From: Closterium sp. NIES-65
Taxonomy: Eukaryota > Streptophyta > Zygnematophyceae > Desmidiales > Closteriaceae
Reading direction: 5' to 3'
NCBI GenBank assembly: GCA_948144175.1
Contig: CANXME010000532.1
Span: forward strand, 3,843,001-3,907,000
Length of the DNA stretch: 64,000 bases
A program made the position numbers and the translations under genes. Each line of letters opens with the position of its first letter. The stretch's first letter is position 1. Below the pieces are notes generated by a model. That model was not told where the DNA came from, searched no databases, and worked only from the letters and a program-made list of their open reading frames with translations. This document shows positions 1-64,000 of this stretch, in pieces.

Positions 1-161
1 AGGGCGGCGCGAGGGGCCGTAGAGGGCGGTGCGAGGGGCCGTAAGGGCGGCCAAAGGGGCCGTGAGAGGGGCCACTAAGGGCGGCTCGAAGGTAGGGAGA
101 GCACACAGAGCGCGACTCGGGCAGGAGTGAAGTGCGCTCTGGGCAGGAAAAAAAATATCGT

Positions 162-206
162 GGTGGGCCCTAGGTAGTGTCCCACTAGGGAACTTGCTCG
201 ATACCA
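162..206 (-). promoter_or_regulatory. PBS and post-PBS stem-loop region of Copia-A
   Basis: In element orientation the order is PBS (TGGTATCGAGC), a weak stem (TCCC with GGGA around a TAGT loop), then GGGCCCACC. Position and order match the same region in Copia-B, C, D, G, H and I, although this copy has the weakest stem. Confidence 0.55.
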
Positions 207-332
207 TGATAATAAACGAGGAATGAGTGCATTGAGCAGAATGAGGAGTACAAGTAGTAAACCCTAAAGTGTTGTACCCCATATGAACTGCCCCACTACA
301 GCCTACACAGACTATAGCATATATGCCTGACA
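207..332 (-). repeat. 5' LTR of Copia-A (126 bp)
   Basis: Short LTR with the core shared by all short-LTR copia elements here: a GTACA/TGTAC arm pair flanking a telo-box (AAACCCTA, about 259-266), then a GGGGTAC-type block and a TAGTGGGG-type block. It ends CTGACA at 332. Confidence 0.85.
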
Positions 333-739
333 CGAAGGTGGGTGATGAGGTCGGCTACAGTGGCAAAGCTCGACAGCTCGGGGAACAGGTACGGCAGCAT
401 GAGACGGCTGAGCGCAGCAGTGGCAGGGGAAGAGTAGCGGGCGACTACAGCGTCGTACAGGGCCTTAGCGGTTTTGTGCTCGCCAAAGTGCTTGAGTTCC
501 GCTAGCGGCAATTGGTTGCAAATAGCTAGGCGGGCAGCAGCATCGTGCGTCAGCCACTGAGAGCGCTCGCTAAGGGCAGCTCTATCAGCAAGAGCGGCTA
601 GGGCACCAGAGGTATGGTCAAAGAGGGAGATCTCGTCTTTGCTGGTGCTAATGAGGTAGAGCTGCAAGTTATCGAGCCAGGCGTCAAACTCTACAGGGCG
701 GCCCTCAGTGTCGAAGGAAAGAACCCGAAGGGTGGCCAT
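333..739 (-). pseudogene. gag N-terminal fragment of Copia-B
   Basis: The frame starts at an ATG at 739 and encodes the copia gag N-terminus found in the other elements here: a MAT..VL.FD.EGR start, a [20 protein letters not shown] core and a LITHLR end. It is cut by the Copia-A insertion. Gag forms the virus-like particle; nothing beyond its first third is present. Confidence 0.85.
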
Positions 740-959
740 AGTGCGAGGCGGTGACGAGCAGCAGGGCGTGCGGGCGGCGCTACAGAGCGCGCGCGGCGCT
801 GCAGGGCGCGGGCGGCTCAACAGGGCGCGGGCGGCGCATCAGGGCACGGGCGGCACAGTAGGGCGCGGGCGGCTCGGCAGGGCGCGGCCGTCAAGGCAGG
901 GTGCGCGGCGGCGCGGCGCGCTGGCAGGGCAGGGCGCGCAGCGGAGCGGCGGGCAGGTA

Positions 960-1375
960 GAACAGGGCGCGCGGCGGCGCGGCGCGCAGGCAGGGGCAGG
1001 GCGCGCGGCGGTGCGGCGCGCAGGCAGGGCAGGGCGCGCGGCGGCGCGGCGCGCAGGCAGGGCAGGGCGCGCGGCGGCGCGCAGGCAGGGCAGGGCGCGC
1101 GGCGGCGCGGCGCGCAGGCAGGGCAGGGCGCGCGGCGGCGCGGCGCGCAGGCAGGGCAGGGCGCGCGGCGGCGCGGCGCGCAGGCAGGGCAGGGCGCGCG
1201 GCAGCGCGGCGCGCAGGCAGGGCAGGGCGCGCGGCGGCACGGCGCGCAGGCAGGGCAGGGCGCGCGGCGGCGCGGCGCGCAGGCAGGGCAGGGCGCGCGG
1301 CGGCGCGGCGCGCAGGTAGGGCAGGGCGCGCGGCGCGCAGGCAGGGCAGGGCGCGCGGCGGCGCGGCGCGCAGGC
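960..1375. repeat. 33-bp GC-rich tandem array in the Copia-B leader
   Basis: About a dozen imperfect copies of a unit close to 33 bp, built from GGCAGGGCAGGGCGCGCGGC and a GGCGC-rich tail. It lies between the primer-binding site and the gag start. It is open in several frames on both strands, giving Arg/Gly- and Pro/Arg-rich translations that are artefacts of composition. Confidence 0.9.
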
Positions 1376-1460
1376 TGGGAAGAGTGCGCTGCTGCAGGTG
1401 GCGCGCGACTCAGCAGGGCGCGCTGCAGCAGGTGGCGCGACGGGTGGGGTAGCGCTACTC

Positions 1461-1508
1461 GGTGGGCCCTAAGAAATCGGTCCTAGGCTAGGACCTGCTC
1501 TGAAACCA
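1461..1508 (-). promoter_or_regulatory. PBS and post-PBS stem-loop of Copia-B
   Basis: Element-sense order: PBS-like TGGTTTCAGAGC, stem-loop GGTCCTA-GCC-TAGGACC, then GGGCCCACC. The 7-bp stem is perfect. It differs from the stem in Copia-C by a paired change (TA/TA against TT/AA next to the loop). Confidence 0.7.
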
Positions 1509-1641
1509 TGTCAGAAGAATGAACAGGAATGAATAAACTATGAAAGAGTTGGGTACAAATATGAAACCCTAGAAGGAGCTGTACCCCATATTGGCTACCC
1601 CACTACAGCCTAAACATATATGGCATATATACAATTTGACA
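1509..1641 (-). repeat. 5' LTR of Copia-B (133 bp)
   Basis: TG...CA ends, telo-box AAACCCTA, and GGGTACA/TGTACCC inverted arms around it. The LTR abuts Ty3-1 protease-region sequence at 1,642. Confidence 0.85.
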
Positions 1642-2060
1642 TCCACCATCGTTGCCGTGAACTTGGTCTCCTCGGAAGGTTCCCCAATTTTCTCCAACGT
1701 CCCATGGTCGCACACCGAGTGAGATGCACCGCTTTCCACCAGTGCCTGGAGGCGTCGCCCGTTGCAGATCACTTCGAGTAGTAGTGGTTGTTGCTGCTCC
1801 AAGTAACCGTGGATGGTCTCGCTTTTAGGATCATAGGGTACGTCGAATAGATCATCCCTCGGTCCTGCGCTCGAAGCTGTTAACTCCATATCAGTTTCCA
1901 ACTAAGCAGATTTAGAAGGATTTATCCGAGGCCGATTCAGCTTCGTCTTGGCCTGGAACCTTCCCTTAAGCCTTTGCAGCTATGTAGGCTTCACCTGTGG
2001 GCAATTGGGAGCCTTAACACTGTGCTGCGGGGAGAGAATATGAACTCCTTGGAACGCACG
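1642..2060 (-). pseudogene. protease-region piece of Ty3-1
   Basis: About 85 codons (roughly 1,645-1,901) resemble a retropepsin-like segment: a hydrophobic strand followed by a xSGASHS motif, the active-site neighbourhood of Ty3/gypsy proteases. The sequence between it and Copia-C is basic and linker-like. It is cut on one side by Copia-B and on the other by Copia-C and is not functional. Confidence 0.65.
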
Positions 2061-2190
2061 TGTGAAACAAGTGAACAGGAAAATGAAATGACTAAGGAAA
2101 GATTGGGTACAAATACAACCCTAGAAACCCTGTACCCCATATGTGCTACCCCACTATAGCCTACAGCAACTATGTCATATAAATCTGACA
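2061..2190 (-). repeat. 3' LTR of Copia-C (130 bp)
   Basis: Identical by eye to the copy at 9,324-9,453. In element orientation it begins TGTCAGATTT and ends TGTTTCACA. Confidence 0.95.
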
Positions 2191-2330
2191 CACCCCCATA
2201 GGCAAAGTGGGGGAGAACAAGGGGTCACAAGACCAGTAAAGTAAAGCAAAGCAGAGCAAGCTCAGGGTGGATCACAACGTCACCACACAGTCCGAGCACA
2301 AGAGCAGGGCCAGAGGCCAATTCACATGCA
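2191..2330 (-). promoter_or_regulatory. 3' conserved block and polypurine-tract hairpin of Copia-C
   Basis: In element orientation, a GTGATCCACCCTGAGCTT block preceded by GTGTGGTGAC is followed by CCCCCA...TGGGGG, then the LTR. The G-run is the polypurine tract (plus-strand primer) and pairs with the upstream C-run. The block recurs in Copia-D, H, I, M and the non-autonomous element at 27,042-28,520. Confidence 0.65.
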
Positions 2331-2401
2331 GGAGTAAAGACATATATATATAAAACTAGACAAGCAAGAGCAGGTATATATATGTCACAGTACAAGTAAA
2401 G

Positions 2402-5400
2402 TCAAGAGGAGAGCAAGTGAGGCAAGACAGGCACAAGACCCAGCTGGGTGCAGAGGCGCTGATGGTCACAAGGCGCGAGTGCCTTGGTGAACACATCAGC
2501 AGTGTTGGCCTCAGAGGCCACGTACGCAAGCCGCAACTGTCCACGCTGCTGCAGCTCACGAGCAAGGAAGTAGCGAAGAGCAATGTGCTTCGTTCTGTGC
2601 TCCAGACGCTGCTCTCGACACAAGGCCAGCATGGCCTTGTTGTCTACGTACAGCACTGGAGGAGAACGAGGCGGCTCTCCAAGGTCAGTCAGCAGGTAGG
2701 TGAGCCAGCGAAGCTCCTGTGCAGCCATGGCCCCGGCGTAGATCTCAGCCTCACAACTGGAGCTGAGAACCGAAGACGAGCGAGTAGCCCGCCACGAGAC
2801 AGAGCCGGAACCAAGACTGAAGGTGTAACCCTGTGACGACCGCTGCGTAGCCTGGTCGTCAGCCCAAGAAGCGTCCGCGTGCCCTGTAAGGACCACTGGA
2901 CTCCGCCCTCCAAGCACTAGCCCCATGCCCGACGTACTGCACAGGTAGCGCAACACCCTCTTTGCTGCAGCCATGTGCTCTGGTCGGTGTCTCCCAGGAG
3001 CAACATAGCGTGCAAGAATGCTCAGAGGGTATGCAAGGTCAGGTCGTGTGCAGGTCATCAGGTACATGAGGCAGCCAACAAGCTCTGGGTACGGGCCACT
3101 CGACTCTACGGACTCATCCGAAGGCAGAGCTGAGAGCGAGTGGCGAGTAGACAGAGGAGTGGCCTGAGGCGAGGAGTACGTGAAGCCGAAGCGCTGAAGG
3201 ACCTGCTGCACCATGTGTGACCGAGTCAAGGTAATGGTGCGGCGTGCTCTGTCCCGAGTGATCTGCAAGCCAAGGTAGCTGCGCAGTTCACCCAAGTCTG
3301 TGCACGTGTGTCTCTTCAGCAGCTCGGACTTCACGTAGGCGAGTCCAGCAGTGTCCGCTGTGGCAAAGACCAAGTCGTCGACGTACACGAGGATGTAGAA
3401 CGGCGGCAGTGAAGTGTAGGTGCGCAGAAACAGCGACGGGTCAGCAGTAGAAGGAGCAAACCCAAGAGCCGCAAGCGTAGTCCTCAGTGTGTCGTGCCAC
3501 TCACGCGGTGCCTGGCGGAGACCGTAGACTGGCCGTCGGAGGCTCCACTGGGTGCCAGGAGGGAAAGTCCCAGTGAAGCCAGGTGGACGGCGCAGCCAGA
3601 TCTCCTCGTGCAGGCTACCCTGCAGGAACGCAGTGCTGAAGTCGAGAGAGTGAAGCTCGTAGTTGCGCTGAGTGGCTATGTGCAGCAGCACCCGAAGAGT
3701 GGTCATCTTCGGGGTGGGAGAGAAGGTCTGAAAGTAGTCAACTCCCTGCCGCTGACTGAAGCCACGAGCAACGTACCGCGCCTTGAAGACAGGTGGAGAG
3801 CCCGGCGGCCGCTTCACCCTGAAGATCCACATGCCACTGACGATGTTCGCCCCAGGAGGGGGAACTGCGTCAACGTAGGTGTTTGTGGACTTCCAGGAAG
3901 CCATCTCTGCATCCATAGCTGCCTGCCACTGAGACGAGTAGGGACCCTCTACGGCCTCCGCGTAAGAGCGCGGAGTCGGGATGTCTAGTGCATCCGGGTC
4001 TCCCTCAGGAGCAAGCAGTACAGACGCAAGATGAGGTGAAGCAGCAGCCAGACACTGTAACTCCTCCTGCCTGTCCTCTAGGACGTCCGTGCCAAGAGTA
4101 CACTCACCCCCGACGGACTGAGGACAGACAGACGCAAACTCAGCAACAAGACTAGCAGCGTAGTCTAGACGACAGCGAGCAGCAAAGTCGACGAGCTCAG
4201 CGACAAGGGCAGACGCAGCAGTGGACTCAAAAGAGGGGTCATTGACGACAGTAGCAAGCAGACGCGTGACAGTAGGACTGGCAGCACGAAGAGAGTCCGA
4301 CTCAGGGTCGGCAAGCGCAGGAAGAGAGGACTCAGGAGGAGAAGGCAAAGGGGCACGCAGAGGAGCAGTGGACGGACGCAGAGACATCCGGTGCGTGCCA
4401 GGGACAGGAGGAGGACGCTGACGCGAACCGCGACCACTAGTGCGAGCAGCACGAACAGGCGACGCACGACGAGACACAGGCTCACGACGCTCAGCAAGAC
4501 CTCCAGTAGGACCAGTGTAAGGAGAGGGAGCAGGCAGTGGAGAGGAAGGCTCCAACAGTGACTGTGACTGGACAGGCTGTGAACACTCTACCGGAGGAGA
4601 AAGACCAAGAACCTGCTGCAGGAGCGGAACGAAGTACGGTCGAGGCCGCGCGGCAGCTCCAGACTCAGCAGGGACAGCACCAGCACCCTCAGCGACAGCA
4701 CCAGCGCCACCAACACCTCCAGTGGCAGGACCTCCAGCAGCACCAGCAGCAGAACCACCGCCGGGACAGACAGCAGTAGTCTCAGCACCAACACCCTCAG
4801 GAGCTCCTGCTCCAGGAGAACCCGCACGCTCAGCAGCTCCGGGACCGGCAGCACCAGCACCCTCGACGGTCGAAGAAGCTCCAGCTCCAGCAGCACGCCT
4901 CCAGCGGCGAGCAAACCACTCGCGCAGCTCTTGTGGAGAGAGGGGCTCCCGGCGAGACGCAGCAGCAGGAGAAACCCCAGGCTCAGCAGCTCCAGACGTA
5001 GCACCCCCAGGCTCAGCAGCTCCAGACTCAGGACCCCCAGGCTCAGCAGCTCCCGACCCAGCACCCCCAGACCCAGCACCCCCTAGCTCAGCAGCTCCAG
5101 GCACCGTACCCCCCGGCTCAGCACCCCCAGGCTCAGCACCCTCCGCAGTAGCACTCCCAGGCCCAGCACCCCCAGGCTCAGCACCCCCAGTAGCAGCACC
5201 TCCAGGCTCGGCAACCCCGCGCACAGCACCCCCAGAGTCAGCACCCCCAGGCTTAGCACCCGCAGCAGCACCAGAGTCACCAGTAACCTCGACCGGGTCA
5301 ACTGCGTCTACCTGGGACACACCTGAGGGGGCAGGAACCTGAGGGGGGAGGGGGTCTACCGGGGGGGGAACTGGCACAAGGAAGTCCGGCGGAGGGGGGA

Positions 5401-8239
5401 GGGAAGGAGTGCGGTAGGGGAAGAGGCGGTAGACACAGGGAGCAGCACGAGGGGACAGCTTGTCCGCAGACAAGTCGCGGACAAACGCCCGAGATCCCCA
5501 GACACGGAACGTCGACGCATCGCCAACCTTTCCCGTCCACAGCAAAGCTGGGGAGGTCTCCGGTCGGGAGACTCTGGGCTGAAGGTTGATCTGATGCGCG
5601 GGGTACCGAACCGCAAACGGCCACAGAAAATGGGGGGCAGCCGCATGCACCATGGACGTACGGGCGACGTCCATGACAATGCCGATGCGGCGCTCAGCAA
5701 TCCCATTCTGCTGTGGAGAGTCCGGAAGCGTGAAGGTCTGGCGGATGCCTCGTGCCCGACAGTAGGCTCGCAGAAGGCCAGAGGAGAACTCTCCGCCTCT
5801 GTCCGAATGCAGACGCAGAACTGGAAAGTCCGAGCCGAAGCTCTGCCTGAGCTGGAGACGAGCTGCGCGGATCCAGTCGATCAACACCTCAGTGACATCA
5901 CCCTTGCTGCGCAAGGGGAAGACTGTGGTGTAACGCGAGTAGTCGTCAACCACCAGCAAGAAGTAGCGCTCTTGACCCTGTCCGCGGCCGCGGGCTGGGC
6001 CCCACACGTCTATGTGAAGCGTCTGCATCGGGGCCTCCGTCGGAGGAAACGGGGAGGAGTGAGGGGTAGCCCGCAGGCGACCCTCGACACAGGGGACACA
6101 GGGAGGGCCAGGCCCCGGAGGAAGGGGAGGGAGGGACCGGGGAAGGCCAGAGACAAGAAGGCGAGAGGCCATGCCCCGGAGACGAGGCAGGGAGGGGTGA
6201 CCCATCCTGTGGTGCCACAGGAGGGTCTTGTGGGACAGGAGGCGACACGAGCAGGGGGCAGACTCAGGACCAGACCTGGACGCTGCAGCAAACACCTGAC
6301 CCGACGCAGCTACCTGACCAGACGCAGGAGAAGGAGACGGAACAGTGAGTGTGTACAGGCTCGACCCTGGACCACGTGTGAATGTGGTCAGGTGTCGACC
6401 CGTGTCCGCGTCCGTGCAGTGGGTGACTCGTCGGCGCGCAGGAGTGAACTGGTCAACCCCTGCATCCTGTAGGTCAGCACCCGCCACCAAGTTCGTAGAG
6501 AACGAGGGGAGGTAGAGACCGGACAGGTCGCCAGACGGGACCGCAGGGCACGGCAGGACAGTGGAGTAGCGAGCCAGAACAGGACCCCCAGAGGGGTCTG
6601 CCAAGGAGACCGCCACTGGCCGACTGAGCGGCTTGAGTGTGGTGCGGTCTCGAAAGAAGGAGCGAGACGCCCCGGAGTCAAGAGTGAAGGTGAGAGAGGG
6701 TGAAGTCGACACAGTACGTGAGAGAGCAGACTCACCAGCACGTGAGGACTCAGACTCACTGGCACCTAGAGCAACAGCCTCACCAGCACCTGGAGCAGCA
6801 GCCTCAACAGCACCTAGAGCCGCAGTACCAATGCCCGGGTCGGGCGGGAAACACCGGTAACAGTCACCCTCCTCACTAATAGTCCCAGCATACATAGCAG
6901 CAAGAATAGCATCAAAGTCAAGATCAAAGATAGCTACTCCAGCCCTAGACAGCTGGTCCCAGCGAGGGATCTCAGAGGCGTCAGGAAACTGGCGGCGCCA
7001 AGCGTCAGTCAGGCGGCCGAAGCAACGCTGGGCGGAGTGTGGACCACCACACTGCTCACCCGCACGGTCGCCAGTGCGCAGGACGTAAGTGCACGGACCA
7101 GGACCCCCACCCCGCTGACGCGCAGAGTACCACTCACGGAGCTGCTGCGAGGAGAGGGTCTCCTGACCACGCTGCTGCTGCTGGCGCTGACCACCACCGG
7201 AGCCACTCCTCCTCGGCGCGCCACGACCTCCGCCGCCTCCTCCGCCGCCGCCGCCACCACCTCCACCGCCACCGCCACTCCCACCGTCGCCGCCGCCACC
7301 GCCGCCTCCGCCTCCACCCCCACTACCACCGCCGCTGCCGCCCCCGCCTCCACTGCCTCCGCCGACACCTCCACTCCCGCCACTACTCCCGCTACCACCC
7401 TCACCTCCGCCGCTGCCTCTACCTCCGCCTCCACCGCCCCCGCCGCCTCCACCACCGCCCCTGCCCCCCTTGCTCTTGCCAGAGCGACGTCTCCCGCTGG
7501 GGGCAGACGCCGCTCCGACCGACTCAAAACCAACAAGGTCGGCCGTAGCAGCAGAGGCGACAGAGGGCAGGAGGGGGGAGGGGGAACACCCCTCAAAGAT
7601 GGGGGTGCGCGGGTCACCACGAGAGGCCCCTACAGCGAGAATGCTCTTCTCGGCTGCGAGGAGGGACTTCTCGAGGATCTCGACAGTGAGAGTGGTGGGG
7701 CAGACTGCGAAGGGAGTCAGGGAGGCGGGTGACAATGTAGTAGAGAGTGAAGTACTGGGGGGGGGGGGTTCTTGGCGCAGAACTCAGCAGGAAGTGCAGC
7801 GCGGAAGCGAGCGTCACTAGTGCGCAGGTGGGTAATGAGGTCAGCGACTGTGGCAAAAGCAGCAAGGTCGGGAAAGAGGTACGGTAGCATGAGGCGGCTC
7901 AGTGCAGCAGTGGCAGGGGTGGAGTAGCGTGCGATAATGGCGTCGTACAAGGTCTTAGCGTGCGATAATGGCGTCGTACGACCCAAAGTGCGCACGCTCA
8001 GCGGGAGGGAGGTGGCGACGCACAGCAAGACGTGCAGCAGCATCGCGTGTGGCCCACTGTGAGCGAACAGTGGCATCCTCAGTAGCAGCAGGGGCGGGAG
8101 AGGCACCAGAAGTGAGATCAAAGAGAGAGAGTCCGTCAGCTCTGTCGCACTGTAGGAAAAGCAGTAGGTCGTCTACCCACACGTTAAAGTCAATGGCTCT
8201 GCCCTCAGCGTCAAAGGCGAGGACACTGGGGGTAGCCAT
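2402..8239 (-). pseudogene. gag-pol coding region of Copia-C
   Basis: Order from the gag ATG (8,239) to the pol stop (2,402): gag core; Gly/Ser-rich tract (about 7,480-7,210); a C-x13-C-x3-H-x4-C motif (about 7,090); protease LDSGAS (about 6,670); gag-pre-integrase WHHRMGHPS; integrase with VVDDYSRY and SDRGGEF; an Ala/Glu/Pro/Gly repeat linker; copia RT with YVDD; RNase H to the end ([19 protein letters not shown]). Most of the region is one frame of about 1,780 codons. About one or two breaks affect the gag end, so the copy is probably not autonomous. Products would make particles, process the polyprotein, and copy and insert the element. Confidence 0.9.
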
Positions 8240-8539
8240 GACAGCAGTAGAGAGAGGGCATTGCGCAGAGTAAAGCTCAGTGCTCATCAGACAGGGCAGT
8301 GCAGGGAGGGCTCGGGCGGCTCGCGCGGCTCGGGCGGCTCGACTGCTGGGCGGCTCGGGCGACTCGGCGGCTCGGGCGGCTCGGGCGGCACTACAGCTGG
8401 GGCGGCTCGGCTGCAGGGCGGCTCGGCTGCTGGGGCGGCTCGGCTGCTGGGGCGGCTCGGCGGCTGGGGCGGCTCGGCTGCTGGGGCGGCTCTGCTGCTG
8501 GGGCGGCTCGGCCGGGAGATGCAGAGGCGGGGCCGTCAG

Positions 8540-9040
8540 GTGCAGCGGCAGGCCGGCAGGTGCAGGGGCGGGTCGACCGGTGCAGCGGCGGGCCGGCAAG
8601 TGCAGCGGCGGGCCGGTAGGTGCAGCGGCGGGGCCGTCAGGTGAAGCGGCGGGCCGCTGGGTGCAGCGGCGGGCCGTAGGGTGCAGCGGCGGGCCGGCAG
8701 GTGCAGCGGCGGGCCGGCAGGTGCAGCGGCGGGGCCGTAGGGTGCAGCGGCGGGCCGGTGTGTGCAGCGGCGGGCCGTAGGGTGCAGCGGCGGGCCGTAG
8801 GGTGCAGCGGCGGGCCGGCAGGTGCAGCGGCGGGCCGGCAGGTGCAGCGACGGGGCCGTAGGGTGCAGCGGCGGGCCGGTGGGTGCAGCGGCGGGCCGTA
8901 GGGTGCAGCGGCGGGCCGGCAGGTGCAGCGGCGGGGCCGTCAGATGAGGCGGCGGGCCGTAGGGTGCAGTGGCGGGCCGGCAGGTGCAGCGGCGGAGCCG
9001 TCAGGTGCAGCGGCGGGCCGGCAGGGCCGCGTCAGAGCCG
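8540..9040. repeat. 20-bp tandem array in the Copia-C leader
   Basis: More than twenty imperfect copies of a unit near GTGCAGCGGCGGGCCGGCAG, with GGGGCCGTCAG and GGGCCGTAGG variants. A related 9-bp GGCGGCTCG array precedes it at about 8,310-8,510. A non-coding 5' leader is the best reading. Confidence 0.9.
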
Positions 9041-9274
9041 GCGGCGGGGCCGCGTCAGTGGAGGCGGCGGGGCCGCGTCAAGCAGGCGGCGGGGGGCCGC
9101 GACGTAGCGGACGGCAGGGCCGCGTCAGAGCCGGCGGCGGGGCCGCTTCAGTGGAGGCGGCGGGGCCGCGTCAAGCAGGCGGCGGGGCCGCGATTAGGAG
9201 GGGCAGCGGGGCCGCGAGGGAAATGGCGACCCGAGGGGTCGCTAAAAAAAAATGCGCGCCTCGGGGCGCGCTTC

Positions 9275-9323
9275 GGTGGGCCCTAAAAAAAAACGGTCCT
9301 TAGGAAGGACCCGCTCTATACCA
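9275..9323 (-). promoter_or_regulatory. PBS and post-PBS stem-loop of Copia-C
   Basis: Element-sense order: TGGTATAGAGC, stem-loop GGTCCTT-CCT-AAGGACC (7 perfect pairs), a run of T, then GGGCCCACC. Confidence 0.75.
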
Positions 9324-9453
9324 TGTGAAACAAGTGAACAGGAAAATGAAATGACTAAGGAAAGATTGGGTACAAATACAACCCTAGAAACCCTGTACCC
9401 CATATGTGCTACCCCACTATAGCCTACAGCAACTATGTCATATAAATCTGACA
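9324..9453 (-). repeat. 5' LTR of Copia-C (130 bp)
   Basis: Identical by eye to 2,061-2,190; next to it is the GCACG duplication at 9,454-9,458. Confidence 0.95.
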
Positions 9454-9458
9454 GCACG

Positions 9459-10675
9459 ACCCTTTTCAACACTCCGGAATGGTTTGCCCAACTTCTTAGG
9501 TATCTGAATAATGTCTGAAGGCTTTTTCTTGACCTTGAAATCTCCCCTGAATTTTTTAAAGGCTTGAAGACCTCGAGAGGGAATATTCTTACTCTCGGGG
9601 GTGTTCGGCTTGAGTTTCCCAGTCAGTGCAGAGTCTTGTTTCGTGGAGCCTTCATTTGTCTCGGCGATTTCCCCTATTGCTGGCCGGTCGTGGCGTTTTA
9701 AATTCGCGCCATCATGTCCTCCTTTTTTCGCCATCATGGATGTCACACTGTTGTTGCCCTGCAGCTCCGCTCGTGCCTTCTTCATTTTCCAACACGCCAA
9801 GAATTGATGTCCTGCTGCGCCGCAAAATTCGCACTTCTCATATTTTGTCGGCCGCTGCTTCGCGTCGATCTTGTCCATATCCATTGGGTCGGCGGTCGTG
9901 GGTGGTGCCGATTGCTTCGTGCCAAATGATCGGTTCGGCACGTGGCGTCGTGTCTCGGGTTCACATCGCATCAGCGCATCGAATCTCTCTGTTGCACACA
10001 CCATGTCGCGGTAGTTGTTGTAGTTCGCGGCAATCACCTATTGGCGGACTTCCATTTTTAGCCCCTCAGTATACGCTTGGATTTTTTCCCCTTCGGTCAG
10101 GTCGGTAATTTGGTTGAAGAGGCTCTCCATGTGCTGCGTGTACTGTGTTACACTGCCGAACTGTTTATGCCAATGAATCTGCTGCCGCGCCATGTAGCTG
10201 GAGTTGATTGGTTCGAAACGTTGAATTAAAGCTTCCCGAAACTGCGTCCATGACCCCTCGCCTCGGATCTTATTGCTATTGTAAATCCACTCGAGCGCTG
10301 GGCCTCGTAACAATGTCGCTGCGAGCCGAATCCGCATTGCATCGTGTGTCGGGGTCGTACAGCCAACGGCCTCGAAGTAAATTTTGAGAGTCGCAATGAA
10401 TCGACGAACGTCAGTGTCTTTTGCATTCGGATTGAACGTCTCCGGTAGCCTCGGACGCGTCGCCTCAAGATTCACTGTAGCTGCTGCCGCTGCTGCTGGG
10501 TTAAGTGTCGGTGTCGCCGCTGCTGCTGCTGACGTCGCTGCTGCATTCGCCGCTGCGTTCGCTGCTGCTATGGCGTCTACCAACTGGTTCGCGTGAAGCT
10601 CCTCTATTCGCTGGAGTGCCGCTCGCGTCTGGTTCAGGCCGGTGTGTAACTCCGTAATTTTTTGTATGGAGTTAT
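9459..10675 (-). pseudogene. gag piece of Ty3-1
   Basis: A Ty3/gypsy-type gag. It has an Ala-rich N-terminal stretch (about 10,500-10,600), a retrotransposon-gag core (LPETFNPNAKDTD, LRGPALEWIY, WTQFREALIQRFEP; about 10,100-10,450) and a CCHC-like zinc knuckle (CEFCGAAGHQFLAC, about 9,810) followed by a basic tail. Its start lies right of the Copia-D insertion (near 14,041) and its far end is cut by Copia-C. One further break is likely. The protein would coat the RNA in particles. Confidence 0.85.
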
Positions 10676-10807
10676 TGTCAAACATTATATATGTTATGCT
10701 TGTGTAGGCTACAGTGGGTTAGCCTATAGGGGGTACACAATTCTAGGGTTTCCTACTTGTACTCATTTCACTGCTAGTTCATTTAATCCTGTTCGCTTAT
10801 TCTCACA
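10676..10807 (+). repeat. 5' LTR of Copia-D (132 bp)
   Basis: Begins TGTCAAACATT and ends CTCACA. One difference from the 3' copy. Confidence 0.95.
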
Positions 10808-10853
10808 TGGTATCAGAGCGGGTCCTTCTACGGACCATTTTTTTGGGCCCACC
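10808..10853 (+). promoter_or_regulatory. PBS and post-PBS stem-loop of Copia-D
   Basis: TGGTATCAGAGC (exact plant copia type, initiator Met tRNA), stem-loop GGTCC-TTCTAC-GGACC, a T-run and GGGCCCACC. Confidence 0.75.
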
Positions 10854-11029
10854 GAAGCGCCCCCCGAGGCGCGATCTTTTTTTTTAGCGACCCCTCGGGT
10901 CGCCATTTCCCCTGCGGCCCCGCCGCCTTCACTAACGCGGCCCCGCCGCCCTCTCTGTCGCGGCCCCGCCGCCTGCTCTCACGCGGCCCCGCCCCGGCTC
11001 CTTCGCGGCCCCGCCGCCTGCTCTCGCGC

Positions 11030-13680
11030 GGCCTGGGGGTGGGTCTGGGGGTGCAGGGGGTGCTGGGTCGGGAGCTGCTGAGCCTGGGGGTGCTGCGTCT
11101 GGAGCTGCTGAGCCTGGGGTTTCTCCTGCTGCTGCGTCTCGCCGGGAGCCCCTCTCTCCACAGGAGCTGCGCGAGTGGTACGCTCGCCGCTGGAGGCGTG
11201 CTGCTGAGTCTGGAGGTGCTGCTGGAGCTGGAGCTGGAGCTTCTTCGACCGTCGAGGGTGCGGGTGCTGCCGGTCCCGGAGCTGCTGGACCTGCGGGTCC
11301 TCCTGGAGCTGGAGGTGCTGAGGGCGTTGGTGCTGAGCCTACTGCTGTTGGTCCTGCCGCTGGAGGTGTGGGTGGCGCTGGTGCTGTCGCTGAGGGTGCT
11401 GGTGCTATCCCTGCTGAGTCTAGAGCTGCCGCGCGGCCTCGGCCGTACTTCGTTCCGCTCCTACAGCAGGTTCTTGGTCTTTCTCCTTCGGTAGAGTGTC
11501 CACAGCCTGTCCAGTCGCAGTCACTGTTGGAGCCTTCCTCTCCTCTGCCTGCTCCCTCTCCTTACACTGGTCCTACTGGAGGTCTTGCTGAGCGTCGTGA
11601 GCCTGCGTCTCGTCCCGCGTCGCCTGTTCGTGCTGCTCGCGCTAGTGGTCGCGGTTCGCGTCAGCGTCCTCCTCCTGTCCCTGGCACGCACCGGATGTCT
11701 CTGCGTCCGTCCACTGCTCCTCTGCGTGCCCCTTTGCCTTCGCCTCCTGAGTCCTCTCTTCCTGCGCTTGCCGACCCTGAGTCGGACTCTCTTCGCGCTG
11801 CCAGTCCTACTGTCACGCGTCTGCTTGCTACTGTCGTCACTGACCCCTCTTTTGAGTCCACTGCTGCGTCTGCTCTAGTCGCTGAGCTCGTTGACTTTGC
11901 TGCTCGCTGTCGTGTCGACTACGCTGCTGGTCTTGTTGCTAAGTCTGCGTCTGTCTGTCCTCCGTCCGTCGGGGGTGAGTGTGCTCTTGGCACGGACGTC
12001 CTAGAGGACAGACAGGAGGAGTTACATTGTCTAGCGGCTGCTTCACCTCATCTCGCGTCTGTACTGCTTGCCCCTGAGGGAGACCCGGATGCACTAGACA
12101 TCCCGACTCCGCGTTCTTACGCGGAGGCCGTAGAGGGTCCCTACTCCTCTCAGTGGCAGGCAGCTATGGATGCAGAGATGGCTTCCTGGAAGTCCACAGG
12201 CACCTACGTTGACGCAGTTCCCCCTCCTGGGGCGAACATCGTCAGTGGCATGTGGATCTTCCGGGTGAAGCGGCCGCCGGGCTCTCCACCTGTCTTCAAG
12301 GCGCGGTACGTTGCTCGTGGCTTCAGTCAGCGGCAGGGAGTTGACTACTTTCAGACCTTCTCTCCCACCCCGAAGATGACCACTCTTCGGGTGCTGCTGC
12401 ACATAGCCGCTCAGCGCGACTACGAGCTTCACTCTCTCGACTTCAGCACTGCGTTCCTGCAGGGTAGCCTGCACGAGGAGATCTGGCTGCGCCGTCCACC
12501 TGGCTTCACTGGGACTTTCCCTCCTGGCACCCAGTGGAGCCTCCGACGGCCAGTCTACGGTCTCCGCCAGGCACCGCGTGAGTGGCACGACACACTGAGG
12601 ACTACGCTTGCGGCTCTTGGGTTTGCTCCTTCTACTGCTGACCCGTCGCTGTTTCTGCGCAGCGACACTTCACTGCCGCCGTTCTACATCCTCGTGTACG
12701 TCGACGACTTGGTCTTTGCCACAGCGGACACTGCTGGACTCGCCTACGTGAAGTCCGAACTGCTGAAGAGACACACGTGCACAGACCTGGGTGAACTGCG
12801 CAGCTACCTTGGCTTGCAGATCACTCGGGACAGAGCACGCCGCACCATTACCTTGACTCAGTCACACATGGTGCAGCAGGTCCTTCAGCGCTTCGGCTTC
12901 ACGTACTCCTCGCCTCAGGCCACTCCTCTGCCTACTCGCCACTCACTCTCAGCTCTGCCTTCGGATGAGTCCGTAGAGTCGAGTGGTCCGTATGCAGAGC
13001 TTGTTGGCTGCCTCATGTACCTGATGACCTGCACACGACCTGACCTTGCATATCCTCTGAGCATTCTTGCACGCTATGTTGCTCCTGGGAGACACAGACC
13101 AGAGCACATGGCTGCAGCGAAGAGGGTATTGCGCTACCTGTGCAGTACGTCGGGCATGGGGCTTGTGCTTGGAGGGCGGAGTCCAGTGGTCCTTACCGGC
13201 CACGCGGACGCTTCTTGGGCTGACGACCAGGCTACGCAGCGGTCGTCACAGGGTTACACCTTCAGCCTTGGTTCCGGCTCTGTCTCGTGGCGGTCTACTC
13301 GCTCGTCTTCGGTTCTCGGCTCCAGTTGTGAGGCTGAGATCTACGCCGGGGCCATGGCTGCACAGGAGCTTCGCTGGCTCACCTACCTGCTGACTGACCT
13401 TGGAGAGCCGCCTCGTTCTCCTCCATTGCTGTACGTAGACAACAAGGCCATGCTGGCCTTGTGTCGAGAGCAGCGCTTGGAGCACAGAACGAAGCACATT
13501 GCTCTCCGCTACTTCCTTGCTCGTGAGCTGCAGCAGCGTGGTCAGTTGCGACTTGCGTACGTGGCCTCTGAGGCCAACACTGCTGATGTGTTCACCAAGG
13601 CACTCGCGCCTTGTGACCATCAGCGCTTTTGCACCCAGCTGGGTCTTGTGCCTGTCTTGCCTCACTTGCTCTCCTCTTGA
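11030..13680 (+). pseudogene. linker, RT and RNase H region of Copia-D
   Basis: Encodes the Ala/Glu/Pro/Gly-rich linker, then the copia reverse transcriptase ([38 protein letters not shown] at about 12,700) and RNase H ([29 protein letters not shown]), ending at a stop at 13,678-13,680. At least 770 codons are open. No gag, protease or integrase is present, so this is a remnant of a larger polyprotein. Confidence 0.9.
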
Positions 13681-13780
13681 CTTCACTTGTACTGTGACAT
13701 ATATATATACCTGCTCTTGCTTGTCTAGTTTTATATATATGTCTGTACTCCTGCATGTGAACTGGCCTCTGGCCCTGCTC

Positions 13781-13886
13781 TTGTGCTCGGACTGTGTGGT
13801 GACTTTGTGATCCACCCTGAGCTTGCTTTGCTTTGCTTGACGGGTCTTGTGACCCCTTGTTCTCCCCCACTTTGCCTATGGGGGTG
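13781..13886 (+). promoter_or_regulatory. 3' conserved block and polypurine-tract hairpin of Copia-D
   Basis: GTGTGGTGAC followed by GTGATCCACCCTGAGCTT (13,807-13,824), then CCCCCA-CTTTGCCTA-TGGGGG, then TG and the 3' LTR. The G-run is the polypurine tract. Confidence 0.65.
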
Positions 13887-14018
13887 TGTCAAACATTATA
13901 TATGTTATGCTTGTGTAGGCTACAGTGGGTTAGCCTATAGGGGGTACACAATTCTAGGGTTTCCTACTTGTACTCATTTCACTGCTAGTTCATTTATTCC
14001 TGTTCGCTTATTCTCACA
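13887..14018 (+). repeat. 3' LTR of Copia-D (132 bp)
   Basis: Matches 10,676-10,807 at all but one position; GTTAT follows. Confidence 0.95.
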
Positions 14019-14044
14019 GTTATCACCATTTTCCTCCATTTGGC

Positions 14045-14469
14045 GATTTACAGGAAGATTTGCGACGAAAATAATTGAATTCTAGGCGCAGGTCATCTTT
14101 CTGTGAGTCGAATCAACTGTAGAAATGACAAGCTCTGATTCTGTAGGTCGCGTAGTTCTCCCTTAGTCGAAATTCATGTCGGATTGCGGCCGTTGAGAAG
14201 AAATTCGATCCGACGCTCCAAATTCCAACCTTTTTGGTCGAACTTTCCAGGGCCGTTGATGTTTGAATCGATCCGACGGTCAAAATTCCAACTTGTTTGC
14301 CACTAGACCTGAGGAGTGTTCGAAAACCGGTTCGAGGGGGACGTTAGAAAATAGCGCGGAACTGGTTTACGTACCTGAAATCGGCGCTTTCCGTCGTCGC
14401 CCCCGCGGTTTTAAATGCTAGGCTTTAGCGGTCGAAAAACTTTGCGTCTAAACAGGCTTTGATACCAAG
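14045..14469 (-). other. leader of Ty3-1
   Basis: Non-coding 5' leader between the gag start and the 5' LTR. Next to the LTR, in element orientation, is CTTGGTATCAAAGCCTG, a primer-binding site of the initiator-Met type set two bases in from the LTR. No other gene was seen. Confidence 0.6.
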
Positions 14470-14836
14470 TGTGAGGATCTAGGATCGAGCTCAGAAAAGA
14501 GAATGTGAATTGAATGATCACCTGGGTACAACACGAGGCTATATATAGGCTCGACACAAGGCCCCGTAACCAGGTGTTACGCGAAGGTTCCGCGGGTCGC
14601 GAAGCGTCTCGAACAGATCCTTACCGAATTCGGTAGAAGGCAATTCGGTGGCAACCAAAAAGCCAGAATTCGGTGCACGCAACCTAGCTCGGTGCTATAA
14701 CTATAATAAAATATAGGAAAGCACCTAGCCTAGGAAATCAAGCAATTCACGCCTGCATATAATTATCCTATGCTAGAAATAGCATAATAAAGTAAGGCAT
14801 GTAAGTATAGCTGGCATAAGCCGTCGTACTCTCACA
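14470..14836 (-). repeat. 5' LTR of Ty3-1 (367 bp)
   Basis: Begins TGTGAGAGTACG and ends CCTCACA in element orientation. It has a TATA-like CTATATATAG (about 14,540-14,548). A close relative is the solo LTR at 25,667-26,043. GTATG (14,837-14,841) follows. Confidence 0.9.
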
Positions 14837-15052
14837 GTATGCCCCACAACAGCCTAGAGACATACAAATGCAATTTGACAACAAAACCTCTGTGACTTGT
14901 GTAGGCTTCGAGCTTTCGAGACAAGAAATCTAGGACGCGAGACAGACATGACTTAACCAATAGGCGGATTGCTCAGGGTAGGCCCCAATACCTATACCAG
15001 GGTAAAATACCTTCTTTTTCATGTCTAGCGGCCACTTTTTGTGGGGTAACCT
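14837..15052. other. intergenic sequence, nothing recognised
   Basis: AT-balanced sequence between Ty3-1 and a SMART-like element. No gene, RNA or repeat could be recognised. Confidence 0.5.
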
Positions 15053-15396
15053 TGTCAGAGGTCCACTGGTGATCCCTGGTCAATCCTAGGGAAGGGTTAC
15101 AGGCTCGGTGTTCTGGGGGGTTATGGGTGCACTGACCCGCTACTTAACAAGCCCTTTTATCCCAATGGTCCAGTGGTTGGGATTCTCACATCGTATCATA
15201 GCGAAGGTCTCGGGTTCGAATCCTAGTGTGTGCACTTCGGGCATCTCAGTGCGGGGGGTGTCAGAGGTCCAGTGGTGATCCCTGATTGATCCTAGGGAAG
15301 GGTTACAGGCTCGTTGTCCTGGGGGGTTATGGGCGCACTGACCCGCTACTTAACAAGCCCTTTTATCCCAATGGTCTAGTGGTTGGGAGTATGACA
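15053..15396 (+). mobile_element. SMART-like mini LTR element 1 (344 bp)
   Basis: Two 138-bp direct repeats (15,053-15,190 and 15,259-15,396) start TGTCAG and end CACA or GACA. They enclose only 68 bp, which begins with a PBS-like TCGTATCATAGC and ends in a purine-rich GCGGGGGG. The flanks AACCT (15,048-15,052) and ACCCT (15,397-15,401) differ at one base, so the duplication is imperfect. The repeats differ at about 11 of 138 positions, so the copy is old. A tRNA-like A box (15,166-15,176) and B box (15,213-15,223) straddle the LTR/PBS junction. Same family as 53,941-54,315. An alternative is a duplicated tRNA-derived SINE. Confidence 0.8.
15166..15223 (+). promoter_or_regulatory. tRNA-like A box and B box in SMART-like element 1
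   Basis: TGGTCCAGTGG (15,166-15,176) fits the Pol III A box and GGTTCGAATCC (15,213-15,223) fits the B box, with 36 bp between them, a usual tRNA-gene spacing. The first half resembles a tRNA-Glu D arm. The PBS lies between the boxes, where the anticodon arm would be. Confidence 0.5.
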
Positions 15397-15924
15397 ACCC
15401 TTTCCCAAACAGTGTAATAGGATTTTTACCCTAGGCGAAAAATGTTTTTTTTTTAACCCTTATACGAATTTCTTTTAGCCTCACTGTAAAGGGCTTGCTC
15501 AGAATCACACTGATACCAGATCCTCTGTAGCGAGGATTCTCCTTGCGATTAAAGCCAGGGTCTCATGTACACTCGGTTTACATGAGACCCTGGTTTTAAG
15601 TGCAGGAAGCCGTAAAATTCTGCGAGTGCTGCCAGCGACGCTGCGATGCGACTATGCGATGGTGATCGAGCGCTGTTGTCACCCACAGCTCGATCGTCGC
15701 GCTCGCGGGGGGTTCGGGATTCCCAATATCGGTGTGTGCCATTGATTACTCCGATTGCCAACACCACAGGTGACAAGCTTGCAAGGTCCAATTTACTGTA
15801 CAATTTTGACAGTCCACGAAATCGGGTCACCCTGTGCACTGCGAAGCTATAGTTAATCCGTAGCTCGATCGATCGAGGTAGGGGACACGCCCTTACAGCT
15901 TTACAATTCCAGTCACACGTCTAA
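15397..15924. other. intergenic sequence with one strong hairpin
   Basis: No gene recognised. A minus-strand frame of 96 codons (15,549-15,839) matches nothing known to me and overlaps the hairpin, so it is probably chance. Confidence 0.4.
15549..15599. repeat. 21-bp inverted repeat with 9-nt loop
   Basis: The left arm 15,549-15,569 and right arm 15,579-15,599 pair over 21 positions, with only one G-U type pair. The core CCAGGGTCTCATGTA is perfect. It could be a foldback remnant, a small-RNA precursor or a rho-independent-like fold of no function. Confidence 0.8.
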
Positions 15925-16163
15925 GGGCGTGTTACATTTTTCATTTTTTCGTCCGGACGGCCGACTGTCCGGACAATTGTGTGGTTACGGAACTCGTTAA
16001 ACCTCGGCAGTGAGTTGGTCAGGGTCTAAACGAAGTCGCATTCTTCGTATTGCCTCCTTACAACATCGCATTGGTCGCAACGCAACCGTGCAACGTCGCA
16101 ATCTTTGCACGCGTCCGGACAGCCGTCCGGACTTTCAGCGACTTCGAAAAATGTAACACACCC
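15925..16163. mobile_element. Tourist-like (PIF/Harbinger) MITE, 239 bp, TSD TAA
   Basis: Terminal inverted repeats GGGCGTGTTACATTTTTC (15,925-15,942) and its partner (16,146-16,163) match at 17 of 18 positions. TAA lies on each side (15,922-15,924 and 16,164-16,166). GGG(C/T)GTGTT ends with a 3-bp TWA duplication are the Tourist/PIF-Harbinger signature. Sub-terminal GTCCGGAC palindromes occur near both ends. There is no coding capacity, so it would need a transposase supplied elsewhere. Confidence 0.85.
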
Positions 16164-16194
16164 TAACCAGCTGAAACACCTCCTGGAGTTAATA

Positions 16195-16325
16195 CGCATT
16201 ATAGGGAAGTTATGCGCATGTAGTTCTAGCTGTAGTGTAGTCCCATATTTGTTCTGTGTGGTGGTGCACCACTCCTTGCATGGTTCTCCTCTACTTGTAC
16301 TTGTGATTCCATAGTTCAACCCCTT
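16195..16325 (+). repeat. degraded LTR-like fragment
   Basis: Contains GCATGTAGTTCTAGCTGTAG and GGTGGTGCACC, both shared with the LTR-like insert at 55,189-55,451. The rest is diverged and the ends cannot be placed. It is probably an old solo LTR of the same family. Confidence 0.5.
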
Positions 16326-16661
16326 CCTGCTTGGACATCACTATCATGCCTAGGTTAAACCCTAAGCTTCTTGTCTTCACTATGCCTACTATTTTGACAA
16401 GTTACACTTCATAATCATTGCAGAAGTTTTTCTAGGCTATTTTTGGTAGTGTATGAATTTTCTTACACTAGGAATCAGGGTAGAGCTGGCGTGAAACCCC
16501 GATTAGACAGTGTGGCCCTAAACCAATTTAGGGGGTCCCTAAAATGAATGTGAGGGCCTGATATTAGGTACCACCACTGATTTTTGCGAGCAGGGCTCTC
16601 GTTATCAGACTATTTTAGTCTGTTGGTCTAGGTTTCAGGCACTGATTGTGTAGTTCATATG
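16326..16661. other. intergenic sequence, nothing recognised
   Basis: Low-complexity, stop-rich sequence between two LTR-like remnants. No gene recognised. Confidence 0.4.
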
Positions 16662-16803
16662 TGTCACAAGAACGAGGAAAAAGTTTAGAACAAGAAAGAG
16701 GGTTGCACTAGCAAGAAGTTGAGTACATATAGGAAACCCTAGATTGGGCTGTACTCGCTATAGAGTACCCCACTGCAGGCTAGACAAATACAACATTCTG
16801 AAA
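16662..16803 (-). repeat. solo copia LTR, degraded
   Basis: It has the copia LTR core: GAGTACA (16,731-16,737), an AAACCCTAG telo-box, TGTACTC (16,750-16,756) and GAGTACCCCACTGCAGGCTA, in minus orientation as in the other minus elements. There is no PBS or element body beside it. A clear duplication was not found, so the ends are approximate. Confidence 0.7.
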
Positions 16804-17815
16804 ATGTGCTCCAGCGGACTTAAGCTTATGGCTCATATGAGAGCCCAGACAAAGGCTATATCGTCATATGCTTTTTCAGGAAGCTTATATAATTTCGTCT
16901 GCTCTAGCAGGACTCGCGTATGGTTTCGTATGAAAGAGCCAAAATAGCACAGTTGGCCAAGCCATAGGAGCAGCAATATGTTGTCTCTTCAAGCACGCGT
17001 AATGATTTTTGCGTGAGGGCCCGGGGGTTATTTTGAATTCTTCCTCCCATCGACATCTGATCTGACTCAGGTTTTGCCACGCATCTATCTAGGTAGTTGT
17101 TGTCGGCGCGCTGCCAGGGTTTTGCCCCCCCTCGCTGATAGAGTGCAAGGAGGACAAACGGTCCGTAATCCCCGTAATGGGGTTACAGGATATCATCACC
17201 TCACGCGGGGCACGCTAGGAAAACGACGAACTCAGGGCTAGGCACTCGGTCGCTCACCCCTGCCACGAACCGACCGACCCTTGGGCTTATACAGTAGCTG
17301 GGAGCCAAGCCACGATAGCACGTGGCTAGGCCGAGAGCTGACCAAGCCCGGGCCCAGCTGATGCAGCTAGGCTGGGACCACCTGACCAATCCGACGACCA
17401 GGGCTGGGCCACGCTGACGCAACAAAGAGCGACTAGTTACCCGACGTCGCAGCCTTTCGATTTCTCCTGTTCAATTTCCTGGTTCGCGAAATCCGTAACC
17501 TTGCATCATGTTGCCCCCGCAAAAACATGTCGGCCTTTTTGCACTTTGCTTCACTCGTGCAGTAGTGGAATACAGACAACTTCCCCTTCTGCCCATGGTT
17601 TCACGAGGTATTCGACTTCACGCCCCATATATAAACCGCACTAGCACGGAAATCCGCACCTAAAAGACTACATTTTCTCGAGGGTGAAAAGCACAACAGA
17701 CAAAGCATGCACCCGCCCGCCCTCGCACTTCCGTGAAACCCTCGTGAAAATTTGTCTGAATAGTCGGATCAAGCTTTACATTCTGTCTGAGCTTAAAACC
17801 AAAATATAAAATAAT
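16804..17815. other. intergenic sequence, no gene recognised
   Basis: About 1 kb without a convincing frame, RNA or repeat. A short imperfect foldback (GTAATCCCC with GGGGTTAC) lies near 17,170-17,190. It could hold unannotated exons that cannot be recognised without transcripts. Confidence 0.4.
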
Positions 17816-17820
17816 GAACC

Positions 17821-18129
17821 TGTTACGGGTGCAATGAATCGAAGTAGCGAGAATTGCACTAAGGTGTGAGCGAAGGCATGAGCGAACATTTATACGCGAA
17901 ACATGCAAACGGTAATGCGGTGCGTGCAAGCTAGCTAGTGCTACGCTGGCAGCGAGGCTCGGGCTAGTCCCGAAGCGTAGGCCGACACGGCCGGGCCACC
18001 AGTGCGAGGTTTGGCAAAACAGTGCGCGCGAGGTCGGCGAAGTCCCGTTAGCAGTAACGGGCGAACAACGGCTGTTGGTGTACGTGATGTAGTCGGGCTC
18101 CGTAAGGAATGCCGAGAAAAATTCTTACA
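17821..18129 (-). repeat. 3' LTR of Ty3-2 (309 bp)
   Basis: Begins TGTAAGAATTTTTC and ends CCCGTAACA in element orientation. About 4% different from the 5' LTR, which is about 20 bp longer. Confidence 0.92.
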
Positions 18130-18255
18130 CTACCCCCCCCCCCCCCCCCTCAAGAAGCCCCCTCCGCTACGTGAGAGCGTGTATATCGCGGAATCCCTGG
18201 CTCCTCAGGTACACTTGCAGGGCAGGGTGGTTTTCAATGTTGGCCAAGGGCACCC
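18130..18255 (-). pseudogene. polypurine tract and pol C-terminus of Ty3-2
   Basis: A run of 18 C on the plus strand (G on the element strand) beside the LTR is the polypurine tract. Upstream of it in the element is the end of pol: a chromodomain-tail-like segment (NHPALQVYLRSQGF) that resembles the end of the Ty3-3 polyprotein. Copia-K is inserted at 18,256. Confidence 0.75.
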
Positions 18256-19274
18256 TGTTATAGTCAAGAGTCCACTTAGAGGTCGCGGATGCCCATGAAA
18301 CCCCCTAAGCAGAATCTGACGTCTTCAAACCGCCTCTGTTCAAAATGCCGTCACAATCAGCTCCAAAACCATACGAGGCTGAAACTTGGACAGCGGTTAG
18401 CCTTAGGTGTCTGCTTTCCAACGGTATATAACTTGTTATTATCAGAGGTGTGTGCACTACGCAGTGAACGAAAACGTAAGCTCGGCTGAAAAAAACGTGT
18501 AGTCTCATTGATGCAAGGAAGAGGTGAGTACAACATTGCCTAGGGGACTCATAAGGGGTTGGGTCATCCTGGGAACTCAGAGAATGTTGAGTCCTAGGGG
18601 AGAAAGGCTAGAGAAGGATGGGAAACGTCCTAGCTAGGTCAGCAAAGCCAACCACACATGGATGTTCAGAGCTGTACTCAAGGCAACCAATTGTGAGTTA
18701 AGCCAACCATGAGTCAGCTTGTCTTCCCACTTGCACCCTCTTGCAAGCTGGTTCCAGGAAGACCACACTTCTCAAAAGGAGGGCTGTAGAGTCCCACTTG
18801 ACCACCTGTACTTCTTGTCTCATTCTCTGTCCCTGCACCATTGGCATGACAACAAGAAAGGGTGGCAAGGGAAATGCTGCCAACAGTGCACCATGACTAC
18901 GGAACAGCGCATTTCGGCAGCTGTCACGCAATGCTCACATGTTGAATCGTTCTGAAACTTGGTGAACACCTGCACAGCGGGGAATAAAACTGCTACACCG
19001 AATGTCCGACCAATCAAATCTTGGTAGACGAGTCAGCAGCCGAAATGGTGAACTCGGGTGTTACCAAAAAGGAGTAACACACACTTCCGGGATGCCATAA
19101 GTCTTGAAACATAAAATGTTGTCACGCCTTGGTAAGTGCTTCAAAAACTCTGAAACTTTGAGGGTTTGAAGAACACATGTTGAAAAACCTCCCCACAAAA
19201 TTCCAGAAGCTGAGCAGGCTTGTAGGTCGAATGGGAGTGCGATGACCGTGCCACTGTAATGTGTTGGCACAACA
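18256..19274 (-). repeat. 3' LTR of Copia-K (1,019 bp)
   Basis: TGTTGTGCC...TATAACA in element orientation; the pair is at 23,979-24,998. Short frames inside it (for example 18,289-18,489) recur in both LTRs but look non-coding. Confidence 0.95.
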
Positions 19275-19331
19275 AACTCCCCCTCATCGTGCTCTCATTC
19301 ATCCCTTAGCTGCTCCCTGAAGCTGCCTCCC

Positions 19332-22300
19332 TTAGTTGAAGGACATGCCACACAAGTTGGCGCAGGTCCAATGCTGATGCTTTGCAAGCCGCTTCGTTAA
19401 GAAATCTGCAGGTTGCTTGGTAGTGTTGATGTAGTGCAAGAAGACCGTGCCCTTCTTCACCTCCTTCCTCACCCAATGCCATTTGATATGCATGTGCTTG
19501 TTCAGCCCATGGAGCACAGCGTTGCGAGCCATTGCAATTGCTCCTTGGCTGTCACAAAACACAGGTGTAGGACCCTCTTGCTCCTGCCCCAACTCCTCAA
19601 GCAACCTCCTCATCCAAATCACCTCCTTCACCCCATGAAATAACGCCATGTACTCGCTCTCCGTTGATGAGTGAGCTATCTCCCCTTGCTTCTTAGACTT
19701 CCAGCTCACTGGACTCCCTCCAACACAGCATACATAGCCACCATGGGATGTTGCATCACTAATGTCACTTGCCCATGTAGCGTCGGTGAAGCACGAGAGG
19801 TACAAGTGTCCACGCCTTGCAGGTGCACCGGTCTTGGTGCTCACCTCCTCCACTCCCTTTTGCTTCAGCTGCCCATGCACTGAATATTGCAGCCCCACCC
19901 TTGAGGTTGCCGTGCAGTACCTCACCAGCCTCTCTGCTGCATCAAGGTGCTCTTGAAGGGGCCTAGACACCACACGAGCCAGCTGCGAAACCGCGAATGA
20001 AATATCGGGGCGAGTGTTGACCGAAGCATACATCAAGCTCCCCACCATTGACTGGAACCGACGCTGCAACTCGGGCTCCAACACCTCACCCTCCTCTTCA
20101 TCAAGGTGTAGCTAAAACCCTGAGGGTAGAGGAGTCTTCACACTCCTCCCTTCCTCCAGCCCATACCTCTCCCCCATGGCTGCAAGGTACTTGTGTTGGT
20201 GAAGCCTCAACCATCCCTTCACCTCGTCCCTCTCCACGTGAAGACCAAGGTAATACCCCACCGGTCCAAGGGCCTTGCATTGAAAGGTCTCCTTCAGCTT
20301 CCCTTGCACCTCCTTGATCCTCTCTAGAGATGGAGAGAAGAGGAGAATGTCATCGACATAGACAAGGAGAAACACCTTCTCCTCCTCCCCCTCGGTCATG
20401 AAGAGACTCTCGTCGCACCCGCTGACTTTGAAGCCAAGAGCCTCCAACGCCTCCATCAGCCTTGCATACCAGCACCTTGGAGCTTGTTTGAGGCCATAGA
20501 GGGCCTTGTTGAGCCTGCAAACACGTCCGCTCCCATCGTCATACCCCTCTGGTTGCTTCATGTAGATCTCCTCATCTACCACGCCATAGAGGAAAGCCGT
20601 CTTCACATCCATTTGCTCCACCTTCCAACCACAAACAGCAGCTGCTGCTAGCAACACCCGGAGCGTAGGAGCCTTAGCAACAGGAGCAAACACCTCCTTG
20701 AAGTCAACCCCCTCCCTCTGCTGGAAGCCCTTGATCACAAGTCTTGTTTTGCGCCTCTCCAACTTCCCCTCCGCATCGGTCTTCACACGTAATATCCACG
20801 TGCAATCCAATGCCTTTCTTCCAGGGGGCAGATCAGTGAGGGTCCATGTTCCATTCTCCATGAGGCTCTGAAACTCATCCTCCCTTGAAGCCAACCAAGC
20901 CTCTCGATCATCTCCAGCAAGTGCTTCCTCCATTGAAGCCGGTTCATGAGGTAAGTTGACACCGAAGCAACAAATCTGCTCCATCTCTCCCTCGGCTCCC
21001 TTCTCCTCATCATCTTCCTCCCCCCGGACCAGCAATGCCTTAGGACCCCCAAGCCTTTCATACTTGAGGAAATCCCTTGGGTGAGCAGCTCTCGTGGGCC
21101 TCTCCTTGGCTGCACCCTCCTTAACTCCACCGCGGACAGCACCACGCTTCTCTTGGGTTGTCCGCCTTGATGGATGAGAAGGGGATGATGTTGGCTGCTG
21201 CACCTCCTCCCCGGCATCACATCTCTTAGCTACAGGGGCCTCCTCTTGCTGCAACACTCCTTCCACCTCTGTTGCCTCCCCTTCAGCTCCTCCCAAGTCA
21301 TGTGACACCTCCGTTACATCTGAAGATGAAGACAAGTCGATGGGAATGAGGAGTGGATCGTTCGTTCCCACCTCTATTCCGAGCGGAATGGTGACCTTGC
21401 TCCTCCCTCGCTCCAACCACTCCTTGAACATGAGCCCCTCCATGAACTTGGCATCTCTGGTGGTGAAGATGGTGTTGGCTTTTGGGTCCCACATGAGCCA
21501 CCCTTTGCTCCCTTGTGCAAGTCCCAAATGAACAGCCCACACCGCCGCCGCTTGAAGCTTGTCACGCTTCTCCTTAGGGACGTGCACGAGTCCCATGCAC
21601 CCAAAGACTCGAAGCATATCCACCAGGGGCTTCTTGCCTCTCCACTTCTCCATAGGGACCCAATGCTGCCCTCCCACATGAGTCAATACTCGGTTCTTGA
21701 TGACGGTGGCATGGCGAATAGCGAGGGGCCAGAATCGTAAGGGTAGACCCGAGTCTACCAACATCGTTCTCCCACCCTCCATGATGGTCCGGTTCGCTCT
21801 CTCTGCCACGCCATTGGATTGAGGAGTGTAGGCCGTGGTGAGCTGCTGTTTGATGCCGTGCCGCTTCAGCCAGCTCCGGAACTCCGCTCCCAAGAACTCC
21901 CCACCACGGTCGCTACGAATCGCCTTCACCCGCTTGCCGCTCTCTCGCTCCACCAAGGGCAGCCACTCTTCAATGATGATCCTTGCAGCATCACTTTTCT
22001 TTGCAAGTGGAAAGGACCAGGTGAGCCTTGTGTTATCATCCACCATGGTCATGGAATACAGGGCCCCACCATCTCCCTTCACCTTCATGGGTCCTACGAG
22101 ATCCACATGCACGAGCTCCACTGGGTCACTTGACTTCCCCTCCACCGAATGGAAGGGAAACCGTGAAAACTTGCTGGTCAAGCAAGTCTCACAAGATCCC
22201 ACCTCCTTGGGCTCCCCCTTTATCATTAGCCCCTTGACTCTTTCCTCCTTGAACAGCTGCTGCAACTGAGGTAGCGCCACGTGGCCAAAGCGACGGTGTG

Positions 22301-23939
22301 CGGTGAGCCAATCCGTCTCACCCGTGCTAGGAGTTACACTTGGTAACTCAGCCCTTCCAAGCCCAAGGAGCCCACCATCACTATCATCACCACCTCCTCC
22401 ATTGTCCACGTGGTTAACACGCCCTCCTCTCACACCTCCAGCAGCCAAGCGCGCAGCCGCCTCCTTCCATGGCAGCACCGGTATCTCCCACAACGACCGG
22501 TGCATGTCCTTGCCGCCTCGGAGGTCCCACAACACGCGCCCATCCAGAGTTGCCTTGAAAACCTTTGTGCCCAACATCTCCATCTTCATTCCTGCCTCAC
22601 TTAGGGCCTTGGTAGAGAGGAGGTTGGCACATAATCCAGGAACAAGGAGAACACGCTTCAGCCCCACAAGCCTCCCATCCGCACCCATGAACATGGCTCT
22701 CCCCTCGCCACGCACGGGTACAACTTGGCCGGTGGCTGAAACGACAGTGGCTGCCTTTGATGGCCTAACTTCATCCAATAGATCCTCTCGGTTGGTCATG
22801 GTCATGAAGGCTCCCGTGTCGATGACCCAATGGGAGGAGCGGTGAAGAACAACCTTGCTGGCCGGCACAACCATGTCCTCGGAGCACGCCTCTCCTACAT
22901 GGTAGAAGATGCCGCCGTATCCGCCATCACCTCCATCGCCCTCCTCACTGCCCACGCCTTCTCCCATAGCTCCATGAACACCCTTGGAGCCCTCAATTGA
23001 TGGCTGACCAGGCCTCCAACCGTCAGGTAGCTTGCGGCACTTGAACCATGGGTGCCCTTCCACATGGCAATACCAACACTTGCCGCCACACCGCTTGCCT
23101 CCCTTGTTGCCACGCTTCCCTCCCAAATGCTGCTCCCCTCCAGAGCCTTCCTTGGCCTTGCCTTTCTTGCTGCCACGCCCCTTGAAGCCCATCATGCCGT
23201 AGGCTGAACCTCCACCTTCACCGGCAGCGGCAGTCAGCTCCTTCCTCCGAAACTCCTCTTGAAGAACTTGCGCGCGAATCCACTCAAGGGACCACGAGTC
23301 CTTCATGCCATTAAGGTTGACCACCAAGGGCCCCCACGACTCCGGCAGCAGGGAGAGAGCCTTGTAGCACTTGATTTTTTCAGGGTAGTCCACACCAGCA
23401 GCAGAGAGCTTCACATAGAGGTCCCTGAGTTGATCGAACGCTCCTTGTACGGCATCACCCTCGTTGATCTTCACCGCATGGAGTTGTCGCTCGAGCACCA
23501 CCACCATAGCTTCGCTGCTGGGGGCATGAACATCCTTCAATATCTTCCATGCCTTAGGACCACACCCAACTTCCTTGATGAGATGCTTGATGTGGTGCAG
23601 CTGGTTGGATGAGAGGCATTGGGAGAGAAGGAAGAATCCATCCTTGGACCGGCGATCCCATTCTTTGGTCGCTCCTTCGCTCGCAGGCCTCTTCAATTCT
23701 CCATCCATCACTTCAAGCAGCCCATAATGGTTGAAGACGAGCTCCATCCTGAAGCTCCATGATGCCCAATCCTCCCCAGAGAACTTCTCCAGGTTGAATG
23801 CCTTCACATCATCCTTAGCTGATGTTGAAACGGAAGCCATAGGTGTAGATCCGCCAGCAACGCCTCTTCCCGCTTCCCCAGCGCCTCTCACGCCACCACT
23901 GCCACTGGGACCAGCTGGAGCAGAACCTTCAGCCTCCAT
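19332..23939 (-). pseudogene. gag-pol coding region of Copia-K
   Basis: From the gag ATG (23,939) to the pol stop (19,332). Gag resembles the UBN2/retrotran-gag type (FNLEKFSGEDWASWSFRME) and has a CCHC knuckle, CWYCHVEGHPWFKC (about 23,045-23,085). Then come protease (VIDTGAFMTM, about 22,810), gag-pre-integrase (HRRFGHVALPQL), integrase (MVDDNTRLTW, SDRGGEF, YTPQSNGVAERANR), a charged linker, copia RT (DVKTAFLYG, YGLKQAPRCWY, YVDDILLF) and RNase H (SQGAIAMARN, TKRLAKHQHW). One frame covers gag to RT. About one break separates the RNase H end, so it is almost whole. It gives the usual copia functions. Confidence 0.92.
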
Positions 23940-23978
23940 ATTCACCCAAGAACAGAGTAGAACAGCTCTGATACCACT

Positions 23979-24998
23979 TGTTATAGTCAAGAGTCCTCTT
24001 AGAGGTCGCGGATGCCCATGAAACCCACTAAGCAGAATCTGACGTCTTCAAACCGCCTCTGTTCAAAACGCCGTCACGATCAGCTCCGAAACCATACGAG
24101 GCTGAAACTTGGACAGCGGTTAGCCTTAGGTGTCTGCTTTCCAACGGTATATAATTTGTTATTATCAGAGGTGTGTGCACTACGCAGTGAACGAAAACGT
24201 AAGCTCGGCTGAAAAAAACGTGTAGTCTCATTGATGCAAGGAAGAGGTGAGTACAACATTGCCTAGGGGACTCATAAGGGGTTGGGTCATCCTGGGAACT
24301 CAGAGAATGTTGAGTCCTAGGGGAGAAAGGCTAGAGAAGGATGGGAAACGTCCTAGCTAGGTCAGCAAAGCCAACCACACATGGATGTTCAGAGCTGTAC
24401 TCAAGGCAACCAATTGTGAGTTAAGCCAACCATGAGTCAGCTTGTCTTCCCACTTGCACCCTCTTGCAAGCTGGTTCCAGGAAGACCACACTTCTCAAAA
24501 GGAGGGCTGTAGAGTCCCACTTGACCACCTGTACTTCTTGTCTCATTCTCTGTCCCTGCACCATTGGCATGACAACAATGAAAGGGTGGCAAGGGAAATG
24601 CTGCCAACAGTGCACCATGACTACGGAACAGCGCATTTCGGCAGCTGTCACGCAATGCTCACATGTTGAATCGTTCTGAAACTTGGTGAACACCTGCACA
24701 GCGGGGAATAAAACTGCCACACCGAATGTCCGACCAATCAAATCTTGGTAGACGAGTCAGCAGCCGAAATGGTGAACTCGGGTGTTGCCAAAAAGGAGTA
24801 ACACACACTTCCGGGATGCCATAAGTCTTGAAACATAAAATGTTGTCACGCCTTGGTAACAGCTTCAAAACCTCTGAAACTTTGAGGGTTTAAAGAACAC
24901 ATGTTGAACAACCTCCCCACAAAATTCCAGAAGCTGAGCAGGCTTGTAGGCCAAATGGGAGTGCGATGACCGTGCCACTGTAATGTGTCGGCACAACA
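23979..24998 (-). repeat. 5' LTR of Copia-K (1,020 bp)
   Basis: Matches 18,256-19,274 at about 98%. The PBS lies at 23,965-23,976 on the other side of two spacer bases. Confidence 0.95.
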
Positions 24999-25003
24999 CA
25001 CCC

Positions 25004-25666
25004 AGCTATCTTCAGTTGGCGTGCGGTCCTTCCAGCGAACGAGGAATTCAATCCACCTGATTCACGTGGGGTGGCGAATCCGATGGCTCAGGATGTTTTC
25101 GGGCTCGATGATCGGCTCCGATGCAGGGTGAGTCATGGAATGCGGGCGGTGACGAGGCAGTTGGTTGGTGGTTGGGATGTATGGGCGAAGTAGGCTGACG
25201 TGGAACGATGGGCTGATGTACTAGTCGGTCGGTAACAGTAGGTGCGCGGTTACTGGCATGATCAGGTGGCTGATTTAAAATGGGCCACCGTAGCGCTGTC
25301 AAAGTTTCGGTACGTCGGGCAGTCGCAGATTTTGCATGTCGAGCAGAACGTAATCCCCGGACTGGTACGTGACTGGGCGGCGGTGGCGGTCAGCATTGCG
25401 CTTAGCGATGATGTTTGCCTTTTTAATTGCTTATGCGGCTCTGGTGCGGGCAGCTTGCAGAATTTCGGCGAATTGCTGTGCACGTGGTGTTGGGTTTTCC
25501 GGACTCGGCGTCATGGGCACTGTAGGATTTTGCCCGTAGTTCAGGTAGAAGGGGGACTTCTGCGTCGTCGCTGACGTGGCGTTGTTATATGCGAACTCGA
25601 TCAGCGGCAGCTGCTGCTCCCAAGTCGTAGGGTCGTCGCGCGTGGCACGAATCAACTGCTCCATCG
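25004..25666 (-). pseudogene. integrase C-terminus and chromodomain region of Ty3-2
   Basis: Encodes the end of a Ty3 integrase catalytic core (WEQQLPLIEFAYNNATSATT, about 25,560-25,630), a GPY-like region, and a chromodomain-like segment with RHP and FLVRWKDRT-type residues near 25,030-25,090. Chromodomains of this group target insertion to modified chromatin. Bounded by Copia-K and by the solo LTR. Broken. Confidence 0.75.
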
Positions 25667-26043
25667 TGTGAGGATCTAGGATCGAGCTCAGAAAAGAGAA
25701 TTGTAATTGAATTGAATTGAATTATCACGTGGGTACAACACGAGGCTATATATAGGCTCGACACAAGGCCCTGTAACCAGGTGTTACGCGAAGGTTCCGC
25801 GAGTCGCGAACCGTCCCGAACAGATCCTTCCCGAATTCGGTAGAAGGCAATTCGGTGGCAACCAAAAAGCCAGAATTCGGTGCACGCAACCTAGCTCGGT
25901 GCTATAACTATAATAAAATATAGGAAAGCACCTAGCCTAGGAAATCAAGCAATTCATGCACGCATATATTTATCCTATGCTAGAAATAGCATAAAAAGTA
26001 AAGGCAAGCAAGCATAGCTGGCATAAGCCGTCGTACTCTCACA
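25667..26043 (-). repeat. solo Ty3 LTR (377 bp), TSD CATCG
   Basis: A single LTR of the Ty3-1 family (compare 14,470-14,836) flanked by CATCG on both sides (25,662-25,666 and 26,044-26,048). One LTR with an intact duplication is the product of recombination between the two LTRs of a full element. It is inserted in the integrase region of Ty3-2. A TATA-like CTATATATAG is kept. Confidence 0.95.
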
Positions 26044-26624
26044 CATCGTCTGATTCGTCCACTCCGTTTGACCGTCGGTCTCGGGGTGGTACGACGAACT
26101 TAACTGTAGCCTGGTCCCGAACTGCTCCTTGAGGTTCTTCCAGAAGTTGCTGGTGAACTTCGTGTCCCTGTCGCTGATAATTGCTACTGGTATCCCGTGC
26201 AGGCTTACAACGGCTGCGATGAACATGCGAGCGGTCTCCTCGGCTGAGATCGACTTTTTGCACGCAGCTAAGTGTGCCATCTTTGTCAACCTGTCAACGA
26301 CGACTATCACCGCGTCGTTAACCCCAGGGTTCGAAGGTAACCCTGTGACGTAATCCATGGTAACCTGCTGCCAGGCGCGCTCGGGCGGTGGTATCGGCTG
26401 CAATTGACCCCCCTTCCGCTTCCTCGAGCTCTTCATCACCTGACACGTGGGGCACGAGCCCACGTACTGCTGCACGTTGGTCAACAACTGCGGGAAGTAG
26501 TAATACCGCTGCAGTTGCTGTCGCGTTTTTTCTACCCCAAAATGTCCCGAGGTAATTCCGTCGTGTGCCTCCTGCAGTAGCAGCTCCCTCAGTAGTGAGT
26601 ATGCGGGTACCCAGATGCGGTTGG
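26044..26624 (-). pseudogene. integrase zinc-binding and catalytic region of Ty3-2
   Basis: Shows the CPTCQVMKSSR end of the HHCC zinc domain (about 26,440), the catalytic core with MDYVTGLP (about 26,345), VVVDRLTKMAH (about 26,290), ISDRDTKF (about 26,170) and SSYHPETDGQTE (about 26,080). Bounded by the solo LTR and by the composite insert at 26,625. Confidence 0.85.
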
Positions 26625-26760
26625 TGTCAGATGATTATATTGCTGATGCATATATTTTGGCTGTAGTGGGGTAGCCCATAGGGGGTACAACCCAATTAGG
26701 GTTGGTACTTGTACTCGTTTCATTTCATAGTGCATTCATTCTCTCTCTCTAATCTCAACA
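26625..26760 (+). repeat. first LTR-like unit of the composite insert (136 bp)
   Basis: TGTCAGATGATT...CTCAACA, with a copia LTR core (GTAGTGGGGTAGCCCATAGG, AGGGTT, TGTAC). It is not followed by a PBS. Confidence 0.75.
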
Positions 26761-27041
26761 AGCACAACTACTACTTATTATCATTATCACACACCATTAT
26801 CATTATTAGTTTGTTGTCTATCCTCAAATGTATGAAAACATATGGCGAAAACATAAAGAACATGATAATCGCACAATTCATTTCAATATAAATACGGCGA
26901 AGTAATCAAAATCGTTCAAAATTATAACGCATGTTAAAAGTGTTACTTCGCAACCCTAAGACGATTTCGTCGCCTCTTGTTTATTTTTTTAATCACGAGC
27001 CTCCTCGTCCGTGAGGCCTCACTCCATCACCCTCTTTCTCT
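26761..27041. other. AT-rich segment inside the composite insert
   Basis: About 280 bp, much more AT-rich than its surroundings, with TTAT/CATT repeats. No coding or known repeat signal. Confidence 0.4.
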
Positions 27042-27171
27042 TGTCAGAATATTATTCTTATGTTCTAGCCTGTAGTGGGGTGCTCTATAGCGAGTACAAC
27101 CCTTCTAGGGTTTGCTATTTGTATCCCCATTTCTGCTAGTTCATTCCTCTTTCTTTCTTCTAATTTTGACA
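27042..27171 (+). repeat. 5' LTR of the non-autonomous element (130 bp)
   Basis: TGTCAGAATATT...TTTTGACA; copy at 28,391-28,520. Confidence 0.92.
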
Positions 27172-27220
27172 TGCTATCAGACCAGGTCGATCCCCCTGGA
27201 TCGATCCTGTGGGTGGGCTT
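27172..27220 (+). promoter_or_regulatory. PBS and post-PBS stem-loop of the non-autonomous element
   Basis: TGCTATCAGACC, then TCGATCC-CCCT-GGATCGA (7 perfect pairs). The stem sequence is unlike those of the full-length copia elements, yet pairing and position are the same. A GTGGGTGGGCTT follows where the others have GGGCCCACC. Confidence 0.7.
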
Positions 27221-27289
27221 ACCACCGCTTAGCTTCCGCTGCTACTAGTGCTACTACTCTCTGAGCCGCACGCCACGTGGCGTGCGGCA

Positions 27290-27700
27290 TTTTTTCATCC
27301 CGCCGTGCGCCCCGAGGCGCGCGGCGTTTTTCTGCCTGCCGTGCGCCCCGAGGCGCGCGGCGGTTCATTGCCCGCTGTGCGCCCCGGGGCGCGCGGCGGG
27401 CTTCTCCCCTACGTCGCGGCCCCGCCCCTCTCGACGCGGCCCCGCTCTACGTCGCGGCCCCGCCCCGGCCCGTCGCCGCCCGTGCGCCTGCCCGGCTCGG
27501 CCCCGCCCTTCGTCGCGGCCCCGCCCCGGCCCGTCGCCGCCCGTGCGCCTGCCCGGCTCGGCCCCGCCCTATCTTTGCGGCCCCGCCCTATGTTGCGGCC
27601 CCGCCCTATGTCGCGGCCCCGCCCTACGTCGCGGCCCCGCCCTATGTCGCGGCCCCGCCCCGACCGTCGCGGGCCCGCCCCTCGTCGCGGCACCGCCCCC
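27290..27700. repeat. GC-rich arrays in the leader of the non-autonomous element
   Basis: Three copies of a GTGCGCCCCGAGGCGCGCGG-type unit (about 27,300-27,400), a duplicated 60-70 bp unit (about 27,460-27,575) and about six GCGGCCCCGCCCTATGTC-type units (about 27,575-27,660). The rest of the internal region (27,700-28,280) shows no gene. Confidence 0.8.
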
Positions 27701-28287
27701 CCCCCCCCCCTTTTCTCCCCTCCCCCCCATTTCCCGTCGTCCGTCGAGGCGACCTGAGGGGCGAGCTGTGGGGTGGCGGGTATGGGGGTGCTCGGTGTGC
27801 CTTCCTCCCTTTGCTCCTCCTCCTCCTCCGTCTCCCACTGCTGCAGCTGTCGCTGAGGGGGGTGGTTGTGTGGGAGACTGGGTTTAGGGTTTAAGGGGGG
27901 TGTGTGGGAGTAGAGCTAGCGGTGTAGCAGTGGGTGTGTATCAGGGGGGTGGGACTGTTTGCGGGAGGTTGAGTGGAGGCTGCCGGCTTGTCGTCCGCAG
28001 CACCTGTAGTCCGGGGCGCTGTCCCGGTAGCCCAGTCGTAGCCGGCTGTGCCAGCCGCCCGTGGGTCCGTTGCCCGTCCGCCACTATTTGAGCCGCGGGG
28101 CCTGTTACTCCTGTAGTCCGGGCGCTGTCCGGTAGCCGCTGTGCCAGTCTGCCTCCTGTTGCCCGTGTGTCTGCAGCTTCAGCCGTCGCCTCCTGTCTCC
28201 TCTCCCCTCACTCTCCCTCCTCCTCCTCACTTGCCCGTTGTGACTACCACTAGCTTTGCTTATAATTGTGAACTCTAAACTATATCT

Positions 28288-28390
28288 TCTTGAACTTGTG
28301 CTCAGAATGTGTGGTGACATTGTGATCCACCCTGAGCTTGTTTTGCTTTGCCTGCTCTGCTGATTACACCCCACTTTGGCTATGGGGGTG
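28288..28390 (+). promoter_or_regulatory. 3' conserved block and polypurine-tract hairpin of the non-autonomous element
   Basis: GTGTGGTGACATTGTGATCC with CACCCTGAGCTTG, then ACACCCC...GGGGTGT pairing that contains the polypurine tract. Confidence 0.65.
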
Positions 28391-28520
28391 TGTCAGAATA
28401 TTATTCTTATGTTCTAGCCTGTAGTGGGGTGCTCTATAGCGAGTACAACCCTTCTAGGGTTTGCTATTTGTATCCCCATTTCTGCTAGTTCATTCCTCTT
28501 TCTTTCTTCTAATTTTGACA
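28391..28520 (+). repeat. 3' LTR of the non-autonomous element (130 bp)
   Basis: Matches 27,042-27,171 by eye at every position; GTTGG follows. Confidence 0.92.
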
Positions 28521-28525
28521 GTTGG

Positions 28526-30660
28526 TGCCTGTTGTTACGTAATTAACTCCTTTAGCTTCTGCCAGTTGCTGTGAATTTCCGGTCGTGAAAAATGGGTCGG
28601 TGCGGTATCCGTAGGTGAATAGGCCTATTAAGAGCGGGTTGGTTTGGGCGAGTAGGATGGCATGGAGTTGGGCGGTAGGGCAGGTGAGTGCGTCGGCGAT
28701 GTTGGAGGCGCCTTTTTTGTACGTAACCGTGTTGTGGAAGTTGGACTCGAGGTAGTCCAACCAGCGAATTTGTCGCGGATTGAGATTTGGTTGGGCGCGC
28801 AGGTACTGTAGTGATCGGTGGTCTGTCCGTATTGTCTCGTCGGCGCCAGTCAGGTAACACTGCCAAACGCGTGCACGATCGCCAACATTTCGCGGTCGTG
28901 TATCAGGTAGTTGCGTTCAGGCGGGTGCAGCTTGCGGGATTCGTACGCGATTGGCTGGAGGCCGTTCCCAAAATCCTGCAACAGTTCTGCTCCCACAGCG
29001 ATGTCACTTGCGTCAGTGACGAGCTCGAACGGACGGTGTGGATCTGCGATGTGAAGCACGGGCGGTGAGCACAAAATGTTTTTGAGGGCCGAGAAGGCAG
29101 CTTGCTCTTTCTCCCCCCACGTGTACTCAACCCCCTTCCTCATCACGTCTGTCAGCGGGGCAGTCAGCTTCGCCATATCGGGGACGAACCAGCGCACGTA
29201 GTTGACGAACCCCAAAAAACTCTGCAACTCGGTCAAGTTGGTCGGCGCGTGCCATGCTTGAATCATCGCAATTTTCTTCGGGTCGATTTCCACTCCTGCA
29301 GCTGAAATAACATGTCCCAAAAACTCCAGACGGTCCTGTAAAAACTCACACTTAGACGCTTTTGTCAGTAGGCGATTCTCACTCAGTATTTTAAAAACTG
29401 CTTCGATGTCCTGTAAGTGTTGTGCTCTGTCAGGGCTGTAAATCATTATGTCGTCCAGGTATACTATGACGCACTTATCTAAGAGCGAGCGGAAAGCTTC
29501 GTTCATGGTCATTTGAAAAGTGGCGGGGGCATTGGTCAGTCCGAAGAGCATGACGGTGTATTCGAAGGATCCGTAGCGTGTGCGAAATGCGGTCTTAGGG
29601 CAGTCGGGCGTATTGACGCGAATCTGGTGGTAACCCCCTTGGAGGTCGATTTTCGAGAAAACCCGGGCTGTGGGCAGTTGGTCGATCAGTTCGTCGGCTC
29701 GCGGGATGGGGTAACGTGATTTGATGGTAACCCTGTTCAGTGCTCTATAATCTATGCACATGCGAAATCCCTCGTCTTTTTTTCGGTGTGAACAGTATCG
29801 GTGCTGCGAAAGACGACGAACTAGGGCGAATGAATTCCTTCTCGGGCAGGTAATCGAGCTGCTTCCTCAGTTCGTCCAGTTCGGGCTGGGTCAGTCGGAA
29901 CTATCGCTGTACTGTTGGCTGTGCCCCCGGTTCTAACTCTATCCTGTGGTCGTGCGGTCGCTGAGGTGGCAGTCCCGTCGGTAAATCGTCCGGGAAAATG
30001 TCGCTGTACAGCTTCAACAGTGCTGCCAGATCACTCGGTACGTCGGCCAGCAGTTTGTGTAAATCCCCTCCTTTGTTTGCTGTCTCGGCTTCCCAAACGT
30101 CGACCGCGTACACGTCAGCTCCTGCCGCTAGGGCGCGTTTCATCGTGATCGCGTTGACACACACCGACGAGGACTCACGCGAGCCCCAGCGAGGTAAGGC
30201 GATGTTGTTACCGTTCACTCGCACGGTGCAGTCACCCGTCGTCCAGTCGATTCGTGGATTGTGTCGTCGCATCCAATTACGCCCGAGTAAAATATCGGTT
30301 ACGTCGAGGGTCGTTGCGAACATTTCCTGGCTAAACGTGAAATTACCCCCACATCGAATCCGAACCCGGTCTACGCGTTCCCGTATCGCCAGCGGCGCGC
30401 CGTCTACCAGTCTTGCGTCGATCTCAAGTAAGCATCTGTCAAGTGGCAGTCGCAGTTTTCGTGCTGTGGCAGTGTTGATGAGGCTGTGGCTGGTTCCCCC
30501 GTCTACGAAGATTTTTACTAAGTCCGTCCCAATTTTCGCACTAAGCAGTATGGGGCTATCTACCGTAGTCCCCTCCTTATTCGGCCGAGTGTGGTCGATT
30601 TTGTGAACCGGCACAATCACTCGGTGAGGGTCAGTTGGGTCGGGCGAGCGGCGTGACCTG
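28526..30660 (-). pseudogene. protease, RT and RNase H region of Ty3-2
   Basis: Protease-like VDGGTSHSLINTATARKL (about 30,470-30,520); Ty3 RT with CIDYRALNRVTIKSRYPIPR (about 29,700-29,760), IDLQGGYHQIRV, FGLTNAPATFQ and YLDDIMIYS (about 29,450); RNase H with FELVTDASDIAVGA (about 29,020) and a linker towards integrase at about 28,530-28,760. Typical of chromovirus pol, which copies the RNA to DNA. Several breaks are present. Confidence 0.88.
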
Positions 30661-31055
30661 TCAGTAGAGGACCCGTCTACTACTGACTCCCAGCGTTTCC
30701 CTACTGCTTGGTCTGATTCTGCTGCTCAGCTTCCCCCTTTCCCTTAGCGTTTTCCGCGCATTCCCTCTTGCGATGTCCCGACCGATTGCACGCAAAGCAG
30801 CGCCCTTTGAATGGTGCGGCAGCGGCATTTGCAGCGACGCCACGTATCGTGGCGCCCTTGTTAGTCCCACGAGGCCGATGTCCTCAATGGCTGCTTCCGT
30901 AGGACCCCGGTCTCGGTCGGCGGAAGAAGTCAAGTTTCACCGCCATAGCGAGAATTTCTTGAAAGTCGGTGACGCCGCGGAGCTGGATTTCCTAAGCGAT
31001 GTCTTGCTTCAGGCCGCCGATGTAGCGGTTGATGCGCTCGCTCTCATGCATTTAT
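30661..31055 (-). pseudogene. gag C-terminal region of Ty3-2
   Basis: Basic region at the end of gag with Cys/His residues that could belong to a zinc knuckle (about 30,740-30,830). Bounded on the right by the 3' LTR of Copia-G at 31,056; the first part of gag lies at 53,110-53,908. Broken. Confidence 0.65.
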
Positions 31056-31176
31056 TCAGAAAATGTGAACGAGAATGAATGACTAAGGAATGGAAGTGAT
31101 ACAAATATGCAACCCTAGAAATGTGTACCCCGTATGGGCTACCCCACTATAGCCTACACAATATTATAATTTGACA
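31056..31176 (-). repeat. 3' LTR of Copia-G (121 bp)
   Basis: About 3 differences from 52,989-53,109. It contains a CAACCCTAG telo-box-like motif. Confidence 0.9.
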
Positions 31177-31221
31177 CACCCCCATAGGCAAAGGTATATA
31201 TATGTAAGAGTACAAGCAAGG

Positions 31222-32543
31222 TCAAGGGGTGAGCAAGTGAGGCAAGACAGGCACAAGACCCAGCTGAGTGCAGAAGCGCTGATGATCACAAGGCGGAAGT
31301 GCCTTGGTGAAAACATCAGCAGTGTTGGCCTCAGAGGCCACGTACGCAAGTCGCAACAGACCACGCTGCTGCAACTCACAAGCAAGAAAGTAGCGGAGAG
31401 CAATGTGCTTCGTTCTGTGCTCCAGGCGCTGCTCCCGACACAAGGCTAGGATGGCCTTGTTGTCTACGTACAGCACCGGAGGAGAACAAGGCGGCTCTCC
31501 AAGGTCAGTCAGCAGGTAGGTAAGCCAGCGAAGCTCCTGTGCAGCCATGGCCCCGGCGTAGATCTCAGCCTCACAACTGGAGCCGAGAACAGAAGACGAG
31601 CGAGTAGCCCGCCACGAAACAGAGCCGGAACCAAGGCTGAAGGTGTAACCCTGTGACGACCGCTGCGTAGCCTGGTCGTCTGCCCAAGAAGCGTCTGCGT
31701 GCACAGTGAGGACCACTGGACTCTGCCCTCCAAGCACTAGCCCCATGCCCGACGTACTGCACAAGTAGCGCAACACCCTCTTCGCTGCAGCCATGTGCTC
31801 TGATCTGTGTCTCCCAGGAGCAACATAGCGTGCAAGAATGCTAAGAGGGTATGCAAGGTCAGGTCGTGTGCAGGTCATCAAGTACATGAGGCAGCCAACA
31901 AGCTCTGGGTATGGGCCACTCGACTCTACGGACTCATCCGAAGGCAGAGCTGAGAGCGAGTGGCGAGTAGACAGAGGAGTGGCCTGAGGCGAGGAGTACG
32001 TGAAGCCGAAGCGCTGAAGGACCTGCTACACCATGTGTGACTGAGTCAGGGTAATGGTGCGGCGTACGCTGTCCCGGGTGATCTGCAAGCCAAGGTAGGT
32101 GTGCAGTTCACCCAGGTCTGTGCACGTGTGTCTCTTCTGCAGCTCGGACTTCACGTGGGCGAGTCGAGCAGTGTCAGCTGTGGCAAAGACCAAGTCGTCA
32201 ACGTACACGAGGATGTAGAACGGCGGCAGAGAGGTGTCGGTGCGTAGAAACAGCGACGGGTCAGCAGTAGAGGGAGCAAACCCAAGAGCCGCAAGTGTAG
32301 TCCTCAGTGTGTCGTGCCACTCGCGCGGTGCCTGGCGAAGACCGTAGACTGGCCGTCGGAGGCTCCACTGGGTGCCAGGAGGGAAAGTCCGAGTGTAGCC
32401 AGGTGGACGGCGCAACCAGATCTCCTCGTGCAGGCTGCCCTGCAGGAAAGCAGTGCTAAAGTCAAGGGAGTGAAGCTCGTAGTCACGCTGAGCGGCTACG
32501 TCTAGCAGCACCCGAAGAGTGGTCATCTTCGAGGTGGGAGAGA
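31222..32543 (-). pseudogene. RT 3' part and RNase H of Copia-G
   Basis: Encodes RT from TTLRVLL and [12 protein letters not shown] (about 32,450) through YVDD (about 32,200) to RNase H (HADASWADD at about 31,690, [12 protein letters not shown] at about 31,300) and a stop at 31,222. Copia-H is inserted at 32,544. At least one further break. Confidence 0.88.
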
Positions 32544-32677
32544 TGAGAAGAAGTGAACGAGAATGAATCAACTATGAAAGAAGTGAGTACATATAGGAAA
32601 CCCTGATTGGGTTGTACCCCCTATGGGATACCCCACTATAGCCTACACAAATATATATAAGCTATAATGTTCTGACA
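32544..32677 (-). repeat. 3' LTR of Copia-H (134 bp)
   Basis: One difference from 39,671-39,804. Confidence 0.95.
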
Positions 32678-32790
32678 CACCCCCATAGGCAAAGTGGGGG
32701 AGAACAAGGGGTCACAAGACCAGTCAAGCAAAGCAAAGCAAAGCTCAGGGTGGATCACAAAGTCACCACACATTCCGAGCACAAGTTCAA
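32678..32790 (-). promoter_or_regulatory. 3' conserved block and polypurine-tract hairpin of Copia-H
   Basis: GTGTGGTGAC and GTGATCCACCCTGAGCTT, then CCCCCA...TGGGGG before the LTR, in element orientation. Confidence 0.65.
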
Positions 32791-32889
32791 AGGCCAGAAG
32801 GCCAGTTCACATGCAAGATCATATATAGAGATATACAAGAGGCAAGCAAGCAAGAGCAAGAGTATATATAGGTAAGAGTACAAGCAAGG

Positions 32890-35800
32890 TCAAGAAGTGA
32901 GCAAGTGAGGCAAGACACGCACAAGGCCCAGCTGCGTGCAGCAGCACTGATGATCACAAGGCGCAAGTGCCTTGGTGAAGACATCAGCAATGTTGGCCTC
33001 AGAGGCCACGTAAGCAAGTCGCAACTGTCCACGCTGCTGTAGCTCACGAGCAAGAAAGTAGCGGAGAGCAATGTGCTTTGTCCTGTGCTCCAGTCGCTGC
33101 TCTCGACACAAAGCCAGCATGGCCTTGTTGTCTACGTAAAGGACTCGAGGAGAACGAGGCGGCTCTCCAAGGTCGGTCAGCAGGTAGGTGAGCCAGCGTA
33201 ACTCCTGTGCAGCCATGGCCCCGGCGTAGATCTCAGCCTCACAACTGGAGCCGAGAACAGAAGACGAGCGGGTAGCCCGCCACGAAACAGAGCCGGAGCC
33301 AAGGCTGAAGGTGTAACCCTGTGACGACCGCTGCGTAGCCTGGTCGTCAGCCCAAGAAGCGTCTACGTGCCCTGTGAGGACCACTGGACTCCGCCCTCCA
33401 AGCACTAGCCCCATGTCTGACGTACTGCACAAGTAGCGCAACACCCTCTTCGCTGCAGCCATGTGCTCTGGTCGGTGTCTCCCAGGAGCAACATAGCGTG
33501 CAAGAATGCTCAGAGGGTATGCAAGGTCAGGTCGTGTGCAGGTCATCAGGTACATGAGGCAGCCAACAAGCTCTGCATACGGGCCACTCGACTCTACGGA
33601 CTCATCCGAAGGCAGAGCTGAGAGCGAGTGGCGAGTAGGCAGAGGAGTGGCCTGAGGCGAGGAGTACGTGAAGCCGAAGCGCTGAAGGACCTGCTGCACC
33701 ATGTGTGACTGAGTCAGGGTAATGGTGCGTCGTGCTCTGTCCTGGGTGATCCGCAAGCCAAGGTAGCTGCGCAGTTCACCCAGGTCAGTGCACGTGTGTC
33801 TCTTCTTCAGCTCGGACTTCACGTAGGCGAGTCCAGCAGTGTCAGGTGTGGCAAAGACCAAGTCGTCGACGTACACGAGGATGTAGAACGGCGGCAGAGA
33901 GGTGTCGGTGCGCAGAAACAGCGACGGGTCTGCAGTGGAGGGAGCAAACCCAAGTGCCGCCAGCGTAGTCCTCAGTGTGTCGTGCCACTCACACGGCGCC
34001 TGGCGGAGACCGTAGACTGGACGCCGGAGACTCGACTTGGTACCAGGAGGGAAAGACCCAGTGAAGCCAGGTCGGCGACGTAGCCAGATCTCCTCGTGCA
34101 GGCTGCCCTGCAAGAAAGCAGTGCTAAAGTCGAGAGAGTGCAGCTCGTAGTCACGGTGAGCAGCAAGGTGCAGCAGTACCCGAAGAGTGGTCATCTTCGG
34201 GGTGGGGGAGAAGGTCTTAAAGTAGTCAACTCTCTGCCGCTGACTGAAACCACGAGCCACGTACCGCGCCTTGAAGGCAGGCGGAGAACCCGGCGGCCGC
34301 TTCACCCTGAAAATCCACATGCCACTGACGATGTTCGCCCCAGGAGGGGGAACAGCGTCAACGTAGGTGCCTGTGGACTTCGAGGAAGCCATCTCTGCAT
34401 CCATAGCTGCCTGCCACTGAGAGGAGTAGGGACCCTCTATCGCCTCCGCGTAAGAGCGCGGAGTCGGGATGTCTAGTGCATCCGGGTCTCCCTCAGGGGC
34501 TAGCAGTACAGACGCGAGATGAGGTGAAGCGGCGGCCAGACACTGAAACTCCTCCTGCGTGTCCTCAAGGACGTCCGTGCCAAGGGAACACTCACCCCGG
34601 ACGGACGGAGGACAGACAGACTCAGACTCAGCGACAAGACCAGCAGCGTAGTCTAGACGACAGCGCGCAGCAAAGTCGACGAGCTCAGTGACAAGGGCAG
34701 ACGCAGCAGAAGACTCGAAAGAAGGGTCAGTGACAGCAGTAGCAAGGAGACGCGTGATATTAGGAGTGGCAGCACGAAGAGAGTCCGACTCCGGGTCGGC
34801 AAGAGCAGGAAGAGAGGAAGAAGGAGGAGAATGCAAAGGGGCACGTAGAGGAGCAGTGGACGGACGCAGAGACATCCGGTGCGTGCCAGAGACAGGAGGC
34901 GGACGCTGACGCGAACCGCGACCACTAGTGCGCGCAGTACGAACAGGCGACGCAGGACGAGACGCAGGCTCACGACGCTCAGTAAGACCTCCAGTCGGAC
35001 CAGCGTAGGGAGAAGGAGCAGGCAAAGGGGAGGCAGGCTGTAGCAGTGACTGGACAGGCTGTGGACCCTCTAAGGGAGGAGGAGGAGGACCAGGAGAAGG
35101 TGGAAGACCAAGAACCTGCTGCAGGAGCGGTACGAAGTACGGTCGGGTCCGCGTGGTGACGCCAGAAACAGCAGGGACAGCACCAGTACCCCCAGCAGGA
35201 GTACCCGCTCCAGCAGCACCTCCAGCAGCACCTCCAGTAGCTCCAGAACCCCCAGCAGCGCCTCCAGTAGCCTCAGAAACTCCAGCAGCACCAGGAGCAC
35301 CGCCAGTCGAACCACCAGTGGTAGTCTCAGCGCCAACACCCTCAGCAGCACCAGCTCCAGGCGAACCCGCAGGCCCAGCAGCCCAAGTTCTCCCAGTACG
35401 AGCACCTCCCGGACCCGCGGCAGCAGCACCCTCAGCAGCAGAAGAACCTCCAGCACCAGCAGCACACCTCCAGCGCCGAGCAAACCACTCACGCAGCTCC
35501 TGTGAGGAGAGTGGCTCTCGGCGAGATGAAGCACCCGGAGAAGCTCCAGGCGAAGAACCTCCAGGCTCACCACCCCCAGGCAAAGCACCTCTAGGCGTAG
35601 CACCCCTAGGCTCAGCACCCCCAGGCTCAGCACCCCCAGGCTCAGCACCCCCAGACTCAGCACCCTCAGACCCCGCACCCCCAGGCTCAGCACCCCCAAG
35701 CACAGCACCCCCAGGCTCAGCTCCCGCAGCAGCACCAGAGTCACCAGTGACCTCGACAGGCTCAACCGCGTCTACCTGGGACACACCTGAAGGGGCAGGA

Positions 35801-38798
35801 CCCTGAGGGGGGAGGGGGTCGACCGGGGGGGGACCTGGTACCAAGAAGAGCGGGGTCGGGGGGAGGGACGGAGTGCGGTAGGGGAAGAGGCGGTACTAGG
35901 GTACCGACTCGTCGAACGTGACATCCTGGGAGGACAGAACACGTCGAAAGGTGGGGTGGTAGAACTGCCACCCAGGGGCGTCGGGGGGGAACCCCAGGAA
36001 GACGCAGGGAGCAGCGCGAGGGGACAGCTTGTCCGCAGACAAGTCGCGGACAAACGCCCGAGATCCCAAGACCCGGAACGCCGACGCATCGCCAACCTTC
36101 TCCGTCCACAGCAGGGCTGGGGAGGTCTCCGGCCTAGAGACCCTGGGGTGGAGGTTGATCTGATGCGCCGCGTACCTGACCGCAAACGGCCACAGAAAAT
36201 GGGGGGCAGCCGCATGCATCATAGACGTACGAGCGACGTCCATGACCATGCCAATGCGGCGCTCTGCAATCCCATTTTGCTGCGGTGAGTCCGGAAGCGT
36301 GAAGGTCTGGTGGATGCGTCGCGCACAACAGTAGGCACTCAGAAGGCCAGAGGAGAACTCTCCGCCTCTGCCCAAGTGCAGACGCAACACAGGAAAGTCC
36401 GAGCCAAAGCTCTGCCTGAGCTGGAGACGAGCTGCGCGGATCCAGTCGATCAGCACCTCAGTGACATCACCCTTGCTGCGCAAGGGGAAGACTGTGGTGT
36501 AACGCGAGTAGTCGTCAACCACCAATAGGAAGTAGCGCTCGTGACCGAGTCCAGGGACGCGGGCAGGGCCCCACACGTCCATGTGAAGCGTCTGCAACGG
36601 AGCCTCTGTCGGAGGAAACTGGGAGGAGTGAGGGGCAGCACGCTGGCGCCCCTCGACACAGGGGACACAGGCAAGGCCAGGGCCCTGAGGAAGGGGAGGG
36701 AGGGACCGGGGGAGACCAGACACAAGAAGACGGGAGGCCATGCCTCTGAGCCGAAGTAGGGAGGGGTGGCCAAGGCGGTGGTGCCAGAGGAGGGTCTCGT
36801 GAGACAGACGGCGACACGAACAGGGGGCAGACTCAGGACCAGACCTGGGCGCTGCAGCAAACACCTGACCAGACGAAGAGACCCTACCAGACTCAGCACC
36901 TGGAGGAGAAGCAGTGGTCAGTGTGTACAGGCTCGACCCTGGCTGACGTGTAAACGTAGCCAGGTGGCGACCTGTGCTAGCCTCTGTGCAGTGTGTCACC
37001 CGCTGACGAGCAGGAGTGAACCGGTGGACACCCGCATCCTGTAGGTTAGCACCACTCACCAAGTTCGTAGAGAACGAGGGGAGGTAGAGACCAGACAGGG
37101 TGCCAGGGGAGCCGCCGGACACGGGAGGACTGTGGAGAAACGAGACAGGACAGGACCCCCAGAGGGGTCAGCCAGGGACACCGCAACCGGCCGACTAAGC
37201 GGCGTGAGAGTGATGCGGTCCCGAAAGAAGGAGCGAGACGCCCCAGAGTCAAGGGTGAAGGTGTGAGAGGCCGAAGCCGACACAGTACCTGAGAGTGCAG
37301 ACTCACCAGTACCTGAGAGCACAGACGCACGGGCACCTAGAGCAGCAGCCTCAGTGGCACCTGACGCAGCAGTACCAATGCCCGGGTCGGGCGGGAAACA
37401 CCGGTAACAGTCACCCTCATCACTAACAGTCACAGCATACATGGCATTAAGGATAGCATCAAAGTCAAGATCAAAGATAGCTACACCAGCCCTAGACAGC
37501 TCTCCCCAGCGGGGGATCTCAGAGGCCTCCGGAATTTGCTGGCGCCAAGCGTCGGTCGGGCGGACAAAGCAGCGGCGGGCGGTGTGGGTGCCCCCACACT
37601 GCTCACCCGCGCGGTCGCCGGTGCGAAGGACGTAGGTGCAGGGACCGAACGCCCCACCACGCTGACGCTGCGAGTACCACTCACGGAGCTGCTGAGGGGC
37701 GGGGACGTCGCGAGAGCGCTGCTGCTGCTGCTGCTGCTGGCGCTGACCACCCCCAGTGCTTCTCCGCTGGGACGAGCCACTCCGACCACCTCCACCATCG
37801 CCACCCCCGCCTCCGCCGCCACCGCCGCCACCGCCACCCTCGCCCCCGCCGCTCCCACCGCCACCTCCACCGCCACCTCCGCCACCACCTCCGCCTCCAC
37901 TGCCGCCACTAGTACCTCCACCCCCGCCCCCACCTCCACCGCCACCCCCACTCCCCCCGCCGTCCCCACCTCCTCCGCCACCGCCCCCGCCAGCTCCACC
38001 CGCTCCCTTGCCCCCCTTGCCCTTGCCAGAGCGGCGCCTACCGCTGGGGGCAGACGCCGCACCGACCGACTCTAGACCAGCGAGGTCGGCCGCAGCAGCA
38101 GAGGCGACAGAGGGTAACAGGGGGGAAGGAGAACACCCCTCAAAGATGGGGGTGCGGGGGTCACCACGAGAGGCCCCTACAGCGACTATGATCTTCTCGG
38201 CCGCTAGGAGGGACTTCTCGAGGAGGTCGACAGTGAGGGTGGTGGGACAGACAGAGAGAAACTGGTCCCTAACAGCACGAAGGGACTCAGGGAGACGGGT
38301 GACTAGAAAGTAGAGGGTGATGTACATGGGAGGGGGGTTATCGGCGCAGAAGGCAGCTGGAAGCGCAGCTCGGTAGCGAGTGTCACTAGCGCGCAGGTGG
38401 GTAAAGAGGTCAGCGACTGTGGGAAAGGCAGCAAGGTCAGGGAAGAGGTAAGGTAGCATGAGGCGGCTCAGTGTAGCAGTGGAAGGGGAGGAGTAGCGCG
38501 CAACTACAGCGTCGTACAAGGCCTGAGCGGTCTTGCACTGACTAAAGTGTGCACGCTCAGAGGAAGGGAGGTGGCGACGCACAGCAAGACGTGCAGCAGC
38601 ATCGCGTGTGGCCCACTTGGAGCGATCAGTGGGGTCAGCATCAGCAGGAGGGGCAGGGACAGCGCTAGAGGCAAAGTCAAAGAGAGAGATGTCGTCTACT
38701 GAATCGCACTGCAAGTACAGCTGCAGGTCCTCGACCCAGACCGCAAAGTCAATGGCGCGACCCTCAGCGTCAAAGGCCAGGACACTAGGGGTGGCCAT
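32890..38798 (-). pseudogene. gag-pol coding region of Copia-H
   Basis: From the gag ATG (38,798) to the pol stop (32,890): gag core ([24 protein letters not shown]), a long Gly tract (about 38,030-37,770) with a Gln run, the C-x13-C-x3-H-x4-C motif (about 37,590-37,640), protease LDSGAS (about 37,240), gag-pre-integrase WHHRLGHPS (about 36,780), integrase VVDDYSRY (about 36,510), a GAEPGG repeat linker (about 35,560-35,720), RT with YVDD (about 33,870) and RNase H. About two or three breaks. Same family as Copia-C, G and I. Confidence 0.9.
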
Positions 38799-38919
38799 GA
38801 TAGCAGCCGACAGTCTCACCAGAGAGGAAGGGTCGAGCAGCTCAGTAGAACAGCAACACGGCAGCTCAGCAACTCCGCCGGCCCAGGAGTAGCAGCAGCC
38901 CCACAGGACCCGGCGCTCG

Positions 38920-39540
38920 GCACCGTAGGCGGCTCGGGCGGCTCGGGCGGCTCGGGCGGCTAGGGCGGCTCGGGCGGCTCGGGTGGCTCGGGCGTTCAGC
39001 GGCACGGGCGACTCGGGCGGCTCTGCTGCTCGGGCAGCGCGCGCGGCTCGGGTGACGCGGGTGACACGGGCGGCGCGGGCGTCGTGACGGGCTGCTCACG
39101 GGCGGCTCACGGGCAGCTCACGGGCGGCTGTACGGGCGGCTGCACAGGCGGCACTGGCGGCTCACGGGCGGCACGACGGGCGGCTGCACGGGCGGCTGCA
39201 CAGGCGGCTTGACGGGCGGCTGCACGGGCGGCTGCACGGGCGGTGCAGCTCACGGGCAGCCGAGGGCGGCGCACGGGCGGCGCGTCGGGCGGCGCACTGA
39301 CGGCTTACGGGCGGCTGACGGGCGGCTAAGGGCGACGCGCGGACAGCGCGTGGGCTGCCTGGGGCCTAGCGAGAGGCGCGCGGGCTGATTAGGGCGGCGC
39401 GCGGGCCGCTTAGGGTGGTGCGCGGGCTGCTAAGAACGGCGCGCGAGCTGCAAAGGGTGGCGCGCGGGCTGCACAGGGCCTGGACGGGCGGCGCTCTAGT
39501 GTCTAGGGCGGCGCGCTGGCGGCGTGAGGCCTGAACAGGC
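38920..39540. repeat. GC-rich leader arrays of Copia-H
   Basis: A 9-bp GGCGGCTCG-type run (about 38,930-39,060) followed by irregular 9-12 bp GGCGGCTGCACG-type units to about 39,540. Non-coding. Confidence 0.85.
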
Positions 39541-39624
39541 AGCGCGCGGGCAGCTAAAGGCCAGTCGACAGAGTAAGAGAGAGCCCGGAGTGCGCTCCGG
39601 GCAGAAAAAAAAGTTCGAAGTAGT

Positions 39625-39670
39625 GGTGGGCCCTAAGCACAGTTCCCACAGGGGAACCTGCTCGATACCA
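39625..39670 (-). promoter_or_regulatory. PBS and post-PBS stem-loop of Copia-H
   Basis: TGGTATCGAGC, stem-loop GTTCCC-CTGT-GGGAAC, then GGGCCCACC in element orientation. Confidence 0.75.
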
Positions 39671-39804
39671 TGAGAAGAAGTGAACGAGAATGAATCAACT
39701 ATGAATGAAGTGAGTACATATAGGAAACCCTGATTGGGTTGTACCCCCTATGGGATACCCCACTATAGCCTACACAAATATATATAAGCTATAATGTTCT
39801 GACA
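39671..39804 (-). repeat. 5' LTR of Copia-H (134 bp)
   Basis: Ends at 39,804; AGAGA follows. Confidence 0.95.
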
Positions 39805-40108
39805 AGAGAAGGTCTGAAAGTAGTCAACTCCCTGCCGCTGACTGAAGCCACGAGCCACGTACCGCGCCTTGAAGACAGGTGGAGAGCCCAACGGCCGCTT
39901 CACCCTGAAGATCCACATGCCACTGACGATGTTCGCCCCAGGAGGGGGAACCGCGTCAACGTAGGTGCCTGTGGACTTCCAGGAAGCCATCTCTGCATCC
40001 ATAGCTGCCTGCCACTGAGAGGAGTAGGGACCCTCTACGGCCTCCGCGTAAGAGCGCGGAGTCGGGATGTCTAGTGCATCCGGGTCTCCCTCAGGGGTAA
40101 GCAGTACG
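39805..40108 (-). pseudogene. RT 5' piece of Copia-G
   Basis: About 100 codons at the start of copia [46 protein letters not shown] and [18 protein letters not shown]. Bounded by Copia-H and Copia-I. Confidence 0.9.
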
Positions 40109-40239
40109 TGTCAGATTATTATAGCTGATGCATGTTTGTAGGCCATAGTGGGGTAGCACATATGGGGTACAGTTTGCTAGGGTTGTATTTGTACCCAACT
40201 CTGACTTAGTCAATTCATTCCTGTTCAGTTAGTTTCACA
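40109..40239 (+). repeat. 5' LTR of Copia-I (131 bp)
   Basis: TGTCAGATTATT...TTTCACA, with GGGTACA/TGTACCC arms around CTAGGGTT. Confidence 0.95.
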
Positions 40240-40284
40240 TGGTATAGAGCGAGTCCCTCCTAAGGACCGTTCTTTGGGCCCACC
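40240..40284 (+). promoter_or_regulatory. PBS and post-PBS stem-loop of Copia-I
   Basis: TGGTATAGAGC, a short stem GTCC-CTCCTAA-GGAC, then GGGCCCACC (40,276-40,284). Confidence 0.65.
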
Positions 40285-40559
40285 CACGATTTTTTTTTTC
40301 CTGCCCGGAGCGCGCCCTATTCTCCCCGAGGCGCGCTCCCCCTAGTGCGCGTCGAGCTGCCCTTGTGGCGCCCCGAGAGTCGCGCGCGCGACTCATTTTT
40401 TTCGCGCGCGCGGCCCAGGCCCCACTTCGCGCGGCCCTTACAGCCGCGCCGCGCCGCCCTCTCGGCTCTGCCGCGCCGCGCCGCCCTCAAGACGGCCGCG
40501 CGGCCTCTTCGTCGCTGCACCAGGCCCCCCCCGCTGCACCTCTGTCGGCCCCGCAGCCG

Positions 40560-41390
40560 CCTTACCTGACGGCCGCCGCCTCACCTGACGGCCCGCCGCC
40601 TCGACTTCTGGCCCGCCACCTCACCAGACGGCCCCCCCGCCTCACCTGACGGCCCACCGTCTCACCTGCTGGCCCGCCACCTTACCTGACGGCCCCGCCG
40701 CCTCACCTGACGGCCCGCCGCCACCTTACCTGACGGCCCCGCCGCCTCACCTGACGGCCCGCCGCCTCACCTACTGGCCCGCCACCTGACCTGACGGCCC
40801 CGCCGCCTCACCTGACGGCCCGCCGCCTGACCTGCTGGCCCGCCACCTCACCTGACGGCCCGCCGCCTCACCCGCTGGCCCGCCACCTGACCTAACGGCC
40901 CCGCCGCCTCACCTGCTGGCCCGCCACCTGACCTGACGGCCCCGCCGCCTCACCCGACGGCTCGCCACCTCGCCTACTGGCCCGCCACCTGACGGCTCCG
41001 CCGTCCCCTGTCCCGGCCCCGCCGCTGCACCCTGACGGCCCCCCCGTCCCCTGCCCCAGCCCCGCCGCTGCACCCTGACGGCCCCGCCGTCCCCTGTCCC
41101 GGCCCCGCAGCTGCACCCTGACGGCCCCGCCGAGCCGCCCAGCAGCAGCCGAGCCGCCCAGCCGCAGCCGAGCCGCCCAGCAGCAGCTGAGCCGCCCAGC
41201 AGCAGCCGCGCCGCCCAGCAGCAGCCGAGCCGCCCTGCCGCAGCCGAGCCGCCCAGCAGCAGCCGAGCCGCCCAGCAGCAGCCGAGCCGCCCAGCAGCAG
41301 CCGAGCCGCCCGGTACCCGAGCTACCCGAGCCGCCCGAGCCGCCCGAGCCGCCCGAGCCGCCCGACTCAGCCCGAGCTGCCTGCTGCTGT
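40560..41390. repeat. GC-rich leader arrays of Copia-I
   Basis: Three successive arrays: about 20-bp CACCTGACGGCCCCGCCGCC-type units (40,565-41,120), 19-bp GAGCCGCCCAGCAGCAGCC units (41,125-41,310) and 9-bp GAGCCGCCC units (41,325-41,375). Gag starts 45 bp after the last one. Confidence 0.9.
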
Positions 41391-41433
41391 CCTACCCGAC
41401 TCTCCTAGCCCGGTGAGACTTTCAGCTGCTGCC

Positions 41434-42507
41434 ATGGCCACCCCCAATGTTCTTACTTTTGACGCTGAGGGGAGGGCCATTGACTTTGCCGTCTGGATTG
41501 AAGACCTGCAGCTGTACTTACTGTGTGATGCGATAGATGAGGTCTCTCTCTTTGACTTTGTCTCTGGCGCTGTCCCTGCCCCGCCTGCTGATGCTGACTC
41601 TGCTGCTCGCTCCAAGTGGGCGACCCGCGATGCTGCTGCACGTCTTGCTGTGCGTCGCCACCTCCCTTCCTCTGAGCGTGCCCACTTTAGTCAGTGCAAG
41701 ACCGCTCAGGCCTTGTACGACGCTGTAGTTGCACGCTACTCCTCCCCTTCCTCCGCTACCCTTAGCCGCCTCATGCTACCGTTTCTCTTCCCTGACCTCG
41801 CTTCCTTTCCCACTGTTGCTGACCTAGTTACCCACCTCCGCGCTAGTGACACCCGCTACCGTGCTGCCCTTCCTGCTGAGTTCCGCGCTGCGAACCCTCC
41901 TCCCATGTACATCACTCTCTACTTTCTCGTCACCCGTCTCCCTGAGTCCCTTCGTGTCGTTAGGGACCAGTTTCTCTGTGTCTGTCCCACCACTCTCAGT
42001 GTCGACCTCCTTGAGGAGTCCCTGCTAGCGGCTGAGAAGAGTATTGTCGCTGTAGGGGCCTCTCGGGGTGACCCTCGCACCCCCATCTTTGAGGGGTGTG
42101 GTCCTTCCCCCCTGCTACCCTCTGTCGCCTCTGCCGCTGCGGCTGACCTCGCTGGTTTTGAGTCGGTCGGCGCGGCGTCTGCCCCCAGCGGCAGACGCCG
42201 CTCTGGCAAGGGCAAGGGGGGCAAGGGAGCGGGTGGAGCTAGAGGGGGCGGTGGAGGAGGCGGTGGGGGCGGAGGGGGGAGTGGGAGTGGCGGTGGGGGT
42301 GGTGGCGGGAGTGGAGGTACTAGTGGCGGCGGTGGAGGCGGAGGTGGCGGCGGAGGTGGTAGCGGAGGAGGCGGTGGGAGCGGTGGGAGCGACGGTCCTG
42401 GTGGGGGAGGTGGCGGTGGAGACGGGGGTGGCGGTGGAGGCGGGGGTGGCGGTGGAGGCGGGAATCGGAGTGGCTCGTCCCAGCGGAGCAGCTCTGGGGG
42501 TGGTCAG

Positions 42508-42548
<41 letters not shown>

Positions 42549-45500
42549 GCAGCAGCAGCAGCGCTCTCGCACCGTCCCCGGCCCTCAGCAGCTCCGTGAG
42601 TGGTACTTGCAGCGTCAGCGCGGTGGTGCACTTGGTCCCTGCCCCTACGTTCTTCGCACCGGTGACCGTGCGGGGGAGAGGTGTGGGGGCGCCCACACAG
42701 CCCGTCGCTGCTTTGGCCGCCTGACCGACGCCTGGCGTCAGCAGTTTCCGGAGGCCGCTGAGATCCCCCGCTGGGGAGAGCTGTCTAGGGCTGGAGTAGC
42801 TATTTATGATCTTGACTTTGATGCTATTCTCTCTGCTATGTATGCTGTGACTGGTAGTGATGAGGATGACTGTTACCGGTGTTTCCCGCCCGACCCGGGC
42901 ATTGGTACTGCCGCGTCAGGTACTAGTGAGGCTGCAGCTCTAGGTGCCAGTGCGTCTGTGCTCTCAGGTGCTGGTGAGTCCGCGCTCTCAAGTACTGTGT
43001 CGGCTTCGGCCTCTCACACCTTCACCCTTGACTCTGGAGCGTCTCGCTCCTTCTTTAGGGACCGCACCACTCTCACGCCGCTGAGTCGGCCGGTTGCGGT
43101 GTCCCTGGCTGACCCCTCTGGGGGACCTGTCCTGTCTCGCTTCTCCACTGTCCTCCCGTGTCCAGCGGCCCCCTCTGGCACCCTGACTGGTCTCTACCTC
43201 CCCTCGTTCTCGACGAACTTGGTGAGTGGTGCTGACCTCCAGGATGCTGGTGTCCACCAGTTCACCCCTGCTCGTCAGCGGGTGACCCACTGTACGGAGG
43301 CGGATACAGGTCGTCACCTGGCTACGTTTACACGTCGGCCAGGGTCGAGCCTGTACACACTGACCACTGCTTCTCCTCCAGGTGCTGCGTCTGGTAGAGT
43401 CCCTTCGTCTGGTCAGGTGTTTGCTGCAGCGTCCAGGTCTGGTCCTGAGTCTGCCCCCTGTTCGTGTCGTCGTCTGTCTCATGAGACCCTCCTCTGGCAC
43501 CACCGCCTTGGCCACCCCTCTCTGCTTCGGCTCAGAGGCATGGCCTCGCGGGTCCTTGTGTCTGGTCTTCCCCGGTCCCTCCCTCCCCTTCCTCCGGGCC
43601 CTGGCCCTGCCTGTGTCCCCTGTGTCGAGGGGCGCCAGCGTGCTGCCCCTCACTCCTCCCAGTTTCCTCCGATAGAGGCCCCGTTGCAGACGCTTCACAT
43701 GGACGTGTGGGGCCCAGCCCGCGTCCGTGGACAGGGTCAGGAGCGCTACTTCCTGCTGGTGGTTGACGACTACTCGCGTTACACCACAGTCTTCCCCTTG
43801 CGCAGCAAGGGTGAGGTCACTGAGGTGTTGATCGACTGGATCCGCGCAGCTCGTCTTCAGCTTCGGAGGAGCTTTGGCTCTGACTTCCCTGTTTTGCGTC
43901 TGCACTCGGACAGAGGCGGAGAGTTCTCCTCTGGCCTCCTGAGTGCCTACTGTCGTGTGCGAGGCATCCGTCAGACCTTCACGCTTCCGGACTCACCACA
44001 GCAGAATGGGATTGCTGAGCGCCGCATTGGCATGGTCATGGACGTCGCTCATACGTCCATGATGCATGCGGCTGCTCCCCATTTTCTGTGGCCGTTTGCG
44101 GTCAGGTACGCTGCGCACCAGATCAACCTCCACCCCAGGGTCTCTCGACCAGAGACCTCCCCAGCCCTGCTGTGGACGGGGAAGGTTGGCGATGCGTCGG
44201 CGTTCCGGGTCTGGGGATCTCGGGCGTTTGTTCGCGACCTGTCTGCGGACAAGCTGTCCCCTCGTGCTTCTCCCTGCGTCTTCCTGGGGTTCCCCCCCGA
44301 CGCCCCTGGGTGGCAGTTTTACCACCCCACCTCTCGACGTGTTCTGTCCTCCCAGGACGTCACGTTCGACGAGTCGGTACCCTACTACCGCCTCTTCCCC
44401 TACCGCACTCCGTCCCTCCCCCCGCCCCCGCTCTTCTTGGTACCAGGCCCCCCCCCGGTAGTCCCCCTCCCCCCTCAGGGTCATGCCCCTTCAGGTGTGT
44501 CCCAGGTAGACGCGGTCGAGCCTGTCGAGGTCACTGGTGACTCTGGTGCTGCTGCGGGAGCTGAGCCTGAGGGTGCGGGGTCTGGGGGTGCTGAGCCTGG
44601 GGGTACTGTGCCTGGGGGTGCTGAGCCTGGAGGTGTCGAGCCTGGGGGTGCTGTTCCTGGGGGTGCTGAGCCTGGGGGTGCTGAGCCTGGGGGTGCTGAG
44701 CCTGGGGGTGCTGAGCCTAGGGGTGCTGAGCCTGGGGGTGCTGTGCCTGGGGGTGCTGAGCCTGGGGGTGCTGAGCCTGGGGGTGCTTCGTCTCGCCGGG
44801 AGCCACTCTCCCCACAGGAGCTGCGTGAGTGGTTTACCAGGCGCTGGAGGCGTGCTGCTGGTGCTGGTGGTTCTTCGCCTGCAGTGGGTACTGCTGCCGT
44901 GCGTCCCGACAGTGCTCGTACTGTGGGTGCTGGAGCTGCTCGGTCTGAGGGTTCTCTTGGAGCTGGTGCTGCTGAGGGTGTTGGCGCTGAGTCTGCCGCT
45001 GGTGGTCCGACTGATAGTGCACCTGGTGCTGCTGCTGGGGGTTCTGGAGCTTCTGGAGGTGCTGCTGGAGGTGCTGCTGGCGTGGGTGCTCCTGACGGGG
45101 GGACTGGTGCTGTTCCTGCTGTTTCTGGTGTCGCCGCGCGGCCCCGACCGTACTTCGTTCCGCTCCTGCAGCAGGTTCTTGGTCTTGCACCTCCTCCTGC
45201 TCCCTTAGAGGGTCCGCAGCCTGTTCGGTCACAGCCACACCTACAGCCTGCCTCCCCTTTACCTGCTCCTTCTCCCTACGCTGGTCCGACTGGAGGTCTT
45301 ACTGAGCGTCGTGAGCCTGCGTCTCGTCCTGCGTCGCCTGTTCGTACTGAGCGCGCTAGTGGTCGTGGTTCGCGTCAGCGTCCTCCTCCTGTCCCTGGCA
45401 CGCACCGGATGTCACTGCGTCCGTCCACTGCTCCTCTGCGTGCCCCTTTGCCTTCTCCTCCTGCTTCCTCTCTTCCTGCTCTTGCCGACCCTGAGTCGGA

Positions 45501-47394
45501 CTCTCTTCGCGCTGCCAGTCCTACTGTCACGCGTCTCCTTGCTACTGCTGTCACTGACCCTTCCTTTGAGTCGTCTGCTGCGTCTGCCCTTGTCACTGAG
45601 CTTGTCGACTTTGCTGCGCGCTGTCGTCTAGACTACGCTGCTCGTCTTGTCGCTGAGTCTGAGTCTGCCTGTCCTCCGTCCGTCGGGGGTGAGTGTGCCC
45701 TTGGCACGGACGTCCTAGAGGACAGGCAGGAGGAGTTACAGTGTCTAGCGGCTGCTTCACCTCATCTCGCGTCTGTACTGCTTGCCCCTGAGGGAGACCC
45801 GGATGCACTAGACATCCCGACTCCGCGTTCTTATGCGGAGGCTGTAGAGGGTCCCTACTCCTCTCAGTGGCAGGCAGCTATGGATGCAGAGATGGCTTCC
45901 TGGAAGTCCACAGGCACCTACGTTGACGCTGTTCCCCCTCCTGGGGCGAACATCGTTAGTGGCATGTGGATCTTCAGGGTGAAGCGGCCGCCGGGCTCGC
46001 CGCCTGTCTTCAAGGCGCGTTACGTGGCTCGTGGCTTCAGTCAGCGGCAGGGAGTTGACTACTTTCAGACCTTCTCTCCCACCCCAAAGATGACCACTCT
46101 TCGGGTGCTGCTGCACATTGCCGCTCAGCGCGACTACGAGCTTCACTCCCTCGACTTCAGCACTGCGTTCCTGCAGGGTAGCCTGCACGAGGAGATCTGG
46201 CTGCGCCGTCCGCCTGGCTTCACTGGGACTTTCCCTCCTGGCACCCAGTGGAGCCTCCGACGGCCAGTCTACGGTCTCCGCCAGGCACCGCGTGAGTGGC
46301 ACGACACACTGAGGACTACGCTTGCGGCTCTTGGGTTTGCTCCTTCTACTGCTGACCCGTCGCTGTTTCTTCGCACCGACACTTCCCTGCCGCCGTTCTA
46401 CATCCTCGTGTACGTCGACGACTTGGTCTTTGCCACAGCGGACACTGCTGGACTCGCCTACGTGAAGTCCGAACTGCTGAAGAGACACACGTGCACAGAC
46501 CTGGGTGAACTGCGCAGCTACCTTGGCTTGCAGATCACTCGGGATAGAGCACGTCGCACCATTACCCTGACTCAGTCACACATGGTGCAGCAGGTCCTTC
46601 AGCGCTTCGGCTTCACGTACTCCTCGCCTCAGGCCACTCCTCTGCCTACTCGCCACTCACTCTCAGCTCTGCCTTCGGATGAGTCCGTAGAGTCGAGTGG
46701 TCCGTATGCAGAGCTTGTTGGCTGCCTCATGTACCTGATGACCTGCACACGTCCTGACCTTGCATACCCTCTGAGCATTCTTGCACGCTATGTTGCTCCT
46801 GGGAGACACAGACCGGAGCACATGGCTGCAGCGAAGAGGGTATTGCGCTACCTGTGCAGTACGTCGGGTATGGGGCTAGTGCTTGGAGGGCGGAGTCCAG
46901 TGGTCCTTACCGGCCACGCGGACGCTTCTTGGGCTGACGACCAGGCTACGCAGCGGTCGTCACAGGGTTACACCTTCAGCCTTGGTTCCGGTTCTGTCTC
47001 GTGGCGGTCTACTCGCTCGTCTTCGGTTCTCGGCTCCAGTTGTGAGGCTGAGATCTACGCCGGGGCCATGGCTGCACAGGAGCTTCGCTGGCTCACCTAC
47101 TTGCTGACCGACCTTGGAGAGCCGCCTCGTTCTCCTCCAGTGCTGTACGTAGACAACAAGGCCATGCTGGCCTTGTGTCGAGAGCAGCGCTTGGAGCACA
47201 GAACGAAGCACATTGCTCTCCGCTACTTCCTTGCTCGTGAGCTGCAGCAGCGTGGTCAGTTGCGACTTGCTTACGTGGCCTCTGAGGCCAACACTGCTGA
47301 TGTGTTCACCAAGGCACTTGCGCCTTGTGACCATCAGCGCTTTTGTACCCAGCTGGGTCTTGTACCTGTCTTGCCTCACTTGCTCTCTTCTTGA
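41434..47394 (+). CDS. gag-pol polyprotein of Copia-I (1,986 aa)
   Basis: I chose the ATG at 41,434 because [14 protein letters not shown] matches the start of gag in the sister copies. Rough residue order: gag core 1-250; Gly tract about 270-350; Gln run about 365-385; C-x13-C-x3-H-x4-C about 402-426; protease LDSGAS about 532; gag-pre-integrase WHHRLGHPS about 688; integrase VVDDYSRY about 776 and SDRGGEF about 825; GAEPGG repeat linker about 1,040-1,110; RT about 1,465-1,730 with YVDD about 1,659; RNase H to the end with [10 protein letters not shown] about 1,826 and VDNKAML about 1,905. It encodes all enzymes for particle formation, copying and insertion. Its length is above the usual 1,300-1,500 aa of copia because of the low-complexity parts. 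Confidence 0.95.
44530..44790 (+). repeat. 15-bp coding minisatellite in the Copia-I linker
   Basis: About fifteen units of GCTGAGCCTGGGGGT (Ala-Glu-Pro-Gly-Gly) between integrase and RT. The same array in other lengths is found in Copia-C (about 4,960-5,260), D (about 11,030-11,130), G (about 48,690-48,960) and H (about 35,560-35,720). Confidence 0.92.
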
Positions 47395-47494
47395 CTTTAC
47401 TTGTACTTTGTCATATATATACCTGCTCCTGCTTGTCTAGTTTTATATATATGTCTGTACTCCTTCATGTGAATTGGCCTCTGGCCCTGCTCTT

Positions 47495-47603
47495 GTGCTC
47501 GGACTGTGTGGTGACTTTGTGATCCACCCTGAGCTTGCTTTGCTTTGCTTTGCTTGACTGGTCTTGTGACCCCTTGTTCTCCCCCACTTTGCCTATGGGG
47601 GTG
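47495..47603 (+). promoter_or_regulatory. 3' conserved block and polypurine-tract hairpin of Copia-I
   Basis: GTGTGGTGAC and GTGATCCACCCTGAGCTT (about 47,519-47,537), then CCCCCA-CTTTGCCTA-TGGGGG before the LTR. A TGCTT repeat lies between. Confidence 0.65.
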
Positions 47604-47734
47604 TGCCAGATTATTATAGCTGATGCATGTTTGTAGGCCATAGTGGGGTAGCACATATGGGGTACAGTTTGCTAGGGTTGTATTTGTACCCAACTCTGAC
47701 TTAGTCAATTCATTCCTGTTCAGTTAGTTTCACA
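47604..47734 (+). repeat. 3' LTR of Copia-I (131 bp)
   Basis: One difference from the 5' LTR; GTACG follows at 47,735-47,739. Confidence 0.95.
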
Positions 47735-50700
47735 GTACGGACGCGAGATGAGGTGAAGCAGCAGCCAGACACTGAAACTCCTCTTGCCTGTCCTCAAGGA
47801 CGTCCGTGCCAAGAGCACACTCACCCCCGACGGACGGAGGACACACAGACGTAGACTCAGCAACAAGAGCAGACGCAGCAGAAGACTCAAAGGAGGGGTC
47901 GGTGACGACAGTAGCAAGGAGACGCGTCACAGTAGGTCTGGCAGTACGAAGAGAGTCTAACTCAGGGTCGGCAAGCACAGGAAGAGAGGACTCAGGAGGA
48001 GAGGGCAAAGGGGCACGTAGAGGAGCAGTGGACGGACGCAGAGATATCCGGTGCGTGCCAGGGACAGGAGGAGGACGCTGACGCGAACCGCGACCACTAG
48101 TGCGAGCAGCACGAACAGGCGACGCAGGATGAGACACAGGCTCACGTCGCTCAGCAGGACCTCCAGTAGGACGAGTATACGGAGAAGGAGAAGGCAGTGG
48201 GGAGACCGGTGGTAATTGCGACTGCGACTGGACAGGCGGTGGACACTCTAAGGGATGAGGAAGACCAAGAACCTGCTGAAGGAGCGGAACAAAGTACGGC
48301 CGAGGCCGCGCGGCGACTCTAAACACAGCAGGGACAGCACCAGTACCCCCAGCGGCAGCACCAGCGTCAACAGCACCTCCAGCTCCAGTACTTCCAGCAG
48401 CACCAGTAGCACCCGCATCAGGACCGCCGCCAGGACTGACAGCAGTAGCCTCAGCGCCAACACCCTCAGCAGCTCCGACTCTAGTAGCACTCGCAGGACT
48501 AGCACCTCCGAGACCGGCGGCACCAGCACCCTCAGCAGCCGAAGAAGCACCAGCTCCAGTAGTACGCCTCCAGCGCCGGGCAAACCACTCGCGCAGCTCC
48601 TGTGGAGAGAGTGGCTCCCGCCAAGACGAAGCACCCGGAGAACCAGCAGGCCCAGCACCTCCAGACGCCACACGAGCACGTCCAACGGCCGCGGGCTCCG
48701 CACCCCCAGACTTAGTAGCTCCAGACTCAGCACCCCCAGGCACAGCAGCTCCAGACGCAGCAACCCCAGGGGAAGGACCCCCAGGCTCAGCACCCCCAGT
48801 CGTAGCACCCCCATGCTCAGCACCCCAACTCGTAGCACCCCCAGGCTCAGCACCCCCAGGCTCAGCACCCCCAGTCGCACCATCCCCAGACGCAGCACCC
48901 CCAGGCTCAGCACCCACGCGCGCAGCACCCCCAGAGTCAGCACCCCCAAGCTCAGCACCCGTAGCAGTACCAGAGTCACCAGCAACCTCGACCAGCTCAA
49001 CTGCATCTACCTGGGACACACCTGAAGGGGCAGGACCCTGACGGGGGAGGGGGTCTACCGGGGGGGGACCTGGCACAAGGAAGTGCGGTGGCGGGGGGAG
49101 GGAAGGAGTGCGGTAGGGGAAGAGGCGGTAGTAGGGTACTGACTCGTCGAACGTGACGTCCTGGGAGGACAGAACACGACGAGAGGTGGGGTGGTAGAAC
49201 TGCCATCCAGGGGCGTCAGGGGGGAAGCCAAGGAAGACACAAGGAGCAGCACGAGGGGACAGTTTGTCCGCAGACAAGTCGCGGACAAACACCCAAGATC
49301 CCCAGACACGGAACGCAGACGCATCGCCAACCTTCCCCGTCCACAGCAAGGCTGGGGAGGTCTCCGGCCTGGAGACCCTGGGGTGAAGGTTGATCTGATG
49401 CGCCGCGTACCGAACCGCAAACGGCCAAAGAAAATGGGGGGCAGCCGCATGCATCATGGACGTACGAGCGACGTCCATGACCATGCCAATGCGGCGCTCA
49501 GCAATCCCATTTTGCTGTGGAGAGTCCGGAAGCGTAAAGGTCTGGCGGATGCCTCGCGCACGACAGTAGGCTCGCAGAAGGCCAGCGGAGAACTCTCCGC
49601 CTCGGTCAGAGTGCAGACGTAAAACAGGAAAGTCCGAGCCGAAGCTCCTCCTGAGCTGGAGACGAGCCGCGCGGATCCAGTCAATCAACACCTCGGCGAC
49701 ATCACCCTTGCTGCGCAAGGGGAAGACTGTGGTGTAACGCGAGTAGTCGTCAACCACCAGCAGAAAGTAGCGCTCGTGACCCTGTCCACGGACGCGGGCT
49801 GGGCCCCACACGTCCATGTGAAGAGTCTGCAGCGGGGCCTTTGTCGGGGGAAACTGAGAGGAGTGAGGGGCATCTCGGAGCCGCCCCTCGACACAGGGGA
49901 CACAGGAAGGACCAGGCCTTGGAGGAAGGGGAGGGAGGGACCGGGGAAGACCAGAGACAAGGACACGGGAAGCCATGCCTCGGAGACGAGGCAGGGAGGG
50001 GTGACCAAGACGGTGGTGCCAGAGGAGAGTCTCGTGAGACGGGAGGCGACACGAGCAGGGGGCAGACTCAGGACCAGACCTAGACGCTGCAGCAAACACC
50101 TGACCCGACGCAGCTACCTGACCAGGCGCAGTGACTGGAGGAGACTCAGTGGTCGGTATGTACAGGCTCGACCCCGGCGGACGTGGAAACGTGGCCAGGT
50201 GTCGGCCTGTTCGAGCGTCCGTGCAGTGGGTCACCCGCTGACTCGCAGGAGTGAACTGGTGAACCCCCGTATCCTGCAGGTCAGCACCACTCACCAAGTT
50301 CGTAGAGAACGAGGGGAGGTAAAGACCAGACAAGGTGCCAGAGGGGGCAGCCGGACACGGGAGGACAGTGGAGAAGTGAGAGAGGACAGGACCCCCAGAG
50401 GGGTCTGCCAGGGAGACTGCAACTGGCCGACCAAGTGGCGTGAGTGTGGTGCGGTCTCGAAAGAAGGAGCGAGAAGCCCCTGAGTCAAGTGTGAAGGTGA
50501 GGGAGGGCGAAGCTGACGTGGTACCTGAGAGCGCAGACTCACCAGCACCTGAGGGCGCGGACGCACTGGCACCTAGAGCAGCAGCCTCACCAGTACTTAG
50601 AGCAGCAGTACCAATGCCCGGGTCGGGCGGGAAACACCGGTAACAGTCACCCTCATCACTAATAGTCACAGCATACATGGCAGCAACGATAGCATCAAAG

Positions 50701-52002
50701 TCAAGATCAAAGATAGCTACGCCTGCCCTAGACAGCTCTCCCCAGCGGGGGATCTCACTAGCCTCCGGGAACTGCTGACGCCAAGCGTCCGTCAGGCGGC
50801 CAAAGCAGCGCTGGGTGGGTTGAGCACCCCCACACTGCTCACCCGCGCGGTCGCCGGAGCGGAGGACGTAGGTGCACGGGCCAAAACCCCCACCACGCTG
50901 ACGCTGCGTGTACCACTCACGGAGCTGCTGAGGAGGGGGGATGTCTCGAGAACGCTGCTGCTGCTGGCGCTGACCACTCCCGGAGCCGCTCCGCTGAGAA
51001 GTACCACCCTGACCAGCTCCACCTCCACCACCACCGCCGCCTCCACCTCCGCCGCCACCGCCGCCTCCGCTCCCACCGCTACCGCCACCGCCGCCTCGGC
51101 CTCCGCCGCTGCCACCGCCACCTCCACCCCTGCCACCACTCCCACGGCCACCCCCACTCCCCCCGCCGCCCCCACCGCCACCTCCACCACCCCCGCTAGC
51201 CCCACCCGCGCCCTTGCCCCCCTTGCCCTTGCCAGAGCGGCGTCTCCTGCTAGGGGCAGACGTCGCACCGACCGACTCAAGATCAACGAGGTCAGTCGCA
51301 GCAGCAGAGGCGACAGAGGGCAAAAGGGGGGAAGGGGAACACCCCTCAAAGATGGGGGTGCGAGGGTCACCACGAGAGGCTCCTACAGCGACTATGCTCT
51401 TCTCCACTGCGAGGAGGGCCTTCTCTAGGAGGTCAATAGTGAGAGTGGTGGGACAGACTGAGAGGAAGTGGTCCCTGACTACGCGAAGGGAGTCAGGGAG
51501 GCGAGTGACTATATAATAGAGTGATGTACATGGGGGGGGGATTCTTGGCGCAGAACTCAGCAGGAAGTGCGGCGCGGTAGCGAGTGTCACTAGTGCGGAG
51601 GTACGTAACCAGGTCAGCGACTGTGGGAAAGGCAGCAAGGTCAGGAAAGAGGTACGGTAGCATGAGGCGGCTCAGTGCAGCAGTGGCAGGGGAAGAGTAG
51701 CGCGCAACTACAGCATCATACAAGGTCTGAGCACTCTTGTACTGACTAAAGTGCGCGCGCTCAGAGGTAGGTAGGTGGCGACGCACAGCAAGACGTGCAG
51801 CAGCATCGCGCGTGGCCCACTGGGAGCGAACAGTGGGGTCACCATCAGCAGCAGGGGCAGGAGAGGCGCCAGAGGTGAGGTCAAAGAGGGAGAGACCGTC
51901 TGCCCTATCGCACTGTAAGAAGAGCTGCAGGTTATCTACCCAAACCTCAAAGTCAATGGCTTGACCCTCAGCGTCAAAAGCGAGAACGCTAGGGGAAGCC
52001 AT
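47735..52002 (-). pseudogene. gag to linker region of Copia-G
   Basis: Encodes, from the gag ATG (52,002) downward: the gag core, a Gly tract (about 51,000-51,230), the C-x13-C-x3-H-x4-C motif (about 50,810-50,880), protease LDSGAS (about 50,475), gag-pre-integrase WHHRLGHPS, integrase (VVDDYSRY about 49,740; SDRGGEF about 49,600), the repeat linker (about 48,690-48,960) and the region before RT. Copia-I is inserted at 47,734. About one break near the gag middle; the remainder is a single frame of about 1,300 codons. Confidence 0.9.
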
Positions 52003-52149
52003 GACAGCAGTAGACTAGTAAGACCAACTGTAGGACAGGGGCAGTGCAGTGACAGAAGCGCTGGTCTCACCAGACAGGGCAAGTCGGGCAGCTCAGTAGT
52101 GCAGTAACACGGCAACACGGCTGCTCGGACGGCTCAGTAGCGACTGCGG

Positions 52150-52800
52150 CTCCGCGGCACTGGCGATTCGGCTGATCAGGCGGCTCGGGCGGCTCGGGCG
52201 GCTCGGGCGGCTCGGGCGGCTCGGGCGGCTCGGGTGGCTCAGGCGGCTCGGGCGGCTCGGGCGACTCGGGCGGCTCGGGTGTCTCGAGCGGCTCGGGCGG
52301 CTCGGGCTGTTCTGGCAGCTCGGGCGGCGCGGGCGGTGTAGGGCAGCAGGGCCGCTGGTGAACGGTGGCGGGGCCGCTGAGTAGGGCGGCGGGGCCGCAG
52401 GAGTAGGGCGCCGGGGCCGTAGGAGTAGGGCGGCGGGGCCGCAGGAGTTGGGTGGCGGGGCCGCAGGAGTAGGGCGGCGGGGCCGCAGGAGTAGGGCGGC
52501 GGGGCCGCAGGAGTAGGGCAGCGGGGCTGCAGGAGTAGGGCGGCGGGGTCGCGAGGTAGGGCGACGGGGCCGCGAGGTAGGGCGGCGGGGCCGCGAGGTA
52601 GGGCGGCGGGGCCGCGAGGTATTGCGGCGGGGCTGAGAGGTAGGGCGGCGGGGCCGCGAGGTAGGGCGGCGGGGTCGCAAGGTAGGGCGGCGGGGCCGCG
52701 AGGTAGGGCGGCGGGGCCGCGAGGTAGGGCGGCGGGGCCGCGAGGTAGGGCGGCGGGGCCGCGAGGTAGGGCGGCGGGGCCGCGACGACGGGCGGAGGGA
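52150..52800. repeat. GC-rich leader arrays of Copia-G
   Basis: A 9-bp GGCGGCTCG run (52,165-52,320), then about 23-bp GCCGCAGGAGTAGGGCGGCG-type units (52,390-52,545), then 21-bp CCGCGAGGTAGGGCGGCGGG-type units (52,550-52,785), each with several copies. Confidence 0.9.
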
Positions 52801-52942
52801 CCGAAGCGACGGGTGGCGGGGCCGAGGCAACGCGCGGCGGGGCCGCTAGGTGAAAGAGGCCGCTAGGGCGGCTCGACGAGGTGAGAGCCCGAAGTGCGAC
52901 TCGGGCGGAGCGCGCTTCGGGCAAGAAAAAAAAGGTCGATGT

Positions 52943-52988
52943 GGTGGGCCCTAGGCACAGTTCCCACGGGGGAACCTGCTCGATACCA
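52943..52988 (-). promoter_or_regulatory. PBS and post-PBS stem-loop of Copia-G
   Basis: TGGTATCGAGC, stem-loop GTTCCC-CCGT-GGGAAC, then GGGCCCACC in element orientation. Confidence 0.75.
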
Positions 52989-53109
52989 TGAGAAAATGTG
53001 AACGAGAATGAATGACTAAGGAATGGAAGTGATACAAATATGCAACCCTAGAAATGTGTACCCTATATGGGCTACCCCACTATAGCCTACACAATATTAT
53101 AATTTGACA
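52989..53109 (-). repeat. 5' LTR of Copia-G (121 bp)
   Basis: Pairs with 31,056-31,176; TTTAT follows at 53,110-53,114. Confidence 0.92.
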
Positions 53110-53908
53110 TTTATCCCACCTGCTCGCATAGCGCTAGAGATCCGCTCGTGTAGTCTTGGACGGAACCGAGTTGGCGCCAAGTGCGGAGCTTCTGTCCCGC
53201 CGCGATCGAAGCCGCGATTGGCTCGAAACGAGCGCGCAGACCTGCGCACCACACGTCCCACGTGCAATACTGGGGCACCTCCACAAAAAACGACGACGCC
53301 CAGGGTCCGGTTTGTCCTTCCCGTTTCGGTAGAGTCGCGTAGTCTAACGGCTTCGTGACGATGACGCGCCACCAATCCATGGCGGGTCCTCGCAGCAACG
53401 ACACGGCGTAGCGGATTTTCGCCGTATCCTCCGAGACGTAGTTGGCGTCGAAAAACACGTTCATCGTGAACAACCACGCCTGAACGGTAGGACCACCCCG
53501 TTGCCTGGGATCAAAGCATGGCGGACGCTGCGGCTTCAGCGGCATCGGTGACGGCAGTGCCGACCTGTCAGTTGGTGCCGAAATTGTGACGCGTGGCTGG
53601 CTTCGGGCCGCATTCGTCGCTTCGCGGTGTGTCGTGCCGTGGTCGTCGTCTCCGTCGGGGCGGACGACGCCATCACTGGCCACGCTCGCGGGTTGCCCCA
53701 CGCTTCTGTGTTGTGATGCCTGTGGTGCGGGCTGTTCTGGAGTGCCAGGTGCTTGAGATTGTGCCTGTTGTGCTCGTGTGAGGTCATTTTGCAGGGACGA
53801 GCGTTCTGCCGTCAGCGTCGCGATTTCCTCGGCGCTCTAGCAGATTTGTCGCAGCAGATCGTTCAAGTGCTCTTGCGTAAGAGTCGTGATATCGATGTGC
53901 TCAGCCAT
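53110..53908 (-). pseudogene. gag N-terminal region of Ty3-2
   Basis: From an ATG at 53,908: a coiled-coil-like start, a Pro/Gln/Thr-rich stretch, then a Ty3 gag core (PPCFDPRQRGGPTVQAWLF, FDANYVSEDTAKIRYAVSLL, RGPAMDWW, LRARFEPI, LRTWRQLGSVQDY). The core resembles Ty3-3 gag. Bounded by Copia-G at 53,109. At least one break. Confidence 0.85.
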
Positions 53909-53940
53909 TTTGAAGGGTGTCGGCTCGTCTTAGTCTAGGC

Positions 53941-54315
53941 TGTCAGAATCCCAACCACTAGACCATTGGGATAAAAGGGCTTGTTTCAGTAGCGGGTCAG
54001 TGCGCCCATAACCCCCTAGGCGAACGCGCCTGTAACCCTCTCCAGGATCAATCGGGCATCCATAGTGCAGATCTACTGACACCCCCCCACACTGGGAGGC
54101 ACAGGACTAAGCACAGCGGCAACGGCCTACATGTGCATACACCGGGGATCAAACCCGAGACCGCTCTGATACCATGTCAGAATCCCAACCACTAGACCAT
54201 TGGGATAAAAGGGCTTGTTTCAGTAGCGGGTCAGTGCGCCCATAACGCCCCAAGCGAACGCGCATGTAACCCTCTCCAGAATCAATCGGGCATCCATAAT
54301 GCAGATCTACTGACA
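53941..54315 (-). mobile_element. SMART-like mini LTR element 2 (375 bp)
   Basis: Two 141-bp direct repeats (53,941-54,081 and 54,175-54,315; about 6 differences) start TGTCAG and end CTGACA. They enclose 93 bp with PBS TGGTATCAGAGC at one end and a GTGTGGGGGGG polypurine tract at the other, both in element orientation. The flanks TAGGC and CAGGC differ at one base. It is inserted in the leader of Ty3-2. Same family as 15,053-15,396. There is no coding capacity. It is much shorter than typical TRIMs and matches the description of SMARTs. Confidence 0.88.
54130..54220 (-). promoter_or_regulatory. tRNA-like A box and T-arm in SMART-like element 2
   Basis: In element orientation TGGTCTAGTGG lies at the LTR end, the PBS follows, then TCGGG-TTTGATC-CCCGG folds as a 5-bp stem with a 7-nt loop like a tRNA T arm. 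The loop has one departure from the canonical TTCGATC. Confidence 0.5.
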
Positions 54316-54471
54316 CAGGCGCAGTCGTGACTGCACGCGTTTACGAGAGAACGCGAGGACAGCGTCTCCTAGGTGCTAAGGTGCGTAAGTCCTTTCGAGT
54401 GAAAAATCAAAAGTTGATTTCCTGAGGTGCGGAGATGCGCGGTCCGAAAGAAAGGGGCTCTGAATACCAAG
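54316..54471 (-). other. leader and PBS of Ty3-2
   Basis: Non-coding leader. In element orientation CTTGGTATTCAGAGCCCC lies next to the LTR, a primer-binding site of initiator-Met type with a short offset. Confidence 0.6.
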
Positions 54472-54799
54472 TGTTACGGGTGCAATGAATCGAAGTAGCG
54501 AGAATTGCACTAAGGTGTCAAACGAGTACAAAGATGTGAGCGAAGGCATGAGCGAACATTTATACGTGAAACATGCAAACGGTAACGCGGTGCGTGCGAG
54601 CTAGCTAGTGCTACGCTGGCAGCGAGGCTCGGGCTAGTCCCGAAGCGTAGGCCGACACGGCCGGGCCAGCAGTGCGAGGTTTGGCAAAACAGTGCGCGCG
54701 AGGTCGGCGAAGTCCCGTTAGCAGTTACGGGCGAACAACGGCTGTTGCTGTACGCGATGTAGTCGGGCTTTGTAAGGAATGTCGAGAAAATTCCTTACA
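54472..54799 (-). repeat. 5' LTR of Ty3-2 (328 bp)
   Basis: Pairs with 17,821-18,129; GAACC follows at 54,800-54,804. It has an approximately 20-bp stretch not in the other LTR. Confidence 0.92.
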
Positions 54800-54804
54800 G
54801 AACC

Positions 54805-55055
54805 CCGTCCCATCTTGAAAGGGTCCTGCCGAAAACGGGCCGATAGAGCACTGTTCCAAACAAAACGAGTAGCACTGTGAACAAATGTGATTGGCTGTCG
54901 CCATTCTTGATTCCCCATGTTCCCGCCTATTTTTTTTCCCTTGCGGATCTCCTCCGTCGCTTCGTGCTTCACCTGCACGACTCTTGCCAAGCGATGGTTT
55001 CGATCGCCAGCCCAACATTGGGTTTCAAGATGGAACTGGGTTACATGACTATCTC
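54805..55055. other. spacer between Ty3-2 and Ty3-3, nothing recognised
   Basis: About 250 bp outside both elements, with no recognisable gene. Confidence 0.5.
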
Positions 55056-55060
55056 CTCTC

Positions 55061-55609
55061 TATTATGAGTTGTATGAAAGAAGAGTGCGCAGAATGCAAT
55101 ATCGCGGAAGTGATTACAACTACTGAGCAAACATCGGGGCCTAGGCATAATATAGCAAGGCTAGCTAAGCCCGAGGTCGCGAAGTCGTTGTCAGAATTAT
55201 ATTTATTATAACTGCATGTAGTTCTAGCTGTAGTGTAGTTATTAAATTTGTAGGTGGTGCACCTCTTCATGTGTTCCTTTGCTATATGTACTTCGAATGC
55301 TATAGTGCAAACACATTCTCCAATTTTCTCTCTCACAACTCACTCGACATCGCTCCTAAGGAAAACCCGCTCGATACCTAGTTAGGGCCTAGGCTACTAA
55401 GCCTAGGCCCCACCTTTCAACTCCTGTTCTTCATTTCTATTACTCTCGACAGTCGTGCGAGGGTTGGGTGTAGGTTTGGGTTTGGAAAACCCGAAGGCGA
55501 CGCGGAGGACGTTCGGGAGGCGAGGTCGTCGGACCGAGCCTGAACTCCGAAAAGTTGGAAATGTACGCGTAAGCGGTGCCTCAGTAAGGAATTAGCAAAA
55601 TTCCTTACA
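55061..55609 (-). repeat. 3' LTR of Ty3-3, with an insert
   Basis: 281 bp of LTR split by the 263-bp insert at 55,189-55,451 and its duplicated GTCGT. Confidence 0.93.
55189..55451 (+). mobile_element. LTR-like insert in the Ty3-3 LTR (263 bp), TSD GTCGT
   Basis: Starts TGTCAGAATTAT, ends CTCGACA, and is flanked by GTCGT (55,184-55,188 and 55,452-55,456). The intact LTR at 60,615-60,895 shows the empty site. The first half resembles a copia LTR core and matches 16,195-16,325; the second half contains a palindromic AGGCCTAGG-type cluster. It is probably a solo LTR of a diverged family. A small non-autonomous element is the alternative. Confidence 0.85.
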
Positions 55610-55621
55610 CTACCCCCCCCT

Positions 55622-58600
55622 TCAAGAAAGGTGGTCAATATCAGGCACGTGTCGGCGAGAAAGATACTGCCGGAGTACCGAGTGCCCTTGTAGTGAGTCA
55701 TCCGGGACCCACGTGTCGTCGTCACTTGTGCGATCCACCCATCGCAGTAGAAAATCGACGTGGCGGCCGGCTGGGGTCGCACGAATGCGATGATTCAATA
55801 TCTTCCAGGGTTGGAGCGTGGGATCTGCTACCGGTCGGACACTTGGCGCCTGGTGGGGTCGAGCGACGTCGGAGGACTGGGGTGCCACGTAGTGGCGAAG
55901 TAAACTGACGTGGAAGGCGTCGTGGATATGCCAGTCGTCCGGGAGGAGAAGTTTTGCAGTGACCGGTGTCACCATTCGAATGATGCGGAAAGGTCCCACG
56001 TATCGAGGACGCAGTTTTGCGGGTTGGGGCAGTCTGAGGTTTTTGGTGTCCAGGAGAACCATCTGCCCCTCGCGGAAGGGTAAATTTCGTCGGTGTTGGT
56101 CAGCGTAGCGGCTGGCGGTCGAATTCGCCTTTCGGATAAAGTCAGCTGCTTTGGCACGCGCATCCTGGAGTTCCGAAATAAACTGCTGTGACCTGGGTAC
56201 CGGGTTGTCGGGAGTTGTCGATGAGGGTACCACCGGGTCTATCCCGTAAGTCAGGTAGAAGGGTGATTGCTTGGTCGTTGCAGATGGGGCGTTATTGTAC
56301 GCAAACTCGAGCATGGGAAGGTAATCTTCCCACTTGGTGATGTCCGGGCAGTTCGTGCGAATCAGCTGCTCCATCGTTTGGTTTGTCCTCTCCGTCTGTC
56401 CGTCGGTTTGCGGGTGGTAGGACGACGAAAATTGCAGGCGGGTGCCGTACTGTGCCCATGTCTCCTGCCAGAATTTCGACGTGAATTTCGGATCTCGATC
56501 GCTGATGATCGCCGAAGGTAACCCGTGGAGGCGTACGACGGTCGAGATGAAGAGTCGCGCTGTTTCTTCGGCTGTGATCGTTGTACCGCAGGGCGCAAAA
56601 TGCGCCATTTTCGTTAAGCGATCAACGACGACGAGCACGGAGTCGTTGCCACTTGCGCCAGCTGGAAGGCCCGTGACGAAATCCATAGTCACCTGTTGCC
56701 ACGGTCGTTCGGGTGGCTCGAGGGGCTGCAGTAAGCCAGCTGGTCGTTGTCGTGATGACTTCATTGCCTGGCAGGTCGGGCAGGCGGACACATAGCGCTG
56801 CACGTCCGACGCCATGTCGGGCCAGTAGTAGTTCCGCTGCAGCAGCTTCAATGTTTTGTCGACGCCGAAATGCCCGGAGAGGTTGGAGTCGTGTACTTCT
56901 TGCGTCAGTAATTCGCGTAAGGGTCGGTAGGAAGGTACCCAAACTCGGTTAGTACCGACTTTTAGGTAGTAACTTCCATGCGGTGTAGTGACCCCGCGGT
57001 GTTGATTGGTCCTGAAAAATCTGTCGATCCTGTAGCCGTGCTTGAATAATCCTGCCAATAAAGGGTTGGAATGGGCGATTAGTACTGCTGCGGTCTGCAT
57101 GGATGGGCGGGTCAGAGCGTCGGCGATGTTGTTGGCGCCCTTTTTCTATGTGATGGTGTAGCGGAAATTTGATTCGAGGTAGTCGAGCCTCCGGATTTGT
57201 CGTGGGTTGAGCTGTGGTTGGCTGCGCATGTACTGTAGTGACTTGTGGTCAGTTCGGATTGTGACATCCGCTCCCGTGAGGTAGCATCGCCATGTTCGAA
57301 ACGCATGCACGATGGCGAGCATTTCCTTGTCGTGAACCGGGTAGTTGCGCTCGGGCGGCTGCATTTTTCTTGACTCGTACGCGATGGGTTGCAGTCCGTT
57401 GCCGAAGTCCTGTAATAGCACAGCGCCGACAGCGAAATCGCTGGCGTCCGTCACGACTTCGAATGGTCGAGATGGATCTGCCAGTCGAAGCACCGGGGGT
57501 GAACTCAAAATTTTCTTCAGCTCGTTGAAAGCCAGCTGTTCTCTCTCCCCCCAAAAAAACTGCACGCCCTTATGCAGGAGATCGGTTAACGGCCTGGTTA
57601 CCCCCGCCATATTGGGTACAAAACGGCGGACGTAGTTAACGAAGCCGAGGAAACTCTGCAACTCAGTGATGTTCGTGGGCGGCTTCCACTCCAAAATCGC
57701 TTTTACTTTTTGAGGGTCGATTTTAATGCCTTCCCCAGAGACAACGTGCCCCAGAAACTCCAGCTCTGACCGTAAGAACTCGCACTTAGAGCCCTTCGTA
57801 ATCAGCCGGTTCTGCTGCAAGCGTCGGAACACTTCGTCTAAGTCCTGTAAATGCTGCTCCCGAGTCTTGCTGTACACCAGGATGTCGTCCAGGTAAACAA
57901 TAACTTTTTTATCCAACATGTCCCGAAACACTCCATTCATAGTGAGCTGGAAAGTCGAGGGTGCGTTCGTCAGCCCGAACGGCATCACGGTGTACTCATA
58001 ACTGCCGTAGCGGGTGTGGAATGCGGTCTTCGGGCAGTCGTCGGCGAACACACGAATTTGATGGTAGCCACCTCGCAAATCGATTTTCGAGAAGAAACGA
58101 GCCCCGCGAAGTTGATCCAGCAGGTCGTCTGCTCGTGGGATCGGGTAACGCGACTTGATTGTGACCCGATTCAACGCTCGATAGTCGATGCACATGCGCA
58201 GGCCTCCGTCCTTCTTCGGTGTGAATAGTATCGTGGCGGTGTACGGCGACGTGCTCGGCCGGATAAAACCCTTAGAAAGCAGATAATCCAGCTGTTTCTG
58301 CAATTCGTCGAGCTCCGGTTGGCTGAGCCGCCATTGGGACCGAACGGTTGGTTTCGCGCCTGGTTCCAGCTCAATCCTGTGGCCTTCCGGACGCTGAGGT
58401 GGCAGCCCATCAGGTAGGTCATCTGCGAATATTTCGGGGTACCTCCGAATTATGCTCGCCACGTCGTCGGGTACAGCAGCGCAGAGCGTGTCAATGTCGG
58501 CGATTTTTTCGGAAGCCACCACCTCGTACAGCTGTACGGCGTAGCCTTGCGCTCCCCGTTTTATCGCCCTCTTCAGCGTTATCGCGTTGACACGTGTTGT

Positions 58601-60275
58601 CGTCGGCTCCGGCTCCGCCCATTTCGGAAGTGTCACGCGCCCCTTGTTGCACAGCACCGTGATCGCTCCCATCGTCCAGTCGATGGTCGGATTGAAACGC
58701 TGCAGCCAATCCCTTCCGAGCAGCACATCGCAACCGTCCAGTGTTGTCGCCAGCATTCGCATGGAGAACCCGAAATCGTCGCTACACTTCATCCGAATTT
58801 GTCGGACCTCGTCCTTGATCGCCAGCGGTGTTCCGTCCACCAATCGCGCATCAATCTCTGGTAGACACCTGTCCAGCTTGACTCCGATTTTTTTGGCCAT
58901 CGCCAGGTTGACGAGACTGTGGCTCGCCCCACCGTCGAGGAATAATTTTATTTTATGCCCGTTAACCCTCCCCACGACCAGCACAGGGTGATCCACGTGT
59001 TCATCCACCTTATTCGTCCGGTTGCGGTCAATAGCCCGTATCGGTACCACTACTCGGTGTGGATGTTGATTGCCGGGCGACGGGGTCTCGTCAGTAGGTG
59101 GCCCGACTGCTACTGACTCGTTTCTTTTCCCGACCCCTCTCCGTCGTTCCTGTTTCCCTGTTTCAGCTTCGGGCAGTCCTTCTTCCAGTGGCCCGGTTGG
59201 TTGCAGCTGAAGCAGTTGTTGTTTCCCCGCCTCGGTGCATCCACCCCGTTGATTGTGGGCTGGCGCGGCGGTCCACGAAATTGAGTGCCCTCCCGGGAAC
59301 TCATTCTCGCCCATTGCATCAGCGCATCCGTCGATTCGGCCACTTGGACGGCTTCGATAAATACGCATGGCCTCGCCCGTCGCACCTCGTACTGTACGTT
59401 GTACTTGAAGCCTGCGATGTTCGGTCGAGTCGTTCCGCGTCGCTCATATCGTCCACTTGGTCAGCCAAATTGCAGAATGTCGCCGTGTAATCTTGGACCG
59501 ACGCCACCTGCTTCCAGGTACGCAGCTTCATGCGAGCAGAATCCGAGGCGGATACATGCTCGAATCTGCTTCGCAGCGCGGCGCCCCACTCCGTCCATGT
59601 GCGTATCGTGGCCACTCCGAAGATTGAAGTTGTCTGTTGCGTGACAGCTGCCCAGGTCCCGTCGTTCGCACGTGATATCCCTGCCGGAGCCCCCTCTGGC
59701 TGAAGAGTCCGCTTCCACCATTCCAACGCCGGTCCTCGCAATAGTGACACTGCAAAATTAATGCGGGTAGCATCGTCAGCAATTTGCGCAGCATTGAAAA
59801 ACACCTCTACACCGAACAACCAAGCTGACACAGTGACGGCTTTGTCGCTGGGGTTGAACGGGGGCGGGTTCGTCGGTTTTATTTTAACAGTTGTTGAGAC
59901 TGTTGCTGCTGCATGCATCGGGGGCGCCATTGAAGCCATCACCGGGGTTGTCGCTGGTGCCTGTCGTGGCGTCGTCTGCGACTGTTGCCTCGGCTGTGAC
60001 TGTTGCTCCTGCGTCCCTTGTGCTCGTTGCATTCGTGCTGTCCGCTCTTCTTCAGCGTCCAGCGAGTTCTGTAGCTCGCTGAGGACCTCGTCGTTAGGCA
60101 CGAAACTGCTTCCTGCTTCATCCACGGCGGGCGACTCCTGACGCGCTTCACCTCGCGTCTGGCGTAGCTCGGCGTTTTCCTCCCTCAGGCGCTCCAACTC
60201 GCCAGACATAGTCTGCATGTTGGCCTGCAGCGCCCGAAACTGTTGCATGAGCTCGTTTAACTCCGCCTGGTCCAT
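55622..60275 (-). pseudogene. gag-pol coding region of Ty3-3
   Basis: From the gag ATG (60,275) to the pol stop (55,622). Gag: coiled-coil-like N-terminus (MQQFRALQANMQTMSGELE), core FNAAQIADDATRINFAVSLL, knuckle CFSCNQPGHWKKDC (about 59,190-59,240). Protease: FLDGGASHSLVN (about 58,920). RT: YRALNRVTIKSRYPIPR, YLDDILVYS (about 57,880). RNase H: FEVVTDASDFAVGAVLL. Integrase: CPTCQAMKSSR, MDFVTGLP, VVVDRLTKMAHFAPCG, SSYHPQTDGQTERTNQTMEQ. Chromodomain: WKILNHRI and FLLRWVDRTSDDDTW (about 55,700-55,800). Gag and pol overlap by about 50 bp in different frames, which in Ty3-type elements can be a programmed frameshift. About one other break. Confidence 0.92.
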
Positions 60276-60449
60276 GTGTCGTAGGCTTCGTCTAACGGGC
60301 AGGGGGTTAACAGCGATTTTTCTGGTTTTGATGAAGGCGCAAACGCTATTAGTCGGAGCGAGATAATCGTATCTATCTCTCAGCCGACCGCTTTGCAGCC
60401 CACCAAACCTATTGCACCCCCGTACTAAACTACCCCGGAAAGTGGAGGG

Positions 60450-60580
60450 TGTCAGAATATTATTCTTATGTTCTAGCCTGTAGTGGGGTGCTCTATAGCG
60501 AGTACAACCCTTCTAGGGTTTGCTATTTGTATCCCCATTTCTGCTAGTTCATTTCCCCTTTCTTTCTTCAAACTTTGTCA
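60450..60580 (+). repeat. solo copia LTR in the Ty3-3 leader (131 bp), TSD GAGGG
   Basis: Close to the LTR of the non-autonomous element (27,042-27,171). Flanked by GAGGG (60,445-60,449 and 60,581-60,585). One LTR only, so the body was lost by LTR recombination. Confidence 0.93.
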
Positions 60581-60614
60581 GAGGGTAACCTAGGAAAGTA
60601 GCTCTGATACCAGG

Positions 60615-60895
60615 TGTTATGAGTTGTATGAAAGAAGAGTGCGCAGAATGCAATATCGCGGAAGTGATTACAACTACTGAGCAAACATCGGGGCCTAGGC
60701 ATAATATAGCAAGGCTAGCTAAGCCCGAGGTCGCGAAGTCGTGCGAGGGTTGGGTGTAGGTTTGGGTTTGGAAAACCCGAAGGCGACGCGGAGGACGTTC
60801 GGGAGGCGAGGTCGTCAGACCGAGCCTGAACTCCGAAAAGTTGGAAATGTACGCGTAAGCGGTGCCTCAGTAAGGAATTAGCAAAATTCCTTACA
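60615..60895 (-). repeat. 5' LTR of Ty3-3 (281 bp)
   Basis: Ends ...ATAACA in element orientation, then CC and TGGTATCAGAGC. CTCTC follows at 60,896-60,900. Confidence 0.93.
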
Positions 60896-60900
60896 CTCTC

Positions 60901-61540
60901 CATCCCGAAGTCGCTAGTTTTATTCATAGCCTAATTTAGCTGACAACGATAGGTGTTTGTGGCCAAGATAAGTAACTACTCGACCCTGCAGGAATGCGTA
61001 AGACTGTTACGTAGCGTAGTGTCGTAATTTTAATCCATTCCGCATGCGATCGTTACCCTTCCACAGGTGCTAGTTTCCTGTATCGCGCCTTCGCCATCTC
61101 CCCTCCCTCCAGTCGTTCGTCCGCTGTCCGCTCCCCTCCCATCACCTTCGCGGGTCCTCTCCTCCCTCCTCGTCGCCCTCTCTTTCTCCCCTCGCTCATG
61201 CTGTCGTCGCCGAAATGCCCCCTTCCATCGCCTTTCATCTCTCCCCTCCCATCACACACCGTCGCCTATGCTCTTGGTCTGAAACGCCCTCCCCCCGCCC
61301 TTCCTCCCTCCCCTCTCTTCATTTTTCCCGTCACCCTCGCGCTCTTTCACAAACGTCGCATGCGCGCTTTCCCTCCCGCCGCCTTTGCGCTTTCCTTCCC
61401 TGCGCGCTTTCCCTCCCATCGCCTGCGCTTTCCATCCTGTCGCCGTAGCGCTCTCCCTCCCGTCACCTTCGCGCTCTCCCTCCCGTCGCCCTTGCAATCT
61501 CCCCTCCTATACCGTCACCCACTTCATCTCCTATCGCTCA
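60901..61540. other. intergenic sequence, pyrimidine-rich in its second half
   Basis: No gene recognised. From about 61,080 the plus strand is C/T-rich, with loose CCTCCCGTCGCC-type repeats leading into the minisatellite. Open frames here and in the array reflect composition. Confidence 0.5.
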
Positions 61541-61544
61541 CGTT

Positions 61545-61895
61545 CCTCCTTTCCCCTCCCATCCCGTCGATCGCCTCCTCTCCCCTCCCATCCCGTCGAT
61601 CGCCTCATCTCCCCTTCCATCCCGTCGATCGCCTCCTCTCCCCTCCCATCCCGTCGATCGCCTCCTCTCCCCTCCCATCCCGTCGTACGCCTCCTCTCCC
61701 CTCCCATCCCGTCGTACGCCTCCTCTCCCCTCCCATCCCGTCGTTCGCCTCCTCTCCCCTCCCATCCCGTCGTTCGCTCTCCTCTCCCCTCCCATCCCGT
61801 CGTTCGCCTCCTCTCCCCTCCCATCCCGTCGTTCGCCTCCTCTCCCCTCCCATCCCGTCGTTCGCTCTCCTCTCCCCTCCCATCCCGTTATTCCT
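61545..61895. repeat. 29-bp minisatellite
   Basis: About eleven units of CCTCCTCTCCCCTCCCATCC plus CGTCGNNCG, end to end. The variable core changes along the array: GATCG first, then TACG, then TTCG, with a few 30-bp units. The order suggests growth by local duplication. Confidence 0.93.
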
Positions 61896-62529
61896 CTTTC
61901 TCCCCATCGCAATCGTTCTATCCGTTGGTGATACCTTGTAGCACTTGTTTTTTTTCCTCGTTCTTCGACTCCCTATTGTCTAACCTCTTTCAGCCTCAAG
62001 TCCGACTTGGAGTCCAAGGAAACGCCTTTTCTCGCAGCTTTGCCAGGTCGTCGGCCCACCTTCACTCTTATGTTCTGGATATGTGTGTGCTCTGGATTTT
62101 TGCCTGTGTTGTTGATTGATGTGAGTTTTGGTGAAGTTACGATGACTGCTCTCCCGAATACAGGCATTGCAACCTTGCGCCAAATTCGCACAGAAGTGTG
62201 TGTGTTTTTTTTTGGCAATGCAAGTTACACTATAGCAGCGCATACAAGCATTAACAGTCGTAACTGTAGCTCATGGGCCTAGATGACATCCTGTCATGTC
62301 ATCGTACCCATCCTGACAACTTAAGGGGGATGGAAAATCGTGCGCGGATTAGCCCAGATGGAGGTGAAGCCACTGGTCCACGCAAGCGATTTTGCCGAGC
62401 TGTCACAGACTCTGCTTACCAGACGAAATTCGTCCGGATCCAACCGTTCCAGGATGGAACGTTGCCCCGGCCCCAGCATATCTCCTGCCCGTTTACTTCC
62501 CTTCTTCGCCCGAAGATACCGTATACTCC
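61896..62529. other. intergenic sequence, nothing recognised
   Basis: Mixed composition with a short TG run near 62,198. Frames of up to about 100 codons exist but resemble nothing known to me. Confidence 0.4.
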
Positions 62530-62639
62530 TGTCAAAATGAGGAATGATGATGCCATTGATGTTGGTTGGGGTACATATAACAAACCCTAACTTCTGTACC
62601 CCCTAAGACAAACCTCACTACAGGCTACAACATTTGACA
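62530..62639 (-). repeat. 3' LTR of Copia-M (about 110 bp)
   Basis: Ends TGACA at 62,639. The left border (TGTCAAAATGAGG at 62,530) is inferred from TG and from length. GGGTACA/TGTACCC arms flank AAACCCTAA. Confidence 0.75.
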
Positions 62640-62765
62640 CACCCCCATAGCCTAAGTGAGGGGTGTCTAGCAAAATAAAAAAGAGTACGGTCACAAGACC
62701 AGTCCAAAAGAAAACAAAGCTCAGGGTGGATCACAACGTCACCACACTCTCTGAGCACAAGCAAC
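62640..62765 (-). promoter_or_regulatory. 3' conserved block and polypurine-tract hairpin of Copia-M
   Basis: In element orientation GTGTGGTGACGTTGTGATCC and CACCCTGAGCTTTG, then CACCCC...GGGGTG before the LTR. The block is kept although the proteins have diverged. Confidence 0.65.
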
Positions 62766-62842
62766 AGTGGCCACAAGGCCAGTCCAAGAGATCACAAGTA
62801 TATATAGCAAGAGTACAGACGAAGCAGGCAATAAACTCAAGC

Positions 62843-64000
62843 CTACACATGACTAGAACCTGTGTCAATAAGGCCTAACTGCACACAACACCTCTGGTGG
62901 TCACGAGGCGGAAGCGCCTTGGTGAAGATGTCTGCAGTGTTGGCCTCGGACTCCACAAACTCGAAGCGAGCCTGTCCACGTCTCTGCAACTCTCGCAGAA
63001 GAAAGTACCTGACGTGAATGTGCTTCACTCTGCTCTCCAGTCGCGGCTCACGACAGAAGAGGATCGACGCCTTGTTGTCAGTGAACAAGGTCGGTGCAGA
63101 GCTCGGCCGCTCACCAAGGTCGGCGAGCAAGAAGGTCAACCACCGCAACTCCTGTGCCGCCATGGCACCAGCGTAAATCTCAGCCTCAGCTGTAGAGGTC
63201 GAGACAGAAGAGGAGCGCGTGGAACGCCAGGAAACAGCTCCAGAACCTAGACTGAAACAGTACCCCTGAGTAGACCTGTGAGTCTCAGCGTCGTCAGCGT
63301 AAGAGGATTCACAGTGACCAGTGAGTACGACAGACTGCTGCCCTCCAAGAACTAGCCCCACGCCTGATGTAGTCGCTAGGTACTTCGCCACCCTCACAGC
63401 TGCCGTCCAGTGAACAGGACGGTGTCTCCCTCGCGCAACAAAGCGCGCAAGGATGCTGAGAGGGAAGGCGAGGTCCGGGCGAGTACAAGTCATCAGGTAC
63501 ATGAGGCAACCCACAAGCTCTGCGTAGGGACCACTAGGCTCAAACGGCTCGTCAGGAAAGGGACCAGTGAGTCTGTGGTCAACAGCGAGAGGTGTGCGCT
63601 GTACGGTGGAGTGCTGAAGCCCGAACCGCTGAAGGACCTGCTGCACCATATATGACTGTGAGAGTGTAATGGTGCGAGCGGCTCTGTCCCTGGTGATCTG
63701 CAGGCCAAGGTAGTGGCGCAGCTCACCAAGATCAGTGCACGTGTGTCTCTTCTGCAGTTCGGACTTCACGTCTGCCAAAGCAACCCTGTCCGGAGTGGCG
63801 AAAACGAGGTCGTCGACGTAAACCAGAACAAAGAACGGTGTGGAGCCACGACGAACGAACAGCGACGGGTCGGCAGAAGACGGCTGGAACCCAAGGTCAG
63901 AGAGGGTAGAACGCAGAGTGTCGTGCCACTCACGAGGGGCCTGGCAAAGACCGTAAACAGGTCGCCTCAGCCTCCACTGGGTCCCAGGAGGGAAGGTGCC
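62843..64000 (-). CDS. RT and RNase H part of the Copia-M polyprotein (partial)
   Basis: Runs from the window edge to a stop at 62,843. [17 protein letters not shown] near the edge, [13 protein letters not shown] (about 63,800-63,840), [15 protein letters not shown] (about 63,700), [20 protein letters not shown] (about 63,460). RNase H: GHCESSYADD (about 63,300), [29 protein letters not shown] (about 63,070), ESEANTADIFTKALPPRDHQ (about 62,910). It reads as one open frame over the visible length, with residues typical of copia RT/RNase H. Gag, protease and integrase would lie to the right, beyond the window. Confidence 0.92.
   Translation of the reverse strand, partial: GTFPPGTQWRLRRPVYGLCQAPREWHDTLRSTLSDLGFQPSSADPSLFVRRGSTPFFVLVYVDDLVFATPDRVALADVKSELQKRHTCTDLGELRHYLGLQITRDRAARTITLSQSYMVQQVLQRFGLQHSTVQRTPLAVDHRLTGPFPDEPFEPSGPYAELVGCLMYLMTCTRPDLAFPLSILARFVARGRHRPVHWTAAVRVAKYLATTSGVGLVLGGQQSVVLTGHCESSYADDAETHRSTQGYCFSLGSGAVSWRSTRSSSVSTSTAEAEIYAGAMAAQELRWLTFLLADLGERPSSAPTLFTDNKASILFCREPRLESRVKHIHVRYFLLRELQRRGQARFEFVESEANTADIFTKALPPRDHQRCCVQLGLIDTGSSHV

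Follow-up and report, generated by a model that had tools for sequence, protein, structure and literature searches.

Leaders of short-LTR Ty1/copia elements in Closterium probably derive from the complementary strand of an entire initiator tRNA-Met

In Ty1, the primer-binding site (PBS) together with Box 0, Box 1 and Box 2.1 forms an extended interaction with the initiator tRNA-Met (tRNA-iMet), the further complements lying 3′ of the PBS and matching the T or D hairpins (PMC5454406, PMC4974528). The lentiviral primer over-extension sequence, which follows the PBS immediately on its 3′ side and is complementary to the primer tRNA, is linked to plus-strand read-through of the tRNA; over-extension is described there for products that stop at psi55 or m5U54, and the HIV-1 product extending to the tRNA 5′ end is said not to act as an active template (PMC13191261). 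Further, the HIV-1 A-rich loop makes a second leader contact with the anticodon of tRNA-Lys3, upstream of the PBS (PMC11181671), and the anticodon region of tRNA-iMet is used in Ty5 (PMC5371799, PMC10886601).

Here, a clade of short-LTR Ty1/copia elements was analyzed in a 64,000-nt stretch of DNA from Closterium sp. NIES-65 (the window) and genome-wide. We consider it likely that the post-PBS leader of this clade descends from an antisense whole tRNA-iMet, of which a remnant of the GGGCCCACC type is perhaps a second tRNA contact. Similar to Ty1, these elements have the Ty1/copia order, a tRNA-iMet primer and further complements 3′ of the PBS. However, the Ty1 boxes are separate 6–7 nt stretches, whereas the match here can run in register through nearly the whole tRNA, and the Closterium leaders include the anticodon arm and a stem seemingly derived from the antisense strand. 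As in lentiviral over-extension, primer tRNA complement stands directly 3′ of the PBS, but it extends to the 5′ part of the tRNA. A second contact by GGGCCCACC would resemble Ty1 boxes 0 and 1 and the HIV-1 A-loop/anticodon contact, although it would lie downstream of the PBS and, in place of the loop-anticodon pairing of HIV-1, involve a 9-nt complement spanning the anticodon arm on its 5′ side. Involvement of the tRNA-iMet anticodon region also recalls the half-tRNA priming of Drosophila copia and the anticodon-region priming of Ty5 (the likeness being stated for Ty5); unlike in those two, the LTR here abuts the TGG of a 3′-end PBS, so that priming does not take place at the anticodon complement. 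Among the titles and abstract openings listed by full-text searches of an open-licence library, none described an entire antisense primer tRNA within the leader of a retrotransposon, though such a report may exist in print.

The elements were assigned to Ty1/copia (Pseudoviridae), in that an integrase domain precedes a copia-type reverse transcriptase (RVT_2), the LTRs are of the TG...CA form and the PBS is of the iMet type. Consecutive pieces of the ORF at 2402–7735 carry gag_pre-integrs plus rve and then RVT_2, two further elements contain RVT_2, and the LTR ends are TGTCA...ACA in the three elements checked. A hairpin with differing arms had been proposed directly after the PBS by the first-pass annotation, and letter-by-letter verification in the window elements bore this out (Table 1). 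The arms GGTCCTT/AAGGACC, GGTCCTA/TAGGACC and GGTCC/GGACC of elements C, B and D were found as claimed, GTTCCC/GGGAAC was recovered as GGTTCCC/GGGAACT in two elements, weaker versions were located at 162–206 and 40240–40284, and the non-autonomous copy keeps a stem of nine pairs, one of them G-T. In element C, a second hairpin occupies the place of the D-arm complement of other families, to which it may, by its position, be equivalent.

Table 1. Leader features of the window elements (window coordinates).
Element	Feature	Position	Strand	Details
C	PBS	9313..9323	-	11 nt; one base short of tRNA-iMet complement
C	Stem-loop 1	9295..9311	-	GGTCCTT-CCT-AAGGACC; arms 9305-9311/9295-9301
C	GGGCCCACC	9275..9283	-	complement of tRNA-iMet anticodon arm (tRNA 25-33)
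C	Second GC-rich hairpin	9254..9271	-	GCGCGCC-CCGA-GGCGCGC
C	5′ LTR	9324..9453	-	130 nt, TGTCAGA...CACA; partner LTR 2061-2190, 100% identical
B	PBS	1497..1508	-	one substitution
B	Stem-loop 1	1479..1495	-	GGTCCTA-GCC-TAGGACC; arms 1489-1495/1479-1485; predicted in centroid fold only
B	GGGCCCACC	1461..1469	-	
D	PBS	10808..10819	+	exact TGGTATCAGAGC
D	Stem-loop 1	10821..10836	+	GGTCC-TTCTAC-GGACC; arms 10821-10825/10832-10836
D	GGGCCCACC	10845..10853	+	
Non-autonomous	PBS	27172..27183	+	two substitutions
Non-autonomous	LTRs	27042-27171 and 28391-28520		100% identical
Non-autonomous	Stem-loop 1	27185..27206	+	GGTCGATCC-CCCT-GGATCGATC; arms 27185-27193/27198-27206
Non-autonomous	GGGCTTACC	27215..27223	+	anticodon-arm complement with two C-to-T changes
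Non-autonomous	GCTTCCGCTGC	27232..27242	+	tRNA-iMet D arm complement
LTRs 39674-39804/32547-32677	PBS TGGTATCGAGC	39660..39670	-	11 nt
LTRs 39674-39804/32547-32677	Stem-loop 1	39641..39658	-	GGTTCCC-CTGT-GGGAACT; arms 39652-39658/39641-39647
LTRs 39674-39804/32547-32677	GGGCCCACC	39625..39633	-	
LTRs 40108-40239/47603-47734	PBS TGGTATAGAGC	40240..40250	+	11 nt
LTRs 40108-40239/47603-47734	Weak stem-loop 1	40253..40267	+	GTCC-CTCCTAA-GGAC
LTRs 40108-40239/47603-47734	GGGCCCACC	40276..40284	+	
LTRs 52989-53107/31058-31176	PBS TGGTATCGAGC	52978..52988	-	11 nt
LTRs 52989-53107/31058-31176	Stem-loop 1	52959..52976	-	GGTTCCC-CCGT-GGGAACT; arms 52970-52976/52959-52965; absent from predicted fold
LTRs 52989-53107/31058-31176	GGGCCCACC	52943..52951	-	
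A	PBS TGGTATCGAGC	196..206	-	
A	Weak stem-loop 1	179..193	-	GTTCCC-TAGT-GGGAC
A	GGGCCCACC	162..170	-	

Six tRNA-iMet genes in the genome fit the pattern, with an ARAGORN call of tRNA-Met(cat). When antisense tRNA-iMet plus TGG was used as the BLAST query in this genome, 34 matches were obtained, 32 of which begin at query positions 3–9, as tRNA genes would (six were checked); tRNA genes are without the CCA complement. The two others begin at query position 1 with a PBS, and align at 90% over 1–50 (E 1e-10) and 81% over 1–62 (E 4e-7). Complement in register immediately past the PBS was found at these two places, leader L085 with 90% identity to antisense tRNA-iMet across 50 nt without gaps, and leader L086 with a near end-to-end, gapped alignment, while in other families the first bases after the PBS are lost or changed. 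The leaders of some families carry, past the PBS and in tRNA-collinear order, complements of the T-arm side, then of the anticodon arm and then of the D arm; PBS, GGGCCCACC and the D-arm complement CTTCCGCTGC stand in this order at 153 places genome-wide, compared with 0 for a backward-pattern control. Further primer-arm complements 3′ of the PBS are carried by leaders L028, L086, L092 and L110 and by the window element at 27172, and most hairpin families have the anticodon-arm complement only.

In a sample chosen by exact PBS alone (57 rows, 45 distinct), the clade's three rows reached z 3.7–4.9 against antisense iMet and no row outside the clade exceeded z 2.4; motif-chosen rows gave z 1.5 to 6.1, partly owed to the motif itself. 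With the reversed sequence as control, one leader of unrelated origin (L064) reached a score of 34, above most true matches. Among 127 segments, 54 matched the antisense tRNA, versus 12, 28 and 33 for the reversed, sense and complement controls. In the short-leader class, the part before the motif matches antisense tRNA (P < 0.05) in 26 of the 30 distinct segments. Likeness beyond shuffles was found in 6 of the 47 segments of GGTCC type and in 14 of the 32 of GGTTCC type, the commonest hairpin families holding little that is tRNA-like besides the stem base and GGGCCCACC. Past the motif, 3 of 39 segments showed D-arm similarity at P 0.008, and CTTYCGCTG occurs in 12 of 82 elements. As to a recent re-capture of the antisense leader of L085, matches to its LTR relatives (39 other scored matches of 389 candidates) end by query position 100, 15 nt beyond the PBS; one relative, which the same contig carries 2.3 kb off, probably represents the other LTR of L085. 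The tRNA-like sequence inside the LTR that characterizes Helenus was not found in the aligned elements, whose similarity is antisense, internal and after the PBS.

The centroid fold predicted for the antisense tRNA includes a stem AGGTTTC/GGGACCT with two G-U wobbles, the place of which is taken by a T-arm mirror in the predicted minimum-energy fold. Since the antisense tRNA can fold a family-like stem and holds GGGCCCACC, stem and motif probably both go back to a single event in which the primer tRNA was read through; what the first-pass annotation had overlooked is that they appear to belong to one antisense-tRNA sequence continuing the PBS. Judged from sequence, hairpin and GGGCCCACC look like remnants of a complementary-strand copy of the entire primer tRNA, and AGGTTTC/GGGACCT seems to have been resolved, with G-U intermediates, into the arms of the families (GGTTCCC/GGGAAC, GGTCC/GGACC). 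Reverse transcriptase, copying the tRNA still joined to minus-strand DNA, would once have failed to halt at the usual point and entered the tRNA body, giving a cDNA in which the PBS is continued by complements of the T arm and variable loop, followed by those of the anticodon arm and the D arm. This cDNA would have been incorporated into the element and the copy trimmed and altered in later lineages. The antisense strand would fold AGGTTTC/GGGACCT beside the PBS, and families would have converted its G-U wobbles to T-A or C-G pairs, leading to the present differing stems; both the kinds of pair and the wobble forms are observed in elements, while the direction of change is what we infer.

The 9-nt anticodon-arm complement would have been retained, as would the D-arm complement in some families. 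By analogy with the known second contacts, part of the remnant may still help dock the primer: the tRNA 3′ end would anneal to the PBS, after which GGGCCCACC may pair with tRNA 25–33, the hairpin possibly spacing and presenting the two sites. As a rule, primer sequence is not known to be inherited in Ty1, and the full-length HIV-1 read-through product is reportedly inactive, so capture must be exceptional. A rather doubtful extension is that the leader acts as a self-renewing tRNA mirror, occasionally rewritten when a primer tRNA that is poorly modified is read through, with near-perfect copies like L085 recurring among decayed relatives and selection on the fresh fold repeatedly yielding a PBS-side hairpin and a conserved anticodon-arm docking site, thanks to which the element can tolerate a one-base-short PBS. 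If the antisense origin is true, extra primer contacts were inherited at once as primer-tRNA cDNA and then pared to useful parts, not built base by base. The natural series from near-complete antisense tRNA to 9-nt remnant plus hairpin lets one ask which contacts matter, and a testable link would exist between leader evolution and tRNA modification, which normally stops read-through.

Across the 874 Mb genome, related copies retain a stem while the arms differ. Among the 100 matches listed, 58 of 75 distinct PBS-to-motif segments have a stem of at least 5 bp, compared with a mean of 20.4 (sd 3.7, maximum 29) in 200 dinucleotide shuffles. In folds predicted for seven window leaders (all but element A), the stem is present in the minimum-energy fold of five, in the centroid fold only of element B and in neither fold of the copy at 52988, and whole-leader folding z-scores range from -4.19 to +0.26. 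When 90 of the 127 distinct segments (37 shorter than 22 nt being left out) were aligned without regard to structure, with MAFFT plus RNAalifold, no consensus stem emerged because stem and loop lengths vary, and stems were therefore anchored by sequence rules (GGTY and RAC), retaining 60 of 82 elements. Against a home-made null on the LTR tree, pair 4 of these covaried significantly, with P 0.001 for association and 0.007 for pairing, pairs 6 and 7 gave association P of 0.013 and 0.031 and pairing P of 0.21 and 0.14, pair 5 was not significant, and pairs 2 and 3 were invariant. The pair 4 types were T-A 16, C-G 31, T-G 13 and C-A 0, where 8.3 C-A were expected from the margins and the anchoring rules limit the pair to T/C versus A/G, with C-A as the sole possible mismatch. 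In a permutation test on 26 seven-pair rows among 34 distinct arm pairs (156 anchored of 235 pooled sequences), Watson-Crick cells at pairs 4–7 amounted to 67 of 104, versus a permuted mean of 47.4 and a maximum of 64 (5,000 permutations), and the paired fraction over distinct arm pairs was 0.86, versus 0.62–0.63 with the partner slid by one. Of the earlier claim that arms changing with pairing kept mark an RNA structure, RNA-level selection is supported, while the signal is strong at pair 4 only and nominal at two pairs. An antisense-tRNA copy captured once and merely decaying, its stem and motif common through family kinship and not function, would fit the high association also seen in non-partner columns, the nominal level of pairs 6 and 7 and the 51 of 127 distinct segments without a 5-bp stem; we regard it as unlikely, given the missing C-A at pair 4, the unlike-armed stems of at least seven pairs in window elements whose LTR pairs are 98–100% identical, and the different nine-pair stem at the same place in the non-autonomous family.

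As to the motif, exact GGGCCCACC occurs at seven window places (Table 1), 7–11 nt after the stem and not 15–25 nt as had been described. Alone and with one mismatch allowed, it is no more frequent in the window than expected by chance (19 versus 33 expected), but the combination of PBS and GGGCCCACC does exceed chance, with 2,409 places genome-wide (backward-pattern control 0), the exact-PBS patterns missing copies having the 11-nt PBS. GGGCCCACC is the exact complement of positions 25–33, in the anticodon arm, of this genome's tRNA-iMet. ACC accompanies GGGCCC in 2,409 of 3,045 places and GGG accompanies CCCACC in 2,409 of 2,701; the conserved unit extends past GGGCCC into ACC. The suggestion that GGGCCC serves dimerisation or packaging, by kissing or duplex initiation, agrees with its self-complementarity and with the Ty1 leader palindromes proposed for dimerisation (PMC5454406). 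However, it is disfavoured, being quite improbable and less likely than a second tRNA contact: the unit includes ACC, all nine letters fit the tRNA-iMet complement, the non-autonomous copy, which has identical LTRs and carries GGGCTTACC at the motif place, has lost the palindrome, and in the seven predicted window folds GGGCCC never lies wholly inside a hairpin loop (partly in two), being instead in its own small hairpins, paired with the PBS or in a multiloop, depending on the element. GGGCCCAC presumably resembles the plant TCP-binding consensus, but a DNA site for host transcription factors of the TCP type, with the stem incidental, would leave the collinear T-arm and D-arm complements and the PBS register unexplained and is highly improbable.

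For a tRNA contact by GGGCCCACC, C-to-T changes are the direction expected if G-U pairing with the tRNA is allowed. Such changes were found at 293 places over five sites and G-to-A changes at 87 places over three sites, a per-site excess of about twofold that is not taken as proof because copies are non-independent, methylation context differs and chance matches are left in. In the non-autonomous element, the two C-to-T changes of GGGCTTACC still permit G-U pairs with the tRNA.

The window elements are Ty1/copia: in a domain search, successive pieces of one ORF matched gag_pre-integrs and the integrase core and then RVT_2, in Ty1/copia order, and RVT_2 was also matched by ORFs of two other window elements. 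Their LTRs are about 120-132 nt long, and they are young copies, because the LTR pairs are 98.3-100% identical in the five autonomous elements with the partner LTR inside the window and 100% identical in the non-autonomous element. Stem-loops adjoining the primer-binding site (PBS) and the motif GGGCCCACC beyond them, claimed by the first-pass annotation, were present at their positions when the sequence was checked, and the stem-to-motif gap, put there at 15-25 nt, is actually 7-11 nt. The non-autonomous copy keeps the stem as described, and, in a second difference from that annotation, which mentioned the motif for full copies, it also carries GGGCTTACC at the motif place.

Coordinates of features in the window and at other loci (L-numbers) of the same genome
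Feature	Position	Strand	Remark
ORF with Ty1/copia domains	2402-7735
11-nt PBS, TGGTATAGAGC or TGGTATCGAGC	9313-9323	-
11-nt PBS, TGGTATAGAGC or TGGTATCGAGC	40240-40250	+
11-nt PBS, TGGTATAGAGC or TGGTATCGAGC	39660-39670	-
11-nt PBS, TGGTATAGAGC or TGGTATCGAGC	52978-52988	-
11-nt PBS, TGGTATAGAGC or TGGTATCGAGC	196-206	-
D-arm complement	27232-27242		retained by non-autonomous element
Outer element of nest	31058-53107		contains two elements of same clade
Nested element	32547-39804
Nested element	40108-47734
Second GC-rich hairpin	9254-9271	-	after GGGCCCACC; third stem GCGACCC-CTC-GGGTCGC just beyond
PBS plus B-box-like stretch	54174	-	SINE-looking repeat
PBS plus B-box-like stretch	15191	+	SINE-looking repeat; two PBS mismatches
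Apparent leader/SINE-like junction	L014, near 1154 and 1501	-	exactly at PBS
Apparent leader/SINE-like junction	L059, 1736	+	exactly at PBS

The leader, the stretch 3′ of the PBS, very probably originated from the antisense of the primer, initiator tRNA-Met (tRNA-iMet). The plant tRNA-iMet sequence was verified in this genome, where its pattern had 6 matches with the ARAGORN call tRNA-Met(cat). In linear numbering, GGGCCCACC complements tRNA 25-33 (GGUGGGCCC), whose last base is the first anticodon base, without a mismatch, and CTTCCGCTGC does the same for tRNA 12-21. PBS, motif and D-arm complement followed in order at 153 places genome-wide vs. 0 for the control (the pattern read backwards), with about 0.06 places expected by chance for that D-arm complement given the motif, reckoned at equal base frequencies. 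When antisense tRNA-iMet plus TGG was used as BLAST query against the whole genome, 32 of 34 matches began at query 3-9 and were tRNA-gene-like (six checked), and the other two, L085 and L086, began at query 1 with a PBS. L085 was 90% identical to the antisense tRNA over 50 nt, ungapped, and L086 81% over 62 nt; a gapped alignment of L086 spanned nearly the whole tRNA. As tRNA genes lack the CCA complement, the source was probably cDNA of a mature tRNA rather than an inserted tRNA gene, for the register continues unbroken past TGG into the body of the tRNA.

Antisense-tRNA similarity before the motif was found in 26 of 30 distinct short-leader segments at P<0.05, in 14/32 segments of the GGTTCC-type hairpin class and in 6/47 of the GGTCC type. 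The true antisense tRNA scored in 54/127, vs. 12/127, 28/127 and 33/127 for the reversed, sense and complement controls, respectively. In an exact-PBS-only sample (57 rows, 45 of them distinct, which came first by contig order and so were not a random draw), the three rows of this clade reached z 3.7-4.9 against antisense iMet and all others ≤2.4. Motif-selected loci gave z 1.5 to 6.1, partly owed to the motif itself, and the unrelated leader L064 scored 34 against the reversed control. Downstream of the motif, a D-arm complement match at P 0.008 occurred in 3/39 segments, and CTTYCGCTG was present in 12/82 elements once more loci were added. Since similarity is thin in the main hairpin classes, the evidence that the window's autonomous elements descend from antisense tRNA consists of GGGCCCACC, collinearity, GGT...ACC at the base of the stem, and intermediate leaders, e.g. 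L035, L108, L085 and L086.

Stems with 5 bp or more were found in 81/100 of the PBS-plus-motif matches listed and in 58/75 distinct segments among them, vs. 20.4 ± 3.7 (maximum 29) in 200 dinucleotide shuffles; after segments from a second search were pooled, they were found in 76/127, the 51 stemless segments being mostly of shorter-leader classes. Folded alone, the antisense tRNA has a centroid (-26.4 kcal/mol) with the stem AGGTTTC-GATCCT-GGGACCT, seven pairs with two T-G wobbles, and a minimum-energy fold (-26.9) with a T-arm mirror in its place. Pair 4, numbered from the GG-CC base, is T-G in the centroid stem, and T-A in 16, C-G in 31 and T-G in 13 of 60 anchored elements; C-A occurred in 0/60 vs. 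8.3 expected from the margins. Thus the two large arm types would be two ways to remove a wobble, wobble forms persisting.

The first-pass claim of covarying arms was supported for pair 4 in both association (P 0.001) and pairing (P 0.007), and nominally for pairs 6 (P 0.013 and 0.21) and 7 (P 0.031 and 0.14) in association only, with each column's changes relocated independently on an LTR-based tree that is weakly resolved and gave higher association in some non-partner columns. Pairs 2 and 3 were invariant, pair 1 varied on the 3′ side only, and pair 5 gave P 0.25. Pairs 6 and 7 vary among C-G, T-A, A-T and G-T, with mismatches in 15/55 and 21/55, respectively. Over pairs 4-7 of 26 distinct seven-pair arms, 67/104 cells were Watson-Crick vs. 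47.4 (maximum 64) in 5,000 permutations that ignored relatedness, and shifting the partner by one lowered pairing from 0.86 to 0.62-0.63. Together, selection on the stem is likely, with good, not final support.

The first-pass proposal of dimerisation through the GGGCCC palindrome is disfavoured, as the nine-letter unit including ACC is conserved together: genome-wide, ACC accompanied GGGCCC in 2,409/3,045 places and GGG accompanied CCCACC in 2,409/2,701, as expected of one unit, with shared ancestry contributing to both. Motif letters match the tRNA in 82-100% across 30 LTR clusters, as a block above every other leader part, a figure partly due to selection, because the exact motif is present in 75/82 elements and most of the set was located through it. 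Ty1 has boxes 3′ of the PBS complementary to T or D hairpins, backed by mutations in both RNAs (PMC5454406, PMC4974528), and an HIV-1 leader contact with the primer anticodon is described (PMC11181671); here the complement is to 9 nt of the anticodon arm. By analogy, the motif would most likely serve as a second tRNA contact, and a present function is slightly favoured. On the most economical reading, the leader is antisense primer tRNA, in part eroded and in part refolded, and probably still serves in tRNA docking.

Plus-strand synthesis is described as copying the primer tRNA up to modified bases, and to the 5′ end if the tRNA is unmodified; in lentiviruses, an over-extension sequence 3′ of the PBS lets somewhat longer products work, and in HIV-1 the full-length tRNA-copy product was reported inactive (PMC13191261). 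Initiator tRNA is described with a ribosyl-phosphate at position 64, which should fall just beyond the 12-nt PBS, and a tRNA without this group, if read through, would yield the sequence seen in the leader. In Ty1, the primer sequence is normally not inherited, and therefore such capture should be rare.

Across 874 Mb, the 12-nt PBS TGGTATCAGAGC occurred at 17,425 places vs. 8 for the backward pattern, and was followed by GGGCCCACC after 12-40 nt at 2,409 places vs. 0 for the control. Of 17 clade places that were picked by means other than the exact PBS, 14 had a PBS of 11 nt, without the C or the A of its middle CA (TGGTATAGAGC in 5, TGGTATCGAGC in 9), and a search for four other single PBS deletions gave 0; exact-PBS counts therefore undercount the clade. 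Four of the five window elements with an 11-nt PBS have LTR pairs 98-100% identical. Speculatively, a second tRNA contact might make the shorter PBS workable.

SINE-looking repeats, in the window and at L001, L053, L055, L057 and L066, also contain the PBS sequence with a stretch resembling a tRNA B box (GGTTCGAATCC or a near match) after it, and therefore PBS counts include non-LTR-element places. At L014 and L059, a copia leader and a repeat of this kind (AATGGTCTAGTGGTTGGGATT...GACA) are seemingly fused, a junction that template switching or an insertion could have produced. Another copia family (L005, L060) has its own hairpin shortly 3′ of the PBS (AAGTCC-TTTT-GGACTT in L005), without tRNA complement. 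Other families carry different GC-rich arms at the place of the hairpins after GGGCCCACC, e.g. GCACGCC/GGCGTGC in L092, and these arms possibly covary too.
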